A stretch of DNA of 64,000 nucleotides from Paenibacillus sp. RC334. GTDB lineage: Bacteria > Bacillota > Bacilli > Paenibacillales > Paenibacillaceae. A program made the translations under genes and the position numbers. The stretch is from positions 4,154,001 through 4,218,000 of the forward strand of contig NZ_CP125370.1 of the NCBI RefSeq assembly GCF_030034735.1, given 5' to 3'. Below, piece by piece: positions 1 to 64,000 of this stretch. The notes beneath the pieces are model-generated. The model was not told where the DNA came from and did no database searches. It saw only the letters and a list, made by a program, of their open reading frames with translations. The first letter of the stretch is position 1. The number at the start of each line of letters is the position of its first letter.

Positions 1-1780
1 TCAGGACCGATGCAGATTGCAAATGGTTGGAGGTGACGGATTCAGGAGCGAGATGATTCGCTTCCACCGCTTCAACAGCCAGATGATTGCTCTGTACAGC
101 TTTATCCGTGATATGCCACGGCTGCACGGAACGTGCGGACAGCTTGGAGGAAGTTACGCTGCCCTCTGCCAATTTAGGAGCTGTAATCGCCAGATCATTA
201 ATTTTATCCGTAGCTACGCTCTCTGGCGACAGTTTCAGCGAAGTTACCGCATGATCCTGCAAATGATGGGAGTACACCGCTCCACTCGCCAGATGCCCTG
301 TTTGAACAGCGCCTTCACCCAATATGTCTGCGGTAACAGACTGCCCTTGCAAAGCCGAGGTTCCCACACTTCCGTTCCCGATATGTTCACTTAGCACAGA
401 ACCCACGGCCAAATGCGCCGAACGAACGGACTCAGCCTGTAATGCCTTACCACCCACACTTTTGTCCGCCAGATGGTTTTCACGAATAGCCCCGGATGCA
501 ATGTGTACATCTGCAATTTCTTGAGGCGCAATTTTATTTCTGGTTACCGCCCCTGCGGCAATTTTGCTTTCCGTAATCGCTTCGTCAGCAATTTTGTCAG
601 GCTTAATAGCGTTCGAAGCAATGTGATTTTCCTTGACCGCCTGATTCGCCACATGGTGATCCAGAACTGCGCCCTTCCCTAATTTCTCGCTCGTGACAGC
701 CCCGGACTGTAAATGATGCTCCGTAACTGCACCCGTTACAATATGATTTTCCCGAATAATTTCGGACTGAAGATGTAATGAAGAGACCGCCTCCGGAGCA
801 AGCTGAGGGCCTTGTATAGCCGCTGTGGCAATATGTCTGGTAAGTACCGCCTCATCGGCGATTTTGTGCGGTAAAATGCTTTGATCCGATATTTTGGATG
901 AAGTCACGGATTGATCGACAATTTGCAGCGAGCCTACAGATTGATCCGCCAACTTGTTGGACTGGATACTCCGGTCTGCCAAATGACGAGCTGTTACTTG
1001 GCCCGTTCCAAGCTGCTCTTCCCCAATGGAGCCGGGACTCAGATGCTTTCTTTCAATCGCTCCAGCCTGAATATGCGCACTGGTGACGGCCTCATACTCC
1101 AGATGACGCCCACTGACAACTCCTTCTTCCAGTTGTTCCTTGCCCACAATTCCGTCGGAAAGCTGCTTGCGGTTAATCGAACCGGGTGCCAGATGCCGGG
1201 CAGTGATGGCATGCTCCGTTAAATGTGCACTTTCAATGCTGCCAGCCTGAATTTTAGAGCCATCCACAGCCCCATCCCGCAGTTTGGACGTGGTCACAGA
1301 CTGATCTCCAAGCTTGGAGCTGTCGACGGCCTCATTGGCCAAATTGTTAGATTGGATTGTGCCGCTGCGAATTTTATCAGAGGTGATCGCCTGATCCTGA
1401 AGCATTTCTGAAGACACAATCCATTGCTTAAAGTGTCGGCTTTCAATCGAGCCATTCGCGATATGATCGCTGCTGATAATCTTATCGGCCAGCTTTTCCG
1501 GGGTGATGCTGCCATCACGAAGCTTCTCACCGCCAATGGAACGATCCTGCAACTTGCTGCCTGCCACCGATGCGTCCGACAGATGCTCCACCGTAATGGA
1601 ATCCGGGGCAATTTTCGAAGAAGTTACTGCACCGTCAGCTATTTTAATGGTATGAACAGCATAATCCGCCAGAGTTTCCGTTTGGACGCTCTCTTGCTTC
1701 AGCTTGCTGGAATCTATGGAGGCGGGAGCGATCTTCTCACCGGTTACAGCCAGATCACTTAAATCGTCTGTATAGATGAA
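1..1780. repeat. Degenerate 30-bp coding tandem repeat array (about 59 units)
   Basis: On the minus strand a unit of about 30 bp, encoding ten residues, repeats without interruption. The units differ at most third positions and many second positions, but keep the A-V/I-T and K/H-I/L-A pattern, so the array is conserved at protein rather than DNA level. That argues for old duplication with selection on structure, not recent slippage. Confidence 0.8.
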
Positions 1781-2188
1781 AGCATTGTTTACATGTGGCG
1801 CCTTTTTATTGTTCAAAATTTCTTCGACGTCAATCGCTTCAGGCAATGGCTCAGACGGGGGCTCAGACAGAGGCTCAGATAGAGGCTCAGATAGAAGCTC
1901 AGGCTCTTCGGGCACATCCATCAATACTTGAGTTTCCTCTGCTGCACCTGCATCTTTATTCTCCGTCCCGTCCCCGATTGGGACTTCGGGCTCGGCAATG
2001 GTCTGTAGCTCCGCCTCCTCTACCATTGGGGGAGGCGGAGAAGCAACCTGATGAAGTCTTGCTTCTGTCTCCCTCTCCGCAGGCTGTGGCTTCAAGCGCT
2101 GTATCATACTTAATTCATTCATATCCGGGTCAATTACACGATAGAGCGGCTTTTTGCTTCTGGTGGTCTTTCGGCTCTTGTTCTTCAA
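1..2188 (-). CDS. Giant decapeptide-repeat protein (tail-fibre/surface-like), 3' end outside window
   Basis: The frame is open from a TTG start at 2188 to the left edge, about 729 codons, and no stop is seen, so the C-terminus is missing. The start is supported by AAGGGAG eight bases upstream; the frame is closed by TGA at 2227. Residues 1-130 are basic, then acidic and proline-rich, with short SEPL repeats (about 1850-1900). From about 1780 down to 1 the protein is a run of near 10-residue units of the form K/H-I/L-A-x-x-A/S-V/I-T-x-x, for example DKIADEAITES. Repeats of this kind are known from phage tail fibres and from very long repeat proteins of Paenibacillus and Brevibacillus; the conserved tail that would name the family is outside the window. 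No signal peptide is seen. Function is unknown; a filament or surface role is inference. Confidence 0.75.
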   Translation of the reverse strand, partial: MKNKSRKTTRSKKPLYRVIDPDMNELSMIQRLKPQPAERETEARLHQVASPPPPMVEEAELQTIAEPEVPIGDGTENKDAGAAEETQVLMDVPEEPELLSEPLSEPLSEPPSEPLPEAIDVEEILNNKKAPHVNNAFIYTDDLSDLAVTGEKIAPASIDSSKLKQESVQTETLADYAVHTIKIADGAVTSSKIAPDSITVEHLSDASVAGSKLQDRSIGGEKLRDGSITPEKLADKIISSDHIANGSIESRHFKQWIVSSEMLQDQAITSDKIRSGTIQSNNLANEAVDSSKLGDQSVTTSKLRDGAVDGSKIQAGSIESAHLTEHAITARHLAPGSINRKQLSDGIVGKEQLEEGVVSGRHLEYEAVTSAHIQAGAIERKHLSPGSIGEEQLGTGQVTARHLADRSIQSNKLADQSVGSLQIVDQSVTSSKISDQSILPHKIADEAVLTRHIATAAIQGPQLAPEAVSSLHLQSEIIRENHIVTGAVTEHHLQSGAVTSEKLGKGAVLDHHVANQAVKENHIASNAIKPDKIADEAITESKIAAGAVTRNKIAPQEIADVHIASGAIRENHLADKSVGGKALQAESVRSAHLAVGSVLSEHIGNGSVGTSALQGQSVTADILGEGAVQTGHLASGAVYSHHLQDHAVTSLKLSPESVATDKINDLAITAPKLAEGSVTSSKLSARSVQPWHITDKAVQSNHLAVEAVEANHLAPESVTSNHLQSASVL

Positions 2189-2376
2189 GCAGCTCTCTCC
2201 CTTCTCATATTTATCGTTACGGCATCATATGCAGGCTCTTAGGCACTTGCCACCCTGCATACGGGATTCACTTTTGTCCAGGAAAGGCTCTATAAAATCC
2301 ACGTTTGAAAAAAAATTGTTAAAAGTTAAAATAGTAAGGGTGAAGATTGCTACAAGAAGAGAGGAATTACAATAAA

Positions 2377-3564
2377 ATGATTATCAAACCAAGAACACGC
2401 GGCTTTATCTGTACCACTGCTCATCCAGTGGGGTGTGCCCGACATGTTCAGGAACAAATTAACTATGTGCAAGCCCATCCTGCTATCGAGGGACCTCGCA
2501 ATGTGCTTGTGATCGGGGCATCTGCCGGATATGGCCTGGCTTCCCGCATTACGGCTGCATTCGGAGCGCGGGCCAATACAATCGGCGTATATCGTCCTAG
2601 TAATGCTACAGCTACACGGACAGCATCGGCAGGCTGGTACAATTCCGCTGCATTCGAAAAGGCTGCTCAGGAAGCAGGGCTTAAATCCTTTAGCGTGACA
2701 GGGGATGCCTTCTCGGATGAAATCAAAGCCAAAACGGTGGACGTCATTCGCGAAGAGTTGGGGCAAGTCGATTTGGTGGTGTACAGTGTCGCTTCCGGTC
2801 GCCGCACCAATCCCCGTACAGGTGAAACGTTTAGTTCCGTGCTCAAACCCATTGACAAGCCGTACACAAATAAAACAGTCAACTTCCACACTGGCGAAGT
2901 GAGCAGCGTTACACTGGAACCAGCGACAAATGAAGAAGTGCAGGGGACTGTAGAGGTTATGGGCGGCGAAGACTGGCAGTTGTGGATCGACGCCTTGCGT
3001 GAGGGCGGTGTGCTGGCTGATTCCGCGACCACCTTCTCCTTTTCGTATATCGGTTCAGACATTACCCAAGCGGTATACAGAGAAGGTACGATCGGAAGTG
3101 CAAAGGATCATCTGGAAGCGACAGCACATCAGCTGAATGATCAACTGAGAGCCACAGGCGGACGCGCTTTCGTGGCAGTCACCAAAGGACTGGTCACTCA
3201 ATCCAGCTCTGCTATACCAGTCGTACCTCTGTATATTTCCGCTTTGTACAAGGTAATGAAGGAAAAAGGATTACATGAAGGCTGCGTGGAGCAGAGCTAC
3301 CGTCTGTTTTCCGAGCGTCTCTATGCTCCGGAAACTCCTGTGGATGAGGAAGGACGTATTCGCATTGATGATTGGGAGCTACGAGAAGATGTTCAGGCTG
3401 AGGTAGCGAAAATATGGGACGAGCTGACGACAGACAACATCTACGAGCTGTCTGATCTTGAAGGATATCGCCGCGAATTTTTTAAACTGTTTGGCTTTGA
3501 ATTTGAGGGTGTGGATTACGAGGCTGACATTGACCCGATCGTGGATATCCCTGCCGTTCGCTAA
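2377..3564 (+). CDS. fabV: Enoyl-[acyl-carrier-protein] reductase FabV (trans-2-enoyl-CoA reductase family)
   Basis: The 395-residue product is the usual length for FabV and opens with the family's MIIKPRTRGFICTTAHP. FabV performs the NADH-dependent last reduction of fatty-acid elongation in the cytosol and is a known triclosan-tolerant replacement for FabI. The nucleotide-binding segment GASAGYGLASR is near residue 50. The catalytic pair is visible as Y-x8-K in YREGTIGSAK near residue 236, the spacing typical of FabV. I chose ATG 2377 over the upstream TTG 2347 because it gives the canonical N-terminus; AGAGGAA lies about 11 bases before it. The gene stands alone and ends in an intrinsic terminator. 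No frame damage is seen. Confidence 0.95.
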   Translation: MIIKPRTRGFICTTAHPVGCARHVQEQINYVQAHPAIEGPRNVLVIGASAGYGLASRITAAFGARANTIGVYRPSNATATRTASAGWYNSAAFEKAAQEAGLKSFSVTGDAFSDEIKAKTVDVIREELGQVDLVVYSVASGRRTNPRTGETFSSVLKPIDKPYTNKTVNFHTGEVSSVTLEPATNEEVQGTVEVMGGEDWQLWIDALREGGVLADSATTFSFSYIGSDITQAVYREGTIGSAKDHLEATAHQLNDQLRATGGRAFVAVTKGLVTQSSSAIPVVPLYISALYKVMKEKGLHEGCVEQSYRLFSERLYAPETPVDEEGRIRIDDWELREDVQAEVAKIWDELTTDNIYELSDLEGYRREFFKLFGFEFEGVDYEADIDPIVDIPAVR

Positions 3565-3601
3565 GTCATTTTAGTACCGTTATTGTTATATGTTCAGACA
3601 G

Positions 3602-3660
3602 CAAAAAAGCTGCTCTCCGTCAGAGGGGTATTCCGCTCTGCATGGAGGACAGCTTTTGTT
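3602..3660 (+). terminator. Intrinsic terminator after fabV
   Basis: AAAAGCTG near 3604 pairs with CAGCTTTT near 3650, with an inner CAGAG/CTCTG helix, followed by a short T-rich stretch. It lies 40 bases after the fabV stop. Confidence 0.75.
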
Positions 3661-3825
3661 TGAAGCAAACATTGCAATTTTAAGATTCATTTGATATTGT
3701 ACAAGTAGGCATAGCAAAATCCCTCTTTCCAATAAGAGGGTAATCACAGTTGGACAAGTCCTACCTTGCCTGACCGTATTTATTTGCTTAGCCTATTACA
3801 TCCAACTCATAAGGAGATGAACAAC

Positions 3826-3978
3826 ATGGCAAAAGACGTTATGTGTGAAGTGAACTCATGTACACACTGGGCTCAAGAAAATAAATGTAGCGCAAGCTCC
3901 ATTTATATCGTAAGCAACAGACCTACAGACACTCACAAGTCCGAAGAAACGGACTGCAAAACCTTTGAAGCAAAATAA
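3826..3978 (+). CDS. DUF1540 domain protein, 50 aa
   Basis: ATG 3826 follows AAGGAGATGA (3811-3820) at a good distance. The 50-residue product MAKDVMCEVNSCTHW... has four cysteines in the pattern C-x4-C-x8-C-x19-C, as in the small DUF1540 proteins common in spore-forming Firmicutes. The cysteines suggest metal binding, which is inference; the cellular role is not established. It is a monocistronic gene with its own terminator. A longer in-frame reading from 3766 lacks a ribosome binding site and was not used. Confidence 0.85.
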   Translation: MAKDVMCEVNSCTHWAQENKCSASSIYIVSNRPTDTHKSEETDCKTFEAK

Positions 3979-4011
3979 GGTTGGTTATTTCTGTAAAGCA
4001 TTGGTTTACCC

Positions 4012-4046
4012 TAAAGGAGCCCCTAGCCGGGTTCCTTTTTCTTTTT
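4012..4046 (+). terminator. Intrinsic terminator after the DUF1540 gene
   Basis: AAAGGAGCCC pairs with GGGTTCCTTT around a six-base loop, then TTTTCTTTTT. Confidence 0.85.
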
Positions 4047-4051
4047 ATATT

Positions 4052-4315
4052 TTAGCAAGAATGATAATTATTATCAAGTCCTTTTTTAACAACTTGGAAT
4101 AAAATAATAACACGGAAGACAAAAAAAGAAGCGTCGCTCTGAACGATTCGCTTCTTGTGCTTGATTCTTTGTAATTGTTCCTGCTTGGTTGGCTTCATTC
4201 GCACATGCTGCGATATCTCGCCATAATGACCATTTGTTTTGCGGCTCTGTGCAGAGCAGTAGTTTCCGGCGTGCTTCGCCTTGCTTAGCGCTTTTTGTGT
4301 TTGAGTACGTGCCAT
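4052..4315 (-). CDS. Small basic hypothetical protein, 87 aa (3' end uncertain)
   Basis: ATG 4315 (MARTQTQKALSKAKHAGNY) follows AAGGAGAG, though the spacing is long at about 12 bases. The first 60 residues are lysine-, arginine- and glutamine-rich and look like a small conserved Paenibacillus family that I remember only by pattern. The last 27 codons run through a strong hairpin with a T-run (4119-4156), so either the true stop is lost through a small indel or the terminator is internal. Function unknown. The longer reading from 4513 overlaps the DUF4190 gene and is rejected. Confidence 0.5.
   Translation of the reverse strand: MARTQTQKALSKAKHAGNYCSAQSRKTNGHYGEISQHVRMKPTKQEQLQRIKHKKRIVQSDASFFVFRVIILFQVVKKGLDNNYHSC
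4119..4156 (-). terminator. Intrinsic terminator, minus strand
   Basis: Stem AAGAAGCG/CGCTTCTT (4126-4133 with 4149-4156) followed on the minus strand by seven T's. It sits inside the 3' part of the preceding small ORF. Confidence 0.75.
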
Positions 4316-4407
4316 ATGACTTTCACTCTCCTTGATTGGACTCCATTCATCATAGCATCTGGAATCCCCATCGTGAAGAGTACAAGTGTATGAGCTCACT
4401 GATTTCA

Positions 4408-4776
4408 TTAAATGTCGGAAAACGGATTGTCGCCACTTGAGGCTGCTAAAACAAAAACAACGACTATGAAAATGATGATCAATGCATAGATCAGTGTTCC
4501 GATAATGCTGCATACCAATCCGGCAATAGCCATACCCCTGCCTTGTTCGCCATGACGGTTAATTTCCTTCAGGGAAAGACTGGACAAAATGATACCGATG
4601 ATGCCGATAATGAACCCCAGATAGGGAATGACGACAGCTAGAATACCGAGCACCATCGAAGCAACAGCTTTACTGTTTGTAGGCGGAAGCTGTGGGGGCG
4701 GATTAAATGGGGCGTTATAACCATTCGTCTCCTGAAAAGGATCGGACGATTGGGGGTCTTTGTATAAATTACTCAT
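4408..4776 (-). CDS. DUF4190-type small membrane protein, 122 aa
   Basis: The N-terminal 35 residues are polar and proline-rich (NPPPQLPP), then SKAVASMVLGILAVVIPYLG begins the first of two to three hydrophobic segments (about residues 36-70 and 85-112), separated by the polar loop LKEINRHGEQGRGMA. Order and loop match DUF4190 membrane proteins of Firmicutes and Actinobacteria, whose job is unknown. A short acidic tail DNPFSDI ends the protein. It precedes the small basic ORF on the same strand. Confidence 0.8.
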   Translation of the reverse strand: MSNLYKDPQSSDPFQETNGYNAPFNPPPQLPPTNSKAVASMVLGILAVVIPYLGFIIGIIGIILSSLSLKEINRHGEQGRGMAIAGLVCSIIGTLIYALIIIFIVVVFVLAASSGDNPFSDI

Positions 4777-4979
4777 TTGTCTGATTCAGCTCCAATATGT
4801 AAAATAACAATATATACGTTCTAGGGTACCACAATCTTACAAATCAGGACAGTACTTATTTCAAAAAATGATGGTTATCTTTTAAAGCCATATGCAATTC
4901 TGATTAAAGTTCACAATACATTTTACCGCAATACGTCTGTACTTAATTGTCGAGATCATTGGCCTTTATATAAAATGTA

Positions 4980-5118
4980 GTCAAGAGCTAAAGAAGCTTA
5001 GATGCACTAATATCCTCACTCTTTGGCAACAGCCGCTTTGAAGAGTGGTCGCCAATAGGTTGTAGCATGAAATGGACTGTTACCTTACCAAAGTAGGGCA
5101 GCGGTCTATTTCTTTTTC
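4980..5118 (+). ncRNA. Candidate antisense RNA of a decayed type I toxin locus
   Basis: TTGTCG near 4948 and TATAAA near 4970 form a passable promoter. Downstream lies the hairpin CACTCTTTGGCAACAGCC...GAAGAGTGG, then a wobble-paired hairpin AAATGGACTG/CGGTCTATTT followed by CTTTTTCTTTT as terminator. Overlap with the 3' end of a short membrane-peptide ORF on the other strand is the layout of TxpA/RatA-like type I toxin-antitoxin loci of Bacillales. This is inference from arrangement. Confidence 0.35.
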
Positions 5119-5204
5119 TTTTGGTACAATTCAACAATAATGGTGACGATCGGCACCCAAACCTTCAGCAGTCTCACGTAGAGGACCCAAATTAGCACAA
5201 TGAT
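5106..5204 (-). pseudogene. Decayed holin-like/type I toxin peptide
   Basis: An open frame encodes a short hydrophobic helix with a lysine tail (LKVWVPIVTIIVELYQKKKK) and ends at 5106. TAG at 5207 blocks extension. The only starts are GTG 5198 or ATT, and no ribosome binding site precedes them, so the N-terminus seems lost. The hydrophobic helix plus KKKK end is typical of small holin-like toxins. Confidence 0.35.
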
Positions 5205-5520
5205 CTAGAAAATAGACAAGAGCCACTGTCCTTATAATTATAACATCAGGTCTATATGAGTATACGCAACGATAATAGTAATCTTCTTTTTCTATATCTG
5301 TCCATTCGCCAACTCGAATCCAGCAGCAAAAAAATCAAAACCTCTTATCCTTAAATTTGATTTTATCAAGGTACTAAGTAATATTCTCAGCTAAATCAAT
5401 TTGATTTCGCAGGCTGTTCTTTTATTATTGGAAAATAATATAAAACATTAAAATATTTTCATTTCAGCATCGAGGAATTTGCGTTATTATATAAAAGAAA
5501 TCAATATACTACATTAATGT
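5205..5520. other. Non-coding AT-rich stretch
   Basis: Apart from the TA-like remnant just before it I see no gene, RNA or clear repeat here. Base composition is clearly more AT-rich than the fabV or protease regions, in line with an accessory patch. Confidence 0.5.
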
Positions 5521-5535
5521 AAAGGAGTGTTAATT

Positions 5536-6894
5536 ATGAAAAAGCTAGTATGCTGCTTGTTAATGGTTTTATTATTATTGAATGTAACAAGCTATGGGGC
5601 AGTAGCTGATTTACTAGGCACTGCCAAAACGGCAAAAGCTGAAGGTTATGAAAGCGTTATCACTACAGAAAGTACGAAGAATACAAACGAATACAAGGCA
5701 AGAGATGCTTTTTATTCTTTATCTGATTCTTCTGTAAATCGTGCTACCTCCGAGCATTTTCAAATTATTTGGGGAAACAGAGATACAACTGGAACAGTAA
5801 ATAGGGATTTTGTTCAAGGCAACTTGGCCAACCTCGAAAGTATCCGTTCATTTTACATGGATAAATTTGGATTGGGGGATATCGGAACTTCTCCAAATTT
5901 AACTGGAAAATATAAAACGAACATTTACATTGCGAGCACTGGACTGAAAAAGATTGACGAAGATTGGGCTTATATGTCAGTAGACAACGATGCATTTGCT
6001 TACATGGTCATGATGCCGGCTGCGATGCGTGTAGACCCACCAAGCTGGGTAGTTCCTCATGAATTAGGCCATGTATTTACCTATCATAATGGAGGAGAGG
6101 TCCCTTATGAGTGGTATGAAGCGGTAGCTAACTTCTTGCGTAATGAATATTTGGGTAGCGATTACTACAGTTATGGTGGAACGGTATATGGTCCAGACTC
6201 TGACTTTTTTGCCCCCTTTATACTGAATTCGGAATCACATTTTCCACATGTAAAGAATTGGTACGATGCATGGCCTATTCTCCTGTATATTAATGAAAAT
6301 CCAGATCACATCAACGGACTTGGCCATCGAGCAATGTTGGATTTATTGTCTTACGGCGGAAAAGATACGACCTACTTTGAATCTATGGAAAAGGTAACTG
6401 GAGTTTCTACTAAAGAATTACTGGGTGGAATGGCAAGAAGATTGGTAACTATGGACTTCAAGAGCCAACAATATTATTTGAAACATTTAGATGAACTTTT
6501 GAGAACTAACGGCAATTATGAAAAGATATATACAACACTGAAAAGTGGTAAAGGCGGCTGGATGACCGTCCCTGAAAACAAGGCTCCACAACAGACAGGC
6601 TACAACATTGTTCCTTTAGATGTTGATTTGAGCAAAGCTTCCGTTACCATTGATTTCCAAGGAACAAGCACAGCAAAAGGCGCTGATTGGAGAGCAAGCA
6701 TTGTTACCGTAACGCATTCGGGGGATACCCGATATTCTACAATGTGGAACAAAGGGAAAAATTCATTGAATTTGCAAGGAGATGAAAAATCTGTTTATTT
6801 GGTTGTATCCGCAACTCCAGATGAAATTAAACATTTTAATATTGAAGAGGATGGTGAAACTTATCCTTATAAAGTAAAAGTAACAACAAAGTGA
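5536..6894 (+). CDS. Secreted putative zinc metallopeptidase (gluzincin-like), 452 aa
   Basis: ATG 5536 follows AAAGGAG with eight bases spacing. MKKLVCCLLMVLLLLNVTSYG is a signal peptide with possible cleavage near residue 28-37. The core has VVPHELGHVF (near residue 176), an HExxH-type zinc motif (HELGH), followed about 20 residues later by WYEAVANF, whose glutamate could be the third ligand. The upstream segment SEHFQIIWGN resembles the DUF6055-like secreted family; I am not certain of the family. The C-terminal 100 residues look like a beta-rich accessory domain. The gene is more AT-rich than its neighbours and sits between a toxin-like relic and a recombinase stump, so recent acquisition is likely. 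Substrate unknown. Confidence 0.7.
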   Translation: MKKLVCCLLMVLLLLNVTSYGAVADLLGTAKTAKAEGYESVITTESTKNTNEYKARDAFYSLSDSSVNRATSEHFQIIWGNRDTTGTVNRDFVQGNLANLESIRSFYMDKFGLGDIGTSPNLTGKYKTNIYIASTGLKKIDEDWAYMSVDNDAFAYMVMMPAAMRVDPPSWVVPHELGHVFTYHNGGEVPYEWYEAVANFLRNEYLGSDYYSYGGTVYGPDSDFFAPFILNSESHFPHVKNWYDAWPILLYINENPDHINGLGHRAMLDLLSYGGKDTTYFESMEKVTGVSTKELLGGMARRLVTMDFKSQQYYLKHLDELLRTNGNYEKIYTTLKSGKGGWMTVPENKAPQQTGYNIVPLDVDLSKASVTIDFQGTSTAKGADWRASIVTVTHSGDTRYSTMWNKGKNSLNLQGDEKSVYLVVSATPDEIKHFNIEEDGETYPYKVKVTTK

Positions 6895-6980
6895 TTGTGG
6901 ATAATAATCATATTGTGGTTGAATGAAAAGCTTATCTAGGGTAAATATCAGAGTTTACGAAAAAAAGTGAATAAATGCCT

Positions 6981-7025
6981 GAACAATGGCACTGGTATCA
7001 AAATACCAGTGCCATTGTTGTTAGT
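6981..7025 (+). terminator. Strong hairpin terminator
   Basis: A near-perfect stem of about 17 bp (AACAATGGCACTGGTAT and its complement) around a short A-rich loop, followed by a modest T-rich tail. It serves the metallopeptidase gene. Confidence 0.75.
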
Positions 7026-7043
7026 ATGCTCTGAAAATAATCT

Positions 7044-7235
7044 TTGGGAATTGAATACACAGCAGCTTCACTAATGTTATCCATCGGGATACATCCAAAG
7101 GTAGTTTCTGAGATATGGGGTCATACAAGTGTAACTATAACATTAGATACTTATTCACATTTATTAAACAAGAAAGCGATAGAGACATCACTAGAAATTG
7201 AAGAAAAATTCTATGATCAGAAATTCGACCAATAA
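7044..7235 (+). pseudogene. C-terminal remnant of a tyrosine recombinase/phage integrase
   Basis: The 60 residues contain TAASLMLSIGIHPKVVSEIW, then GHTSVTITLDTYSHLL. This is the C-terminal catalytic block of tyrosine recombinases: box II GHxS with its histidine and the nucleophile tyrosine in DTYSH. The N-terminal core-binding domain and the first catalytic arginine are absent, and no ribosome binding site precedes it. It is therefore a stump, left after deletion of a mobile element that may have brought in the neighbouring AT-rich genes. Confidence 0.8.
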
Positions 7236-7370
7236 ATTTTAAAAACAGTTAATTATTAGCAACAAAATATGGATACATAATCACTTTTCGTAGTGATCGG
7301 GCATACAGTATTTTACCTATTACTGATAAAATGCGCTCCCTGAGAGCATCCTGCCTAGGAGGTCGGAGCT

Positions 7371-7958
7371 ATGGTATATCGTGCAACATCCCGCAGAAGG
7401 TGTTCGCCTCACAAACGCTTAAATGCTGACATGCTCAGGAAAATATCCGCCGCCATGCTGCCATTTTACAAAGCTATTGCCACCCGTCGTTCTTTCGCCG
7501 TTCAATGGTCACGTGCTGTAGTGCATGGCAATTTGGATCGGATGAAGGCCCTTCTCTGCTCGGTAGCGCCATTTGCTGCCAAGCAAGGACTGGGCACGAA
7601 TGGCATCGGCTATTTTATCTCCTTCTTGGCCCAGCCACCAATGCTGTATTATACGAACGGAACGACGATTCCACCCGGTACAGTCCAGTTTACATTTGAG
7701 CCGAGGGTTCACCGCGCCATCGCCAGAGCCGTTTTTCCGCTGTATCTCGAATTGGCACGCAATCGATGCTTTGCTTCTGCTTTAGCCAAAGCCATCAACC
7801 AGAAAGACCAGCGTGCGGTTACTCTGATGATCCGCAGCTTGATTCCATCCACTGCACTGAAATCCGTACAAATCGAGGATCATGGCTTTGCTTTGCTTTT
7901 TAAGTATCCTTACAGTAAATATCCATACCGAAATCTGCTCATTCAGGAGTTTTCTTAA
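7371..7958 (+). CDS. Hypothetical protein, 195 aa
   Basis: AGGAGG (7357-7362) precedes ATG 7371 by eight bases, so translation is well supported. The product is basic and arginine-rich with FAVQWSRAVVHGNLDRMKALL in the first half and a mostly helical, hydrophobic middle (GIGYFISFLAQPPMLYY). I see no signal peptide, catalytic motif or clear membrane domain. I recall similar unnamed proteins in Paenibacillus but cannot assign a function. Confidence 0.7.
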   Translation: MVYRATSRRRCSPHKRLNADMLRKISAAMLPFYKAIATRRSFAVQWSRAVVHGNLDRMKALLCSVAPFAAKQGLGTNGIGYFISFLAQPPMLYYTNGTTIPPGTVQFTFEPRVHRAIARAVFPLYLELARNRCFASALAKAINQKDQRAVTLMIRSLIPSTALKSVQIEDHGFALLFKYPYSKYPYRNLLIQEFS

Positions 7959-7975
7959 AAAGGTCGCTACAGTCG

Positions 7976-8326
7976 TTACAGACGTTTTTGCTTGAGTTGA
8001 TCGATCAGCTCTTTACCCAATTGTATAGCCATTTCCGTCAACATTCGGATTTCGTCCTTCGTTACATGGTCCATATGCGCCCCGCAGCAAATTGCAAAGT
8101 TACCCGCAAACTCTTTTCGCAAACGAACGGCAATTTCTTCGGTAATATAAAATTCCTTGTGGGCTTGCAATTGAACGGTTTGGATCGGCTCCAGTCTGGC
8201 GCCTGCTGTAATCGTTCCCAGATGCGGCTGATCGCCGCCGGAAATAAGTACGACCATGTCCTCTCCCATAAAATAGGCATCCAGCACAAGGCGGATACGC
8301 CCGCTTTCTTTTTGCAAATGAATCAT
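7976..8326 (-). CDS. LpdD-like small protein (prenylated-flavin decarboxylase accessory), 116 aa
   Basis: The compact protein has VLISGGDQPHLGTITAGARL (about residues 26-45) and CGAHMDHVTKDEI in the C-terminal half. The GGDxPHxG motif resembles LpdD, the small partner of UbiD-type gallate decarboxylases, proposed to handle the prenylated flavin cofactor. No UbiD or UbiX gene is in this window, so it would be an orphan copy. The assignment rests on motif memory and is tentative. The gene converges with the upstream hypothetical gene. Confidence 0.5.
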   Translation of the reverse strand: MIHLQKESGRIRLVLDAYFMGEDMVVLISGGDQPHLGTITAGARLEPIQTVQLQAHKEFYITEEIAVRLRKEFAGNFAICCGAHMDHVTKDEIRMLTEMAIQLGKELIDQLKQKRL

Positions 8327-8420
8327 ATGATTCTCTCCTGTCTAAAAAATAGTATTGTGAATAGATTCACTTTATATGTTTCTATTCATTCTATCGCTTC
8401 CAGACCTGTTCCACAATTCA

Positions 8421-8471
8421 AAAAGACCCACAGCAGACCTCCGAAAATGGTGGCTTGCTGTGGGTCTTCTG
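8421..8471 (-). terminator. Terminator of the large subtilase gene
   Basis: AAGACCCACAGCA pairs with TGCTGTGGGTCTT; on the minus strand a TTTTT run follows. Located 35 bases beyond the protease stop at 8506. Confidence 0.85.
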
Positions 8472-8505
8472 TTGTTATTTTAAAAGAAACATTCCGTGTA
8501 CCTTA

Positions 8506-11500
8506 TTAACGGATCGTGATGGTATGCGCAGCTTTTCCGCTTGCGCCATTATTATCTGTCACCGTCAGCTCCACGGTATACGTTCCGGCTGTGGTAAATT
8601 TATGCTTTACCTTGGAGCCGGACGCTGTATCGCCATCGCCGAAGTTCCAGCTATAGCTGACGATTTCACCGTCTACATCACGTGAGGCTTTTCCGTTAAA
8701 CTGAACGTTCTTGTTCTTCTTGGCTGAATCATTCGCCTGAATGATTGCAACTGGTTTCTCGTTAGAGGTCGGTGGATTCGGATCAGGGTCCTGCCCTCCA
8801 CCCTTCGTTACATACAATCTTCCGGGTGCTTCCGTCTCCACTTCATTTCCTGCTGCATCCCTTACCCGGATCACGATGACTCCGCCTTCCAGGCTCAGAG
8901 AAGAGGAAGTGAAGTAAGTTCCTTCATAATGACCTGACGAAGTTTCGTTTAATGGAATTTCGTTTCGGGCCAAGGTGGTCAGATTGAAAGGCAATTCCAC
9001 ACGGAAGGATGCCTCCAATCCGGACGCACTGTCGAAGGATACCTGCACCGGTTGCCCTGGAGTGATACGCACATCCTCAGCAGGACTGATATTTTCCAGC
9101 TTCGGCAAGGCTGTATCGACATACACCGAACGGGTAACCGTAGTTACGTTCTCGGCAAGATCCTTGGCCGTTACCGTAATTTGATTTTCCCCTTCATTGA
9201 TGAGCAACCGCTTGTTAAAGCTGCCGTCGCTTCCAAATTCGGCTGGCTCCCCGTTAATCGTCAAGTTGGTGAGGAACTCATCATACACCGTACCTGTTAC
9301 ACTGACGACACCCGCATTTGTACGGGCTCCTTCATCTGGCGAAGTCAAGATCAGACCCGGTTTAGTCTGGTCAAGTATGACGACCACAGGCTCGGAACGA
9401 TCTGTTGCTTTGCCGTATACCGCCGCCTGAACACTCAGTGGATTGGCACCCGGCTGAAGATCGACTGCCAGACTGAACTGGCGATCCTTCACCTTGGTTG
9501 TACCAGCCAGTTCATTACCGTTAAAAAGCTGGATATCCGCTCCGTCTGCCGGGGAAGTACCTGTAACGGTGATTGTCTCTTCCTTCGTATACGTTGCCTT
9601 GGTCGGTGTTGTAATCGTTGGCGCATTAACCGGATATCTGACGATCGCCCGGATCATGTAATTGCCCTCATCCTCCGGTGATTGGCTCCATGCGCCGCTT
9701 ACACCTTGCCAGCTACGAAGCGCATTGGGTCCACTCTCGTCTGTAGCAAGACCCGGAGCTTGCGTGCCTGCGCTTGGCTGCGTATAGACGATATAGAAGT
9801 CGCCTTGAACCGTTACGGGTTCAGGGAATTGTACGGTCGTCCACTGTGTTTCATCCCGAACGGCTGTGCCATCAAATGGACCAGCCAGCAGACGTCCCGG
9901 TGCACCTGCCGCACCAGATGCATCATATACGGAGTATTTGAACGCCGTTCCTCCCGGATTCGGGAAGGTTGAATTCCAGAACAGAAGCGACGCTCCTGTC
10001 ACTTGAGCCACCTCTGATTCAGGTGTCATTCTGACTGCCCAGGAGTTGCCTGCCGCGTTAAAGGCTCTGGCATTTTCTCCGGTACCGTCATCGTAAGCGA
10101 TGCCCCCCTGGAAGCCGATAAATGGCTTCAATGCGACATTCGCTTCCACACTGCCGTTCGGAGGTGCTGTGATCGTGACACTGTCGCTGTAATAATTTTC
10201 TGCTGCAATGGATAATGTATATGTCCCTTCCAGCACATCCAGCGTAAATTCTCCAGCCTCATTGGTTTCTACCGGAGCAATGCGTGCATCCTCCAGCACA
10301 AGCACTTTCGCTTTTCGGATCGGTTCACCGGATTGCTTATCGGTAATGACTCCGTGAATCGTACCATGAGGTACCGCTTGGAGACTAAAGTTCGCTCTGA
10401 TTACTTTATTATTCTCAATCGTGACCTGCTTCGTTTGAGGCTCATAGCCATAGGCTTCAGCCTTCAGCGTATAATCGCCTGCTACGTGAATGAAGCTGTA
10501 TTTACCTGTGGTCGGATCGGTTTTCACCGAACGTCCGGTTTCCAGTACGGTAACTGTGGCGCTGGCAGGAAGACTTTCGAGACCGACACGTCCACTGTCC
10601 ACCGTTGTTTCCGTCGGCTTCACTTTTTCCTGGAATTCACTCTTTTCGGTGCTTGTAATTTTGTACAGTGGGAATTGTTCTTCCGCTTTTTCCAGTTTGA
10701 TATTCGACTCAGGTACTACATCCTTGGTCACTGTCGAAGCTGGAATGCCCAGTACACGGAAATCGTCAATGTACCAACCGTTTTTGTTCACACTGTTATC
10801 CGATTTCAAGCGGAAGCGAATTTGAATCTCATTGCCGGTATAGCTATCCAGATTGTAGTAAACTGGAGTCCATTTTTTCCCATTAGTGTTATGAGAGAAT
10901 TTGCCCAGCTCGGTCCAGGTGTCGCCATTATTTTTGGACACTTCTACATAACCGAAGTCATAGCCGGACTCAATTTCAAACCAGTGGTTGAAGGTAAGTG
11001 TTGCGTTCCGCACACCATTCAAATTAATTTTTGGAGAAACCAGCGAAAAGTCAGCTCCGCTCTCATAGTTACTATCGAGATCGGTTGCCCATACGTTTGG
11101 TCTGGATACTGCACTCTCTGGTCCCACTTCTGTGGGGATGCCACGTTCCCATTCATCCTTGGTACCAGAATGAGTCCAGCCGTTATCCGAGTTGCCATCA
11201 AACGAATCGCTATACAGCGTATCCGGCACTTCTACTCTCAGTGAAGCCTCATTCGACTTGGCTCCCTCGTTACCACTGTAATCCTCGGCCGCCACTGCAT
11301 AATGATAGGTCGAGCCGCTGACCGTGATTGTATCGGTGAAGGTCAGTCCAGAGGTTGTACCCAACGAAGTATAATTTTTGCCCGATTGGGTGGAGCGATA
11401 CACCTTATACTGCTTCACGTCTTCATCGGATGAAGCATTCCAGGCCAGCGAGACGTTGCCGACTGTATCCGCTTCAGCAGTCAGATTACTTGGCGCGGCA

Positions 11501-14010
11501 GGTGCAACGGTATCCGGCTCCTGAATCGACAGATCGTCGATATACCAGCCATCTTTTACAACCGTATTATCACTTGTAAAGTTGAACAGAAGGTATACCT
11601 TCTGACCTGCAAATGCTCGCAGATCGAGATATTGTGTTTTCCAGCCGTTGCTGGTGCCTGTAAATGATAATACCTGCTCAAATGCATTCTGATTGTTGGC
11701 GGTGGCTACATACACCTTGCCCAAATCAGAATTGTTTTCAATATCGTACCAATGCTTGAAGCTGAGCAACGCCCCTTTGGGACTATTGGTCAGATCAATC
11801 GGAGGAGCGAGGAAATAGCTGTTAGAGTTGGACGCATATTTGCCTTCGAGATTGGTCGCAAGGACCTTCGTTCCCGAATGTGCGCTTCCGGGGCCACTTA
11901 CCGGGGTTCCCCATTTCCAGACACTACCCTGTCCACCGACATTGATACCAGCAATATCCTTTTCAAAATCCTGTGTATAGCCAGGTTTGACGCCTTTGGA
12001 GACATTAACCTTGTACACTTCGGTTTCAAAACCGTTATTGCCGTAATCATTCACGCGAATATAGTATTCCAGACCGACGCTATCCACCAAGAAAGTCGGG
12101 ATGGACGCTTGATATGTACCGTCTTTGCTGTCGCCGGAGGTCCGTTCCAACGGAATATATACATAGTTTGACGTACCCGCTGTTTTGGCAAAGGCCTCAA
12201 CTGCTGTCACCCCGACATTATCCGTTACATGAGCAGTCAGAGGTATGTCAATGCCCTCGAATGCCGCAGCAGACGGTGTATGCTCCAGAACAGGCGCTTC
12301 CAGATCATCTCCACCTGTTACAACTTTACCGGATACGGAGCCCAAGCCCTGAACGACAGAGCCGACTGCATCCAATGCATTAATGACACCATGTCCGTAG
12401 CCATTGTTCGGAGAGGTCGGATATGTGCTATCCGTGCGTGGTGTAGCTGTATTTTCCAGAATTTCTTCCAGTTGATCCACGGTAAGCGAATGATTCGCTT
12501 GCAGCAACAGAGCCGCAAGTCCCGCTACATGAGGGCCCGCCATGGAAGTTCCGTTATATCCGCCTTTATAAGCACCGCCAGCAACGGATGATCGAATATT
12601 TACACCCGGTGCAGAAACTTCGGGCTTCACTTCGCCATATGGCGACGGTCCCAGCAGTGAGAAGCTAGCCAGCTTGTCATTAAGATCGGTTGCTCCAGTG
12701 GCAAAGGATTCCGGATAGTTAGCCGGATTCGCTACCGATCCAGGACCGCCCGGATTGGAAAGGGAAGTATTACCTGCGGAGAATTCAGGGAATATCTGTG
12801 CATCCCGCCATGCTTGAACCACAGGTCGGAACCATTCATCGAGGCCGGGTCCGCCGCCCCACGAATTGTTCACCACGTCCGGTGCAAGCTCGGGATGAAG
12901 ATTGCCTTGGGCATCCCTTGGCGCAAGCAGCCATTGACCGCCGTCGAGTATAATTGCATCCGTCGTTTCCGGATTAAAAATCCGAACGGCAATCCACTTC
13001 GCGCCAGGCGCAACGCCGACCCGGTTCGTTCCATTTTCCTCGGAGCCGACCATCGTTCCCATCGTATGCGTACCGTGGGAATCCGCTTCCTGATCGACCG
13101 GCAACGTCGCATGACTATGCGGATCGTACCAGCTCAGCTCGGGATTCACGACATTGCCTGCCGCGTCCAGACCGCGCCATTTGCGATGCAGGGCCGGATG
13201 AGTATAGTCTACGCCTGTATCGAGATTGGCCACGACGATTCCGGTTCCGTCGATTCCTTGTTCCCATACTTGCGGTGCATTAATATGTGATATATTCCAT
13301 TCCACGGTAGACGGGTCTACAGCGTTCTTACCTGCATTGTCTGGCTTCGCCGATGTTTTACTATCGTCCTTTTCCAGCTCTACTGCTTTCTCTGCGGTTG
13401 CAGATTTTGCCGTGTCCACTGTCGCTGTTTCAGCAGTTTTGGCTGCTGTTCCCTCTGCCTGCTTGTCAACTGTCGCCTTTTGCAGATAACGTGTTTCATT
13501 CGGCAAAATTTTGTCTACCTCAGGCAGCTGCGAAATATGGTCCAGCACCTCCTTGGTGCTTGTGACCGCCAGGGCATTGACAATAAAGTAGCTTTTATAT
13601 TCCTTCACTCCGCCGCTCTCTGATTGTTTATCCAAATAATTTTCAAGCCCGTATTGGGTTCTTGAAGCGGTTTCACGCAGAGAGCTGATCACATTGCTGC
13701 GAACAGCCATTTTGGCGGCAGAGGGTGTTATTTTCTCAAGCGAGGCCTTTTGGAGAGCATTTTTGGAAACCTTGTTCGTGTCTACCTGTTCTTTTAATTT
13801 GACCAGATAGGTTACATAGTTGTTCTCCTCAAACTGTTTGGTCAGTTTAGGGGATACCTTCGCAGTCGTTACTTTGTGCGCAGCTGATTTCAACTCCAGC
13901 TTGGAGCCATCCGGTGTGTTATTCGCCAAAGCGGGTTGAACAAAAGAAAAGGCCATAAGCAAAGATAGTCCGATAGATAGTGGTTTCTTAAATCGTTTAG
14001 GTTTAATCAA
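8506..14010 (-). CDS. Multidomain subtilisin-like exoprotease (bacillopeptidase F type), 1834 aa
   Basis: TTG 14010 follows AAAAGGAG. Residues 1-29 are a signal peptide (cut after ALA). Residues about 45-180 form an I9-type propeptide. The S8 catalytic triad is visible: Asp in VANLDTGVDY (near 265), His in DSHGTHTMGT (near 313) and Ser in NGTSMAGPHVAG (near 490). After residue 560 come two immune-inhibitor-like jelly-roll domains (each with WYIDD), a fibronectin III-like domain between them, two carboxypeptidase-regulatory-like domains, more Ig-like/glucodextranase-like repeats, and a C-terminal PKD domain (YSWNFGDGDTASG). This is a secreted protease, larger than Bacillus Bpr (about 1430 aa). 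It lies downstream of, and in the same direction as, a shorter paralogue. Confidence 0.93.
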   Translation of the reverse strand: MIKPKRFKKPLSIGLSLLMAFSFVQPALANNTPDGSKLELKSAAHKVTTAKVSPKLTKQFEENNYVTYLVKLKEQVDTNKVSKNALQKASLEKITPSAAKMAVRSNVISSLRETASRTQYGLENYLDKQSESGGVKEYKSYFIVNALAVTSTKEVLDHISQLPEVDKILPNETRYLQKATVDKQAEGTAAKTAETATVDTAKSATAEKAVELEKDDSKTSAKPDNAGKNAVDPSTVEWNISHINAPQVWEQGIDGTGIVVANLDTGVDYTHPALHRKWRGLDAAGNVVNPELSWYDPHSHATLPVDQEADSHGTHTMGTMVGSEENGTNRVGVAPGAKWIAVRIFNPETTDAIILDGGQWLLAPRDAQGNLHPELAPDVVNNSWGGGPGLDEWFRPVVQAWRDAQIFPEFSAGNTSLSNPGGPGSVANPANYPESFATGATDLNDKLASFSLLGPSPYGEVKPEVSAPGVNIRSSVAGGAYKGGYNGTSMAGPHVAGLAALLLQANHSLTVDQLEEILENTATPRTDSTYPTSPNNGYGHGVINALDAVGSVVQGLGSVSGKVVTGGDDLEAPVLEHTPSAAAFEGIDIPLTAHVTDNVGVTAVEAFAKTAGTSNYVYIPLERTSGDSKDGTYQASIPTFLVDSVGLEYYIRVNDYGNNGFETEVYKVNVSKGVKPGYTQDFEKDIAGINVGGQGSVWKWGTPVSGPGSAHSGTKVLATNLEGKYASNSNSYFLAPPIDLTNSPKGALLSFKHWYDIENNSDLGKVYVATANNQNAFEQVLSFTGTSNGWKTQYLDLRAFAGQKVYLLFNFTSDNTVVKDGWYIDDLSIQEPDTVAPAAPSNLTAEADTVGNVSLAWNASSDEDVKQYKVYRSTQSGKNYTSLGTTSGLTFTDTITVSGSTYHYAVAAEDYSGNEGAKSNEASLRVEVPDTLYSDSFDGNSDNGWTHSGTKDEWERGIPTEVGPESAVSRPNVWATDLDSNYESGADFSLVSPKINLNGVRNATLTFNHWFEIESGYDFGYVEVSKNNGDTWTELGKFSHNTNGKKWTPVYYNLDSYTGNEIQIRFRLKSDNSVNKNGWYIDDFRVLGIPASTVTKDVVPESNIKLEKAEEQFPLYKITSTEKSEFQEKVKPTETTVDSGRVGLESLPASATVTVLETGRSVKTDPTTGKYSFIHVAGDYTLKAEAYGYEPQTKQVTIENNKVIRANFSLQAVPHGTIHGVITDKQSGEPIRKAKVLVLEDARIAPVETNEAGEFTLDVLEGTYTLSIAAENYYSDSVTITAPPNGSVEANVALKPFIGFQGGIAYDDGTGENARAFNAAGNSWAVRMTPESEVAQVTGASLLFWNSTFPNPGGTAFKYSVYDASGAAGAPGRLLAGPFDGTAVRDETQWTTVQFPEPVTVQGDFYIVYTQPSAGTQAPGLATDESGPNALRSWQGVSGAWSQSPEDEGNYMIRAIVRYPVNAPTITTPTKATYTKEETITVTGTSPADGADIQLFNGNELAGTTKVKDRQFSLAVDLQPGANPLSVQAAVYGKATDRSEPVVVILDQTKPGLILTSPDEGARTNAGVVSVTGTVYDEFLTNLTINGEPAEFGSDGSFNKRLLINEGENQITVTAKDLAENVTTVTRSVYVDTALPKLENISPAEDVRITPGQPVQVSFDSASGLEASFRVELPFNLTTLARNEIPLNETSSGHYEGTYFTSSSLSLEGGVIVIRVRDAAGNEVETEAPGRLYVTKGGGQDPDPNPPTSNEKPVAIIQANDSAKKNKNVQFNGKASRDVDGEIVSYSWNFGDGDTASGSKVKHKFTTAGTYTVELTVTDNNGASGKAAHTITIR

Positions 14011-14451
14011 TTACTTCTCCACTCCTTTTACTAGGTTTAATATTTCTGGTATAACCTGTACGAGAGTAAGACCTCATGCCTTCTTGCCTTCACATCAAAT
14101 CTACGGGCTGTACAACATGATATGGTTGGCAACCACCTCCTTCATAGAATATAGAGGTCAGCATTTTGCATCATTCGATCCCCAACGCTCGAAAGTACAA
14201 TTTGAAATCGCTCTTGGGATTGTTGCAAAATGCTCAGGTATAAAACGATTTGGATTTTCTTAGGTGAGTTTATTTCATAGGTGAATGTATTTCATAGATG
14301 AGTTTGTGAATCAAAGATAACATGCGATGAAATTCAGCAGATACCAAGGAGAACAAGCAGGAGAATGTCGAAGAGAGAACATGCTATAACACGACATGTT
14401 ATATCGTTACATTTTATATTAAAAATTGATATAAAAACATATATTATGGAT
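14011..14451 (-). promoter_or_regulatory. Long 5' leader of the large subtilase gene
   Basis: About 430 bases separate the promoter from the TTG start. The leader contains an inverted repeat AACATG...CATGTT (14378-14400), a 79-bp structured repeat (14158-14236) and a strong Shine-Dalgarno-like GAAGGAGGTGG near 14145 far from the start. The same GAAGGAGGTG and the last 40 bases recur in the paralogue's leader. A short leader peptide or RNA-level control is possible; no known riboswitch was recognised. Confidence 0.5.
14158..14236 (-). repeat. Intergenic structured repeat, family 1, copy A
   Basis: Ends TCAGCATTTTGCA and TGCAAAATGCTCA are inverted repeats. The interior shares ATTCGAT, CGCTC, GTACAAT and GGATT blocks with the copy at 61263-61382, in the same order. 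It lies in the 5' leader of the large subtilase gene. Confidence 0.7.
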
Positions 14452-14480
14452 AGTATATAGTTATCAAAACAGATATACAA
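14452..14480 (-). promoter_or_regulatory. SigA-type promoter of the large subtilase gene
   Basis: On the minus strand TTGTAT (14480-14475), 17 bases, TATACT (14457-14452). The same hexamers, spacing and flanks (CTTGTATATCTGTTTT) occur at the paralogue promoter. Confidence 0.75.
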
Positions 14481-14653
14481 GTGATTTTTTTGCAATTTCC
14501 TTGAAATTTATAATTTTTGTATTTTCTATGTACGAAAACCCCTTTGTAGCGGCTGCGTTAATGTTGCATTACACGGTTAGCAGGTGTATGCAATCTCTGG
14601 ACGAGCCGCTCCAAGGGATTTCCGAAGTCTTTCTAAAGAACGATCAGATCATT

Positions 14654-16264
14654 CTAGTTAAGTACCGAATTGACCGCAGCCAACGCGTCGATCAGGCCAT
14701 ATCCATAGCCGTTATTCGGTGAAGTTTTATATTGGCTGTCTGTCAGCGGCGTCGCTGTTTTCGAAATAACATCCTCCAGTTGGTCCACTGTCAAGGATGG
14801 CTTGGCCTGAAGCAGCAATGCCGCTAATCCGGCCGTATGCGGGCCTGCCATGGAAGTACCGTTCCAGCCCCCCTCATATACTCCGCCAGGAACAGAGGAA
14901 CGGATGTTTACCCCAGGAGCCGATATTTCAGGCTTCACTTCGCCATATGGAGAAGGACCGCGCAACGAGAAGCTGGCCAGCTTGTTGTTGACATCAGTCG
15001 CTCCAGTGGCATAAGCTTCCGGCAGATTCGCCGGATTGGCTACAGACCCAGGACCGCCCGGATTTGACAGAGTCGTGTTACCTGCAGAGAACTCAGGGAA
15101 AATCTGTGCCGCTCTCCACGCTTTGGTGACAGGACGATACCATTCATCCAGCCCAGGTCCGCCACCCCATGAGTTATTCACCACATCCGGTGCAAGCTCA
15201 GGATGCTTCTTGCCATTTTTGTCTACTGGAGCCAGCAACCATTGACCTCCGTCCAGCAGAATGGAATCTGTCGTGCTCGGGTTGAACACTCGAACAGCAA
15301 TCCATTTGGCACCGGGAGCAACCCCGATTTCATTCGTACCGTTACTATCCGAGCCAACGCTCGTACCAATCGTATGTGTACCGTGTCCATTTGAATCTGT
15401 TGGCAGTGATGCTCCATTAACCGCATCATACCAGCTCAGCTCTGGATTCACGACTTGACCGGAAGCATTCAAGCCGCGCCATTTTCTTTTCAGCGCCGGG
15501 TGAGTGTACTCTACGCCTGTATCGAGATTGGCAACGACAACCCCTTTGCCGTCAATGCCTTTAGCCCAAACCTGTGGTGCTTTAATTTTGGAAATATTCC
15601 ATTCGGCTCGGCTCGGCGTTACAGCATCCTTATATACGGATTCCTCCACGGATTTTTGTGCATTCTCTTCCGTTACAGCCGTGTCTACAGCAGCTTGTTC
15701 GGCTGTCGCTTCCTCGACTGCTGGCTGGGCATCCTTATCTATTTCAACCTTTTGCAGCTCCCGCGTTTCATCCGGTAAAATTTTGTCTACCTCAGGAAGT
15801 GTGGCGAGATTATCCAATACCTCCTTGGTACTCGTTACCGCAAGCGCGTTCACGATAAAGTAGCTCTTGTACTTTTTGACGCCTCCGTTATTGACTTCCT
15901 TCTTTAAGTATTCTTCCACAGGCTGTTGAGATTTTTCAGCAGTATCAATGAGAGAGTTCACAACCGTTGTACGTACAGAAAGCTTAGCGGCAGCCGGAGA
16001 AATCTGGTCTGCGGAAGCCTTTTGGAAAGCATGCTTGGCAACCGACTCTGTATCTACCTGATCTTTTAATTTGACCAGATAGGTGACGTACTCGCTGTCA
16101 CTGAATTGCTGGTTCAGCTTGGCTGAAACCTTGGCGGAAATGGTCGAAGCTCCTGCCGCGGTGGTTGTGCTTGCATCTCCGTACACCGGAGAAATCAGAG
16201 AAAAAGCAAGAATAGCAGTAAAACTAGCCGATAACGTCTTTTTGATATTTTTCGACTTAATCAA
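14654..16264 (-). CDS. Subtilisin-like exoprotease (bacillopeptidase F-like, short paralogue), 536 aa
   Basis: I place the start at TTG 16264 (MIKSKNIKKTL), behind AAAGGGAG, because it aligns with the start of the downstream paralogue; an upstream in-frame reading to 16324 has no site. Signal peptide, propeptide and S8 domain match the large paralogue nearly block by block: Asp in VANLDTGVEY, His in NGHGTHTIGT, Ser in NGTSMAGPHTAG. The protein stops right after the catalytic domain (IDALAAVNSVLN) and lacks all accessory domains. The pair arose by tandem duplication with loss or gain of the C-terminal modules. Secreted; likely nutrient scavenging. Confidence 0.93.
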   Translation of the reverse strand: MIKSKNIKKTLSASFTAILAFSLISPVYGDASTTTAAGASTISAKVSAKLNQQFSDSEYVTYLVKLKDQVDTESVAKHAFQKASADQISPAAAKLSVRTTVVNSLIDTAEKSQQPVEEYLKKEVNNGGVKKYKSYFIVNALAVTSTKEVLDNLATLPEVDKILPDETRELQKVEIDKDAQPAVEEATAEQAAVDTAVTEENAQKSVEESVYKDAVTPSRAEWNISKIKAPQVWAKGIDGKGVVVANLDTGVEYTHPALKRKWRGLNASGQVVNPELSWYDAVNGASLPTDSNGHGTHTIGTSVGSDSNGTNEIGVAPGAKWIAVRVFNPSTTDSILLDGGQWLLAPVDKNGKKHPELAPDVVNNSWGGGPGLDEWYRPVTKAWRAAQIFPEFSAGNTTLSNPGGPGSVANPANLPEAYATGATDVNNKLASFSLRGPSPYGEVKPEISAPGVNIRSSVPGGVYEGGWNGTSMAGPHTAGLAALLLQAKPSLTVDQLEDVISKTATPLTDSQYKTSPNNGYGYGLIDALAAVNSVLN

Positions 16265-16464
16265 TACTTTCCATCTCCCTTTACTTGGTTTTATGGTTCT
16301 CAAGAATAACCTGCCGACAGCCACGTGAAAAGCTCACAAAATAGCCTTTGGCCCTCACCTCCTTCAAAAAATATAGATTCTAGCATGGAATCCATAGGTC
16401 ATGATTCTGTGGTGAACAACCAAGAGGGCAGGACCGAAAGAAACAGTAATCCTTCGGGCAAAGG

Positions 16465-16534
16465 TGACCGCTGATGCTCGTACAGCACCATTCTGCCTAC
16501 CTCGTTCCCATGTAAATTTTTAAAATTCAGCTTA
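16465..16534 (-). repeat. Intergenic repeat, family 2, copy A
   Basis: About 70 bp matches 56928-56995 with conserved blocks GACCGCT, GTACAGCACCATTC, GCCTAC, CGTT, CCATGTA and TTCAGC. On the minus strand each copy is followed by a hairpin of different sequence (CCGAAG/CTTTCGG here). It lies in the 5' leader of the short subtilase gene. Confidence 0.65.
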
Positions 16535-16672
16535 TATCGCTTTGGAAAAAGTAAGAGAAAAACGTGAAGAAAAAGTAGGGTAGGAAGCTAGAAGTTATCG
16601 AGGGGTTTAATATCTGTGCATTAAAAACCAAATTAAAACAAAAGAATGATACAATTGGTATCTTTTGAATCT

Positions 16673-16701
16673 AGTATAATGTCATAAAAACAGATATACA
16701 A
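16673..16701 (-). promoter_or_regulatory. SigA-type promoter of the short subtilase gene
   Basis: On the minus strand TTGTAT (16701-16696), 17 bases, TATACT (16678-16673). The resulting 5' leader is about 400 bases, again with GAAGGAGGTGAGG near 16360 and the family 2 repeat. Confidence 0.75.
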
Positions 16702-16736
16702 GCATTTTTTTGAATTTTTTCCCTTTTTCTTCGAAA

Positions 16737-16814
16737 ACAAAAAACCTCTTCCGTTTTTACGAGCAGGTGCTAATCTTGAGGGCGCACCGCTAATCGTAAA
16801 AATAAAAGAGATTT
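16737..16814 (-). terminator. Terminator of the sulP gene
   Basis: Nested stem: TTTTTACGA with TCGTAAAAA, GGTGC with GCACC and CTCTT with AAGAG, followed on the minus strand by GTTTTTTG. Long but with a good T-run. Confidence 0.65.
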
Positions 16815-16857
16815 TTCAGCATTCGTTCTGCACTCCAATAGAAGAGTTCAGAGAGGG

Positions 16858-18642
16858 CTATCTGCCGCTGTTTACAGGTATGGGAACCGGAACAGCTCCA
16901 TCCGAAATGGATGGTTTTGATAGTGCTTGCGATCTACCGCATAGAGCAGCACATTCCCGAAAAGCCATTTGGCTGCACCCGCGACATGCATCCCGATCCA
17001 CCAGTGCTATGGCTGCCGTGAGGGCTTCTCCTGTATGCTCGAAAAAATGCTCATGTCCGATCATGTCGTAGCATCCGGTTTTGTGAAGTAATGCCAGAGG
17101 CTGCGGCTGAAGGCCGGAAACAAGCACCGTTCCACCGGATTTCCGATATTTCTGAATCAATGTGGTAAAGTTAGATTCTCCTGTCATATCCATAAAGGGA
17201 ACCTTACCCATACGCAGCAGCAAAATCCCTTGCTGGCGGTTAGCCTGACCTCCCATCCCCGAATTTTCCAATGCCGAAGCGGCACCAAAAAATAGAGGGC
17301 CTTCCACACTATAAATCGCCACCTGTGGGCAATCATGCTGCTCTGTTACCATATGGGCACCGACTTTTTCATGCTTAACGGAAGGATCGGGTAGTACCTT
17401 ATCCACTGAAAGTGCACTGCTCATACGCTTGACGAACAGCACAACGGCCAGAATCAGACCTACTTCAACAGCCGTGGTCAGCGTCGTAAATACTGTCAGT
17501 AAAAAGGTGACAACCAGTACGATAGAGTCCGCTGTCCGCGTCTTGAGGATGTGTGCAAAATGTTTGCGCTCGCTCATATTCCAGGCGACCACCATCAACA
17601 CCGGAGCCATACTCGCCAGCGGAATATTGGATGCATACGGAGCAAAAACCACCAGAATGAGCAGTACAATTAAGCCGTGTACAATACCCGACATGGGAGA
17701 CACGGCACCACTGCGGATATTTGTGGCTGTGCGTGCAATCGCCCCCGTCGCAGGAATGCCGCCAAATAGCGGTGTGAGCAAGTTGGCAACACCCTGTCCG
17801 ACCAGCTCACGATTGCTGTTATGCCGGGCTCCTGTCATGCCGTCAGCAACCACTGCCGAAAGCAGGGATTCGATAGCTCCCAGCATTGCGATGACAAGTG
17901 CGGGCGGCAGCAGCTTCACAATCAGGTCCCAGGTCACGCTTGGAACATGCAGCTCAGGCAGAGATGCCGGAATTGCGCCGTATGCGGAGCCGATCGTTGC
18001 CACCTGACCCGGAAAAAGCCAGGTTGCCACCAACGTGGATAAGAGCAAGCCAACGAGTGAACCGGGTACCTTGGGCCATTTTTTAGGCACCAGAATGAGG
18101 GCGGCAAGACAGATACCCGCCGTCAGAATACTGTACACATTCAGTGAAGGCAGGCGATGGATCAGCTCTGCCATAGAAGGCAGAAACGTTTCATGCCGCT
18201 CTACTCCGCGCAAGCCGAGAAAGTTAGCAATCTGACCGCTGAAAATCGTCACGGCAATGCCCGCCGTAAAGCCAATCGTTACCGGCTTGGGGATGAACTT
18301 AATTAACGCGCCTAGCCTCAGCACGCCCATTAAGATGAGCATAATCCCCGCCATAAAACCGGCTATGAGTAAATTCTCATAACCGTACTGCATGACAATA
18401 GCCAGCAAAATCGGAATAAAAGCGCCCGTCGGTCCGCCAATCTGAAATTTGGACCCTCCCAACAGTGAAACCAAAACTCCTGCCACAATGGTCGTGTACA
18501 GCCCGTATTCCGGCTTTACTCCTGATGCAATGGCAAACGCCATACCGAGCGGAATTGCCACAATTGCCACGATACTTCCGGAAATCAGGTCCTTTCGCAA
18601 AGCTCCTGCGTTATATCCCTCGAACCTTCCCATCCACTTCAT
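16858..18642 (-). CDS. SulP family anion transporter with STAS domain
   Basis: The 594-residue protein has the SulP core of about 10-12 membrane helices (residues 20-415), including GGPTGAFIPIL and GGIPATGAIARTATNIRSGA, hallmarks of the SLC26/SulP fold. A cytosolic STAS domain follows (about 455-560; VEGPLFFGAASALE, VPFMDMTGESNF). The tail is cysteine-rich (DACRGCSQMAFRECAALCG), unusual for SulP and possibly redox- or metal-sensitive. Such carriers move sulfate, bicarbonate or other anions; the substrate cannot be read from sequence. It lies 30 bases after an ArsR-type regulator on the same strand and is probably co-transcribed with it. Confidence 0.9.
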   Translation of the reverse strand: MKWMGRFEGYNAGALRKDLISGSIVAIVAIPLGMAFAIASGVKPEYGLYTTIVAGVLVSLLGGSKFQIGGPTGAFIPILLAIVMQYGYENLLIAGFMAGIMLILMGVLRLGALIKFIPKPVTIGFTAGIAVTIFSGQIANFLGLRGVERHETFLPSMAELIHRLPSLNVYSILTAGICLAALILVPKKWPKVPGSLVGLLLSTLVATWLFPGQVATIGSAYGAIPASLPELHVPSVTWDLIVKLLPPALVIAMLGAIESLLSAVVADGMTGARHNSNRELVGQGVANLLTPLFGGIPATGAIARTATNIRSGAVSPMSGIVHGLIVLLILVVFAPYASNIPLASMAPVLMVVAWNMSERKHFAHILKTRTADSIVLVVTFLLTVFTTLTTAVEVGLILAVVLFVKRMSSALSVDKVLPDPSVKHEKVGAHMVTEQHDCPQVAIYSVEGPLFFGAASALENSGMGGQANRQQGILLLRMGKVPFMDMTGESNFTTLIQKYRKSGGTVLVSGLQPQPLALLHKTGCYDMIGHEHFFEHTGEALTAAIALVDRDACRGCSQMAFRECAALCGRSQALSKPSISDGAVPVPIPVNSGR

Positions 18643-18672
18643 CCTCTGTAACCCTTCTTTTCTGTAGTAGCA

Positions 18673-19002
18673 TTACTTCTCGTTCCGAATACCCTCCAGC
18701 AACGAGATCGCTTCGACCAGATGATTGTCAAAAATTTGCCGCGCCACCGCAAGCAGTTCCGTCAAGAGCGGGTCCCGCAACGAGTAAACGACCGTCGTGC
18801 CTTCCTTGATGCTGCTCACCAAATTTTTGGCTCGCAACACGGCCAACTGCTGCGATACGGCAGAGCCTTCGGAACCGAGCGCAGTCTGTAGCTCATTTAC
18901 GTTCCGCTCCCCTTCACTTAACACCTCCAGAATGCGGATGCGCAGAGGGTGAGCCAATGCTTTGAAAAAGTCGGCCTTAAACTTCTGGAGATCCCCTTCC
19001 AT
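18673..19002 (-). CDS. ArsR/SmtB family winged-helix repressor
   Basis: A 109-residue protein with the ArsR signature: FFKALAHPLRIRILEVLSEG, then the recognition helix region GSAVSQQLAVLRAKNLVSSI and a beta wing with TVVYSLRDP. The classic metal motif ELCVCDL is absent (here ERNVNELQ, no cysteines), so it is not an ordinary arsenic or zinc sensor and may sense something else. It is the first gene of an apparent operon with sulP and probably controls it and itself through an inverted repeat upstream. Confidence 0.88.
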   Translation of the reverse strand: MEGDLQKFKADFFKALAHPLRIRILEVLSEGERNVNELQTALGSEGSAVSQQLAVLRAKNLVSSIKEGTTVVYSLRDPLLTELLAVARQIFDNHLVEAISLLEGIRNEK

Positions 19003-19052
19003 GCTTGCTCCGTCCCCCTCACAAAAATTGTCCTGTAAACCATCAACAATCT

Positions 19053-19071
19053 CTGAATATTTGAATATTTA
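19053..19071. promoter_or_regulatory. Candidate ArsR operator
   Basis: CTGAATATTTGAATATTTAG is an AT-rich imperfect palindrome 50 bases upstream of the regulator start, of the kind bound by ArsR-family dimers. Confidence 0.4.
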
Positions 19072-19163
19072 GACAATAACAGGTTTGGGTCATTTGAACT
19101 ATGATCTAACTCACACTTCACTATGATTAAAGTCACATCTTTCCATTCTCCCTCTTTTCAGGG

Positions 19164-19193
19164 TTGACAGCTTCCACAGGTTTCCATTAACAT
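19164..19193 (+). promoter_or_regulatory. Promoter of the rtcB leader
   Basis: Consensus TTGACA (19164-19169), 18 bases, TAACAT (19188-19193). It drives a leader that ends in an intrinsic terminator before rtcB. Confidence 0.55.
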
Positions 19194-19227
19194 AGCAATT
19201 AACTTTAGGAAAAGGGGGGCGACAGAC

Positions 19228-19320
19228 ATGACTGAGCTTTACATGATGGTGACAGACAGGCAGCATGACAAAACCATATATATGAATTTTCGTCTCATCG
19301 GCCCCGTTCGGGCGACATGA
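19228..19320 (+). CDS. Possible leader peptide upstream of rtcB, 30 aa
   Basis: ATG 19228 follows AAAAGGGGGGCGACAGAC, a purine-rich site at fair distance. The 30-residue product MTELYMMVTDRQHDK... resembles nothing I know. It could be a leader peptide coupled to the terminator at 19451-19490, or an accidental frame in a structured RNA. Confidence 0.35.
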   Translation: MTELYMMVTDRQHDKTIYMNFRLIGPVRAT

Positions 19321-19450
19321 TGGGTGACATCGCGCTGTCTGACGGCGTGATTAACCAGGCTTTTTTCTGTATTTAATGCTATTGGAAGAACAGGTTATTT
19401 TACGTATTAATGATGTATAGATCATGACGTGTAATGACACTTTCGGTGCA

Positions 19451-19490
19451 GGAAGCCGTAGACGACAAGTCTGCGGCTTTTTTTATTTTC
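19451..19490 (+). terminator. Intrinsic terminator/attenuator before rtcB
   Basis: AAGCCGTAGAC pairs with GTCTGCGGCTT around five bases, then seven T's. It is about 90 bases upstream of the rtcB start and downstream of the leader promoter, so it could act as attenuator or end a small RNA. Confidence 0.75.
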
Positions 19491-19525
19491 TTTTTTAAAG
19501 CTTAATTTGTAAGTAATTTTAGATT

Positions 19526-19547
19526 TCAGGATTTTGCAAAATCCTGA
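19526..19547. repeat. Family 1 repeat, collapsed copy (palindrome)
   Basis: A perfect 22-bp palindrome with half-site TCAGGATTTTG: the two terminal inverted repeats of the family 1 element joined without its interior. It lies 30 bases before the rtcB start. Confidence 0.65.
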
Positions 19548-19577
19548 TTTACATGAAGAAGGGAACTATCCAACCAT

Positions 19578-21036
19578 ATGAATATACAGCACACAACAGA
19601 CTCGTTCTTAGAAAAGGGACCATACAGCCATCTTATGAAGCTTCCGGCTGGCGATTTGACCGTATATGCTTCTCAGCAGCTTTTCTCCTCGCTGGATTAC
19701 AAGGTGTTCGAGATGGCTAATAACAATTTACAAATTCCCGGTATCCGCTATATGGGCTATACTCCGGATGTGCATGTAGGCGTCGGAACCTGCATCGGCA
19801 CGACAGCGGTATGGGGAATGGAGGACGGCTATGTATCTCCCTCCATCGTCGGCAGCGATATCGGCTGCGGCATGCGCGTACACCTGACAAATTTGCACAA
19901 GGATGCCTTGAAGGAAACCAAGCTGCGACGCAAGCTGGTCAAGACCATTGATAAATATTTGCCGATGGAAGCCCACCAGCGGGGACATTATTCAGATATC
20001 CGGCTGGAGCATATTGTACGCAAGGGCCTGCATGGGTTACCCAATAAATATATTCCAGACAGCTACACGCCTAAAAAATCAACCTCACTCACCCATGTAG
20101 AGCACAGTAAATTCTCATTTGATGAAGAGGTACTTAATCTCGTCGAAGATCGCACGTGGCACCGGGCTCACCGACAGCTTGGCACGCTGGGTGGAGGCAA
20201 TCATTTCGTTGAAATTCAGGCGATTGAGATTGCCGAGCACAACCGTGAAATAGCCGAAGCCTGGGGAATGTTCGACGGTCAGGTTGCCGTCATGGTCCAC
20301 TCCGGATCACGTGCCTGGGGTGGAGCGGTCAGCCAAACCAGCTCGTCTGCCATTGCCAAAGCAATGGGTCGCCTTGGGCTTGGTACCTCTGATCCAAGGT
20401 TGGTATTTGCCCCCTCTGGAGCATCCCGAAGCTGCGCAGTACATCAATATGATGTACTCGGCGCTGAACTATGCGGTGGTGAACCGACATTTGATCGCTT
20501 TTTCCGTGCGTGAAGCCTTCCGTGATGTCTTTGGTACAAAGTGCGAGTTGCGCACCTTGTACGATCTGATGCACAATTATGGTTGGGAGGAATCCCACCC
20601 GGATCACGGTAACGTGTTTGTGCATCGTAAAGGGGCTACCCGCGCCCTTCCAGCCGGACATCCCGACAATCCAAAACCTTACCGGGAAACAGGACATCCG
20701 GCCTTGATTCCCGGCTCTATGGGGACGTCCTCCTATATTATGGTCGGTCTGCCGGGCGGGCAGGATAACTTCCACTCCATTTGCCATGGAGCGGGCCGTA
20801 TCCGTTCACGCTCTGCGACCAAACGGCTCGTAAGTGTGGACGATTTTGCCGGAGCACTTGGTGTAGGGACAGACGACGAGATTGTGGTCAATCAGTCATC
20901 GCTGGAAAGCATTCTCGACGAATCTCCCCAAGCCTACAAAAATGTAGATGATATTATTGAAAGTGTCACCGGGGCAGGACTCGCAGCCGTTGTAGCTAAA
21001 TGCAAGCCGCTGGCCGCCCTGAAAGGAGCCAAATAA
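19578..21036 (+). pseudogene. rtcB: RtcB-type RNA ligase, interrupted by a +1 frameshift
   Basis: Two overlapping frames together make one RtcB protein of about 485 residues. Frame one (19578 onward) carries the metal-site segment VGSDIGCGMRVHL (near residue 95), GGGNHFVEI and MVHSGSRAWGG. Frame two (to 21036) carries ICHGAGRIRSRSA with the histidine that is guanylylated in RtcB. RtcB joins 2',3'-cyclic phosphate and 5'-OH RNA ends with GTP and manganese. The switch maps to a run of five C's at 20410-20414; four C's would restore the frame as VFAPLEHPEAAQ. An assembly error is as likely as real loss. The next gene, an AAA+ ATPase, abuts it. Confidence 0.85.
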
Positions 21037-22317
21037 TTGAGTATAGACATCCCAGCTATTTACGAATTTGATGAACGTACAGATGGGCGTATTACCGGCT
21101 ATGCCGCTTATGCCCGTCTGATCGACGGCATCAGTGAGGCCCTATATAACCGCTATGGCGTAAAATATGAGCTGTATGCCAGCGACGATCCCAATATTGA
21201 GTATTGGGACTTGCTGGAGGAGGACATTCGTTCAGGCAGCCCGGATCTGGAGCATGTGGCACGGGTCTTTGATCGCCTGGAGGAACGTACCATCCAATAT
21301 GACGATGACGGGCCCACTCCAGAATACGGCGTGCACCTGTCTATGCGTAATAATGTATTCGCCTATCCCAAGTGGGGCATCGCGCTGGCGCGGGTTCCCT
21401 TTTTCCGTGAAAATGGCGTATATAATGAAGATTACGTATTTGCGACAGGCGATCAGGAACTGCAAGGCTTCCTCGCGGGGGTACGCGGGCGTGAACGCAA
21501 GCAGAACATGAAGCGGGTCACCGTCTTTACGGACACAAGCCGCGGATTATCCCGGCAGGCGGAGCCGATTACCCGTGCCATTACGCGGGATGACGTTATT
21601 TTGAAAGCGGAAATCAAGCGCGATATTTTCCGTTCACTCGATCAGTTTTTTGAAGCAGATCGTACATTCTATCAGACTTATAATATTCCATACAAACGCG
21701 GTATTCTGCTGTATGGCCATCCGGGCAACGGGAAAACGACGCTTGTTAAATCTATTGCGAGCAGCGTACCAGGTCCGGCCGCCTACTGGCAAATTACGGA
21801 GTATACAACTAGTGAATCGGTCAAAGAGGTGTTCGAGGCGGCTACCCGTCTGGCTCCGATGGTGCTGGTCATTGAGGATATTGATTCCATGCCGCAGGAG
21901 GTTCGTTCCTTTTTCCTGAATACGCTTGATGGCGCTACTTCCAAGGAGGGCATCTTCCTGATCGGAACGACCAATTATCCCGAAAAAATTGATCCGGGTC
22001 TGATGAACCGGGCGGGTCGTTTCGATCGCGCCTATGAAATCAGTCTGCCGGACGAAGCGCTGCGACTGGCGTATCTCAAGCTGCGCAACTTCCTTATTTT
22101 TGCAGGAGAGACAGGTACACAGAAGGCAGCAGCGATGACTGACGGCTTCTCCCTGGCTCAGCTCGGCGAGCTGTATGTCAGCACTGCTCTGGAATGGCAT
22201 GAGAGTGGAAAAACAGATATTGAGCTGATTATTAAAGGTATGAGAGGCGAGCTTGATAAGAGCCGTAAGCAGGACTGGTTAAAAAATGTGGCCGAAGGAC
22301 GCGTTGGATTCTTCTAA
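21037..22317 (+). CDS. AAA+ ATPase coupled to rtcB, 426 aa
   Basis: TTG 21037 begins immediately after the rtcB stop (TAA TTG), so the two are translationally linked. The C-terminal half is an AAA+ module: Walker [10 protein letters not shown] (near residue 228), Walker B VLVIEDID (near 282), sensor 1 [10 protein letters not shown] and the arginine-finger region MNRAGRFDR, closest in style to the BCS1/proteasome-ATPase branch. The N-terminal 190 residues are an unrecognised domain with many acidic residues. A role in remodelling RtcB or its RNA substrate is inference from coupling. A terminator follows. Confidence 0.85.
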
Positions 22318-22326
22318 ATCATCATA

Positions 22327-22381
22327 AAAAGGAAGAACCTCTGATGCCCATAATGGCGCATTTAGAGGTTCTTCTTTTTTC
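22327..22381. terminator. Terminator between the AAA+ gene and the amino-acid ABC operon
   Basis: GGAAGAACCTCT pairs with AGAGGTTCTTC, followed on the plus strand by TTTTTT. With A-rich flank on the other side it may serve both converging units. Confidence 0.85.
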
Positions 22382-22392
22382 CAGCTTCATTT

Positions 22393-23145
22393 TTATTCTG
22401 TTTCCCCGCTCAACCGATTTAAAAACTGAATAGCTCGTGAACTGGTGGGCTGCTCCAGAACCTCATGTGGCGTCCCCTGTTCAACGATCACACCCTGATC
22501 CATCAAAATCACATGGTCCGCGACCTCAGCGGCAAACTTCATTTCATGGGTGACAATGACCATGGTCATGCCTTCGGCAGCCAGTTGCTTCATAACTTTA
22601 AGCACCTCACCTACCAGCTCGGGGTCAAGCGCAGAGGTCGGCTCGTCGAACAATAGCACCTCAGGTTCGACCGCCATTGCCCGGGCAATACCGACGCGTT
22701 GCTGCTGTCCGCCCGACAACTGATGGGGATAGGATTCCGCTTTGTCAGCCAGTCCCACCTTTTTAAGCAGCTCCAATGCGCGTTTGCGTGCCTCGTCCTT
22801 GTTTTTCTTTTGAACGGTGACTTGTCCCTCCATTACGTTTTGAACTGCTGTCATATGCGGAAACAGGTTGTAGGATTGAAACACCATACCCGTTCGCTTG
22901 CGCAGCGCCAAGATGCTTTCCTGCCGCAGCTTCGTTCCTTTGGCAAAATTCAGTGCAATATCCCCCACCTGAATCTCACCCTGATCGGGAACCTCCAGCA
23001 AATTCAGACAGCGCAAAAGCGTTGTTTTTCCAGAGCCGGACGGGCCGATGATTACCAGCACCTTCCCTTTATCCAACGTCACATTAACACCCTTCAGCAC
23101 TTCCAGCGAGCCGAACGATTTGTGTATATTCCGAATTTGGATCAC
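22393..23145 (-). CDS. Polar amino-acid ABC transporter ATP-binding protein (cystine type)
   Basis: Complete ABC ATPase of 250 residues: Walker [10 protein letters not shown] (near 34), Q-loop [12 protein letters not shown], signature [15 protein letters not shown], Walker [16 protein letters not shown] and the switch histidine in IVTHEMKFA. The sequence style ([25 protein letters not shown]) is that of the GlnQ/TcyC group. It is the last gene of a three-gene unit with a permease and a binding protein and energises import across the cytoplasmic membrane. Confidence 0.92.
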
Positions 23146-23158
23146 CGTACAATCTCCT

Positions 23159-23827
23159 TTATCTGACGGAAAAACGGCTCAGCCGCTTCTCCAGGTAATT
23201 TTGCAGCACGGTCAATACGGTGCTAAACAGCAGATAAATAACCCCCGCCTCGGTATACACCAATAACGGCTCATACGTGGTGGCTACAATCTGGTTAGCT
23301 GTTCTGAACATTTCCACATAGGTGATCGTCGCAGCTAGCGAAGTATCCTTTACCAAACTGATGAAAGAATTCGCTAACGGCGGTACGGACACACGGGCTG
23401 CTTGCGGAAGCACGATACGTCGCAGCACTTGCCAGCGCGTCATCCCCAAGGAGTAGCCAGCCTCCCATTGACCTTCCTGAATGGATATGATAGCCGCACG
23501 CATAATTTCGGAGCCATAAGCCCCCACGCTGAGCGTAAAGCCGATCACTGAAGCAATGAAAGGGTCCAGCGTAATGCCAACTGAAGGCAAGCCGTAGAAA
23601 ATAATATACAATTGCACCAGCAACGGTGTTCCCCGAATCACCCACACATAGAAGCCGGAAATCAGCTTAAGTACTTTCCATTTGGACAGTCGAGCCAACG
23701 CCGTAACCAGCGCCAGTATCAAGCCCAGAGCAAAAGAGATAAGTGTGAGCGGAATCGTGAAAGAAACCCCTGCTTTCAGCAGAGGCAGTAATGAATCGAT
23801 AATAATTTGTATCTGGCGATCATCCAT
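23159..23827 (-). CDS. Polar amino-acid ABC transporter permease (cystine type)
   Basis: The 222-residue membrane protein has about five helices and the HisM/GlnP-family EAA loop [20 protein letters not shown] (near 130-150) that docks on the ATPase. The N-terminal [16 protein letters not shown] and [19 protein letters not shown] are typical of the group; similarity looks closest to TcyB. It lies 13 bases upstream of the ATPase gene and is translated with it. Confidence 0.92.
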
Positions 23828-23901
23828 TGTGCAGACATCCTTTAAAAAGATAAGTTTGCGAAAGTCCGGTTCGACATGGCGAGACTCCGGTTATTCGTGT
23901 G

Positions 23902-24762
23902 TTATTTGGATACGTCGGCTCCAAAATATTTCTCGGAAATTTTCAGATACGTACCGTCAGCCTTCATGTCAGCCAGCGCTTTGTTGACTTCCTTGATCAA
24001 GTCTTCACTGCCTTTATTAAAAACAGCCGCGCTGTGTGAAGCATCTGGAGATTCATCTACCTTTTTGATGGGAGCGTCAGGCTTTTGCTTCTTCAAATCA
24101 AGATAGGACAAACCATCATTGACGGTCGCATCCACTCGTTTGGATGTCAGGAGATCAATCGCCTGATTGAATCCATCCGTTGCCACAATTTCCGCGCCAT
24201 TGCTCTTCGCGATTTGAGTCAGGTTACTGGTCAGGGATTGCCCGGCCTTTTTACCTTTCAGATCAGCAAACTTTTTGATGTCATTATTATCCTCGCTCAC
24301 GATCAGCACTGCCTTGGAGACAATGTACGGATCGGAGAAATCGTATTTTTGCTTGCGCTCATCGGTAATGGACACTTCATTGAACACCGTGTCAAACCGT
24401 TTGGAGTTCAATCCCGCGAATATACCATCCCATTGCGTCTCGATAAACTCCGGCTGTACGCCCAGACGCTTACTTACTTCAGTTGCAATATCGACGTCGA
24501 AGCCTGTCAGCTTACCAGCAGCATCATGGTAGGTAAATGGAGCATAGGTACCTTCCGTACCGATTCGCAGCTTGCCGCTCGCTTTTACAGATTCCAAAGT
24601 AGCTGTGGCGGTTATATCTGCTTTTCCATTAGTAGACCCGGCATCCCCGGTAGAAGCATTATTTGAATTAGCACCTTTGTCGTTGTTGCCGCAGGCCGAA
24701 ACCAGCAAAGCCATTACGATCAGTACGACTGGTAAAAATCTAAATTTTTTCATGTTAACCAC
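23902..24762 (-). CDS. Amino-acid (cystine-type) binding lipoprotein
   Basis: The protein begins with a lipobox, LLVSACGNN, so it is anchored to the outer face of the membrane. The mature part is a type 3 solute-binding protein: SGKLRIGTEGTYAPFTYHDA, LTGFDVDIATEVSKRLG, VEFIETQWDGIFAGL-like segment, and FNEVSITDERKQKYDFSDPY. These match the FliY/TcyA/TcyJ branch. GTG 24762 is preceded by AAGGAAAAGAGT at ideal spacing; ATG 24753 is an alternative. It is the first gene of the operon. Confidence 0.9.
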   Translation of the reverse strand: MVNMKKFRFLPVVLIVMALLVSACGNNDKGANSNNASTGDAGSTNGKADITATATLESVKASGKLRIGTEGTYAPFTYHDAAGKLTGFDVDIATEVSKRLGVQPEFIETQWDGIFAGLNSKRFDTVFNEVSITDERKQKYDFSDPYIVSKAVLIVSEDNNDIKKFADLKGKKAGQSLTSNLTQIAKSNGAEIVATDGFNQAIDLLTSKRVDATVNDGLSYLDLKKQKPDAPIKKVDESPDASHSAAVFNKGSEDLIKEVNKALADMKADGTYLKISEKYFGADVSK

Positions 24763-24809
24763 ACTCTTTTCCTTTTTCTTGATAACCTAGCACTTAGCTG
24801 GCTCATTGA

Positions 24810-24838
24810 ATAGTACATCATTCATTTTTACACGTCAA
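24810..24838 (-). promoter_or_regulatory. Promoter of the amino-acid ABC operon
   Basis: On the minus strand TTGACG (24838-24833), 17 bases, TACTAT (24815-24810), some 50 bases upstream of the binding-protein start. I looked for a CymR or S-box element and did not find a convincing one. Confidence 0.6.
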
Positions 24839-25050
24839 TGCTTTTATCCAATAATCCCTATGCAAAAGGTGAGCTATAGCATTTCTGGGCCCAAAGTTAT
24901 CCTAGGTTGACTCATTCATAGACAGACTATTCATTTTATCTATCCTCACAGTAACTTTTTTCTGTACCTTTACGTCCAAGGTTTCGTATAATTGATTTCA
25001 ATATGAAGATTAGTAATATTTACCTCGTTTTCGATTGAAAGGAAGGCATT

Positions 25051-26352
25051 ATGGAAACCCAAAATTCAACCCTATCCTCTGCTTCACCCGAAGGAAGACG
25101 TTCAGCTTGGGCCACCTTCACTTCGCCTTTAAGGCAATCCAAAGCGTTCACTCTTCTGTGGCTTGGACATTGGATCGCTATGCTGGGAACCTCAGTCACC
25201 ACCGTCATTTTGCCACTGGTTATCTATTCCCTGACGGGCTCGACTACAATCATGGGCCTGGCGATGACTGTCTATATGCTGCCTAACGTGCTTATTCTGC
25301 CCTTTGCAGGGATGATTGTAGATCGGATCGACCGAATCCGTCTGCTTCTGTTCACCAACATTGCCCGCTTTGGGCTGATGTTCGCTGCGGCGGTGCTGAT
25401 GTTTACCGACGGGATGAAACTGCCGTATCTGTTCGTTGGCCTTGCCTTATACGGATTGATGGACGGTATCTTTAATCCGGCTTATTCTGCCCTGCGCGCA
25501 CAGGTGTTTACGCCGGACATTCGCAATGCGGCTAACGCGCTCAGTCAGATTAGTATTCAAGCCGTCCGCCTTCTCGGCCCTCCACTGGGCGGCTTCATTG
25601 TATCCTTCACCTCACCAGGGATCGGCTTTGGTCTGGATTCTGTCGCCTATCTGATATCTTTTGCCTGCTTCTGGATGCTGAGCAGTCATTTGGCCTCGCT
25701 CATCGGTGAGCGCCAGGCAAATGCAGAACAACAGGATCAGGAAGGTCAGCATTTTCTCAAAGATTTTATTGCGGGCTTTACGATTCTTAAAAGTCATCCG
25801 TGGCTGTGGATTACGATTCTGGCTTTTTCCTTCATTAATATTTGTTACTCAGGCATTATTGCAGTACTCATTCCGTGGCTGTTCAAGGTTCATCATAGCT
25901 ACAGTCCAGTCGTGTATGGCGTTGCGATGGCAAGTAGCGGCGTCGGCGCTATGCTGGGTGCCTTTGTATACGGGTCGCGCAAGCACTGGAAGCATCGCGG
26001 CCTGCTCGCTTACCTCGGGGCTTTTGTCAGCGGGCTTGCTTTATTATTGTTGTCTGTAGTCACCTGGATGCCGGGACTGATTATGAGCATGATGCTTGAA
26101 GGGTTCGGCATTATGATATTTGCGATCATTTGGGAAACAAGCCTTCAGGAAATGGTTCCCGCCGAATCCTTTGGCCGTGTAGCCAGTCTGGATCTGATGT
26201 TTTCCTTTGCCTTACTGCCCTTAGGCTATCTGGCTGTGGGTTCGATGGCGGACAAGCTTGGCGGCATTTTCACTATCAGTCTGTTTTCAACCGTTGGCAT
26301 GTGCATCGTGTTGGGCGTTTTATGTGTGCCTCATATCAGGCGGTTTCAATAA
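25051..26352 (+). CDS. MFS exporter, DHA3/enterobactin-exporter-like, 433 aa
   Basis: GAAAGGAAGG precedes ATG 25051. Twelve membrane helices are visible, with the MFS loop 2-3 motif degenerate as GMIVDRIDRIRLLLF (near 90) and a family-typical RAQVFTPDIRNAANALSQI. The closest groups are macrolide and siderophore exporters (MFS_3). The substrate is not readable. A TATAAT near 24987 may be its -10, but no good -35 is seen. The gene is monocistronic with a terminator. Confidence 0.85.
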   Translation: METQNSTLSSASPEGRRSAWATFTSPLRQSKAFTLLWLGHWIAMLGTSVTTVILPLVIYSLTGSTTIMGLAMTVYMLPNVLILPFAGMIVDRIDRIRLLLFTNIARFGLMFAAAVLMFTDGMKLPYLFVGLALYGLMDGIFNPAYSALRAQVFTPDIRNAANALSQISIQAVRLLGPPLGGFIVSFTSPGIGFGLDSVAYLISFACFWMLSSHLASLIGERQANAEQQDQEGQHFLKDFIAGFTILKSHPWLWITILAFSFINICYSGIIAVLIPWLFKVHHSYSPVVYGVAMASSGVGAMLGAFVYGSRKHWKHRGLLAYLGAFVSGLALLLLSVVTWMPGLIMSMMLEGFGIMIFAIIWETSLQEMVPAESFGRVASLDLMFSFALLPLGYLAVGSMADKLGGIFTISLFSTVGMCIVLGVLCVPHIRRFQ

Positions 26353-26407
26353 AAAAAGCTGCTCCTGCAGGTTCATTTGCGAACCTTGCGGGAAGCAGCT
26401 TCTTTTC
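26353..26407 (+). terminator. Terminator after the MFS exporter gene
   Basis: AAGCTGCT pairs with AGCAGCTT, with an inner GGTTC/GAACC helix, followed by CTTTT. Confidence 0.8.
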
Positions 26408-26458
26408 ATTTTGTAGCCTTATGCCCTATAAGGGCTAGTGGAATCGATTCATTATGTG

Positions 26459-26716
26459 TTAGCCTCTGTTCCGTCCAACGGAACGGAAGATCAAACTTAC
26501 GATAACAACCAGCACAATCGCACCAATTAATGCAGGGACAATGTAGAACGATCCGATTTCAGGACCCCAGTCGCCCAGAATCAAGCCACCCAACCATCCA
26601 CCGATAAAACCAGCGATAATGTTACCAATCACGCCACCCGGAACATCACGACCTGCGATAATTCCTGCCAACCAACCAATAATACCTCCAACAATCAATG
26701 CCCATAACCAACTCAT
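26459..26716 (-). CDS. GlsB/YeaQ/YmgE family small membrane protein, 85 aa
   Basis: AGGTGAAGTAAA precedes the ATG. Three hydrophobic segments and glycine-rich loops (IIGWLAGIIAGRDVPGGVIG, NIIAGFIGGWLGGLILG) are the signature of the transglycosylase-associated/GlsB family. Members are general-stress membrane proteins, best studied in Enterococcus faecalis, with no known enzymatic activity. The gene is alone. Confidence 0.92.
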   Translation of the reverse strand: MSWLWALIVGGIIGWLAGIIAGRDVPGGVIGNIIAGFIGGWLGGLILGDWGPEIGSFYIVPALIGAIVLVVIVSLIFRSVGRNRG

Positions 26717-27013
26717 TTTACTTCACCTCATTTAAGTTTTTATCGTTGTGTTCTATTATTAACCACTCGAACTCCTTTTGAACACGTTGAGCACAAATGG
26801 TTAATATTACCTAATGAACAGAACAATGACTTAGGAGCTTGATACCATCCTACGTGCCTAACTGCTTATTTATAACCCTTGTGTGAAAAGTGTGTATAAA
26901 ATACAGTCATCCTTGTATTCCTGCTTTTTTTGTGCCATCCTCACATTATGGCTTCATTGAAGTCGCTTCATGCATACGTTGCAAAAATAACAGATGATAA
27001 GGAGTGACCCCAA
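26717..27013. other. Non-coding spacer
   Basis: About 300 bases between the divergent genes. I see ordinary AT-rich promoter-like DNA, no convincing -35/-10 pair and no repeat. Confidence 0.4.
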
Positions 27014-27277
27014 CTGGAGTGTCGTGTCGGATGCGCCGCGTGCTGTATTGCTATTACGATTTCATCTCCTATTCCCGGCATGCCTGATGGAAAACCGGCT
27101 GGTGTCCCTTGCCCACAGCTCACTTCGGATAACCGTTGCCGATTGTTTGGCAAGCCTGAGCGGCCAGCCGTATGCAGTGGATTTCATGCTGATGAGGATA
27201 CGTGCGGAAGCACAAACGAAGAAGCATTTGAGCTGCTGAGAGAGCTGGAAGAGTCTACTCTACCGGGTAAAGCTTGA
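27014..27277 (+). CDS. YkgJ-type zinc/iron cysteine-cluster protein with probable CTG start, 87 aa
   Basis: From 27014 the frame reads LECRVGCAACCIAITISSPI, then PGMPDGKPAGVPCPQL and CRLFGKPERPAVCSG. The cysteine cluster CRVGCAACC is the defining part of the YkgJ (CxxCxxCC) family and would be lost if ATG 27080 were used. TGA lies four codons upstream, so the only place for a start is CTG 27014, which has AAGGAG nine bases before it; family members usually begin M-x-C-R. I conclude initiation at CTG, or a mutated ATG. The metal-binding function is unknown. Confidence 0.75.
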   Translation: MECRVGCAACCIAITISSPIPGMPDGKPAGVPCPQLTSDNRCRLFGKPERPAVCSGFHADEDTCGSTNEEAFELLRELEESTLPGKA

Positions 27278-27317
27278 GTAGATACTCGTTCTATATATGA
27301 AGGAGGATTTTTTCACT

Positions 27318-28267
27318 ATGAATTTCATTGAAAAAAGAATTGCCGAATTGAAGCAGTATCAACCGGATCTGACCGCCCCGAAGGACATCGAGCAGTTCTG
27401 GGACAAAACACTGGAAGATGTACAGGCTAAACCCGTGTGTGCGTTCAAAACACCAGTGGAAACGCCGTATCCTCATATTCATGCCTCACGGGTTACCTTT
27501 GAAGGTGTAGATGATACGCCGCTGCATGCATGTATATACGCCCCCAATTTGCCGGAAATCAAAAGCTGCCGTGTATTGTCCTTTTCCATGGCTACACAGG
27601 TGGCAAGGGCTATCCTGAGGATTACTCGTCCTGGCTGATGCTTGGCTTTGCTGTATTTGCCGTAGATGTACGCGGTCAGGGTGGTGAAACAGGAGATCGT
27701 TTGGATGATCCTCATGGTACGGTTAAAGGCTGGGTAACGAAAGGAATCCTGGATAAGGATACCTGCTACTACAAAACGATAACGACAGATGCCCTCAGAG
27801 CCGTAGATTGGGTGGCAGAGCAGCCGGATGTGGATGCGAGCAAAATTGTAATCTCTGGGGCTAGCCAGGGCGGCGGACTTGCATTAATGGTAGCTGCACT
27901 CAGTGATAAAGCTGCTGTTACGGTGGCTGACATTCCTAATATGTGCCATATGGATTTTGGTATGATGAATTCTACCAGCTCGCTGACGGAAGCTGCCGAA
28001 TTCGCAAACCGATTTCCAGAGCATTTGGAGCAGGTGCTACATACATTAAGTTATTTTGACGTGATGAATCTTGCTCATCGCATTCATATTCCTGTCATGG
28101 TATCAGTGGGACTCAAGGATACCGTATGTATGCCGGAAACGATTTTTGCCGCATATAATCGCATTGAATCGCCCAAAACGATTGAAATTTATCCATTTAC
28201 CGGTCATTGGGTGGACGGCTTTCAAAGACGTAAAACTGCTGAGTTTTTAGTGAAGGCATTCAATTAA
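27318..28267 (+). pseudogene. Acetylxylan esterase/cephalosporin-C deacetylase, frameshifted
   Basis: AGGAGG at 27301 precedes ATG 27318. Frame one gives the N-terminus (NFIEKRIAELKQYQPDLT...DDTPLHA); frame two gives the rest from YIRPQFAGNQKLPC to the end, together about 316 residues, the length of AXE1-family esterases. The triad is intact: Ser in GASQGG, Asp in VGLKDTVC, His in FTGHWVDG. One base is missing near 27530-27536; TGG TAT there would restore the usual HAWYI. The family removes acetyl groups from xylo-oligosaccharides and lies here near an endoglucanase. Real loss or an assembly error cannot be told apart. Confidence 0.85.
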
Positions 28268-28404
28268 ATTAGTTTCCGGTGCACAAAAAAAGAACACCAC
28301 GCGTCAATCTGCGCAATGCTCTCTTCTCTGCTGCACCGGGGCTAGTCCCGCTTGAGGGGCTTAAGGAGCAGATCCTCGAATCTCACTCGACCTTTACTAA
28401 AATA

Positions 28405-28728
28405 TTACGATGCGGCTCGCTGTTCTGCTGCCGAATCCCCTGTCCATTTTTTCACCCAAATCCAATCCATAATGATCAGACCAAAAGGAATGAAGGACGC
28501 AAACATAATGAATAGAGGCCGCCGTAGGGACCAATTCAGTGCTGTTTTGCCATAGATCAAAGCGACGAGGAGCAGCAAAAAGCTGATCCGGTATATGTTA
28601 CCGATCACCATGACTGTCTGGGTCATGCCCGCAGCTTGCAGCGGCTGATGGGTGAATAGTATTGCCAAATACGCTATACCTTGAATCCAGAGCATGAGTC
28701 GGACACGCCCCAAAGGTGTTCTTAACAC
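28405..28728 (-). CDS. Small membrane protein, unknown, 107 aa
   Basis: GTG 28728 follows AAAGGGG nine bases upstream. Three hydrophobic segments are visible (about residues 12-28, 38-60 and 72-92), the last ending MDWIWVKKW. I recognise no family. It stands alone between the esterase and the oxidoreductase and converges with the former. Confidence 0.65.
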   Translation of the reverse strand: MLRTPLGRVRLMLWIQGIAYLAILFTHQPLQAAGMTQTVMVIGNIYRISFLLLLVALIYGKTALNWSLRRPLFIMFASFIPFGLIIMDWIWVKKWTGDSAAEQRAAS

Positions 28729-28900
28729 AAATTCGTTCCCCTTTCCAAAAGCAAGGATGTTCTCTCATCCTGCACTTCTTTCATTATAACGAAAAGATTC
28801 CTAAACTCCAACCGATTCAGCTTCAACTCCAAATAATCCAACTTCAAGTTTTGACCAAATGAGTTGTGTCTGATACAGTTGTGTAAGAGGTGATTGCAAA

Positions 28901-29905
28901 ATGCTTAAACTGGGTATACTGGACCAGTCTCATATTCCTGAAGGTGGTACTGCTCAGGATGCCTTATCCCATACAACTGCGTTAGCGCGTGAAGCCGACA
29001 AGCTGGGATATAGCCGTTATTGGGTGTCTGAGCATCATGCGTCCAAAATGCTTGCACACTCCAGTCCTGAGGTGCTGATCGCACATTTGGCTGCGAATAC
29101 GTCACGTATTCGTGTCGGCTCAGGCGGTATTATGCTGCCACACTACAGCGCATATAAAGTCGCTGAGAATTTCCGGCTGCTGGAGGCGCTTCATCCGGGT
29201 CGAATTGACCTGGGTCTGGGACGTGCTCCGGGCGGTTTGCCGCTGGCAACACGTGCCTTGCAGGAAGGTAAGTACCAATCCGTCGAGCAATATCCACAAC
29301 AGATTCTCGATTTAATTGATTATTTCCATGATTCTGTGCCTGCCAACCATCGGTTTGCCGGACTTCATGCGGCACCGACGATTTCGACCATTCCTGAGCT
29401 GTGGCTGCTCGGTTCCAGTGGAGAAAGCGCAAGATTAGCCGCGATGATGGGCGCATCCTATGCCTTTGCCCAATTTTTCGGCACACCAGGTGGGGTAGAA
29501 GCTACCGCACGTTACCACGATCAGTATCAGCCTTCCATCCTGGGCGATAAGCCCCGCTCCATGGCGGCAGTTACTGTGTCATGCGCCGAAACTACAGAAG
29601 AGGCCGAGCAGTTGGCTTCCAGCGCCAGCCTGTTTTTCCTGTTGCTTATGCAAGGCAAAGAAATGACTTCACTGCCATCAGTGAAAACAGCGCTGTCCTA
29701 TCCGTACACGGAGTTTGATCGCGAGCGACTGCGTCAGTCAGCATCATGGCGCGTTGTCGGTACACCCGATCAGTGTAAGGAGCAATTACTGCGCTTGGCT
29801 GAGCAGTATCGTACCGATGAGGTGCTAGTTGTCTCATCCATTCATGACTTTGATAAGCGCGTTCAGTCCTATCGTCTGCTGGCCAAAGCTTTTAATTTAG
29901 CTTAA
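28901..29905 (+). CDS. LLM class flavin-dependent oxidoreductase, 334 aa
   Basis: GAGGTGAT precedes ATG 28901. The product has the bacterial-luciferase fold marks of the single-component group: YWVSEHHASKMLAHSSPEVL near residue 47, RIRVGSGGIMLPHYSAYKVA, GRIDLGLGRAPGG and WLLGSSGESARLAA. This class oxidises small organic substrates with reduced FMN; the substrate is unknown. Length matches the family. It has its own terminator. Confidence 0.92.
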   Translation: MLKLGILDQSHIPEGGTAQDALSHTTALAREADKLGYSRYWVSEHHASKMLAHSSPEVLIAHLAANTSRIRVGSGGIMLPHYSAYKVAENFRLLEALHPGRIDLGLGRAPGGLPLATRALQEGKYQSVEQYPQQILDLIDYFHDSVPANHRFAGLHAAPTISTIPELWLLGSSGESARLAAMMGASYAFAQFFGTPGGVEATARYHDQYQPSILGDKPRSMAAVTVSCAETTEEAEQLASSASLFFLLLMQGKEMTSLPSVKTALSYPYTEFDRERLRQSASWRVVGTPDQCKEQLLRLAEQYRTDEVLVVSSIHDFDKRVQSYRLLAKAFNLA

Positions 29906-29942
29906 ACACGATTGAACCTAGAAATACCTATATTTGGAAACG

Positions 29943-29988
29943 CAAAGAACCCCCGCCTGCCTGTAATGGCAAACACGGGGGTTCTTTG
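29943..29988 (+). terminator. Terminator after the LLM oxidoreductase gene
   Basis: CAAAGAACCCCCG pairs with CGGGGGTTCTTTG; T-rich end. Confidence 0.85.
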
Positions 29989-30229
29989 TTAAGGGACGGT
30001 CCATTAGGACCAAGCCCTCTGTGCTATGGAAGTAGTTCAAGCACCACTAAAGTCGAATATCACATGGTACTTTAGTAGTACGAACACCGGAACCAAAGTT
30101 CTTAAATCGCCCTCCTAAAGTTCCGGTACACATATACCAAAGGCGCATACTATATAATCCAATATTGAAAAGTATGGACCCAAAAGTCCCATGTTCTTTA
30201 CTCATTCCGGGCATGATCCCTGTTGTGCC
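29989..30229. other. Spacer with an inverted repeat downstream of the endoglucanase gene
   Basis: ACCGGAAC (30086) pairs with GTTCCGGT (30127) around a 26-base loop, next to TACTTTAGTAGTA. No T-run follows on either strand, so it is only a weak terminator candidate for the endoglucanase. No gene is seen. Confidence 0.4.
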
Positions 30230-31813
30230 TTAAGGCTCTATACCCCATACCAGCTTGCCCTGTTGATAAACGGTTGCACGGTCCCAGTTTGCGAAGGCAG
30301 TTTGGCTGGAACCATACGAATAATCATTGGTTTCATCAAAATTGCTCCAGTTCGCAGCATGGATACGGGGTTGAATTTCTCCGCTTTCCCCGCCGGGCTG
30401 AATAGTACCCGCTCCATCAGTAAATGAAATTTCCACATATTTATCAGCCTTGGCCTTCGGCTCTGGCAATGTTACAAAAGTCGATTTTACCTTTTCATTT
30501 CCAACCTTGGCCCAGTCTACAAATAATTGCTGACCTTGTTTGCTTTCATCTGTGTAATAGTAGCGAATTTTCAAATCACTCAGCTTGACAGCCGTTTTTC
30601 CTGTGTTTTTGATATTAAATTCAGGGCGGATTGCGTTATCCTTGGTATTCGTGTCTCCGGTGCGATACTGAAGCACAATCCCTTGATCGTCCCCGCCTGG
30701 TGTGCTTCCTCCGTTGCCGTTATCGCCGCCGTTGTTTCCACCACCGTTATCGCCACCATTGTTTCCGCCTCCATTATTGTTGTTGGAGCCTTCCAGAATG
30801 GCTTGTTTTACGAATTTACCGGAAGCTGACAATTGTGAATCAGGCCATCCCCCTTTACGGTTAGCGCCAGGTAAAAGCGCAGCAGAGGTTTCATTTTTAT
30901 CGGCCAACGACCAGTTTGCCCAACTGATTCCACGACTAGCCAGGAAATCTGTCCATACCTTAGACTCATTCAGGAACGGCCCCCCGTTACCCGAAGCATC
31001 ACTGGTTCCCCATTCCGTAGCAAATATGCCCACGCCCTTGTTCAGCGCGTAATCGACGCGATCCCGCAGGTATTGTCCGTGCGTACCCGCATAGAAATGC
31101 ACGGTGTACAGCGTATTTTTGTCTGGAAGTGGGTTATCTGCTGCATCGTGTACATCCTGACTCCACATGCCTGTACCTGCAATAATAATATTGTCCGGGT
31201 CCTTGGCTCGAATAACCTGGGATACCTCCAACGCATAAGGACGAATTTGGTTGTTCCAGTTCACGTTCCCGTTCGGTTCGTTGGCAAGCTCGTAGATCAC
31301 GTTTGGCAAATTCCCGTACTGAGTTGCAAATTCATTAAAGAAAGCCTTGGCTTCATTTTTATGAATGTTCGGATCACCATCCGAGAGAATGTGCCAGTCA
31401 ATAATAACGTATAATCCCAGCTTCTGTGCTGCTTCAATGGCTTCCTTCACTTTATTTTTTAATGAAGGATTGGCAATATAACCATCTTCCTCGGTGTATA
31501 GCGCAACCCGGAACACGGAAATGCCCCAGTCGTCCCGCAGCCATTTCATCGAGTCCTCATTCACCAGATCCCCAAACCATTGGACACCATGAGAGCTGAT
31601 CCCTTTGAGCTGCACAGGCTTCCCGGTTTTATCCACCAGCTTACCATTCTTCACTGAAAGTTGTCCGTAACGCTCCACGGGAGTTGTCCCGGCAGCCTCT
31701 GCGGTCTGCGCATTCCAGTTAAATCCGTTCGTTAACGTCAACAGTAACACCGCAGTTAACATCACCGCTACTCTTTTTGCGATCCTTGGCAGGACCCATT
31801 GCCCATTCATCAT
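30230..31813 (-). CDS. Secreted endoglucanase, GH5 catalytic domain plus CBM3
   Basis: ATG 31813 follows AAGGAAGG. A long signal peptide ends near AEA (about residue 40). The GH5 domain (about 50-345) has [12 protein letters not shown], the acid/base glutamate in YELANEPNG and the nucleophile in [11 protein letters not shown] glycine/asparagine linker (about 350-375) with tandem [10 protein letters not shown] precedes a C-terminal CBM3 cellulose-binding module ([28 protein letters not shown]). The architecture is that of Bacillus EglS/BglC. It hydrolyses internal beta-1,4-glucan bonds outside the cell. Confidence 0.95.
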
Positions 31814-32098
31814 TTACACATTCCTTCCTTTTAATAAAGTGGATAAGCTTATCAGTACGTTGTTCTCCGCCTTTTCGCTCCCCTCCTTTATACAGCAAGA
31901 GGATCAGGTCCAACATTAGGTGTCACTTACCTGTATATGGATGTTACTACTATTATAGTTAGTTCCATGTTATATTTCGACTTTATGGTGGAAAATGAAC
32001 AGGAAGTCACGGTTTCGGGACAAAAGACCCACCTGAAAATTGCGAAATTTGACGAATTTTGCCACTACGAAAAAGGATCCTAAAACTTCTAAAAAGCC
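31814..32098. other. 5' region of the endoglucanase gene
   Basis: A TATAAT occurs on the minus strand near 31958 without a good -35. A purine-rich stretch (AAAGGAGGGGAGCG near 31890) looks like a ribosome binding site without a usable ORF. No carbon-catabolite cre site was convincing. I see no gene. Confidence 0.35.
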
Positions 32099-32148
32099 TA
32101 AAAAAAAGACTGCTCCCCCATGCCCTTCGGCCCGGTATAGCAGTCTTA
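32099..32148 (-). terminator. Terminator of the 83-aa ORF
   Basis: AAGACTGCT (32107-32115) pairs with AGCAGTCTT (32139-32147); on the minus strand a run of about eight T's follows. Confidence 0.85.
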
Positions 32149-32211
32149 TACATGATCATGTATGTGAATCGGATCGTGTTAAAAATATCGTATTAACGTA
32201 TGATCTGCCTA

Positions 32212-32463
32212 TTACCCCTGAGCGGCTGCCTGAGGTTTTTTGATCGTCTGATCTTCCTTCGTATCGCCGCCATCCGTCACTTGACCTGTCAGTATAGTCT
32301 CAGATGAGTTGCCCATTACCTTGTCGATCAGTTGCAGCCAAGGCTCTTCACTTCCACCACAGCTCTCAATATCACCGAGCAGGGAGTCCAGCGTGGTTCC
32401 TTCTTCCGGCAAATCAATAACTAAACTGTCTTCGTCTACCTGGATGGTGCAGCAGGTTTTCAT
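32212..32463 (-). CDS. Hypothetical acidic protein, 83 aa
   Basis: The product starts MKTCCTIQVDEDSLVIDLPE and is acidic, soluble and without membrane segments. The ribosome binding site is weak (GAGGGATT). It has its own terminator. I do not recognise the family; the two adjacent cysteines at positions 4-5 and one at 36 are the only notable features. Confidence 0.6.
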   Translation of the reverse strand: MKTCCTIQVDEDSLVIDLPEEGTTLDSLLGDIESCGGSEEPWLQLIDKVMGNSSETILTGQVTDGGDTKEDQTIKKPQAAAQG

Positions 32464-32654
32464 TGTAAATCCCTCGCTTAATTCTTATTTGAGCATGCAC
32501 ACGCAAGCTCAGATAGGATGAATTCCCATGGATTCCGGGATAAGCCCCTTTGAATCCGTTTGAAATTATAAACCTATTGTTTTGAAATTGCAATGAACAA
32601 ACCTTGAATTTTTTCAGAATTAGCGAGGGACTACATGAAATTTTTCAATAAAGG

Positions 32655-33236
32655 CTAGATCCGAGTAACAATTTGATCCACCAAGCCATATGCTACCGCT
32701 TCCTCAGCCGTAAGGAAGTGATCTCTATCGGTATCTTTTTCCACACACTCCAGCGGTTGCCCGGTATGATCTGCCAAAATACGGTTCAACTGTTTCCGGC
32801 TCTTGATCAGACGCTCGGCGTAAATCAGCACATCCGAAGCTTGTCCCTTGGCTCCGCCCAACGGCTGGTGAATCATAATCTCACTGTTGGGCAGCGCCAT
32901 CCGCTTGCCCTTCGTGCCTCCGGTCAGCAAAATCGTACCAAAGCTCGCTGCCATGCCTGTGCATATGGTAGATATATCATTTTTCACAAATTGCATCGTA
33001 TCATAAATGGCAAACCCCGCTGAAATGGACCCGCCCGGACTGTTAATATACATCTGTATGTCCTTCTCGGAATCCTCGGCGGTAAGATGCAACAGTTGCG
33101 CTACAATGACATTTGCCATTTGATCCTCAATCTCACCCGACACCATAATGATACGATCCTTTAATAGCCGGGAATAAATATCATAGCTTCGCTCTCCGCG
33201 ACTCGTTTGCTCAATTACATAAGGAATGGTGCTCAT
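32655..33236 (-). CDS. clpP: ClpP-family serine protease subunit (paralogue)
   Basis: The 193-residue protein has the ClpP triad: Ser in CTGMAASFG (near 97), His in NSEIMIHQP (near 122) and Asp in EKDTDRDHF (near 171), plus [18 protein letters not shown]. ClpP forms a two-ring chamber that degrades proteins fed by Clp ATPases. The active-site neighbourhood reads AASFGTILL instead of the usual AASMGAFLL, which suggests a secondary copy rather than the housekeeping one. It follows the sigma factor gene by 20 bases, so the two are probably one operon. Confidence 0.92.
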
Positions 33237-33256
33237 TTGCCAAAACCCCCCTCTTG

Positions 33257-34030
33257 TTAAGCGGCCATCCTAGCCTGCATGCCATGGGAAGGATTAGAGT
33301 TCATTTGAGCGCCAGAAGAATAAAAGCTCTGATACAGCACAGATCCGGCAATCGCTATTGGCTCAGCCATATCGTTCAAGCCAAGCGCAATCCAGCGTTG
33401 TGCGTCTCCTGCACAAAAGGCCGCCAAATAAGCCTTAAGCCATTCCCGCTCCTCTTCATGCTCAGGTAGGGTTACAGACTCCAGCCCATTTCCCTCTTTG
33501 TGCTTCTGGGCAAGCAAAGCGCGGGCCCGGCTTAAGGCCGCTTTTACCGCACCTTCCGTCGTATTCAGCATCTTTGCCGTTTCCGACGCCGTATAGCCCC
33601 ATACATCCCGCAGCACCAAGATGGTCCGCTGCCATGTTGATACATGTGTCATTAAATATTGAAGCGCCAGTTCCAGATCTGGTGTGTAATTTTCTTCATA
33701 ACTCGGTGAAGGCTCATCATACTTTCGAGTATAATCTCCTTCGCCAGGCGCAGACAGGCGCTTTTGAGCATTTTGCCTGCGAATATCATCAATCCATCGA
33801 TTCCGCGCGGAACGTATTAAATAAGCCTCGCCATTTTCCAGCTCATGCAGTTTTTTCTCAGATTGCAGCATATGCAGAAAAGTCGCCTGCGCCAAATCCT
33901 CCGCATCCCATGTGGAGCCTGTCAACGAAAGACAGTAGCGATACAACGCAGGAAGTACTTTTTGGAATGGTTCATTTCCCTTAGAGTGGGAAGATTCATT
34001 TTTCATCCGTTCGGATATCACAAAGGCCAT
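33257..34030 (-). CDS. ECF-like sigma-70 factor with C-terminal extension, 257 aa
   Basis: I use ATG 34030 ([11 protein letters not shown]). Region 2 is [20 protein letters not shown] with [10 protein letters not shown] and RWIDDIRRQ; region 4 is [20 protein letters not shown] and [17 protein letters not shown]. After region 4 about 70 residues remain ([18 protein letters not shown]..), as in the SnoaL-tailed SigJ-type ECF groups, though much shorter. Such factors direct RNA polymerase to stress regulons. It is followed by clpP. No anti-sigma gene is next to it. Confidence 0.82.
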
Positions 34031-34400
34031 ATTTGGGGCCCCCCTTTGTTCAGTCCATTTGAGTTTGAGTGTTTCATTGAGGTAGACGGAATTACATATC
34101 AAAAGGATACGGTCGTTTAATGGTTTTATTGTAACAAGTAAAATAAACAAAAAACAGCTGATTCACGAGGCCTAGTTCGTTGCTACGGCAACTCCATTTA
34201 CTTATAACTCCCTTCAACACATCTACCTCTGTCAAAATGAATGTCGATTTTTCGCAAATAAAGGAAGTTTCAATTCATCAAACGAGTGTCTAATAGCCCC
34301 AGCGACTTTATTCCTACTTTTGGACATATGTAAATTTTTATTTAAAAGAATACGTTAAAGCATCCTACTTCCATATTGAGGGCTTTGTCAAATTTTGAGA
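34031..34400. other. Spacer between the sigma factor gene and the contractile-like cluster
   Basis: AT-rich, about 370 bases. A TACAAT lies on the minus strand near 34137, with no good -35. No clear terminator of the large operon was found here and no gene is seen. Confidence 0.4.
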
Positions 34401-35177
34401 CTAATCCACAATCATCCGTCCGGCTCCGCCGCCTTGCCAACGCCCTGCTGTACGTTTCCCCCGTCCAGCGCCTTCCAGAATAAGAACCAACTGTCTGTGT
34501 AGCTGTACCTGGGAATAGTCTCTGTATTCCGCACCGCTTCGGTTTGCAATGTAATGCTGGATTGATTCTCTGTCCACGGCTTCCAGGTTCAGGCACATGA
34601 GCGCAAACATACAATCCATCGGATCGGTTGCGCCACTTTTAAGCAGCTCGGATGCAAAATACCGCATCGTTTCCGGGCGCAATGTACTTTGATGCAAGCC
34701 TGCAAAGGGAGCATGGATATCGCTCCATGTATTGAATTCGGTAGCCATATCAGCAAAATCCTGATAATCCGAGCGAAGCACGGCTCCATCTTTGAGCTTA
34801 AACCTGCCCAGCTCCAGTTCATCCAGACCCAGCTCTGGCTCATCCTCCAGCACAATATCCGCATGATGAACAGTGAAATCCGGTCGATCCGTTTGTTCCA
34901 TAAATAGCAGCTTCAACACCGACAGCCGCCCCATAGCCTTATATGGTACTTCCTGCTCTTGCTCCAGCAGGTACAGCCTGCCCTTGTGCTTTACAATGCC
35001 TCTGCCAATGGTCAGCGTGTGCTCCCCGACAGTGACGTTCATCCCGGTAATAATGCCATCCGAATAATCCTGATACCGGATATCCAGAAAACTGCGAGGA
35101 TAATCTCGCAGATTTTCCAGCATCTCGGTTTTAAGAATACGGCCTTTCTCAAACTTCGGAACGATATGGGTTAACAT
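34401..35177 (-). CDS. Baseplate/tail-fibre-like protein, last gene of the contractile-like cluster
   Basis: AAAGGAGGG precedes ATG 35177. The 258 residues begin LTHIVPKFEKGRILKTEML; the segment GIITGMNVTVGEHTLTIGRG with IVKHKGRLYLL resembles the pattern of phage baseplate or fibre-attachment proteins, in which a strand-rich domain sets out a value and its origin. The middle (ELGRFKLKDGAVLR) and the C-terminal part (LRPETMRYFASELLKSG) are unlike anything I can name. The tail is Gly/Arg-rich. Assignment to a baseplate role is inference from pattern and position. Confidence 0.5.
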   Translation of the reverse strand: MLTHIVPKFEKGRILKTEMLENLRDYPRSFLDIRYQDYSDGIITGMNVTVGEHTLTIGRGIVKHKGRLYLLEQEQEVPYKAMGRLSVLKLLFMEQTDRPDFTVHHADIVLEDEPELGLDELELGRFKLKDGAVLRSDYQDFADMATEFNTWSDIHAPFAGLHQSTLRPETMRYFASELLKSGATDPMDCMFALMCLNLEAVDRESIQHYIANRSGAEYRDYSQVQLHRQLVLILEGAGRGKRTAGRWQGGGAGRMIVD

Positions 35178-35190
35178 GGTTTCCCTCCTT

Positions 35191-35346
35191 TCACAATTCT
35201 TCTTTATTCAGGGGAACAGACAGCCGATTCACACCGGGCGCAGGAGGTGGAACAGTAACTCCATCATCGGTGGGCTGAGCTTTACTTCCTCCGAGTAATC
35301 CAGTAAACAGGCGAAAATTCTTTTCTAAAAATCTGCGTATATCCAT
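35191..35346 (-). CDS. Small protein of the contractile-like cluster, 51 aa
   Basis: ATG 35346 follows CAGGGGGAG at close spacing, and the stop at 35191 lies 13 bases before the next start. The product begins MDIRRFLEKNFRLFTGLLGG and ends in a proline-rich, polar tail. No family known. The tight coupling to its neighbour suggests a true gene, perhaps a small linker or membrane-associated piece. Confidence 0.6.
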   Translation of the reverse strand: MDIRRFLEKNFRLFTGLLGGSKAQPTDDGVTVPPPAPGVNRLSVPLNKEEL

Positions 35347-35406
35347 CGTGCTCCCCCTGATTGAAAACTGCGATTCATTAGGATTTTAAGATCTATTTAT
35401 CTACCT

Positions 35407-35920
35407 TTACAGCCCGGCTCCCCGCTCGGCCTGCTCACGCAGGATATGATTCAGCTCGCGTTTATCCACGACGTAGGTACGAGCGATCAGATCGTGAAGG
35501 GCTTGTTTTCTAGCTGTAAAGGCTGTCATGATAAAGCCGATGCACAGAATGATAGCGGATATAAACTTACTCCAATGGCGGGCACTGGCACGTCCAAAGC
35601 TGAGCCTCTGGTTAAACTCATCTACCACGACGATCCCGAGAGCCAGCTTGCCCACCGAGGCTTTGCATTTGGAAGATTCCATAATCGCGTGATACAGCCA
35701 CAGCGCACCCCAATTAAGCAAAGTCTGTCCAACCATCTTTATGGTAAAAATAGGGGGCGATCCGTCTGTGAGTAAAGAGGTTTCCACCGAAGAAGACCCC
35801 CCAGTCCCCAATGGCTTGAATCACAAACCAGATCAGACCCAGAATCATAAACACGAACCACATCAACAGATTGTCAATAATACTCGCCAAAACCCGTTTC
35901 CAAAAACCTGCGTATAACAT
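35407..35920 (-). pseudogene. RDD family membrane protein, frameshifted
   Basis: Frame one gives GFWKRVLASIIDNLLMW (RDD box with R and D) from ATG 35920; frame two gives KASVGKLALGIVVVDEFNQR, SFGRASARHWSK and LHDLIARTYVV, all typical RDD parts. The two meet at a four-C run (35806-35809, forward strand); three C's would read AIGTGGSSSVETS and restore one protein of about 170 residues with three helices. RDD proteins are membrane components of unclear role. Both an assembly error and a true mutation are possible. Confidence 0.8.
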
Positions 35921-36024
35921 ACTATATCCTCCATATATTGTATTTTTATTCCACGGTGTCTCCTGGTATTTCGCACTTCATAGTGTCTTCGTATCGCGCT
36001 GTATGCTGCCTCTGTTGGCCTGTC

Positions 36025-38676
36025 CTACTTCGTACCGTCAAAGAAATCCAGCTCGGAGAGATCGTTTTCGAAGGCAAAAAAGCGTTTGGGTCCCAGATGC
36101 AGCAATTCATCCCGGCGGGTAACCGGCACCACATAAAAGCCCCAACGGCTGTCGCCTGCAAAAACAAAATATTTCGTCTCACCGTTGCGAATAGAGTCGG
36201 TATCATCCTGCGGAATATCCCGCCCGTACAGCACGGCGATTTCCTCATATGGCATCGGCTCAAAGGCTTCTGGCCGACTGCGGTACACATGGCGCTGACG
36301 CAGCTTGCCACCGTTCGCCGTCAGGAAAAATTCCACCTCGGCCGCATGGGACGGCCTGGAAATAGAGCCGCGCACGCGGTTGCTTTCCAAGCTCGCAATC
36401 AGCTCCTTCTCGCGCCCCGTATGCGTCCATGCGCTGACGGTGTACGGAATAGCTGGAATATGATTGGTAATGACAGGCTCAATCGTGCCCATTTTTTTGG
36501 CGTTCAAGTAACGGATAGCGCCGCGCAGACAGGCCATTTTCAGCTCGGGCACCCGACTCAGGTCCTCCGCCTTCTGACGGAACTCAATACTGCGCCCCGG
36601 CACAAATTCCTTGAGTGCCTCACGGAACACATCAATTCGGCAGGACTGCCCGGTCAGCTTGATAATCGAGTAATCCTGCAAGCGCCCCTCCTGATAAAAA
36701 TCATCCAGAAACTTACGCACAATATTATAGATATCCGCCTTGAGAAGCTGCTGTATTTCACGGATATTGAACACTACATCAGGCAATCCATATTCATCAC
36801 GAAAACGTCCATTTTCGATGACTGAAACCAGCCAACGATCCATCACGGCAATGTTCAGATCGCTTTCAGATGAAAATACCTGCTCTGATTCGAAGCGGCT
36901 GCGCAGGATGCCTGTGCGTAAGAAAAATTCCTTTTTCATATTTTCCGCCGCGCTCCACAGCAGATGAAAATTGCTTAGCACCCGCTGATATTCATCCCGT
37001 GTGGCATGCTCGTACTGCTTGAATGCCGTAGGCAAGATGGCCTCTGCCTCTCGATAACGTTCCTCCAGTCCGGCATACACAGCATCTACGCCAAACTCAT
37101 CCACATGGCGGTACAAATCCCCTGAAGGAATGCCGATCAAGGCATCAATATCAGTGTCAGGCAATCGCGTTTCCGCAGCATAATAGCCTGCAAACACAAT
37201 TTTCATGAACTGCATAATCCGATACGTCAGATTGTTTCCGCCAAAATTGGTATCCCCATTTTCATACGTGGTGTGGATATCCAGCTTATAGGCAATACGT
37301 CCATCCTCAATGCGAAATCGGCAGGATGATAAATCCGTTGTACCTCCACCACAATCGATCACAAGAGCCTGATATTCCTCACCATCCGCAAACGTCCCTC
37401 GTTCCATCTGGTCTGCCAGTGTATTGTACAGCACAGCCAGCCCTTCATCCAGTGCATCCTCTGCTTCAATCCGATAATCCGGTAAAATATCGCTAAACAT
37501 CTCGATAAACTGAGGCTGCAGCTTGACGGGTGCTGAAAAATGAAGGTTACGAAACCGGCACTTGAATTGCTGCTCGGCTGTGGCAATCACATAGCGTATA
37601 AAAGCCGCCAGAATTTCGCTGCGGAAAGCAGTCGCCGTATTCCCCTCGGAATCCATTAATTCCTCGGTTCGCTTATAGTCGTTGACCCAGCGCTTGATAC
37701 CCCGTAGTACTGTCGCCCGGCTGCCCGCTACATCCGTTCCACGCAGTGCTTCCTCTCCGAATACATATACGATATGCTCCGGGTTAGAGCAGTCCGCGAC
37801 ACGAATGGCGGTCGGCAACACTTCGATCCAATCCCCCTCCGCTCCCTCCGGGCCGGGGAAGGACACATAGTTGATCGCGTTTAGCCGTACCGTGCTGCTC
37901 ATGCCCGCATCCGGGGCAGTAACATAGGAACTATCCAGATATGCGCCTGCCGTGGTGTTCGAGGTGCCAAAATCAACCGCCAATACTGCATCTGTCGTTT
38001 CAGTACCGCGAATGATCAGCTCTGCCACCGGAATACGTTGGCCTTGAAGCTTCAATGGCAGCATCGGCTTATCTCCATAGTAGAGGTTATAAAAATATTC
38101 CGATTCCTGTCTTCGCAAAAACAGCAGACTGTAATTATGGTTGGTCGTCTCCCGCAGTTCAGCGTCGAGATGGCGGGAAAGGTAATATACGCCTGTCCGC
38201 CCCTCGTCCTTCACCAAATTCAAAATACCGCACAGGTCGCCTACCGCATTCACCAGCAGCACATTAGACGCATTCAGCCAGGGCAAGTCGGATTCAATCC
38301 GGTAATTGTCCATTCGACCTGTACGCACACCCTGATACAGCGTGATTTTGGCGGGAACCCGGATACCGCCGCTCTCCTGCCGTCGATCATTCCAATTTTG
38401 CCGCAGTGCCGATTCGATGCGCTCGAAGCCGCCGGGGTTGGGCCGTGTGATGAGCAGGTGCTCCTCTGCACTCCGAAACCGCAGAATCACACGGATCAGT
38501 TCCTCACGTGCCAGACGATTAGCAAAGCCCTCGACCAGCCGCTCCTTATCGCATATTCCGCGCAACTGAAAGGTTGTCATTTGCTCTAGCTCCGCCCGCG
38601 TGTATTTCGCCGTGAAGCGAATACCTTTTCGATCGGTGAGCGGGTCAAGCAGTCTGTATGTATAGGGTCCGTTCAT
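36025..38676 (-). CDS. Large Hsp70/actin-fold ATPase of the contractile-like cluster, 883 aa
   Basis: Residues about 1-245 are an unrecognised domain. Then comes an Hsp70-like nucleotide-binding fold: phosphate 1 loop AVDFGTSNTT (near 260), phosphate 2 loop ALVIDCGGGTTDLS (near 470), and the adenosine loop IIKLTGQSCRIDVFREALKE (near 690). A C-terminal domain of about 150 residues replaces the usual peptide-binding domain. The intact nucleotide motifs suggest an active ATPase. Together with the DnaJ gene upstream it may form a dedicated chaperone pair acting on the cluster's own complex. Confidence 0.85.
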   Translation of the reverse strand: MNGPYTYRLLDPLTDRKGIRFTAKYTRAELEQMTTFQLRGICDKERLVEGFANRLAREELIRVILRFRSAEEHLLITRPNPGGFERIESALRQNWNDRRQESGGIRVPAKITLYQGVRTGRMDNYRIESDLPWLNASNVLLVNAVGDLCGILNLVKDEGRTGVYYLSRHLDAELRETTNHNYSLLFLRRQESEYFYNLYYGDKPMLPLKLQGQRIPVAELIIRGTETTDAVLAVDFGTSNTTAGAYLDSSYVTAPDAGMSSTVRLNAINYVSFPGPEGAEGDWIEVLPTAIRVADCSNPEHIVYVFGEEALRGTDVAGSRATVLRGIKRWVNDYKRTEELMDSEGNTATAFRSEILAAFIRYVIATAEQQFKCRFRNLHFSAPVKLQPQFIEMFSDILPDYRIEAEDALDEGLAVLYNTLADQMERGTFADGEEYQALVIDCGGGTTDLSSCRFRIEDGRIAYKLDIHTTYENGDTNFGGNNLTYRIMQFMKIVFAGYYAAETRLPDTDIDALIGIPSGDLYRHVDEFGVDAVYAGLEERYREAEAILPTAFKQYEHATRDEYQRVLSNFHLLWSAAENMKKEFFLRTGILRSRFESEQVFSSESDLNIAVMDRWLVSVIENGRFRDEYGLPDVVFNIREIQQLLKADIYNIVRKFLDDFYQEGRLQDYSIIKLTGQSCRIDVFREALKEFVPGRSIEFRQKAEDLSRVPELKMACLRGAIRYLNAKKMGTIEPVITNHIPAIPYTVSAWTHTGREKELIASLESNRVRGSISRPSHAAEVEFFLTANGGKLRQRHVYRSRPEAFEPMPYEEIAVLYGRDIPQDDTDSIRNGETKYFVFAGDSRWGFYVVPVTRRDELLHLGPKRFFAFENDLSELDFFDGTK

Positions 38677-38707
38677 CGTTCACATGTCCTTTCTCTGCCA
38701 TTTGGCC

Positions 38708-39403
38708 TTAATAGAGGGCAATAGCGTCTATTTTCATCGTCGGGTCTGCCTCCAAAATACCGAAATGACGTGTCCAATACAGCTCAATCGTAAAACGCGC
38801 CGGAAGAAACAGATCCAGAATTAAATCTGCTTTGGTCCGTGATAACTGCGTTTCCTCCTGACCGATATAGATGAGCAATTCGTCCTTTTCCTCACAATTG
38901 GTATAAATGATCGAGCGGTGAAAAACACGGCGCATCGTTTCTTTTAGCAGATGTACAGCTTCCCCCGTCTCATACAGCCGCAGCAATCCTTCGGCAATCG
39001 CATCCTGCTCATCACGGTTTAACTGTACAAAGCTTTCGCTCACCTTCGGGCCAAAAATGCCGTTCCCGATGTCACGCTGAACAAACCGGATATGGTACTC
39101 CCGCCGATTCATGCCCTGATACAAATCCGTTTCGGCCAGAAAATGTATCATAATATCGAACAGCGATTCTCTCAGCTCCAGGTACTCCTCAGCATCCGGC
39201 GGAAACAGGTCCCGAAAAATAGAATAAAAGCGGTAGTATGGATTGATTTCCACCACCTGCTCCAGCTCGGATGTATTCAGCTCGGTCAGACTCAGCTCCA
39301 TATACGGGGAGTAGCTAACAGCGGGTACAAACCGGAAGCTGTTAACATCTAACTCCTGTTCCTTTGCGCGCATAAGCAAATCCCAGACGTAATTCACAGC
39401 CAT
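38708..39403 (-). CDS. Unknown protein of the contractile-like cluster, 231 aa
   Basis: Begins MAVNYVWDLLMRAKEQELDV; overlaps the end of the preceding gene by 10 bases (39394-39403), so it is translationally coupled. The protein is soluble and rich in aromatic residues, with INPYYRFYSIFRDLFPPDAE in the middle and FTIELYWTRHFGILEAD near the end. It is not any family I can name. Position and coupling suggest a structural partner of the 439-aa protein, perhaps baseplate. Confidence 0.65.
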   Translation of the reverse strand: MAVNYVWDLLMRAKEQELDVNSFRFVPAVSYSPYMELSLTELNTSELEQVVEINPYYRFYSIFRDLFPPDAEEYLELRESLFDIMIHFLAETDLYQGMNRREYHIRFVQRDIGNGIFGPKVSESFVQLNRDEQDAIAEGLLRLYETGEAVHLLKETMRRVFHRSIIYTNCEEKDELLIYIGQEETQLSRTKADLILDLFLPARFTIELYWTRHFGILEADPTMKIDAIALY

Positions 39404-40713
39404 TCTCCTTCACACTTGTACTCCGGGAAATACATTTGCACTTCCGACACCAGAAAGCTCATCAAGTCGGATAAAATGTATGCAGGAAATGTTGACGAAG
39501 CTTCCGCAGAACCGTGTCTGAACCCCAATCGCATGATCTGCTTGCCTTCCTCCGTCCGCACGTTGTCACTGACAAACGGATTTAACGGATACGTCTGGGA
39601 TTTGGATAAAAGCTTGCTCACATCATTTCTGCCTGTGCCTCCCCAAATGTCCACACGCTCCAATTCCAATCCCTGTGCAGCTTCAAAAGAATGTACAATG
39701 CGCGTAATCTCCGCTTTGGCTCGAACGATCACAGCCTGTTTGCCTGCATAGCGGCCCAAAAAGCTGTCCTGCCGCCGATTGGACAACACCGGATAGGTCT
39801 GACGACTAAGCCGCGTTGGGACGGGCTTCGTAACCTTCAACACATTCCATTCGCCGGACTTATCACGTGGCGTGACAATCGTCAGTTCCTCTTCCGTGCG
39901 TTTGATATACCGGATATCGCCTTCCACTCCGTCAATCAGGTAGCCGTGCTCAGGTCCTGTTTTACTTAAAGGAAGCACATGCTCATAGTTCACATGATCT
40001 ATAGCTGGTATTGGGAAACCACTGTTTTTCAGAGACAGTCGTTCAATGTTCCAAAGTGGAAAAACATCCACCTTCTTAAAAACGTCGAATTCCTCCAATG
40101 AGATCGTAATTTCGTGGATTTCCTCATCAGCGTCAGGCTCGCCTTCTCCTCCAACCAGTACACAATCGACAAATTTATAAGCGTACGGGTGATTAATCGT
40201 TTTCCACGGCATGCCATTTTGCATGAACATCAGATACAGCTTCTCAATCTCTAAAATATAAGAACGGTTGTGTTCCAGACGAAAACGAATCGGATAGCTT
40301 CCGGTTTCCGTTACCAATGTTCCCCCGAAAACCCGTTTGCTGCGTACAAGCGCGGTGATCTGCTCGGTCTCCATCTCCAGAAAAAGAGTAAACAACGGCA
40401 ACGCTCCGCCTTCCCGAACGACCTCTGCCACACGGCTGATATCCATCACCTTGTCCTTGGTATCTGTCGGCAACACCGGAAATAAAAATTCATGAATCGG
40501 ATCATAGTCCTCACGTGATGTCAATGACACGTACACGTCAAACTTCTCTTCCGTATTCTCAATTTCCTCAAATACCCGCCGTTCCAGCTGGCGGGTCATT
40601 TCTTCCTGATATTCGACGAGGTTCATAAACACCCCCGCCATCATATTTTTAAGCAAACGTCTCTGCTCCAAATCGTCCATCTTGCTCAAACGGTCCTGCA
40701 CCAGCTCTTTCAC
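39394..40713 (-). CDS. Unknown protein of the contractile-like cluster, 439 aa
   Basis: Starts with a helical, charged segment (ELVQDRLSKMDDLEQRRLLK) followed by beta-rich sequence. No signal, membrane helix or catalytic motif is seen. The protein is conserved in style with other cluster parts (many aromatic and acidic residues). The length and coupling to the following gene are compatible with a baseplate wedge component such as the TssF or gp6 type, but I see no motif that proves it. Confidence 0.65.
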   Translation of the reverse strand: MKELVQDRLSKMDDLEQRRLLKNMMAGVFMNLVEYQEEMTRQLERRVFEEIENTEEKFDVYVSLTSREDYDPIHEFLFPVLPTDTKDKVMDISRVAEVVREGGALPLFTLFLEMETEQITALVRSKRVFGGTLVTETGSYPIRFRLEHNRSYILEIEKLYLMFMQNGMPWKTINHPYAYKFVDCVLVGGEGEPDADEEIHEITISLEEFDVFKKVDVFPLWNIERLSLKNSGFPIPAIDHVNYEHVLPLSKTGPEHGYLIDGVEGDIRYIKRTEEELTIVTPRDKSGEWNVLKVTKPVPTRLSRQTYPVLSNRRQDSFLGRYAGKQAVIVRAKAEITRIVHSFEAAQGLELERVDIWGGTGRNDVSKLLSKSQTYPLNPFVSDNVRTEEGKQIMRLGFRHGSAEASSTFPAYILSDLMSFLVSEVQMYFPEYKCEGEWL

Positions 40714-40760
40714 GACGCCTCACTCCTTTCCGGCTCCAGCATTCATTGAACATGAAAACC

Positions 40761-42659
40761 TCAATTCCCGTTCGCAGCCGCCTGATCCTTGCTGCCTGAA
40801 TCAGACGTACCTGCTTCTTTGGAAGTGGAATCAGCAGTTCCTTTCTCCTTGTTGACAACTGCCTTCGTCGAAGAAGCATTTCCATCACTCGTACTGCCGT
40901 TCTTTGTAGCTGATGAAGCTTCCTTCTTCGCGTCCGCTGTACCCCCTGAACTCGTTGTCGCAGCATTACCCGTAGCTGTCGCAGCCTTGGTTTGCGATGT
41001 TGTAGCAGCTGGCGCAGCAGCCGAAGCCGCAGCTTCGTCCGCTACGTCCCCGGTGCCTGTATCGTTCAGCGCTCCGTCAGATAGTGACGCTCCATCAGCA
41101 AGCTGACCATTTTTCTGCTGGTCCGCGCTCTGTTTCTCCTCTGCCTTCGCAATACTTCGCTCCAATGCCAGCACACTTTCTAGCTTGCCGATTTCCTGAT
41201 AAATCTCCTGTGCCCCGCTATAAGCGTCAATGGCTCCTTCATAATCGAGGTCCTTCATCAGCCGATCCCCTCTGGCCTGAAGCTTGCCAGCCTGAATTTC
41301 CTTGAGCTGCTGCTGGATGGCCGTCATTTTATCATTAGTCTCGGTAATCTTTTTCTCCAACTCTTTTTGCGCAGATGTATAACCGGATTCCATCGCAGCT
41401 TTATTCGCCTTCGTATACAGCTTGAGCGCACTCGCGTAATCTCCGCCCTGAAATTTCAAATCTCCGTCCTTCATCCAGCTCGCCGTCTCGGCATAGCTGT
41501 CCAGCTGGTCGATTTTTTTCTCAATATCCTTCACATTGAAAGGCGGGTACAGACCGGCACTTTTCCTCGCTTTATCGTAGCTCGCTTCGGCTTTGGCAAA
41601 GTCTGCTTTTTCCACATATCCGTCTCCGTCAACCATGAGTTGAGATACTTTCTGCTCTGCCGTATACAGTCGCTTGTGAATCTTATCGTTAATTTTAACT
41701 GCCGCGTTTTTCGCTTCACTGTAGGACTTGAGCGCCTTCGCATAATCTCCTGCCCTGGCGTAATCATCCGCGGCCTGAGCCGATTCGACCATCGTTTCCA
41801 ACGCAGCCGCCTTGTTCGCAGCCATACGGGCCAGGGTAATCCATGCTCCTCCGCCTACAATCACAAAAGCGAGCAACGCAATCAAAATCCGTTTGATCAG
41901 CTTGCGGCGGTTCTTAGGCTTTTCCTGAAAAATTTTGTTCACATAGATGGCGGCAGCCGTATAATTGTTCACCGCCCGACGCTGCTTGCTCAGCAGAACC
42001 TCTTCCAGCGTATCCGTCAGCACGACCGGGTCCTTTGCTTCCTCCAGCGCACCCAGCATTTCCGCCAGTTCAACATCTTCCCACATCCCGGATGTGGCAA
42101 GCAGCATTACATCTCCATCTGCAAGCTGCGTCTTTTTGGCATAATGGGCATGAACTCCATTCGGATTTCCCAGGTATTCCAGCAGATTGCCCCGTTCCTC
42201 ATGCGTGCTGGTCGCTTCGTCGGGAATACGTCCGTCATCCGCCAATGACTGAGCCAAGCTATGATCCTTACTGCGAAAATTAAGCCGTCCATTGCGAAAA
42301 TGATACAGCCTCACATTACCGCACGAAACATATACCATTTTGTTGTAGTTGGTCACCACTATGAGCAGACTGGCCTTGAGCCGCACACGGCGGCTTTCGA
42401 ATTGCAGCCAATCCTGCGCTTCACGCAGGTCTCTCATCAGGCGCCGCTTGGACATGGAAGGCTTCTCCATGAAGTTTTCCAGTACCGTTTTGACAACCAT
42501 TTCCGCGCTGCGCAGCTCCTGATCCGAATCCAGACCGTCTGCGAGGACATAACAGGCCATGTCGTCCGTCTCCATGAATGCAAAATAGTCCCGGTTGTCT
42601 ATGTAAGAGCCCGCTTCCGACACAAAGGCGGTACTAAAATCGCTGTTGTCCTTGCGCAT
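40761..42659 (-). CDS. PP2C-type phosphatase-like membrane protein with repeat tail, 632 aa
   Basis: Residues 1-245 are PP2C-like (NRDYFAFMETDD, VLADGLDSDQELRSAEMVVK, ASLLIVVTNYNKMVYVSCGN, LLATSGMWEDVEL), but several canonical metal aspartates are altered (ADGLDS for ADGMGG, SGMWE for SDGLW), so it may be a pseudo-phosphatase. A transmembrane helix follows (ALLAFVIVGGGAWITLA, about 262-282). The outer part has three to four TPR-like YAKALKSYSEAKNAA and FAKAEASYDKARKSA repeats, then a low-complexity Ala/Ser/Thr tail of about 100 residues. It links an inner phosphoprotein domain to the cell surface. Confidence 0.8.
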   Translation of the reverse strand: MRKDNSDFSTAFVSEAGSYIDNRDYFAFMETDDMACYVLADGLDSDQELRSAEMVVKTVLENFMEKPSMSKRRLMRDLREAQDWLQFESRRVRLKASLLIVVTNYNKMVYVSCGNVRLYHFRNGRLNFRSKDHSLAQSLADDGRIPDEATSTHEERGNLLEYLGNPNGVHAHYAKKTQLADGDVMLLATSGMWEDVELAEMLGALEEAKDPVVLTDTLEEVLLSKQRRAVNNYTAAAIYVNKIFQEKPKNRRKLIKRILIALLAFVIVGGGAWITLARMAANKAAALETMVESAQAADDYARAGDYAKALKSYSEAKNAAVKINDKIHKRLYTAEQKVSQLMVDGDGYVEKADFAKAEASYDKARKSAGLYPPFNVKDIEKKIDQLDSYAETASWMKDGDLKFQGGDYASALKLYTKANKAAMESGYTSAQKELEKKITETNDKMTAIQQQLKEIQAGKLQARGDRLMKDLDYEGAIDAYSGAQEIYQEIGKLESVLALERSIAKAEEKQSADQQKNGQLADGASLSDGALNDTGTGDVADEAAASAAAPAATTSQTKAATATGNAATTSSGGTADAKKEASSATKNGSTSDGNASSTKAVVNKEKGTADSTSKEAGTSDSGSKDQAAANGN

Positions 42660-42681
42660 CGCTACCCCCGTCTTTCTGGTT

Positions 42682-43512
42682 TCATCCTATCGCCAACATA
42701 ACCACTGTCGCGTTATCCTGACTTTTAAAGCCTTTATCATTAATCGTATCGATCATCGCTTCCGCCATTTCCTGCGGTGCTCCACCCTTGCGCATGATCT
42801 CTTCCAGCTCAATCTCAGTCAGTGCCTCCTGAATGCCATCGCTGCACAACAGCACATGATCGCCTGCGTACAGGCGAATCGGTGCCGCACCAAGCTCCAT
42901 GCTCTCAAAGCCCTCATAGCCCAAATAATTGACCAATTGATTGCGAACCGGACTCGTTTTGGCCTCTTCCGAGGTCATTTGCCCAGCCAGCACGCGTTCC
43001 TCCAGCAAGGTTTCCGCCGTATGCTTGGAATTAACATTCTGAAAATGACCATTGCGGTAAATCGTAATCAGGCTATCGCCCACCGCTCCGTAATACAACT
43101 GATAGCCACAAATAATGACCGCCGCCAGCGTCGTTCCTCCACCCTGCCCATTCAAATTTTGCAAAATACCGCGATTGCTCTGAGTTGCCGCTTCTGCAAA
43201 ATAACCGTTCAGGTTCGACGCATCCTCCAGTTTGACGAACGCCTTCGTAAAGGTTGTCACCGCTAACGTACTGGACATGCGCCCATTAGCCAGTCCGCTG
43301 ATGCCGTCTGCGACAACCGCCAGCGTACCGACAGTTGTCGTCATACTTGCAAAATAATCATCCTGCTCGCTTCGGCTCCCGATCGTTTGACCATTTCCGA
43401 TCTCAATTCCACTCACGGTACGGCTGCCGGGACTTCGCGTCAGCCGCATGCGGATCATGAGAAGAACAGCGAATAGCACCGCAGCTCCGCATACAACAAA
43501 ATAAGGCTGCAT
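42682..43512 (-). CDS. PP2C-type Ser/Thr phosphatase with N-terminal membrane anchor, 276 aa
   Basis: ATG 43512 follows GGGAGGTAACGAA; the longer reading to 43578 overlaps the previous gene without a better site. A membrane helix occupies about residues 3-20 (FVVCGAAVLFAVLLM). The PP2C domain keeps RSEQDDYF, LAVVADGISGLANG, TTLAAVIICGYQLYYGAVGDS, LLCSDGIQEAL and SQDNATVVML, with the metal aspartates in place, so it is probably active. In T6SS clusters the PppA phosphatase reverses kinase action on the FHA protein; a like role is inferred. Confidence 0.88.
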   Translation of the reverse strand: MQPYFVVCGAAVLFAVLLMIRMRLTRSPGSRTVSGIEIGNGQTIGSRSEQDDYFASMTTTVGTLAVVADGISGLANGRMSSTLAVTTFTKAFVKLEDASNLNGYFAEAATQSNRGILQNLNGQGGGTTLAAVIICGYQLYYGAVGDSLITIYRNGHFQNVNSKHTAETLLEERVLAGQMTSEEAKTSPVRNQLVNYLGYEGFESMELGAAPIRLYAGDHVLLCSDGIQEALTEIELEEIMRKGGAPQEMAEAMIDTINDKGFKSQDNATVVMLAIG

Positions 43513-43546
43513 TTCGTTACCTCCCTGCACCATGCCCACTTCCGTC

Positions 43547-44074
43547 CTAGTTTTCGTTGTCCCACTCAAAATGGGCACCGCACAGCGGGATAAAGATAAA
43601 TTTGCTATGTCCCAGCTGAATCACGTCATAAGCAGCCAGCTCTGCTGGTGAATATACTGCCTCGTTATTGTGATACGCCAAGCCTGACGAATCCCCCGGC
43701 AGCAAGTAGAAATTACGCTTCTTCGGATCATACACAATGACCGCATGATTTCTGCGGGAAATCGTGTTGTCCCCAATAATACGGACATGCATTTCCTCGG
43801 CGCGTCCAATAAAGTTTTTCTCGGCCATAATGCGGTAGTCCTGACCCACCTGCGCTCCTTCGATGCATACCAGCCACCCGGTTACCGGGTGAATCCCCAC
43901 AGTCTCGCCCAAATACGGCATCGTTCTGTCATCGTCTCCCGCACCGTTGGTTTTTGCCGTTGGTTCAACACTTTTGGGTGCGGCTACATTTACCACCGTA
44001 TTACAATAAGGACACGTATTTCCATGCTTTCGTGTACTGAACATGTGTCCGTTCGGGCATCTTGTCAAACTCAT
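43547..44074 (-). CDS. Zinc-ribbon plus FHA domain protein, 175 aa
   Basis: The N-terminus has a zinc ribbon, CPNGHMFSTRKHGNTCPYC, with two CxxxH/CxxC-like half-knuckles. The FHA domain (about 88-165) has FIGRAEEMHVRIIGDNTISR and RNHAVIVYDPK, where the GR, S/R and NH residues that grip phosphothreonine are present. FHA proteins bind phosphothreonine peptides and organise complexes; in H1-T6SS this role belongs to Fha1. The protein is cytosolic and 40 bases downstream of the membrane FHA gene. Confidence 0.9.
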   Translation of the reverse strand: MSLTRCPNGHMFSTRKHGNTCPYCNTVVNVAAPKSVEPTAKTNGAGDDDRTMPYLGETVGIHPVTGWLVCIEGAQVGQDYRIMAEKNFIGRAEEMHVRIIGDNTISRRNHAVIVYDPKKRNFYLLPGDSSGLAYHNNEAVYSPAELAAYDVIQLGHSKFIFIPLCGAHFEWDNEN

Positions 44075-44113
44075 AATCGGTTCCTTCCCCCATTGTCATG
44101 ATTGTCTTTTCAG

Positions 44114-44662
44114 CTATTTAACGAGCAGCCTCGTATTGGCAATATATAATAAATCACCTGAGTAAATCCGGTACGGCTCACCGCTTTCCAGCTTCTTGGT
44201 TACACTTTCGTTCGCAGGTCGCAACCCCGTACCATTGCCAGAATCCACATCCTCCACAAACCAGTCACTGTTCACCCGATTGAGGACTGCATGTTCCACG
44301 CTTACAAGAGATGCATAATCTGTGCCTGCCAAATCAATATCCGCCTCGGAGCGACCCGTTGTTTTGCCGATCAGGAGCGAAGTTTCGCCTTCGATATACC
44401 ATTCTTTAATGGACTCACCCTCTTCATCCATCAGTATCAGCTTGGCAATCCGATTGCGCTGTGTCTTTGGCTTCGCTACACGTTCAACTGACACCAGATT
44501 ACGCAATATGTATACAAGCACGCCGATTCCGATACCTATCACGACCACGGTTTTCAAACCGCTATAGCCTGTACGACTAAACATATAATAGGCGATCGCC
44601 AGCATCAGCCCGAACATGGCAACATCTATGATGAAAACCCATCTGTTCTGCGCCGTTTTCAC
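44114..44662 (-). CDS. Membrane protein with FHA domain, 182 aa
   Basis: Two hydrophobic segments (about 10-28 and 36-54) are followed by a cytosolic FHA-like domain with LLIGKTTGRSEADIDLAGTD, SVEHAVLNRVNSDWFVEDVD and NGTGLRPANE. The order (GK, S..H, NGT) is classic for FHA. A membrane-bound FHA could recruit phosphorylated cluster proteins to the membrane. Confidence 0.85.
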   Translation of the reverse strand: MKTAQNRWVFIIDVAMFGLMLAIAYYMFSRTGYSGLKTVVVIGIGIGVLVYILRNLVSVERVAKPKTQRNRIAKLILMDEEGESIKEWYIEGETSLLIGKTTGRSEADIDLAGTDYASLVSVEHAVLNRVNSDWFVEDVDSGNGTGLRPANESVTKKLESGEPYRIYSGDLLYIANTRLLVK

Positions 44663-44694
44663 TGCTTGCTTCCCCCGTTTCTATCCTGAAATCA

Positions 44695-45205
<511 letters not shown>

Positions 45206-45273
45206 GATCCACCCTACGCTTGCACGTGGAGTGAGTGTGTGTTCAAGCTGCGCTTAACGTCAGGACGTCAAGC

Positions 45274-45699
45274 TTAAACCGGATATCCGCCGTCGATGGT
45301 AGCCAGCTCGGTTTTGTCTTTCTTTTGTTTGATGAAGAGTGTAAACGCACCTACACCTTCTGTGTCGCCAAAGTGCTCGTTGTAGTCTACAACGAATGCA
45401 TTCGGGAAGTGGATTTTACGCACAACTTGGTCAGCTGCGATAACTTCCAGTGTTACTTTACGGTAGCTGTCTGCTTTTTCAGCAGGAACCAGGGACCACA
45501 AAGCCAGTTTCAGCGTGTCATCCGCGCTGTCGCCGTCTACGGCTGTGATAATTTTACCGCTGATGCGCAGCGTGGAGCCTACGTCAGTGGAACGTGCATT
45601 GGAGTCGTCCGGTGTATCGGTGTCATAAATAACCGTTTGGATGTTATCCAAGCCCAGCTCGATTGTTTCTTGTCCTTCAACTTTCAGTCTGAATCCCAT
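45274..45699 (-). CDS. Hcp/tail-tube-like protein, 141 aa
   Basis: AAGGAGG stands eight bases before ATG 45699 (MGFRLKVEGQETIELGLDN). The small, strand-rich protein with LKLALWSLVPAEKADSYRKV, then VRKIHFPNAFVVDYNEHF and AFTLFIKQKKD has the size and pattern of contractile tube proteins (Hcp, gp19 type). No membrane segment or signal is seen. It directly follows the sheath-like gene, as tube follows sheath in phages and T6SS (TssBC-Hcp). The very good ribosome binding site suggests high expression. Fold assignment is inferred, not proven. Confidence 0.6.
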   Translation of the reverse strand: MGFRLKVEGQETIELGLDNIQTVIYDTDTPDDSNARSTDVGSTLRISGKIITAVDGDSADDTLKLALWSLVPAEKADSYRKVTLEVIAADQVVRKIHFPNAFVVDYNEHFGDTEGVGAFTLFIKQKKDKTELATIDGGYPV

Positions 45700-45818
45700 G
45701 TGTGTTGCCTCCTTGAAATTAGGTAATATGATGGCGGGAGAAGCAGGGCTTCTCCGCAATTTATGTATAAAGGCAGTTCTGGATAGAATCGCCTCTAACA
45801 TCTTTCGTAGCGCTCGGA

Positions 45819-48044
45819 TCATGATTTGACCGAGCTGGTTCCTTTAGTAATCATGACTTCCAGGTTCTTCACATTGCCGTTGAAGACCAGATCGATATGG
45901 CACATATTGCTTTTCTCATCAATAATGAAGCTCATATCGTCTCCGTCCTGAATGATCGAGTTAACAGATCCTCTGCTGCCCAACCACTTGCTCTTTTGGC
46001 TGCTCGGATTGTTACTGAAGAAGCGGACGATATTTTCGTGCTTGAAGTCTCCTGTCTGGTAGCGCAAAATACGTTCAATGTACGTGCTGACCAGCGTCTT
46101 GTAGATGGAGTCAAAGCCGTCCTCAGACATCGCCATGCTTCTCGCCTTGTAGACGGTAATCCGGCGGATATCCTTATCCTGAATCTGAGCATTCTCGGAC
46201 GAGAACACAAAACCGAAGTTTTTACGGTTGATGGCATCCTTGATCGTGTTGGTGAACCCGGTGATTTCCTTGGCCATCGTCGTCACCGTGCGCAGACTGT
46301 TGTCTCCCGCTTCAATGTCAAAGCGTACGCCAGGGAAGTTTTTGTTGACCGTTTTGAATGTCTCACGCAGGTACTCAGGACACTGATAAGAAGCGACCAA
46401 ACCAGCGGCAACATAGGCTGCACCCACATAAACGCCTTCGATCCACAGCTTGAGAATATCCTCTTTCTCCTTGGAGAGCTCCACACCGCTTTCGGTCTGT
46501 AGCATTTTGCTGTCGATAATGACACCCGATTTGTCCTTCGGAATAATCGTGAAGTTCGGTACGCAAGGAATTGCAAATTCGCTGTATTCTCTGCGAACGA
46601 GACTGGCGCATTTATCGACATATTTATCGATGCCTGCTGTCGCCATACTGTTGAAAGTCGTTTCTTCACCGGATTCAAAATTAAAGAACATTTGAATTTT
46701 GTAATCCTTCACGACTTGCAGCAGCATCGAGAGCGATTCCATAGAATTTCCGCCCTGCTTAACGACCTTCTCGTTGCCTTTGAAGCGTTCACGTGAAACC
46801 TTCACCTTACCAGCTGCTTCCAGCTCGACGGATGGGACGATACCGAACCAGATCGTGTCGCTGAATTCATTTTTGGCATTCACGGTATTCAGGTATGTTT
46901 CCAGACGCGGGATATTGCTGCTTTTCACCAGCATGTCCAGCTTGTTATTTGCCACCAGCATGGTTGGTAACATACCTTTACTCTTCGTTGCATATTGATC
47001 GAAGAACATTTTGACACCGAGGATTTTTTCCACAAGCGGCTTAACCGCCTTTACGAAATCATCCTTGGCATTTTTATAGAACTCCAGATACGTGTTGTAG
47101 TTCTGAACTTCAACTGCTGTATCGACCTTGGTCTGAACAGCTGGCAGCGGCACAAACGTGCGCACCACCAAATCCTTCACATAGTCGGAAGGCGTATCCG
47201 TAATAGAGTTGTAATCTTCCTCGAACACCTGTGACAGATCGCCCGTGCTGTTCTCATCCAGCAGCATCAGCTCGGTGCTGTCACTCTTCGGTGCTTCAAT
47301 GATTTTCAGCTCGCCGCTTTCCCCAATGGAGAGCATACCCACCTGGATCAGCTCACCGGAGTTTTCCTCCTGGGCACCACCGAGCAAAAGGCGGGTTTTG
47401 ATATCCTCAATCGCCAATGGCAGCATCGCCATAACGTTGTTATAGTTCTGGCTTGCTTCCTCGAACATGCCATTCAGCTTGTCGCCCATGTCGAGTTTCT
47501 TCGGATCGCCATCATCCAGCTTGTCATATTCACCATACATATAGTGAATTTCTTTGCGGACTTGGCGAATATCGTCCATAACCTTTTTCGGAGAAATCAT
47601 GTCCAGCAGATTTTCAAACTTGAAATCTACGTTTGTGATTCCTTGACTACGCTTGGTGTCAATGAGCGTAAACAACATTTTCAGAAAATCATTACTTTGG
47701 TTCACACGAATTTCAGAAATGCTGTCCTCATCAATCCCTTCCGGCTTTTTGAGGGTATAGACCACTTTTTGATTAGCCGCGTTAAAAAACGAATACACAG
47801 TCGGCGAAAATTTATCCAAAAATTCGTCGAAGCTGCGCACCAGAAGGTGCTGGTTAATTTCCTTGATTTTCTCATCACTCAAGCTGTCAATGCCCTTCAC
47901 ATCACCTACAATTGTGATCAGGTCCAGCTTTTCCGGGTTGATTTCTTCAAAAAGCATTGTCCGGTTTGTTTGATAAATGATTTCCATCGCTGTCGGCAAA
48001 CGAATAAAGTATGGATATACGCCGAAAGCCCCATACACGGACAC
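45819..48044 (-). CDS. Sheath-like protein (TssB-TssC fusion-like), 741 aa
   Basis: The N-terminal 190 residues read LDLITIVGDVKGIDSLSDEK, SFDEFLDKFSPTVYSFF and VDFKFENLLDMISPKKVMDD, which follows the TssB pattern (LGDF, nfddvl, F-sLdDFsP). Residues 300-741 follow TssC-like order, with WIEGVYVGAAYVAAGLVASY and the C-terminal NRKNFGFVFSSENAQIQDKD, SIYKTLVSTYIERILRYQTG. GTG 48044 is the first possible start after a TAA, with no good ribosome binding site; ATG at 47987 (MEIIYQTNR) is another candidate. If right, it is one fused sheath chain of a contractile system. Confidence in the fold is moderate. Confidence 0.6.
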   Translation of the reverse strand: MSVYGAFGVYPYFIRLPTAMEIIYQTNRTMLFEEINPEKLDLITIVGDVKGIDSLSDEKIKEINQHLLVRSFDEFLDKFSPTVYSFFNAANQKVVYTLKKPEGIDEDSISEIRVNQSNDFLKMLFTLIDTKRSQGITNVDFKFENLLDMISPKKVMDDIRQVRKEIHYMYGEYDKLDDGDPKKLDMGDKLNGMFEEASQNYNNVMAMLPLAIEDIKTRLLLGGAQEENSGELIQVGMLSIGESGELKIIEAPKSDSTELMLLDENSTGDLSQVFEEDYNSITDTPSDYVKDLVVRTFVPLPAVQTKVDTAVEVQNYNTYLEFYKNAKDDFVKAVKPLVEKILGVKMFFDQYATKSKGMLPTMLVANNKLDMLVKSSNIPRLETYLNTVNAKNEFSDTIWFGIVPSVELEAAGKVKVSRERFKGNEKVVKQGGNSMESLSMLLQVVKDYKIQMFFNFESGEETTFNSMATAGIDKYVDKCASLVRREYSEFAIPCVPNFTIIPKDKSGVIIDSKMLQTESGVELSKEKEDILKLWIEGVYVGAAYVAAGLVASYQCPEYLRETFKTVNKNFPGVRFDIEAGDNSLRTVTTMAKEITGFTNTIKDAINRKNFGFVFSSENAQIQDKDIRRITVYKARSMAMSEDGFDSIYKTLVSTYIERILRYQTGDFKHENIVRFFSNNPSSQKSKWLGSRGSVNSIIQDGDDMSFIIDEKSNMCHIDLVFNGNVKNLEVMITKGTSSVKS

Positions 48045-48315
48045 GGGATGTCCAATTTAGAGCAGCCGGGTTTCCACGCTTAGTTCTTTTGCCTCCTCCC
48101 CCCCCTACATAACATTCAAATTGGCCAAAGGATTCGGCTCATACTGCATATGCAGTACAGGCATGTAACCTCGAAAATTAGTCCGAAGCGTTCATTTAAC
48201 TTTTAATTACAAAATTAACAAACGGAGATATGTTGTTCAGATAACAAGGAATATTGCGTTTCTGCTATTCCGTGATCCTACTGCTATCCCATTTTTTGCC
48301 GTTGATACGAGAGCT

Positions 48316-48345
48316 ATCATACAAAGTACCCGTTAGTTTTGTCAA
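48316..48345 (-). promoter_or_regulatory. Promoter of the contractile-like operon
   Basis: On the minus strand TTGACA (48345-48340), 18 bases, TATGAT (48321-48316). It lies about 270 bases upstream of the sheath-like gene and drives at least sheath and tube, then read-through to the rest. Confidence 0.65.
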
Positions 48346-48618
48346 TTTCTGTAGCCCCAGATTGAAACAGGGCAATTCGACTCATTTTATGCGTAAATAC
48401 GTAATTTTCATGATATGTTAGACCTGTTTATTCAGGGAATTATTCACAAATGGAACTCAATTGCCGATAGAAATCCATTGGATATATCTGTTAAGCGTAA
48501 AAGTATCAAATTCATGGCTAATGTGAGGGTTAACAGTCTGTTTTTATCCTTTATCCCTTATATCCCAAGGATTAGGAGAGTGGGCGCGCCCGCATTGGCC
48601 TCGTCGATGGAGGGGCTT

Positions 48619-50709
48619 ATGTTCAGAATGAGGAAATTGGGAATCATTTCTTTTATGACTTTTGTACTATTTTTTCAAATTGGCTCAAACGGGGTCATTG
48701 GGACTGTAAATCAGGCCAATGCCGTATCTTTGGGAACTGTTCCGGTCGAGGGTTATGATGCCGTTTTTGTATTGGATACCAGCTATTCCATGAGGGATAC
48801 CGATCCCGAGGGCATTGCGGCCGAAGTTATCAATATGTTTATGGATTTGAGTGATGCAGACCGTACACGCGTCGGATTCGTCGCTTACAACCATCATGTA
48901 GTCGCCTCGAAGTCGCTGACTTCTATTGCGGTAGCAGCGCAAAAATCACAAATTCAGCAGGAAATCAGAACGCTAAACCGTTCCGGTTATACAGATTTGG
49001 GACTTGGATTGCGTAAAGGCTCGGAACTGCTTTCCGCAGGGGCTTCTAAAGGACGTCAGCCTTTTATGATCCTGTTATCAGATGGAGAGACTGATTTTGG
49101 AGCCTCTTCCGGTTCCCGATCCAAAGGAGACTCAAGTAATGACGTGTCCTCCGTTATTAAATCTGCACAGACTAAAGGATACCCGGTGTATACGATTGGT
49201 CTGAATCATGACGGGACGGTGAACCGTCAGGAACTGGAGCGAATCGCTTCGCAAACGGGGGGAGCTTCTTTTATAACGAGCAGCGCCGAGGATCTGCCAG
49301 AAATATTAAACCGTATTTTCGCCAGCCAAATTCGTTCCAAGCTCGTTCCAGTCGCGGCGATTACAACCACTGGCGAAATGCAGGAATTAACCGTGGATAT
49401 ACCGGACTCTAGTATGGAAGAAGCCAATCTGGTACTTTTGTCGGAGCATCCTCTTCAGGAAACACAGCTCTATTCCAATTCAGAAAATGTCCGCAGGTAC
49501 AAATCGAGCCGATATGCAATTTTAAAAATTGAGCATCCACAGGCAGGCAAAGTAAAGCTGAAACTGAGGGGCATTCGCGGAGATTTGGTCAAAATCAATT
49601 TGCTTGGCAGCTATCGACTGGAAGCCGAGGCCACCATGACAGGAATTAAGGAAACACAAGCCACTGGAAACAAACCCGTGCAGCTACTTAAAGGACAAGC
49701 CATACCGTTCAAAGCTCAGTTGTTGCTGCCGGATGGTCAAAGGCTTACAGACGAAGCCATATATAAATCACTTCAAGCCCATATCATGGTTACACCCGTA
49801 AAGGGTGGTACAAGCAAAAAGGTACCTATGACCTACAAGTTGGGATTCTTTCAGGCCGAATACGCGTTCCCTCTAACGGGAGATTATACGTGGCAGCTGT
49901 CTTTGGACAGTCCGCAATGGTATCGCAAGGGAGCAGTCCATACCGTCCATGCAGCGAATGCTGCACCGCAGGCTTTAAAGGACCTGACGATTCGTCTGGT
50001 GAAGGAAGACGGGGATGCCCGCCGGAGTTTAAGCGAATTTTTTGCTGATCCTAATCATGACAAGCTCACCTATAAGCTGGATTCAGGAGCCTCCGGGGAT
50101 GCGGCGAATGCTGAGATTAACGACACAGATCTGCTGTTATCCGGGCTTCACACGGGCGACTCCGAGCTGAAAATTACCGCTACCGATTCGGAAGGAGCAT
50201 CCAGTAGCGCTACGCTGACCGTTTCCGTACAGTCCCGGTATACAGCCATCAAATGGACGGTAGCTGTCAGTATCGTAGTGGCGGCACTTCTGTACTGGTT
50301 CTTGCGGCCAAAACCGCAGTTTGCAGGAAGAATCGAAGGATATTTCCTCGCGACGGCAAGTGGACAGGAAATTCCGGTAAAATCCTGGCCGCTCACCTCC
50401 TTTCCGGGCCGGAGGGTTAGCTTACAGGAGTTGTTCCGTACGCTTGACGTTCACGAACCTCTGCCAGAAGCGGAGCGGATCATCTTTTCCGCGGGTAAAA
50501 AAGGGACTCTTGTAGCCAAACATGATACACGCTGCGCCTTGCAGCACGGGAAAGTCAGAATTACCCGCAATAAAAAGGCCGTGCTGGAGTACAGCGACAA
50601 GCTGTACATTACGTTCGAGGACGGTGTTACTGAAATCGAGCTGCGGTACAAGGCGATCAAGCCCAATACCTCCGTGTACACCGATCATATTCAAGCCCCA
50701 ACAGGATAA
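48619..50709 (+). CDS. VWA-domain membrane protein, divergent flank of the cluster, 696 aa
   Basis: I chose ATG 48619 (MFRMRKLGIISF), near GGAGGGG; an in-frame reading to 48415 lacks support. A signal peptide covers residues 1-36. The VWA domain (about 45-240) has the MIDAS residues DTSYSM, the threonine in SGYTDLG and SDGETD, so it can bind metal and ligand. A beta-rich part follows, then a single membrane helix WTVAVSIVVAALLYWFL (near 605) and a cytosolic C-terminal domain of about 90 residues. VWA domains occur in PpkA-type T6SS kinases; here the VWA is a separate protein next to the kinase. Confidence 0.88.
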   Translation: MFRMRKLGIISFMTFVLFFQIGSNGVIGTVNQANAVSLGTVPVEGYDAVFVLDTSYSMRDTDPEGIAAEVINMFMDLSDADRTRVGFVAYNHHVVASKSLTSIAVAAQKSQIQQEIRTLNRSGYTDLGLGLRKGSELLSAGASKGRQPFMILLSDGETDFGASSGSRSKGDSSNDVSSVIKSAQTKGYPVYTIGLNHDGTVNRQELERIASQTGGASFITSSAEDLPEILNRIFASQIRSKLVPVAAITTTGEMQELTVDIPDSSMEEANLVLLSEHPLQETQLYSNSENVRRYKSSRYAILKIEHPQAGKVKLKLRGIRGDLVKINLLGSYRLEAEATMTGIKETQATGNKPVQLLKGQAIPFKAQLLLPDGQRLTDEAIYKSLQAHIMVTPVKGGTSKKVPMTYKLGFFQAEYAFPLTGDYTWQLSLDSPQWYRKGAVHTVHAANAAPQALKDLTIRLVKEDGDARRSLSEFFADPNHDKLTYKLDSGASGDAANAEINDTDLLLSGLHTGDSELKITATDSEGASSSATLTVSVQSRYTAIKWTVAVSIVVAALLYWFLRPKPQFAGRIEGYFLATASGQEIPVKSWPLTSFPGRRVSLQELFRTLDVHEPLPEAERIIFSAGKKGTLVAKHDTRCALQHGKVRITRNKKAVLEYSDKLYITFEDGVTEIELRYKAIKPNTSVYTDHIQAPTG

Positions 50710-51661
50710 CGTACTTCGGAAACAAAAAAGGGAAGCGCCGTCTCTTACGATTAACGAACCGTAAGAGTTGGGCGCTTCCCTTTTTTATCCAATATTCCGC
50801 ACGCAGTGCGGCTTTAAACCATCTGAGCGAGCGGCAACGCTTGTTAGCCTGTACCTCCAGACCACGCCGAATCACATACGGCAGCAGGGAAAGACCTGCA
50901 TTTTCGATCTGAATCCGGTCAGCCTGATCTGCAAACAATCTGCCCGGCACATCCGGTGGAGGTGATCCTTTTCGGCAATAATACAGCGTGGCCGCCAGGC
51001 TGTAGATATCTGACACGGGTCCTTGCTGCGAGCGGTTAGAGTAGAACTCCAGCGGAGAGTAGCCCGCCGTGGTGAAAATCGGATGCTCTTTGCCTTCAAA
51101 ATGCACAGCCGATCCGAAATCAAGCAGCTTGATGTTGCCATTCCCCCCGATCATAATGTTGCCCGGCTTAATATCCCGATGAATAATGCCTTTATCATGA
51201 ATGTATTCCATGGCATCAATTAAAGGCAGCAGCGCATGGTACAAAAAAGCAGGATCGGATGTTGGAGCATCCTCTTCCTTCATCACCCTGTCCAGCGTCT
51301 TGCCGGCACAGTATTCCATGACCAGATAAGCGGTTCCATTTTCTTCGAAGTGATCTATATAACCGACAATACCCGGATGGCTTAATTCCTTGAGCATTTG
51401 CCCTTCACGCAAAAAATAATGCATAAACTCCACGTATTTGAATTGCATAGATGCACTGCAGGTCACCATTTTTCGATCCGATCCCCGCAAAGCGAGCGCA
51501 TTCGGAAAAAACTCCTTAACAATGACCTTTTCACGATTATCCAACAGCCTTGCCGTATACACGATGGCCAGCTCACTGCGGGACAAGGCGCTTCGAATTT
51601 GGTATGTATTTCGCAGCTTCGTATTGCGGGCAAGCAGATTCCCGCTTGTATCCACGATCAT
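50657..51661 (-). CDS. Ser/Thr protein kinase (Hanks type), 334 aa
   Basis: AGGAGG is seven bases before ATG 51661. The kinase domain is complete: VIVKEFFP (Lys, near 50), REGQMLKEL (Glu), HRDIKPGN (catalytic Asp, near 163), DFGSA and PLEF, up to about residue 285. The last 40 residues are encoded by the terminator hairpin and antisense to the VWA 3' end. With one A more in the A-run at 50781-50786 (T-run on the plus strand) it would stop as TLTVR inside the hairpin, so the tail is suspect. It has no membrane helix. It probably phosphorylates the FHA partners of the cluster. Confidence 0.88.
   Translation of the reverse strand: MIVDTSGNLLARNTKLRNTYQIRSALSRSELAIVYTARLLDNREKVIVKEFFPNALALRGSDRKMVTCSASMQFKYVEFMHYFLREGQMLKELSHPGIVGYIDHFEENGTAYLVMEYCAGKTLDRVMKEEDAPTSDPAFLYHALLPLIDAMEYIHDKGIIHRDIKPGNIMIGGNGNIKLLDFGSAVHFEGKEHPIFTTAGYSPLEFYSNRSQQGPVSDIYSLAATLYYCRKGSPPPDVPGRLFADQADRIQIENAGLSLLPYVIRRGLEVQANKRCRSLRWFKAALRAEYWIKKGSAQLLRFVNRKRRRFPFLFPKYVILLGLEYDRCTRRYWA
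50724..50787. terminator. Bidirectional terminator between the VWA and kinase genes
   Basis: AAAAAAGGGAAGCGCC pairs with GGCGCTTCCCTTTTTT, with an inner CTCTTACG/CGTAAGAG helix. T-runs occur on both strands. Confidence 0.9.
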
Positions 51662-51752
51662 GACTCGTCCTCCTGTCAGGTTCTTAGCTTATGTCTTTTG
51701 TATATATCGGCTTATCACATATCTTTTTATTATACCGTATAATCGAATAATG

Positions 51753-51812
51753 GAAAAACAAATAACCTGCCATAATCTCCCTCAGAGAAATGATGACAGG
51801 TCTTTTGGCATT
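51753..51812 (-). terminator. Terminator of the OFA transporter gene
   Basis: ACCTGCCAT (near 51765) pairs with ATGACAGGT (near 51803), with an inner TCTC/GAGA; on the minus strand TATTTGTTTTT follows. Confidence 0.7.
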
Positions 51813-51839
51813 CATCTGGTACTTTGTTCTCAATCCCTT

Positions 51840-53087
51840 TTAACCCAGCTTCGTTTCAGGCTTCATGCTGCGCATGCTGTTGGTATCTTTCTTTCGTTGG
51901 CTGCGCAGATTGCCTTGATCCGGGGTCCGGATGGTAAGCGCAATCAGGAACGATACGACACACAGCACAGCAATCGTGGTAAAGGTCGGGATGAATCCGC
52001 CGAGTAAGGCTGCGATAAAGGATCCCGCCAGCGCACCAAGGCCAAAGCCCTGATACACGATACCGTAGTTTTTGCTTTGGTTCTTCAGACCGAAGAAGTC
52101 AGCTACGATGGCAGGAAAGACTGTAATGTTACCACCGAAGCAGAAGGCAATCCCTGCTACACAGGCAAAGAACAAACCGTAATTCAGCGGCACCAGACTC
52201 AGCACTGCAACTGCGACCGCTGTTGTTAGCAGCGCACCCGCTACTACTTTCAGACGACCAACTTTATCCGACAGCGCACCTAATATGATCCGACCCGCCG
52301 TGTTGAAAATAGCGACCATAGCAACCGCATTAGCGGCTGTAGCTACATCCAGCCCCGCCATCCGTACGCCGATATCCTTTACAACTCCAATCAGATACAA
52401 GCCACTCATACAAGCTGTGAAGAACATGACGAATAGCAGATACGCCTGCTTGGTGCGCAGCATTTCTTTAACAGTGTAGTCACGCTGCACAACTCCATTT
52501 TGTACCGAAGGCTTGTTCACGACTGCAGCTTCTCTCACCAGGAAAGAACCACCCACAATCATGATTAGCACGATCATTCCCCAATACAGAAACGCCTGCG
52601 ATACGCCAACGGACTGAATCAGCGAACCGTTAATATACTTGAATATAAGACTGCCTGTTCCGTATGCCCCAACCGAGATACCGGAAATGAGTCCTTTTTT
52701 CTCAGGAAACCATTTAATCAGATTCGACAGTGATGTAATATAAGCCGTACCATCCGCAAATCCTACAACAATACCCGCCAAAATGTACAACAGGGACAGG
52801 GAAGTTACCTGTGAGCTGAGCATGAGTCCAGCGCCCAACACGACGCCCGCACACAAAATCAGACGACGTAGTCCCCATTTATCCTGTAGCTTGCCTGCGA
52901 ATAACGTAGCAAATGCCAGCGCAAAGCTGGTAATCGAAAATGTAATGGCGACCGAGCTGAGATTCCAGCCAAAGCGGTCCACCAGCGGTTGATTAAATAA
53001 ACTCCATGTGTAAATCGTTCCTAATCCCATTTGGACGATGATCGTTCCAAGCACGACCAGCCAACGGTTTCCGCTGTTTGTTTTCAT
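51840..53087 (-). CDS. OFA-family MFS transporter (YhjX-like)
   Basis: The 415-residue protein has twelve membrane helices and the OFA (oxalate/formate antiporter) style: VLGTIIVQMGLGTIYTWSLF at the start, GKLQDKWGLRRLILCAGVVL, YGTGSLIFKYINGSL, GALSDKVGRLKVV and FCFGGNITVFPAIVADFFG. In E. coli the family member YhjX is induced by pyruvate through the YpdA/YpdB two-component system, and here a LytS/LytTR pair lies directly upstream. A YpdB-like direct repeat precedes the promoter. Transport of pyruvate or a related monocarboxylate is inferred. Confidence 0.85.
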   Translation of the reverse strand: MKTNSGNRWLVVLGTIIVQMGLGTIYTWSLFNQPLVDRFGWNLSSVAITFSITSFALAFATLFAGKLQDKWGLRRLILCAGVVLGAGLMLSSQVTSLSLLYILAGIVVGFADGTAYITSLSNLIKWFPEKKGLISGISVGAYGTGSLIFKYINGSLIQSVGVSQAFLYWGMIVLIMIVGGSFLVREAAVVNKPSVQNGVVQRDYTVKEMLRTKQAYLLFVMFFTACMSGLYLIGVVKDIGVRMAGLDVATAANAVAMVAIFNTAGRIILGALSDKVGRLKVVAGALLTTAVAVAVLSLVPLNYGLFFACVAGIAFCFGGNITVFPAIVADFFGLKNQSKNYGIVYQGFGLGALAGSFIAALLGGFIPTFTTIAVLCVVSFLIALTIRTPDQGNLRSQRKKDTNSMRSMKPETKLG

Positions 53088-53207
53088 ATGAATCTCCTCT
53101 TTTCATTCCGGCTCTATAGCTTCAATTCGTTATCATGATGACCGGGAATCCAGTACGCTTTGCGCCTTGGGAGAAGCAAGTCTGTAAGGATTCTCTCTAC
53201 ATGGATC

Positions 53208-53276
53208 ATTATAACGTTGCATGTTAGCCAGAAATCGTTTGAGGAATGAAATGCACCTATAGCGGAATGAAATGCC
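53208..53276 (-). promoter_or_regulatory. Activator-dependent promoter with YpdB-like direct repeat
   Basis: On the minus strand GGCATTTCAT (53276-53267), 11 bases, TGCATTTCAT (53255-53246), then a poor -35 (GATTTC, 53236-53231) and 17 bases on a perfect TATAAT (53213-53208). The established E. coli YpdB site is GGCATTTCAT-N11-GGCATTTCAT upstream of yhjX. Confidence 0.75.
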
Positions 53277-53277
53277 T

Positions 53278-54042
53278 TTATAGCCGCATAATTTGCCGAA
53301 ATTCCTTGGCCTTGCTGCGGCTTACCGGAATCTCCGCGTCCAGACCCCGCAAGCGCAGGAGATACGTATGATTGAACCAAGGTACAATTTCACGGATCTG
53401 CGACAGATTAACCGTGTAGGATCGGTGACAGCGGAAAAAGTCCTGCTGCGGCAGTCGGGCATGAAATTCCGAGATGCTCATCGGCATCGTATATTCCTCA
53501 TGTCTAGTAAAGACAAGGGTGACCTTTTCCTGTGCGCACGCATAATAAATATCGTTGGCATCCGTTACGATGATTTTGTCGTTTTTCAGCAGATTGATAC
53601 GGCCCGGGGCGCTAACGATGCTGGTTTCAGCAGGTCGGGGCTGCGCAGGCTGGGCATTCTCCTGTACCTGAACGTTTCGCTGCTCATAAGCATTTTCCAG
53701 CTTGCGCAGCATGGCGGCGATCCGCTTTTCATCATACGGCTTGAGGATGTAATCAAATGCCTCCAGTTCGAAAGCCTGCGCGGCATGCTCTTTGTAGGCG
53801 GTCGTAAAAATAATATAAGGCTTTTTGGCAAATTTGCTAATGTTCTGCGCCAGCAGCATCCCGTCCACCGAAGGAATGTTAATATCGAGAAAAATAGCAT
53901 CCGTCTCATGGTCCTGCAAAAAACGGAACACGTCCAGCCCGTCCTCAAAGCTGTCCGTCACTTCAATATGGCTGTGGGTCTGAATAAGATACTCCAGCTC
54001 TTCACGCGCCGGAATTTCATCTTCTACAATGATGGCCTTCAT
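53278..54042 (-). CDS. LytTR-type response regulator (YpdB-like)
   Basis: The 254-residue protein has an N-terminal receiver domain ([17 protein letters not shown], phosphoryl Asp in [14 protein letters not shown] near 56, [17 protein letters not shown]) and a C-terminal LytTR DNA-binding domain ([35 protein letters not shown]). The gene overlaps the kinase gene by four bases (ATGA). LytTR domains bind direct repeats; one lies right behind the stop codon, before the OFA transporter gene. The target is therefore probably that gene. Confidence 0.92.
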
Positions 54043-55700
54043 GACTGCTCCTTTGGTATGTCAAAATAAACTTCGGTGCCTTGCTCATGCTTGAGAATAA
54101 TGACCCCTTCTCCATACATGAGCTTGAGTCGTCTATGCACATTATACAAGCCAATTTGTTTGGCTGGAACCCGATCATGATACAGGTTATCCACGACATC
54201 ATCCCGTATGCCTACTCCTGTATCTGCCACAGAAATCCGCACCTTTTCTCCCCGATCCTTTACGGAAATGGTCACTGTACCCGGTCCCTTTTTCTTGAGA
54301 ATTCCATGATTAATCGCATTCTCAACCAGCGGCTGAATAATAAGGCTTGGAATGCGCACGGACACCTCGTCCATCACATACTCCACCTGAAGCCGGTTCC
54401 CGAAGCGGGCTTTTTCAATTTCCACGTAATCAGACACCTGCTGAAGCTCCTTATGAATTTCGATCAAATCATCATTCAGCTCCAAATTATAACGCAGATA
54501 TCCCGACAAATTAATGATCAGCTCTCGTGCCTTATCCGGCTTGGTGCGCGTCGTAGAGGCAATGGCGTTCAGTGCGTTGAACAGAAAATGCGGATTAATT
54601 TTAGTCTGGAGCGCCTTCAACTCGGCTTTATTCGCCGCTTCCTTAATTTGCTCCACCCGCGATACTTCCATTAATGTGGAAATAATTTGGGACAAGCCAA
54701 TCGCCATCGTTTGCAACGGATACGTGATTTTATAAGCTTTGCGGTAGTAAATTTTCAGGGTTCCGGTCACCTCTCCCCGTTCCTCCAGCGGGATAATGAG
54801 CAGAGACTGGATTTGGGGTGTTTTATCGTCGGCAATATGGTTGCGAATCGTGATTTTACCGCTGCGGATCGTCGATTTGGTCACATCGCTAATGATCTCG
54901 TCGCCGATATGATAACGTTCCTCGCCAAAACCAACGTAGGCCAATACATCTCTCGTATCCGTAATCGCCACCGCGTCCGCCTTGATATCCTCCTTAATGA
55001 TCGAACAAATGGTATGCAACGATTCCGCATTAATGGAGCGAAAATAAGGCAACGTCTTGTTGGCAATATCTAGTGCCAGCTTGGCCTGTCTGGCCGCGAT
55101 ATTTTCCTTTTCCCCCTCGACACTCTGAATCAGCAGAACGATCAGACCGACGCTGACTTGCCCGATAATCATGGGCAAACCTATTTTAGAGACGATGTCC
55201 AAACCAAGCTCGTACGGCTGTGCCATCACCAGAATAAGGAGCATCGTTAATGTTTCGCAGATCATCCCGGCGGCAATACCGACCAGCCACCTCTTGGAGC
55301 GGTCGACCCGGCGCCCAATATATCCCGATACCACACCTGCCAGAATACTCGTAATCAGACACGGAATTGAGGTCACTCCCCCGATATCAATCAGATAACG
55401 GTGAATACCCGATACAATACCCGTAATAATCCCGACCCACGGTCCAAATAAGATGCCACCCGCCATAATCGCAATAATCCGGACATTGACAAGCGAGCCT
55501 TCGACTTCAATCCCGGTGTACGTGCCAAACAGTGCAAACATGCAAAAAATCATCGTTAATAGCGTCAGCTCTGCCGGGGAATGACTGTTCTTCTGCAAGG
55601 TCTCCTTAAACCGGGGAATACGGGTAATAAAAAATAGACAAATCAGCAACAACGCTGCGCGTTCAAATAGCTGCATCAGCGTTTCCAAAAAGCCGTTCAC
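54039..55700 (-). CDS. LytS-type sensor histidine kinase (YpdA-like), 553 aa
   Basis: GTG 55700 has AGGAGG seven bases before it, so I prefer it to the longer reading from 55775. The N-terminal six-helix 5TM-LYT sensor (about 1-190) has [24 protein letters not shown] domain follows (about 220-350). The kinase part has the H-box [20 protein letters not shown] (His near 383), N box [11 protein letters not shown] and G box VADTGVGI with [12 protein letters not shown]. This order is that of YpdA and BtsS, which sense extracellular pyruvate in E. coli. Confidence 0.92.
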
Positions 55701-55752
55701 ATGCGTTCCTCCTAAATATAAACCCATCATTAAGCCTTCTCTATCCCACTCA

Positions 55753-56739
55753 CTATTCACATATTTCAAGATCAATCATGTCATTCCGGGCACGGATACT
55801 CGCCTTCCCGCCAATCGGATATGTAAATTGCGGTGTGGTATGTCCGAAATCGGCATCTGCAATCACCGGAATAGAGGCCAGTTCCTTTTTCGAGCTAATG
55901 ATTTGCCGCAGCAACTTTTCCGTCATATGAGATGCCTGCTGAAAACGTCCGATGATGATTCCTCTCACCTGATCGAATCCCGGCTGGTGCAGCAATGATT
56001 GCAAATCTCGATCAAACGTAGCAGGAGAGCTTTCATAATCATCCTCAACCAATAGAATCGTTCCTTCCAGACTCGGCATATACGGGGTTCCCTGCAACAA
56101 ATTCAGGGTACACAGGTTTCCACCCACAATCGTACCGTATGCTTCTCCTTCGTGAATCGCATAAGGCCCGACATTGCGGTGAAAGATTCGTTGATCCTGA
56201 TCCAAATACCATGTATCGTCACTCCACTCTGGCGAAGACTGGATTTGAATACTACCCTCTTCCAACATCATCCTTTGAAAATATGCTGTCGTGTATTCAT
56301 TTCCTTGCTGCATGCCAAATGTCAAAAAATGAGGACCTGCATACGTGATAAGTCCTGTTTTCGCATATATGGCATGACTTAAAGCAGTAATATCCGAATA
56401 ACCACATAACCGTTTAGGATGAGCGCCAATCAGTTCATAGTCAAGGTGGGCAAGGAGCTGATTAGCATTATACCCTCCAATGGCAGTCAAAATGCCCTTC
56501 ACCTTCGGATCGGCAAAAGCTTCGTGCAAATCTGCTACTCTGGATTCTATTGAGGAAGATGTAAAATCGTCGCTTTCCAGCACATGTTGCGAAAAGCTCA
56601 CCGTAAATCCGAGTTGCTCCAGCTTTTGCTGGGCAATTAGACGATTTTTCTCAGAAACGATAGACAAACTTCTGGACGGCGAAAGAATGCGTATCTCGTC
56701 TCCAGCCTTTAGTTTGGGCGCTTGCTTTCCCATGATCAT
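55753..56739 (-). CDS. S66 family LD-carboxypeptidase/MccF-like peptidase, 328 aa
   Basis: AGGGGGA precedes ATG 56739 by about seven bases. The nucleophile serine is in [10 protein letters not shown] (near 114), the glutamate in ILLVEDDYE (near 235) and the histidine in [10 protein letters not shown] (near 305), the S66 triad. Members cut the LD bond of peptidoglycan tetrapeptides or inactivate microcin C-like peptide nucleotides; the long form with HRNVGPYAI is more like the MccF/YocD group. It is monocistronic behind the family 2 repeat. Confidence 0.9.
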
Positions 56740-56814
56740 GGTCATTCCCCCTATATACGAAGCATTTAAACTGCCACAAATTATACCATCAACTTCCATC
56801 TATATAAACTGAAC

Positions 56815-56995
56815 TTAAAAGTTACCTATTGCGCCACTGCGCAGTCGGATAGTGCTTCCCATCGCCACTGCCCCCCGGATTTCTCGAATAAAGCCTCTGA
56901 TCAGGGAAGAAATCCGGGGACAAAAGCGACCGCTTCGCTTGTACAGCACCATTCCGCCTACTCCGTTTTCCATGTACCTTTTTTAGTTCAGCCTA
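56815..56995 (-). repeat. Intergenic repeat, family 2, copy B, with a 52-codon ORF
   Basis: The block 56928-56995 matches copy A at 16465-16534. Downstream on the minus strand GGATTTCT pairs with AGAAATCC, a hairpin at the place where copy A has a different one. The element also holds an open frame from ATG 56973 to TAA 56815 (MENGVGGMVLYKRSGRF...), but the frame is broken in copy A (TAG at codon 5) and the ribosome binding site is poor, so I regard it as a repeat rather than a gene. Confidence 0.6.
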
Positions 56996-57108
56996 TGTAA
57001 TTATAGCTTTTAGAAATATACTCTCAACTCTACATCAGCAAAAAACCGGGGATTACCGTCTGATAGCGATATTCCTCGGCTCATTAGCCCGATGATGAAG
57101 CTATCTGA

Positions 57109-57637
57109 TTACTTGCTTTTGCTGGTTTCGATATGGTTACTGTCCTCATTCTTTTCTTGTACCAGCTCTTTCAATTGGATAATCAGCGTCTCCAGCTCAC
57201 CGAAGCCAGCCACCATGTTGGAGGTTATATTTTGTTGCTCCTCCACACCAGCAAAAATCTGTTCCGACGCCGCACTAACTGTTCGGTTACACTTTAAAAC
57301 GCTCGGTAAAGCTATACAATCCAGCCACAGCTTGTCTAACCTGTTCAAAAAGAAAATCAATACGTTGCCTTGTCGCATTAATATCTTTATTTTGCTCTTC
57401 ACTTTTTTGATACTGCATTTGATTCAATACCGACACCACTAACAGCAAAAGCCCAATTAATAAAACAATCACAAACTCGTGAACATAGCGCAAAGAACTG
57501 GTAACAGGTGGAACTGCAGACGTACCGATCGAAATTTGCACAAAAATATTACACAGATTTAAGATCATAGCCACCAGAAAGTATCGGTAAGACGGATACA
57601 GCAAAAATAAAGAGCAAATCAATATGGTGGTTTCCAA
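57109..57637 (-). pseudogene. Truncated, frameshifted chemoreceptor-like gene
   Basis: Frame one (from 57637) has membrane helices (YFLVAMILNLCNIFVQ and FVIVLLIGLLLLVVSVL) then QVRQAVAGLYSFTERFK. Frame two continues NRTVSAASEQIFAGVEEQQN and ELETLIIQLKELVQEKNE. The joined piece resembles the end of the membrane part and the coiled-coil start of a methyl-accepting protein. A one-base shift lies near 57290 (AAAGTGTAAC), the N-terminal sensor half and the signalling tip are missing and no terminator follows, so it is a relic. Confidence 0.65.
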
Positions 57638-57704
57638 TCACCTTTAATTACCAAGTCACAAAATGACATCATCACTAGATGGATGTAATCGCATATTATT
57701 TAAA

Positions 57705-57740
57705 CGCAAAAAATCGCCCCCTGATCAGGGAGCGATTTTA
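57705..57740 (-). terminator. Terminator of the L25 gene
   Basis: On the minus strand AAATCGCTCCCTGATCAGGG with its GGGGCGATTT complement forms a stem, followed by TTTTTT. Confidence 0.85.
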
Positions 57741-57802
57741 CATTTATCTTTGAATAGCCGTCTTCGGCAGGAAGACACTCATCTATCCGATGACCTACAG
57801 CA

Positions 57803-58444
57803 TCAGGCCTCCTTGTTTTCGGAAGCCTTTTCTGTACCTTCTGTTGCAGCTGCATCGCCTGCCACAGCAGCATTTTCCACCTCAACCGCACGCGGAACGA
57901 TAATGGAAGCAAGCAACTCTTCCTCAGGAACGTGCAACGTTACTCCTTTAGGAAGTTTCAGGTCGCTCGCGCTCAGCTTGTCACCGACATCCAGTGCGGA
58001 TACATCCACCTCAATGGTAGATGGCAGGTCAGCAGGAAGACCCTCGACTTCGACTTCGTTTTCCTGAATTTGCAGAATACCGCCCGTTTTTGTACCTACA
58101 GGTGTACCCTGATAATCAATAGAAACACGCACGCGAAGCGGCTTGTTTTTGGAAATTTTCAAAAAATCGGCATGCAACCACTGGTTGTCACGCTGCTGAT
58201 AATCCTTAATGATGACCGGAATGGTTTCTCCACCCTCTACGGTGAGGTTGAACACCTCCGAACGTCCGGTTCTGACTACTTTATTAAATTCTTTGGCATC
58301 GACATGTACAGGGGTTCCTTCAAGCTCAGAGCCGTAAACCACAGCTGGAATCCGTCCTTTTAACCTCAATCCACGAAGTGCCGAACCCTTCTTCTCTGTT
58401 CTCGGCTGGGCGGTCAGTTGAATACTTCCTCCATTAGAACTCAT
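57803..58444 (-). CDS. rplY: 50S ribosomal protein L25/general stress protein Ctc
   Basis: Start ATG 58444 has AGGAGG nine bases before it. The 213 residues have the L25 N-terminal RNA-binding domain (about 1-95: GLRLKGRIPAVVYGSELEGT, NKVVRTGRSEVFNL) and the TL5/Ctc C-terminal beta domain (VRVSIDYQGTPVGTKTGGIL, VEVEGLPADLPSTIEVDV), then a short Ala/Glu-rich tail. It binds 5S rRNA in the large subunit; in Bacillus the gene belongs to the general stress regulon. No SigB-type promoter is obvious upstream. Confidence 0.95.
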   Translation of the reverse strand: MSSNGGSIQLTAQPRTEKKGSALRGLRLKGRIPAVVYGSELEGTPVHVDAKEFNKVVRTGRSEVFNLTVEGGETIPVIIKDYQQRDNQWLHADFLKISKNKPLRVRVSIDYQGTPVGTKTGGILQIQENEVEVEGLPADLPSTIEVDVSALDVGDKLSASDLKLPKGVTLHVPEEELLASIIVPRAVEVENAAVAGDAAATEGTEKASENKEA

Positions 58445-58605
58445 GATATACAACCTCCTTCAGGTTACCTTACAAATGATTATTCCTCAAGAATCTTGCC
58501 TGTTCACCAGTCGCACTAAAAGGTATAAGCCAGCAAGCTGGCAAAATCAAACAAGTCCATAATTCTATATTACCCCTTTTTTCTGAAAATGACACACGTT
58601 TGCAT

Positions 58606-58646
58606 AAAAAAATAGCATCTCTCGAAATAATCGAAAAATGCTATTC
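58606..58646 (-). terminator. Terminator of the pullulanase gene
   Basis: AATAGCAT pairs with ATGCTATT, with an inner TCGA/TCGA helix; on the minus strand seven T's follow. Confidence 0.8.
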
Positions 58647-58676
58647 AATGTACGAAAGACAACCACTCCTATAAAG

Positions 58677-61178
58677 CTATCCTGCCCGGTTGTCGTTGAC
58701 CAGCAGCAAATATTCTTCTCTGCCACTGTGAATCAATACCTGCATCACAGATCGGTTCAGGTCTACATCAATATACCGATCGGCCTCAATATCCTTGGCA
58801 TCCCACTGATTGAGGCGGACGATATAGCCGATACGCCGCACATGAGGAGCCACTTGAATACGCGCTACTGCGCGACCGTCATCCAATTCACTCAATTCTA
58901 CATGTCCGTCCCGGCATCCGGTGCCCCATACCCACACATTCCAGCCAGAATATTGTCGATCCGCACGCTCGTAAATCAACTCAATGGTGCGATACAACGC
59001 CACTTCTTCGTAGTAACCTGCGATTTCTTGGTCTGTTCCCTCATCCGAACCTTCCAATCCGTTCTCCGCCAGCTCGGTCGTCTGATCCTGTCCGGTCAAA
59101 AAGGATGGCTGAGCGGGTTCCTCCTGATCATACAGTACCATCATCGACCAGCGCAAAACGGTCACACGATGGCCTGCTACTTCATACCGTATCTCATTTC
59201 CAGCCCCGTGAGCATCCACAACGACATGCCAGCGATCCGATTCCACAGGCAGCAGTATCGTCTGCTCCGTATCCGAGCCGTTATAAATCACCACAATCTG
59301 ATTCCAGGCATCGCCGTTAGCATGGTGCCTTAATGCAAAAGCTACCACATGCCCGCTGCTGTGCAGCACTTCCATATGCTGCTTCACCAGCTCCCGATGA
59401 TCCATCCGGAATGCCGGATGACTGCGCCGTAAAGCGATTAGTCCCTGATAGTAATCAAATACGGGACGAAATCTCGCTTTGTTCTCCCAGCGAATAGCAT
59501 TCACCACATCCACACTACGGTAGCTATTATGGTCTCCATATTTGGAGCGCAACAGTTCATCACCTGCATGGATAAAGGGAATGCCCTGGGAGGTCAGCAC
59601 CATGCCGTTTGCCAGCAAGGATTTGCGTACGGTTTCATTCTCCAGCAAGTCATGCTCATTCACTTCCCGGTACGGGTCTGCATCCGCCACGGCTTGTTCG
59701 GCGGCTCTCCCATCCTGCGGCTGACCCTGCTCCCATTGAGGAAAACCGCAGCGTTCCCGCAAATGCCGCACCGTCAAAATTTTATCCCACAGATTGAGAT
59801 TATCGTGAGCCGTGACATAATTGACCGTTTCCGAAGGTTGGGCTGTAAAATCATGAATAGCTCCAAAAACACCTTTAAGCACCAGTTCCTCCTGATCCCA
59901 TGCCCCCGTGGCAAAGCCACTTGCGGTACCATCACTGTCACCCTTAATAGCAGAACGATAGTTGTCATTGAAGACGGCAAAGCCTTTGTCCCGTTGTGTT
60001 CCTTTTAACGTCAGCAGAGGCTGCGGGGATTCTCCCCCCGTCCAAGGCTCTCCATAGATAAGCAGATCGGTACGAACCTCAGAGCGAAGCTCCTGTGTAA
60101 GCTGCTCCACAGTCGGCGTATCTATCAGTCCCATCAGATCAAAACGGAAGCCGTCTATATGATATTCCTCTGCCCAATAGCGCAGCGAATCCTTGATATA
60201 CTTGCGAACCATCGGGCGTTCGCTTGCCACCTCATTACCCACACCCGAGCCGTTGGAAAGCTGCCCATGCTCATCCGTACGGTAATAGTAACCCGGTACA
60301 ACAGGGTCGAACGGCCCTTTTTCCACCGAGAAAGTATGGTTGTACACGACGTCCATAATGACACCGATGCCAGCATTATGCAGGGATTGCACTAGCAGCT
60401 TCAACTCCCGTATACGTGCCTCCGGGTCAGCCGGATTGGAAGAATAAGATCCCTCCGGCACATTATAGTGCTGGGGATCATAACCCCAGTTATATTCCGT
60501 GCCCTGTTCCGCAAAATCATTTACCGTATGGAAATCAGCTACTGGAAGCAGATGGACATGTGTAATGCCCAGCTCCAGCAAATGATCCAGTCCGATGCTG
60601 TTGCCCACCGAATCTTTTAGTCCCGTATACGTAAAGGCTGCAAACCGTCCTTGTGCGGCAGATAAGCCTTTTTCTCCAGTATTAAAATGTGTATCCATTG
60701 AAAAATCACGCACATGAAGCTCATATATAATGGCATCCGTAGCCCGGGCAAGTGTGGGTCCAGCATCCTCTTTCCATCCGTCCGGATGGGTTTGAGCCAA
60801 ATCAACGATTGCCGTGCGCTGTCCATTGGCTGATACCGCTGTCGCATAAGGATCGGCGGCATAATGAAGGGTACTGTCTGCCCCTTCCAGCCTGTACATG
60901 TAATAACACTTGTTCCAGTCGCCTTCCAGCTCTACGGACCATACACCATGCTCATCACGGCTCATCGGAAATTCCCGGCCACCGCTATGGTCCTGAACGT
61001 TACCTTCCTGGTCATACAATCCAGCGTTGTCATACAGCGCTACATGGACCTGCTTCGCAGTCGGTGCCCATACTTTAAACATGCTGCCCGCAGGCGTATA
61101 AGTAAGACCCAAATCATGGCCTTCATATGTGGGATATGTTGTGTGCTCAAGCTCCTTGAGTTGATTGAAATCAGACAT
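58677..61178 (-). CDS. pulA: Type I pullulanase, 833 aa
   Basis: An N-terminal CBM48-like domain (about 20-125: AGSMFKVWAPTAKQVHVALY) precedes the GH13_14 barrel with the type I signature YNWGYDPQHYN (near 240). The catalytic residues are visible: Asp nucleophile in IDGFRFDLMG (near 345), Glu in LLIYGEPWTGG (near 376) and Asp in YVTAHDNLNLW (near 460). There is no signal peptide, so it debranches alpha-1,6 bonds of imported or stored glucans inside the cell. The C-terminal 130 residues, after the usual all-beta domain, look like an additional starch-binding-like module (YEEVALYRTIELIYERADRQ). The start site is weak (ACAGGA). Confidence 0.93.
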   Translation of the reverse strand: MSDFNQLKELEHTTYPTYEGHDLGLTYTPAGSMFKVWAPTAKQVHVALYDNAGLYDQEGNVQDHSGGREFPMSRDEHGVWSVELEGDWNKCYYMYRLEGADSTLHYAADPYATAVSANGQRTAIVDLAQTHPDGWKEDAGPTLARATDAIIYELHVRDFSMDTHFNTGEKGLSAAQGRFAAFTYTGLKDSVGNSIGLDHLLELGITHVHLLPVADFHTVNDFAEQGTEYNWGYDPQHYNVPEGSYSSNPADPEARIRELKLLVQSLHNAGIGVIMDVVYNHTFSVEKGPFDPVVPGYYYRTDEHGQLSNGSGVGNEVASERPMVRKYIKDSLRYWAEEYHIDGFRFDLMGLIDTPTVEQLTQELRSEVRTDLLIYGEPWTGGESPQPLLTLKGTQRDKGFAVFNDNYRSAIKGDSDGTASGFATGAWDQEELVLKGVFGAIHDFTAQPSETVNYVTAHDNLNLWDKILTVRHLRERCGFPQWEQGQPQDGRAAEQAVADADPYREVNEHDLLENETVRKSLLANGMVLTSQGIPFIHAGDELLRSKYGDHNSYRSVDVVNAIRWENKARFRPVFDYYQGLIALRRSHPAFRMDHRELVKQHMEVLHSSGHVVAFALRHHANGDAWNQIVVIYNGSDTEQTILLPVESDRWHVVVDAHGAGNEIRYEVAGHRVTVLRWSMMVLYDQEEPAQPSFLTGQDQTTELAENGLEGSDEGTDQEIAGYYEEVALYRTIELIYERADRQYSGWNVWVWGTGCRDGHVELSELDDGRAVARIQVAPHVRRIGYIVRLNQWDAKDIEADRYIDVDLNRSVMQVLIHSGREEYLLLVNDNRAG

Positions 61179-61262
61179 TCCTGTTCACCACCCATTTCTG
61201 TACATCGGCTTTCAGCCTCTGTTCATCCATCATTTATGATGTATACGACTTGTCAGTATACC

Positions 61263-61382
61263 TCAGGATTTTGCAAAATTCGATTCCAGTCGCTCCAAGG
61301 TACAATACATAGACGGAAAAAATCATTTCGATCTATATATTGCTGATTACACGTCGCTTTGTGGATTCTTGCAAAATCCTCA
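61263..61382 (-). repeat. Intergenic structured repeat, family 1, copy C (full length)
   Basis: Ends TCAGGATTTTGCA and TGCAAAATCCTCA are inverted repeats; the interior shares blocks with the copy at 14158-14236 (ATTCGAT, CGCTC, GTACAAT, TCGCTT, GGATT) but has about 40 extra bases with their own foldback. It lies 85 bases upstream of the pullulanase gene, in the same orientation relative to its downstream gene as copy A. Confidence 0.7.
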
Positions 61383-61548
61383 CCTACTAGGCTATCAAAA
61401 TAAGACAAGCTTGAAAAGTTGGATGATTTCAAATACGGATGCTGCTTTCATTTCACACGCACACTCCATTTTATGACAAAACCATGAACAGGCTACAGCA
61501 GCAGCCCTTCAAGCACCATAAATAATTCCCTTTATCCCTTCACACACG
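61383..61548. other. Spacer after the ABC exporter pair
   Basis: The remaining non-coding bases between the pullulanase leader and the ABC exporter stop hold no clear gene or repeat; no clear terminator for the exporter pair is seen. Confidence 0.35.
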
Positions 61549-63204
61549 TCAGGACAGCCTACGGTTATCCATCTGAAACATATCGTCCGCAATCCGCATG
61601 GTAGAGCCTCGGTGGGAAACAAGGACAATCGTTTTATCCTGCTGCTGTTCCTTTAATGATTTTAAGATAATCGCTTCGTTCAGGCTGTCCAAATTGCTGG
61701 TAGGCTCATCGAGCAGCAGGAGCGGAGCATCATGAACAAAGGCTCTGGCCAGCCCCAGCCGCTGACGTTCACCACCGGACAGCCTGTCCCCCAATTCTCC
61801 AACACGGCTGTCATATCCTTGAGGCAAGGTCATAATAAAATCATGCACCGACGCCCTGCGGGCTGCTTCCACAACCTGCTCATGCGTAGCATCAGGTTTT
61901 CCAATTTTAATATTGGCCGCAATCGTGTCATCAAACAGGAACGTATCCTGATCCACATAGCTTTGCAGACCTCTCAAATGCTTCGTTCCGATTTCTTTCA
62001 AATCATGTCCAGATAGCAATATCCCGCCCTGCTGTGGGTCCCTGAACCGCATCAACAGCTTGAGCAAAGTGGACTTGCCAGAGCCGCTTTTACCCTGAAT
62101 ACCTGTAATCCGCTTGTGCGGTATCGTGAGACTTACATCATCCAGCACCGTCTGACCATCATATGCAAAAGTAACCCTGTCCACCTTCGCCCCGGAAAAA
62201 GCAACGCTCATTCCCCCGATATTTTCCTCGACCTCCGGGGTTTCCTCCAGCAGACTCAGCACGCGTTCCCCGCTCGCCAGCGTTTGCAGCAGATTGTTGG
62301 ACAAATTGCTAAGCGCAACTACCGGGCCAAACGAGCTAAACAGGGCAATGACGGAAACAAGCATCCCTGTAAAGCTGACCTGCCCCTTGGACATGCCATA
62401 CAATCCAGCCAGCAGCATCAGAAATGAAAAACCCACGACCGCTGCATCCGTTATCGCTCTTGTGATGCCTTCATGATGCTTCAAGCTCTTCTGCTTGGCA
62501 TCCAATTGATCCGTGCGACGGTTAATCTCCGCCAGTCGTTGTTCCCCGCGCCCGTATTGCACAATTTCCTTCATACCACGTAGACTATCCAGGAAATAAC
62601 TGCTCAGCTTGCCGAAGCTGCTCCGGTATTCCATCCCCTGACGTCTGCCCATACGCGACGTTAACAGGGGAATGAACAGACCGACCGTTATGTAAGCAAG
62701 CGCAGCGAGCCAACCTAACACAGGTTCATAGGAACCGATAAAGAATACCATCAACAGGGAAGTAATGATTCCGATCATAACAGGCGCTATCGTATGTGCA
62801 TAAAACACTTCCAGCAGCTCAATATCACTTGTAATCAGCGAGATCAGATTCCCTTTGTCCTTGCCTTCGAGCTTGGCTGGCGCCAGTCTGCGCAGGGCTT
62901 GAAGCACCTTGTCACGCAGCACAGCCAGCAGCTTGAATGCGAGATAATGACCACTCATTTGCTCGCCATAACGGAACACGCCGCGCAGTACAGCACAAAC
63001 CACGATGAGCGTGAGCAGGAACGTCATGCTGTAGCCCGTCGTGATGCCCGTTGCTGTAAGCAGGGCAAGGGCTCCATAGACAATAATGCCAATAGCACAA
63101 GCAAATCCAAGCACTCCAGTAACGATCGTTATGAGCAGAACGGGTAAAAGAGGCCCGGCCAGTACCAGTAATTGGGCCATAATCCGCATTCCGTGTCTAC
63201 GCAT
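61549..63204 (-). CDS. ABC exporter, fused membrane and ATPase domains (CydC-like), 551 aa
   Basis: ATG 63204 has AGGAGG eight bases before it and overlaps the end of the upstream gene by eight bases. Six membrane helices (about 1-300) are followed by the ATPase domain: Walker A IQGKSGSGKSTLL (near 365), signature RLSGGERQRLGLARAF, Walker B LLLLDEPTSNLDSL and VSHRGSTM. The layout matches CydC-type half-transporters that pair with a CydD-like partner. CydDC exports glutathione and cysteine for cytochrome bd assembly, but no cydAB genes are here, so the substrate is open. Confidence 0.85.
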   Translation of the reverse strand: MRRHGMRIMAQLLVLAGPLLPVLLITIVTGVLGFACAIGIIVYGALALLTATGITTGYSMTFLLTLIVVCAVLRGVFRYGEQMSGHYLAFKLLAVLRDKVLQALRRLAPAKLEGKDKGNLISLITSDIELLEVFYAHTIAPVMIGIITSLLMVFFIGSYEPVLGWLAALAYITVGLFIPLLTSRMGRRQGMEYRSSFGKLSSYFLDSLRGMKEIVQYGRGEQRLAEINRRTDQLDAKQKSLKHHEGITRAITDAAVVGFSFLMLLAGLYGMSKGQVSFTGMLVSVIALFSSFGPVVALSNLSNNLLQTLASGERVLSLLEETPEVEENIGGMSVAFSGAKVDRVTFAYDGQTVLDDVSLTIPHKRITGIQGKSGSGKSTLLKLLMRFRDPQQGGILLSGHDLKEIGTKHLRGLQSYVDQDTFLFDDTIAANIKIGKPDATHEQVVEAARRASVHDFIMTLPQGYDSRVGELGDRLSGGERQRLGLARAFVHDAPLLLLDEPTSNLDSLNEAIILKSLKEQQQDKTIVLVSHRGSTMRIADDMFQMDNRRLS

Positions 63205-64000
63205 ATACAGCACCTCCTTTTACAAACTGCTCTACCTGGTGTTGGCTGAGATACATCTCGGCATAATGCCCTTGCTGGCTCATTAGTTCAGCATGTGTGC
63301 CGGACTCTGCCACTTGGCCGTTCCGCAGCACATAAATGCGGTCGGATTGGACAACATTTTCCAGTCTATGCGCGATGAGAATAACGGTTTTGCTGCCTGC
63401 CAGCGCATGTATAACCTCCATAATGCCTGCCTCGCTCTCACTGTCTATGTTAGAGGTAGCCTCGTCAAAAATGTACACGCTACTATCATGCAGCAGCGCT
63501 CTTGCCAGCGCTAGCCGTTGGCGTTGTCCCCCTGACAGGTTCGCTCCCTGCTCCTCCAGCTCTACTTCCAGCCCTCCCTGTGAGAGAACAAAGTCATACA
63601 GCTTCACCTGCCGCAACGCTTCCAGCATCTGTTCCTCATTCGCGTGCTCATTGCCCATTTTCAAATTAGCTTCGACCGTGCCCTTGAAAATATAGCTGTT
63701 GAAACCGATCCAGGTCATATGCCGCATACGGCTTTCTTCTGAAATGGCGGCAAGCTCGGTTCCTCCAACGGTCAGACTTCCTTGATAACCCTCATGATGA
63801 CCAACGATTAATCCGGCTACTGTACTTTTACCAGAGCCAGATTCCCCGACAATGGAAACAAAACTGCCCTGAGGAATTTCCATAGATATATTTCGCAGGG
63901 TGTCCCTTTCGTCGTAGGCAAAATTCACCTGATCCAGTCGAATATCGGTAGTCTTGATGCTTTTTTTTCCTTGTACTAGCTCCTCTGTACTCAGAATTTG
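63197..64000 (-). CDS. ABC exporter half-transporter partner (CydD-like), N-terminus outside window
   Basis: The open frame continues past the right edge, so only the ATPase part (about 267 residues) is seen: Walker A VGESGSGKSTVAG, signature NLSGGQRQRLALARAL, Walker B VYIFDEATSNIDSE and AHRLENVVQSDR. The membrane domain lies outside the window. The end overlaps the next gene, so the two form a translationally coupled heterodimer. Confidence 0.85.
   Translation of the reverse strand, partial: QILSTEELVQGKKSIKTTDIRLDQVNFAYDERDTLRNISMEIPQGSFVSIVGESGSGKSTVAGLIVGHHEGYQGSLTVGGTELAAISEESRMRHMTWIGFNSYIFKGTVEANLKMGNEHANEEQMLEALRQVKLYDFVLSQGGLEVELEEQGANLSGGQRQRLALARALLHDSSVYIFDEATSNIDSESEAGIMEVIHALAGSKTVILIAHRLENVVQSDRIYVLRNGQVAESGTHAELMSQQGHYAEMYLSQHQVEQFVKGGAVYA

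What the first reader, a model, noticed from the sequence alone, without database searches (positions are those of the whole stretch)
34401..51661. Candidate contractile injection-like system with phospho-signalling and chaperone genes
Seen: a minus-strand operon with a 741-aa protein, a 141-aa strand-rich protein, a DnaJ, two FHA, two PP2C-type, two unknown, an Hsp70-like and an RDD protein and a fibre-like protein, flanked by a VWA protein and a Ser/Thr kinase. The 741-aa chain follows TssB patterns at its start and TssC patterns at its end, and is followed by an Hcp-sized protein, as sheath and tube are ordered in contractile systems. Known: sheath, tube and FHA/kinase/phosphatase genes cluster in T6SS. 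Inferred: this is a Gram-positive contractile machine with a fused sheath. VgrG, ClpV and TssJLM are not visible, so it would be a new type or an intracellular device.
Basis: partly seen in the sequence, partly recalled or inferred. Interest (0 to 1): 0.92.

Follow-up and report, generated by a model that had tools for sequence, protein, structure and literature searches.

The report
Gram-positive toxin-injecting contractile machine
A Paenibacillus carries the genes for a spring-loaded protein needle like the one Gram-negative bacteria use to stab neighbours, together with matching toxin-tipped spikes elsewhere in its genome, which makes it a candidate for the missing injection machine that researchers had suspected in Gram-positive bacteria.

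The parts
45819..48044 (-). Single-chain contractile sheath protein (741 aa as listed; likely true start 47987, 722 aa)
45274..45699 (-). Hcp-like tube protein (141 aa)
   Evidence: PF17642 TssD E=6.8e-4, 19.9 bits, below the curated cut-off 25.8; profile A3 against PDB: only hit 6bdc Hcp1 E=0.0045; next to the sheath gene in 65 of 65 full loci, median identity 85%
44695..45174 (-). DnaJ-domain protein with intact HPD
   Evidence: PF00226 E=1.1e-26; HPD; 65 of 65 full loci
44114..44662 (-). FHA protein 1, two predicted N-terminal membrane helices
   Evidence: PF00498 E=3.2e-8; hydropathy
43547..44074 (-). FHA protein 2, no predicted membrane helix (median identity 78% among relatives)
   Evidence: PF00498 E=8.3e-7
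42682..43578 (-). PP2C phosphatase, motifs intact, one predicted membrane helix
   Evidence: PF13672 E=3.8e-15; NF033484 E=3.8e-37, below its cut-off; motifs
40761..42659 (-). PP2C-like membrane protein, metal-binding motifs degenerate (likely pseudophosphatase)
   Evidence: NF033484 E=3e-21, below its cut-off; motifs and membrane helix
39394..40713 (-). TssF/gp6-like baseplate wedge candidate (439 aa; many database copies are named 'normocyte-binding protein')
38708..39403 (-). 231-aa protein, second baseplate candidate (role inferred from position only)
   Evidence: in 65 of 65 full loci and in distant loci L096/L097; no PDB profile match and only one chance-level Pfam hit
36025..38676 (-). 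Hsp70/actin-like ATPase (883 aa)
   Evidence: weak PF00012 E=0.0065 and DnaK models, all below cut-off; DFGTSNTT and DCGGGTTD motifs; 65 of 65 full loci
34401..35177 (-). 258-aa protein, baseplate/adaptor candidate; last core gene before the VgrG cassette in relatives
   Evidence: no Pfam or credible PDB match
48415..50709 (+). VWA membrane protein with a weak Ig-like match, divergent gene
   Evidence: PF00092 E=6.8e-22; PF17963 E=0.0044, below cut-off; helix 612-630; 50 of 65 full loci
50657..51661 (-). Ser/Thr protein kinase, HRD and DFG motifs intact

Best explanation
The window holds the engine of a contractile injection system of a lineage that I did not find named in the literature searched. 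Shown by computation: a single-chain sheath, an Hcp-like tube protein (weak), a TssF-like baseplate protein (weak), and a kinase/phosphatase/FHA set. VgrG-like and PAAR-like (DUF4280) proteins, in part VgrG-toxin fusions beside immunity genes, co-occur with the sheath, sit next to it in most relatives, and lie elsewhere in this genome. Inferred: the sheath assembles around the Hcp tube on a baseplate in the cytoplasm, the kinase/FHA/PP2C set triggers it at the membrane (predicted helices in FHA1, both PP2C proteins and the VWA protein), contraction drives the VgrG-PAAR spike with its C-terminal toxin into a neighbouring bacterium, and the Hsp70/DnaJ pair recycles or loads parts in place of ClpV. 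The target is most likely other bacteria, as the recognisable toxins are nucleases and a deaminase and some stand beside immunity genes. It works like a T6SS but does not meet the definition of one. The confidence given is for a toxin-injecting contractile machine; firing from the membrane rather than as a released particle is about 0.7.
For: Sheath fold; Hcp; TssF-like. Distant loci L096/L097 have sheath, Hcp, VgrG-like, u231-family and Hsp70-like genes in one cluster; L097 also has u439 and 258-aa homologues, a VgrG with Phage_base_V 2.8e-10 and Phage_GPD 6.5e-6, and a DUF4280-AHH nuclease gene with Imm11 beside it. In 10 of 10 relatives' loci read (L123-L132, chosen among the 37 genomes with DUF4280 near the sheath) the operon continues into VgrG, pentapeptide, 175-aa family and DUF4280. 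41 of 41 sheath genomes have DUF4280 (25 of the other 156 do; p=2.6e-25) and 41 of 41 have the VgrG against 1 of 156 without the sheath (p=1e-41); that genome's locus lacks the sheath-to-FHA2 block. Phylum sample: 12 of 13 sheath genomes have DUF4280 against 7 of 385 (p=2e-17). VgrG-toxin/immunity pairs: WHH+SUKH, Tox-REase-3+Imm7; polymorphic C-termini.
Confidence: 0.85

Rival explanations
1. A released particle (eCIS or tailocin type): the same parts assemble in the cytoplasm, are set free by lysis and fire from outside. (Still a toxin-injecting contractile machine; it differs from the best explanation only in where it fires.)
Against: No AAA+ ATPase, holin, endolysin or tail fibre hit among the window proteins scanned (17 by Pfam; 8 by PHROGs); a tape measure could escape such models. 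Kinase, FHA and PP2C genes with membrane helices; several VgrG loci per genome as in T6SS; the PAAR survey saw no eCIS genes near PAAR_H2 genes.
Confidence: 0.13
2. An intracellular, cell-fate device like the Streptomyces CIS: contraction acts on the producing cell, not on neighbours.
Against: Polymorphic C-termini, some with toxin domains and immunity genes, fit conflict between strains rather than self-signalling.
Confidence: 0.08
3. A domesticated myophage tail unrelated to the VgrG/PAAR genes, which instead serve the genome's two phage-type tails.
For: The genome holds two PF04984 phage sheaths, one in a cluster that looks PBSX-like by eye and one in a prophage with a portal gene.
Against: VgrG and 741-aa sheath agree in 196 of 197 genomes; no match of the 741-aa protein in 50,697 phage records and no close relative in viral contigs (two peptide patterns only); no informative PHROG match for 8 window proteins.
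Confidence: 0.03
4. The 741-aa protein has a sheath fold but forms a non-contractile scaffold or filament.
For: Large helical insert (about residues 119-300); fold does not prove contraction.
Against: Presence of Hcp-like, TssF-like, VgrG and PAAR-like partners and the close co-occurrence.
Confidence: 0.04

Closest known systems
Type VI secretion system (T6SS)
   Same: Hcp-like tube, VgrG and PAAR-like spike with toxin fusions and immunity genes, several VgrG loci, TssF-like protein, kinase/FHA/PP2C set, pentapeptide protein in the spike cassette (compare TvpB in PMC13373197, passages)
   Different: Sheath is one chain instead of TssB+TssC; own genome has no match to TssF PF05947 or TssM-related PF06761; no ClpV-type gene among the window proteins scanned; Hsp70/DnaJ instead; Gram-positive host
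Extracellular CIS (Afp/PVC) and Streptomyces CIS
   Same: Single-chain sheath fold; VgrG/PAAR-type spike
   Different: No AAA+ ATPase or fibre hit in the operon; phospho-signalling set; toxins fused to VgrG at separate loci
R-type pyocin, diffocin, PBSX-type tails
   Different: No lysis or fibre hit in the operon; toxin-bearing spikes; no match in phage records
Orphan PAAR_H2 (DUF4280) with Phage_GPD VgrG in Firmicutes (PMC8651086, passages)
   Same: Same kinds of spike genes (that the DUF4280 proteins here are subtype H2 is inferred); [quoted passage not shown]
   Different: They found no eCIS or T6SS genes nearby; this locus is the candidate machine
Francisella atypical T6SS with IglG (PMC5349215, whole text)
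   Same: DUF4280 PAAR-like tip protein
   Different: Gram-negative host, different machine

Membership tests
Contractile injection system (general) | Contractile sheath protein | tested here: met
   by predicted fold:
Contractile injection system (general) | Inner tube protein (Hcp / gp19-like) | tested here: inconclusive
   leans to met: sub-threshold but concordant hits to Hcp and position; not folded
Contractile injection system (general) | VgrG spike and PAAR tip | tested here: met
   own genome: 9 Phage_GPD matches, 6 over the cut-off, and 3 DUF4280, all over; in the operon of the relatives read
Contractile injection system (general) | Baseplate wedge proteins | tested here: inconclusive
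T6SS | Two-protein sheath TssB + TssC | tested here: not met
   one chain covers the sheath fold
T6SS | TssJ-TssL-TssM membrane complex | tested here: inconclusive
   no PF06761 match in the own genome while control E. coli rings; TssJ and TssL models not searched
T6SS | TssF by curated model PF05947 | tested here: not met
   0 matches in the own genome, control E. coli rings; TssF-like fold only
T6SS | ClpV ATPase recycling the sheath | tested here: inconclusive
   no such gene among the 17 window proteins scanned; genome-wide search not made
T6SS | Contact-dependent delivery of effectors | not testable with these tools
   needs competition assays
eCIS | Single-chain sheath | tested here: met
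   by predicted fold:
eCIS | AAA+ ATPase in the cluster | tested here: not met
   none among the 17 window proteins scanned with Pfam
eCIS | Tape-measure protein in the cluster | tested here: inconclusive
   no hit, but such proteins can escape the models
Prophage / tailocin | Family present in phage genomes; head, lysis or fibre genes nearby | tested here: not met
   no match in 50,697 records; no close relative; no such hits among the window proteins scanned

The most novel reading that the evidence does not exclude
Gram-positive Bacillota have their own cell-anchored, contact-dependent equivalent of the T6SS: a single-chain sheath machine fired by Ser/Thr phosphorylation at the membrane, recycled by an Hsp70/DnaJ pair instead of ClpV, passing the thick cell wall without TssJLM, and armed by exchangeable VgrG- and PAAR-toxins.
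Probability: 0.55. Interest if true: 0.96.

Novelty: new variant of a known kind. Interest (0 to 1): 0.92.

Why it matters
[quoted passage not shown] This locus gives a concrete, conserved and testable candidate, found in 41 of 197 genomes sampled in the window's own family and 13 of 398 sampled over the phylum, in 8 labelled families. It would revise the common view (recalled) that contact-dependent contractile weapons of this kind belong to Gram-negative bacteria, and raises new questions: how a spike passes a thick wall, and how a sheath is recycled without ClpV.

Tried and rejected
Sequence searches with the 741-aa protein gave nothing useful: no Pfam or NCBIfam family, three PHROGs at chance level; PDB by sequence only an NS1 stretch at E 0.007 and, by profile, a stretch of a metastasis suppressor at E 0.015, judged chance. 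The single-sequence PDB search with the 141-aa protein gave no Hcp; only the family profile did. PDB profile searches with u439 (TOP7, E 0.43), u231 (none) and the 258-aa family (MsrA, E 0.013) gave no credible relative; Pfam scans of the members of the u231 and 258-aa families gave only single-member chance hits, one of them Gp7_helical at E 0.35. My impression that the 258-aa N-terminus resembles TssK is by eye and recalled; not tested. The RDD gene was considered as a part and rejected. The sigma-factor and clpP genes beside the operon were rejected because no homologue appears in the 10 loci; the 0 of 80 says little about them, as most of those loci end before that place. The idea that DUF4280 alone marks the system was rejected. 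Foldseek TM-scores for both models are low (TMq 0.29 and 0.26); the VIA alignment carries the sheath argument, less so that for u439. Chain identities are read from entry titles and chain lengths. A promoter scan upstream of the sheath found 3 sites against 1.9 by chance, uninformative. Literature; no description of this locus; preprints and most subscription journals are not held, so prior art may exist. A 2012 review (PMC3482391, passages) already lists firmicutes among phyla with T6SS-delivered toxins, without the machine described here in what I saw.
Full report
What was claimed. A reader saw a minus-strand operon of chaperone, FHA, phosphatase and unknown genes and guessed that a 741-aa protein is a fused contractile sheath and a 141-aa protein a tube.

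The genes are real. Open reading frames at the stated coordinates are present and uninterrupted. Pfam and NCBIfam identify DnaJ, two FHA, PP2C, a weak Hsp70, RDD, VWA and kinase genes. The 741-aa, 439-aa, 231-aa and 258-aa proteins have no Pfam match. The window belongs to a Paenibacillus: the closest sheath homologues in GTDB genomes come from P. maysiensis and P. terrae (100% over the aligned part).

The spike. The distant locus L097 (genome G248) has, in one cluster, sheath, Hcp, a VgrG-like protein (Phage_base_V E 2.8e-10, Phage_GPD E 6.5e-6), homologues of u439, u231, Hsp70 and the 258-aa protein, a DUF4280-AHH nuclease protein and an Imm11 immunity-like protein. L096 (G380) has a similar cluster, in which BLAST found no homology to u439 or the 258-aa protein and Pfam no DUF4280. 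I then read ten loci of the family, L123-L132, chosen among genomes in which DUF4280 lies near the sheath. In 10 of 10 the operon continues after the 258-aa gene into VgrG, pentapeptide-repeat, 175-aa family and DUF4280 genes (in L132 the pentapeptide and 175-aa parts lie in one frame); in 9 of 10 a further VgrG-like gene follows within the stretch, and for the tenth, L124, one lies just past its edge (G513). A pentapeptide protein (TvpB) belongs to one class of VgrG-PAAR assembly complexes of T6SS (PMC13373197, passages). In the window's genome this cassette is not in the operon. Three DUF4280 and nine Phage_GPD matches, six of the nine over the cut-off, lie elsewhere. Recognisable ends and neighbours: WHH/colicin DNase with SUKH (L118), Tox-REase-3 with Imm7 (L120), YwqJ deaminase below cut-off (L121); the long VgrGs of L119, L122 and L117 ended in no Pfam domain. 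Four VgrGs (L119-L122) are 80-100% identical per 50-column block, mostly about 95%, over the first 700 columns, then fall to 17-45%, the pattern of polymorphic toxins.

Do they belong together? In 197 genomes of the window's own family (Paenibacillaceae by inference; drawn evenly from a larger group) the sheath is in 41, DUF4280 in 66 and this VgrG (E up to 1e-10) in 42. All 41 sheath genomes have both. One genome without the sheath, G521, has the VgrG. Its locus has hits to kinase, VWA, PP2C1, PP2C2, u439, u231, Hsp70 and 258-aa genes, but none to sheath, Hcp, DnaJ, FHA1 or FHA2 in the 20 kb read: it looks like a natural deletion. In 37 of 41 a DUF4280 gene lies 14.0-18.6 kb from the sheath gene on the same contig; the exceptions are G000, G427, G439 and G489 (positions taken by hand). 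Over 398 genomes of the phylum the sheath is in 13, DUF4280 in 19, both in 12; two sheath profiles gave the same 13. The p-values (1e-41, 2.6e-25, 2.3e-17) ignore shared ancestry. Of the 25 DUF4280 genomes in the family without the sheath, 24 lack this VgrG as well, so DUF4280 also has another use.

Variation. Outside the family the core is shuffled: L101 and L102 have the kinase beside the sheath, L102 has VgrG, pentapeptide, 175-aa, DUF4280 and VgrG homologues within 8 kb of it, L099 has the FHA and PP2C genes after the 258-aa gene, and L103 and L104 show only sheath and Hcp among recognised core genes.

Not a phage, as far as tested. The 741-aa protein has no match in 50,697 phage records, and a pattern scan of IMG/VR found no close relative. 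The genome's two phage-type sheaths are elsewhere, in a PBSX-like cluster and a prophage.

How it would work. Shown: the parts. Inferred: the Hcp tube and sheath grow on a baseplate; VgrG and the DUF4280 protein cap it, carrying C-terminal toxins; the kinase, FHA and PP2C proteins (intact kinase and first phosphatase motifs, a degenerate second phosphatase) gate firing, with predicted membrane helices in FHA1, PP2C1, PP2C2 and VWA as possible anchors; the Hsp70/DnaJ pair may replace ClpV. How it crosses the thick wall is open.

Against known systems. It fails the T6SS definition on the two-protein sheath, and the genome has no match to the curated TssF model or a TssM-related model, so I do not file it as a T6SS; it works like one. 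No AAA+ ATPase of the eCIS kind was seen in the operon. A 2016 paper raised the possibility that Gram-positive bacteria possess a phage-like translocation system because of DUF4280 (PMC5349215, whole text). A 2021 survey found 70.8% of PAAR_H2 genes next to vgrG but no eCIS or T6SS genes around them, and speculated about an unknown system (PMC8651086, passages); that the proteins here are of that subtype is my inference. A 2012 review lists firmicutes among phyla with T6SS-delivered toxins (PMC3482391, passages). In ten searches of the open library I found no description of this locus.

Noticed in passing
L120:9357-17370, L121:11590-19601, L122:9920-17937 (own genome, G000 contig positions near 4.00-4.08 Mb): Three VgrG-toxin genes are each followed by an about 8-kb element, 88-89% identical between copies; in the L121 copy it holds integrase, portal, scaffold, major head and head-tail adaptor genes: a capsid-bearing mobile element that may spread or diversify the toxin cassettes.
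   Followed up: partly
L140 (G521:C2:125000-144900): A locus with VWA, kinase and downstream core genes but no hit to sheath, Hcp, DnaJ or the FHA genes, with VgrG and DUF4280 genes still downstream in L134.
   Followed up: yes
   Followed up: no
L133, L135 and 22 further genomes of the family: A second class of DUF4280 genes, mostly single-copy and high-scoring, in genomes without the sheath or this VgrG; what it serves is unknown.
   Followed up: no
L116:9133-9666, L117:17135-17689, L118:8956-9474, L097:8384-8953: A family of about 175 aa, Imm11-like by Pfam in L118 and L097, recurs just before DUF4280 genes (in L097 just after one); its constancy suggests a spike adaptor or chaperone as much as an immunity protein.
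   Followed up: partly
window 32655-34150: A clpP-type gene beside a sigma-70 family gene, next to the operon, with no homologue in the 10 relatives' loci.
   Followed up: no
window 40761-42659: PP2C-like protein with degenerate metal motifs, one membrane helix and a long low-complexity tail rich in Ala, Ser and Thr.
   Followed up: no
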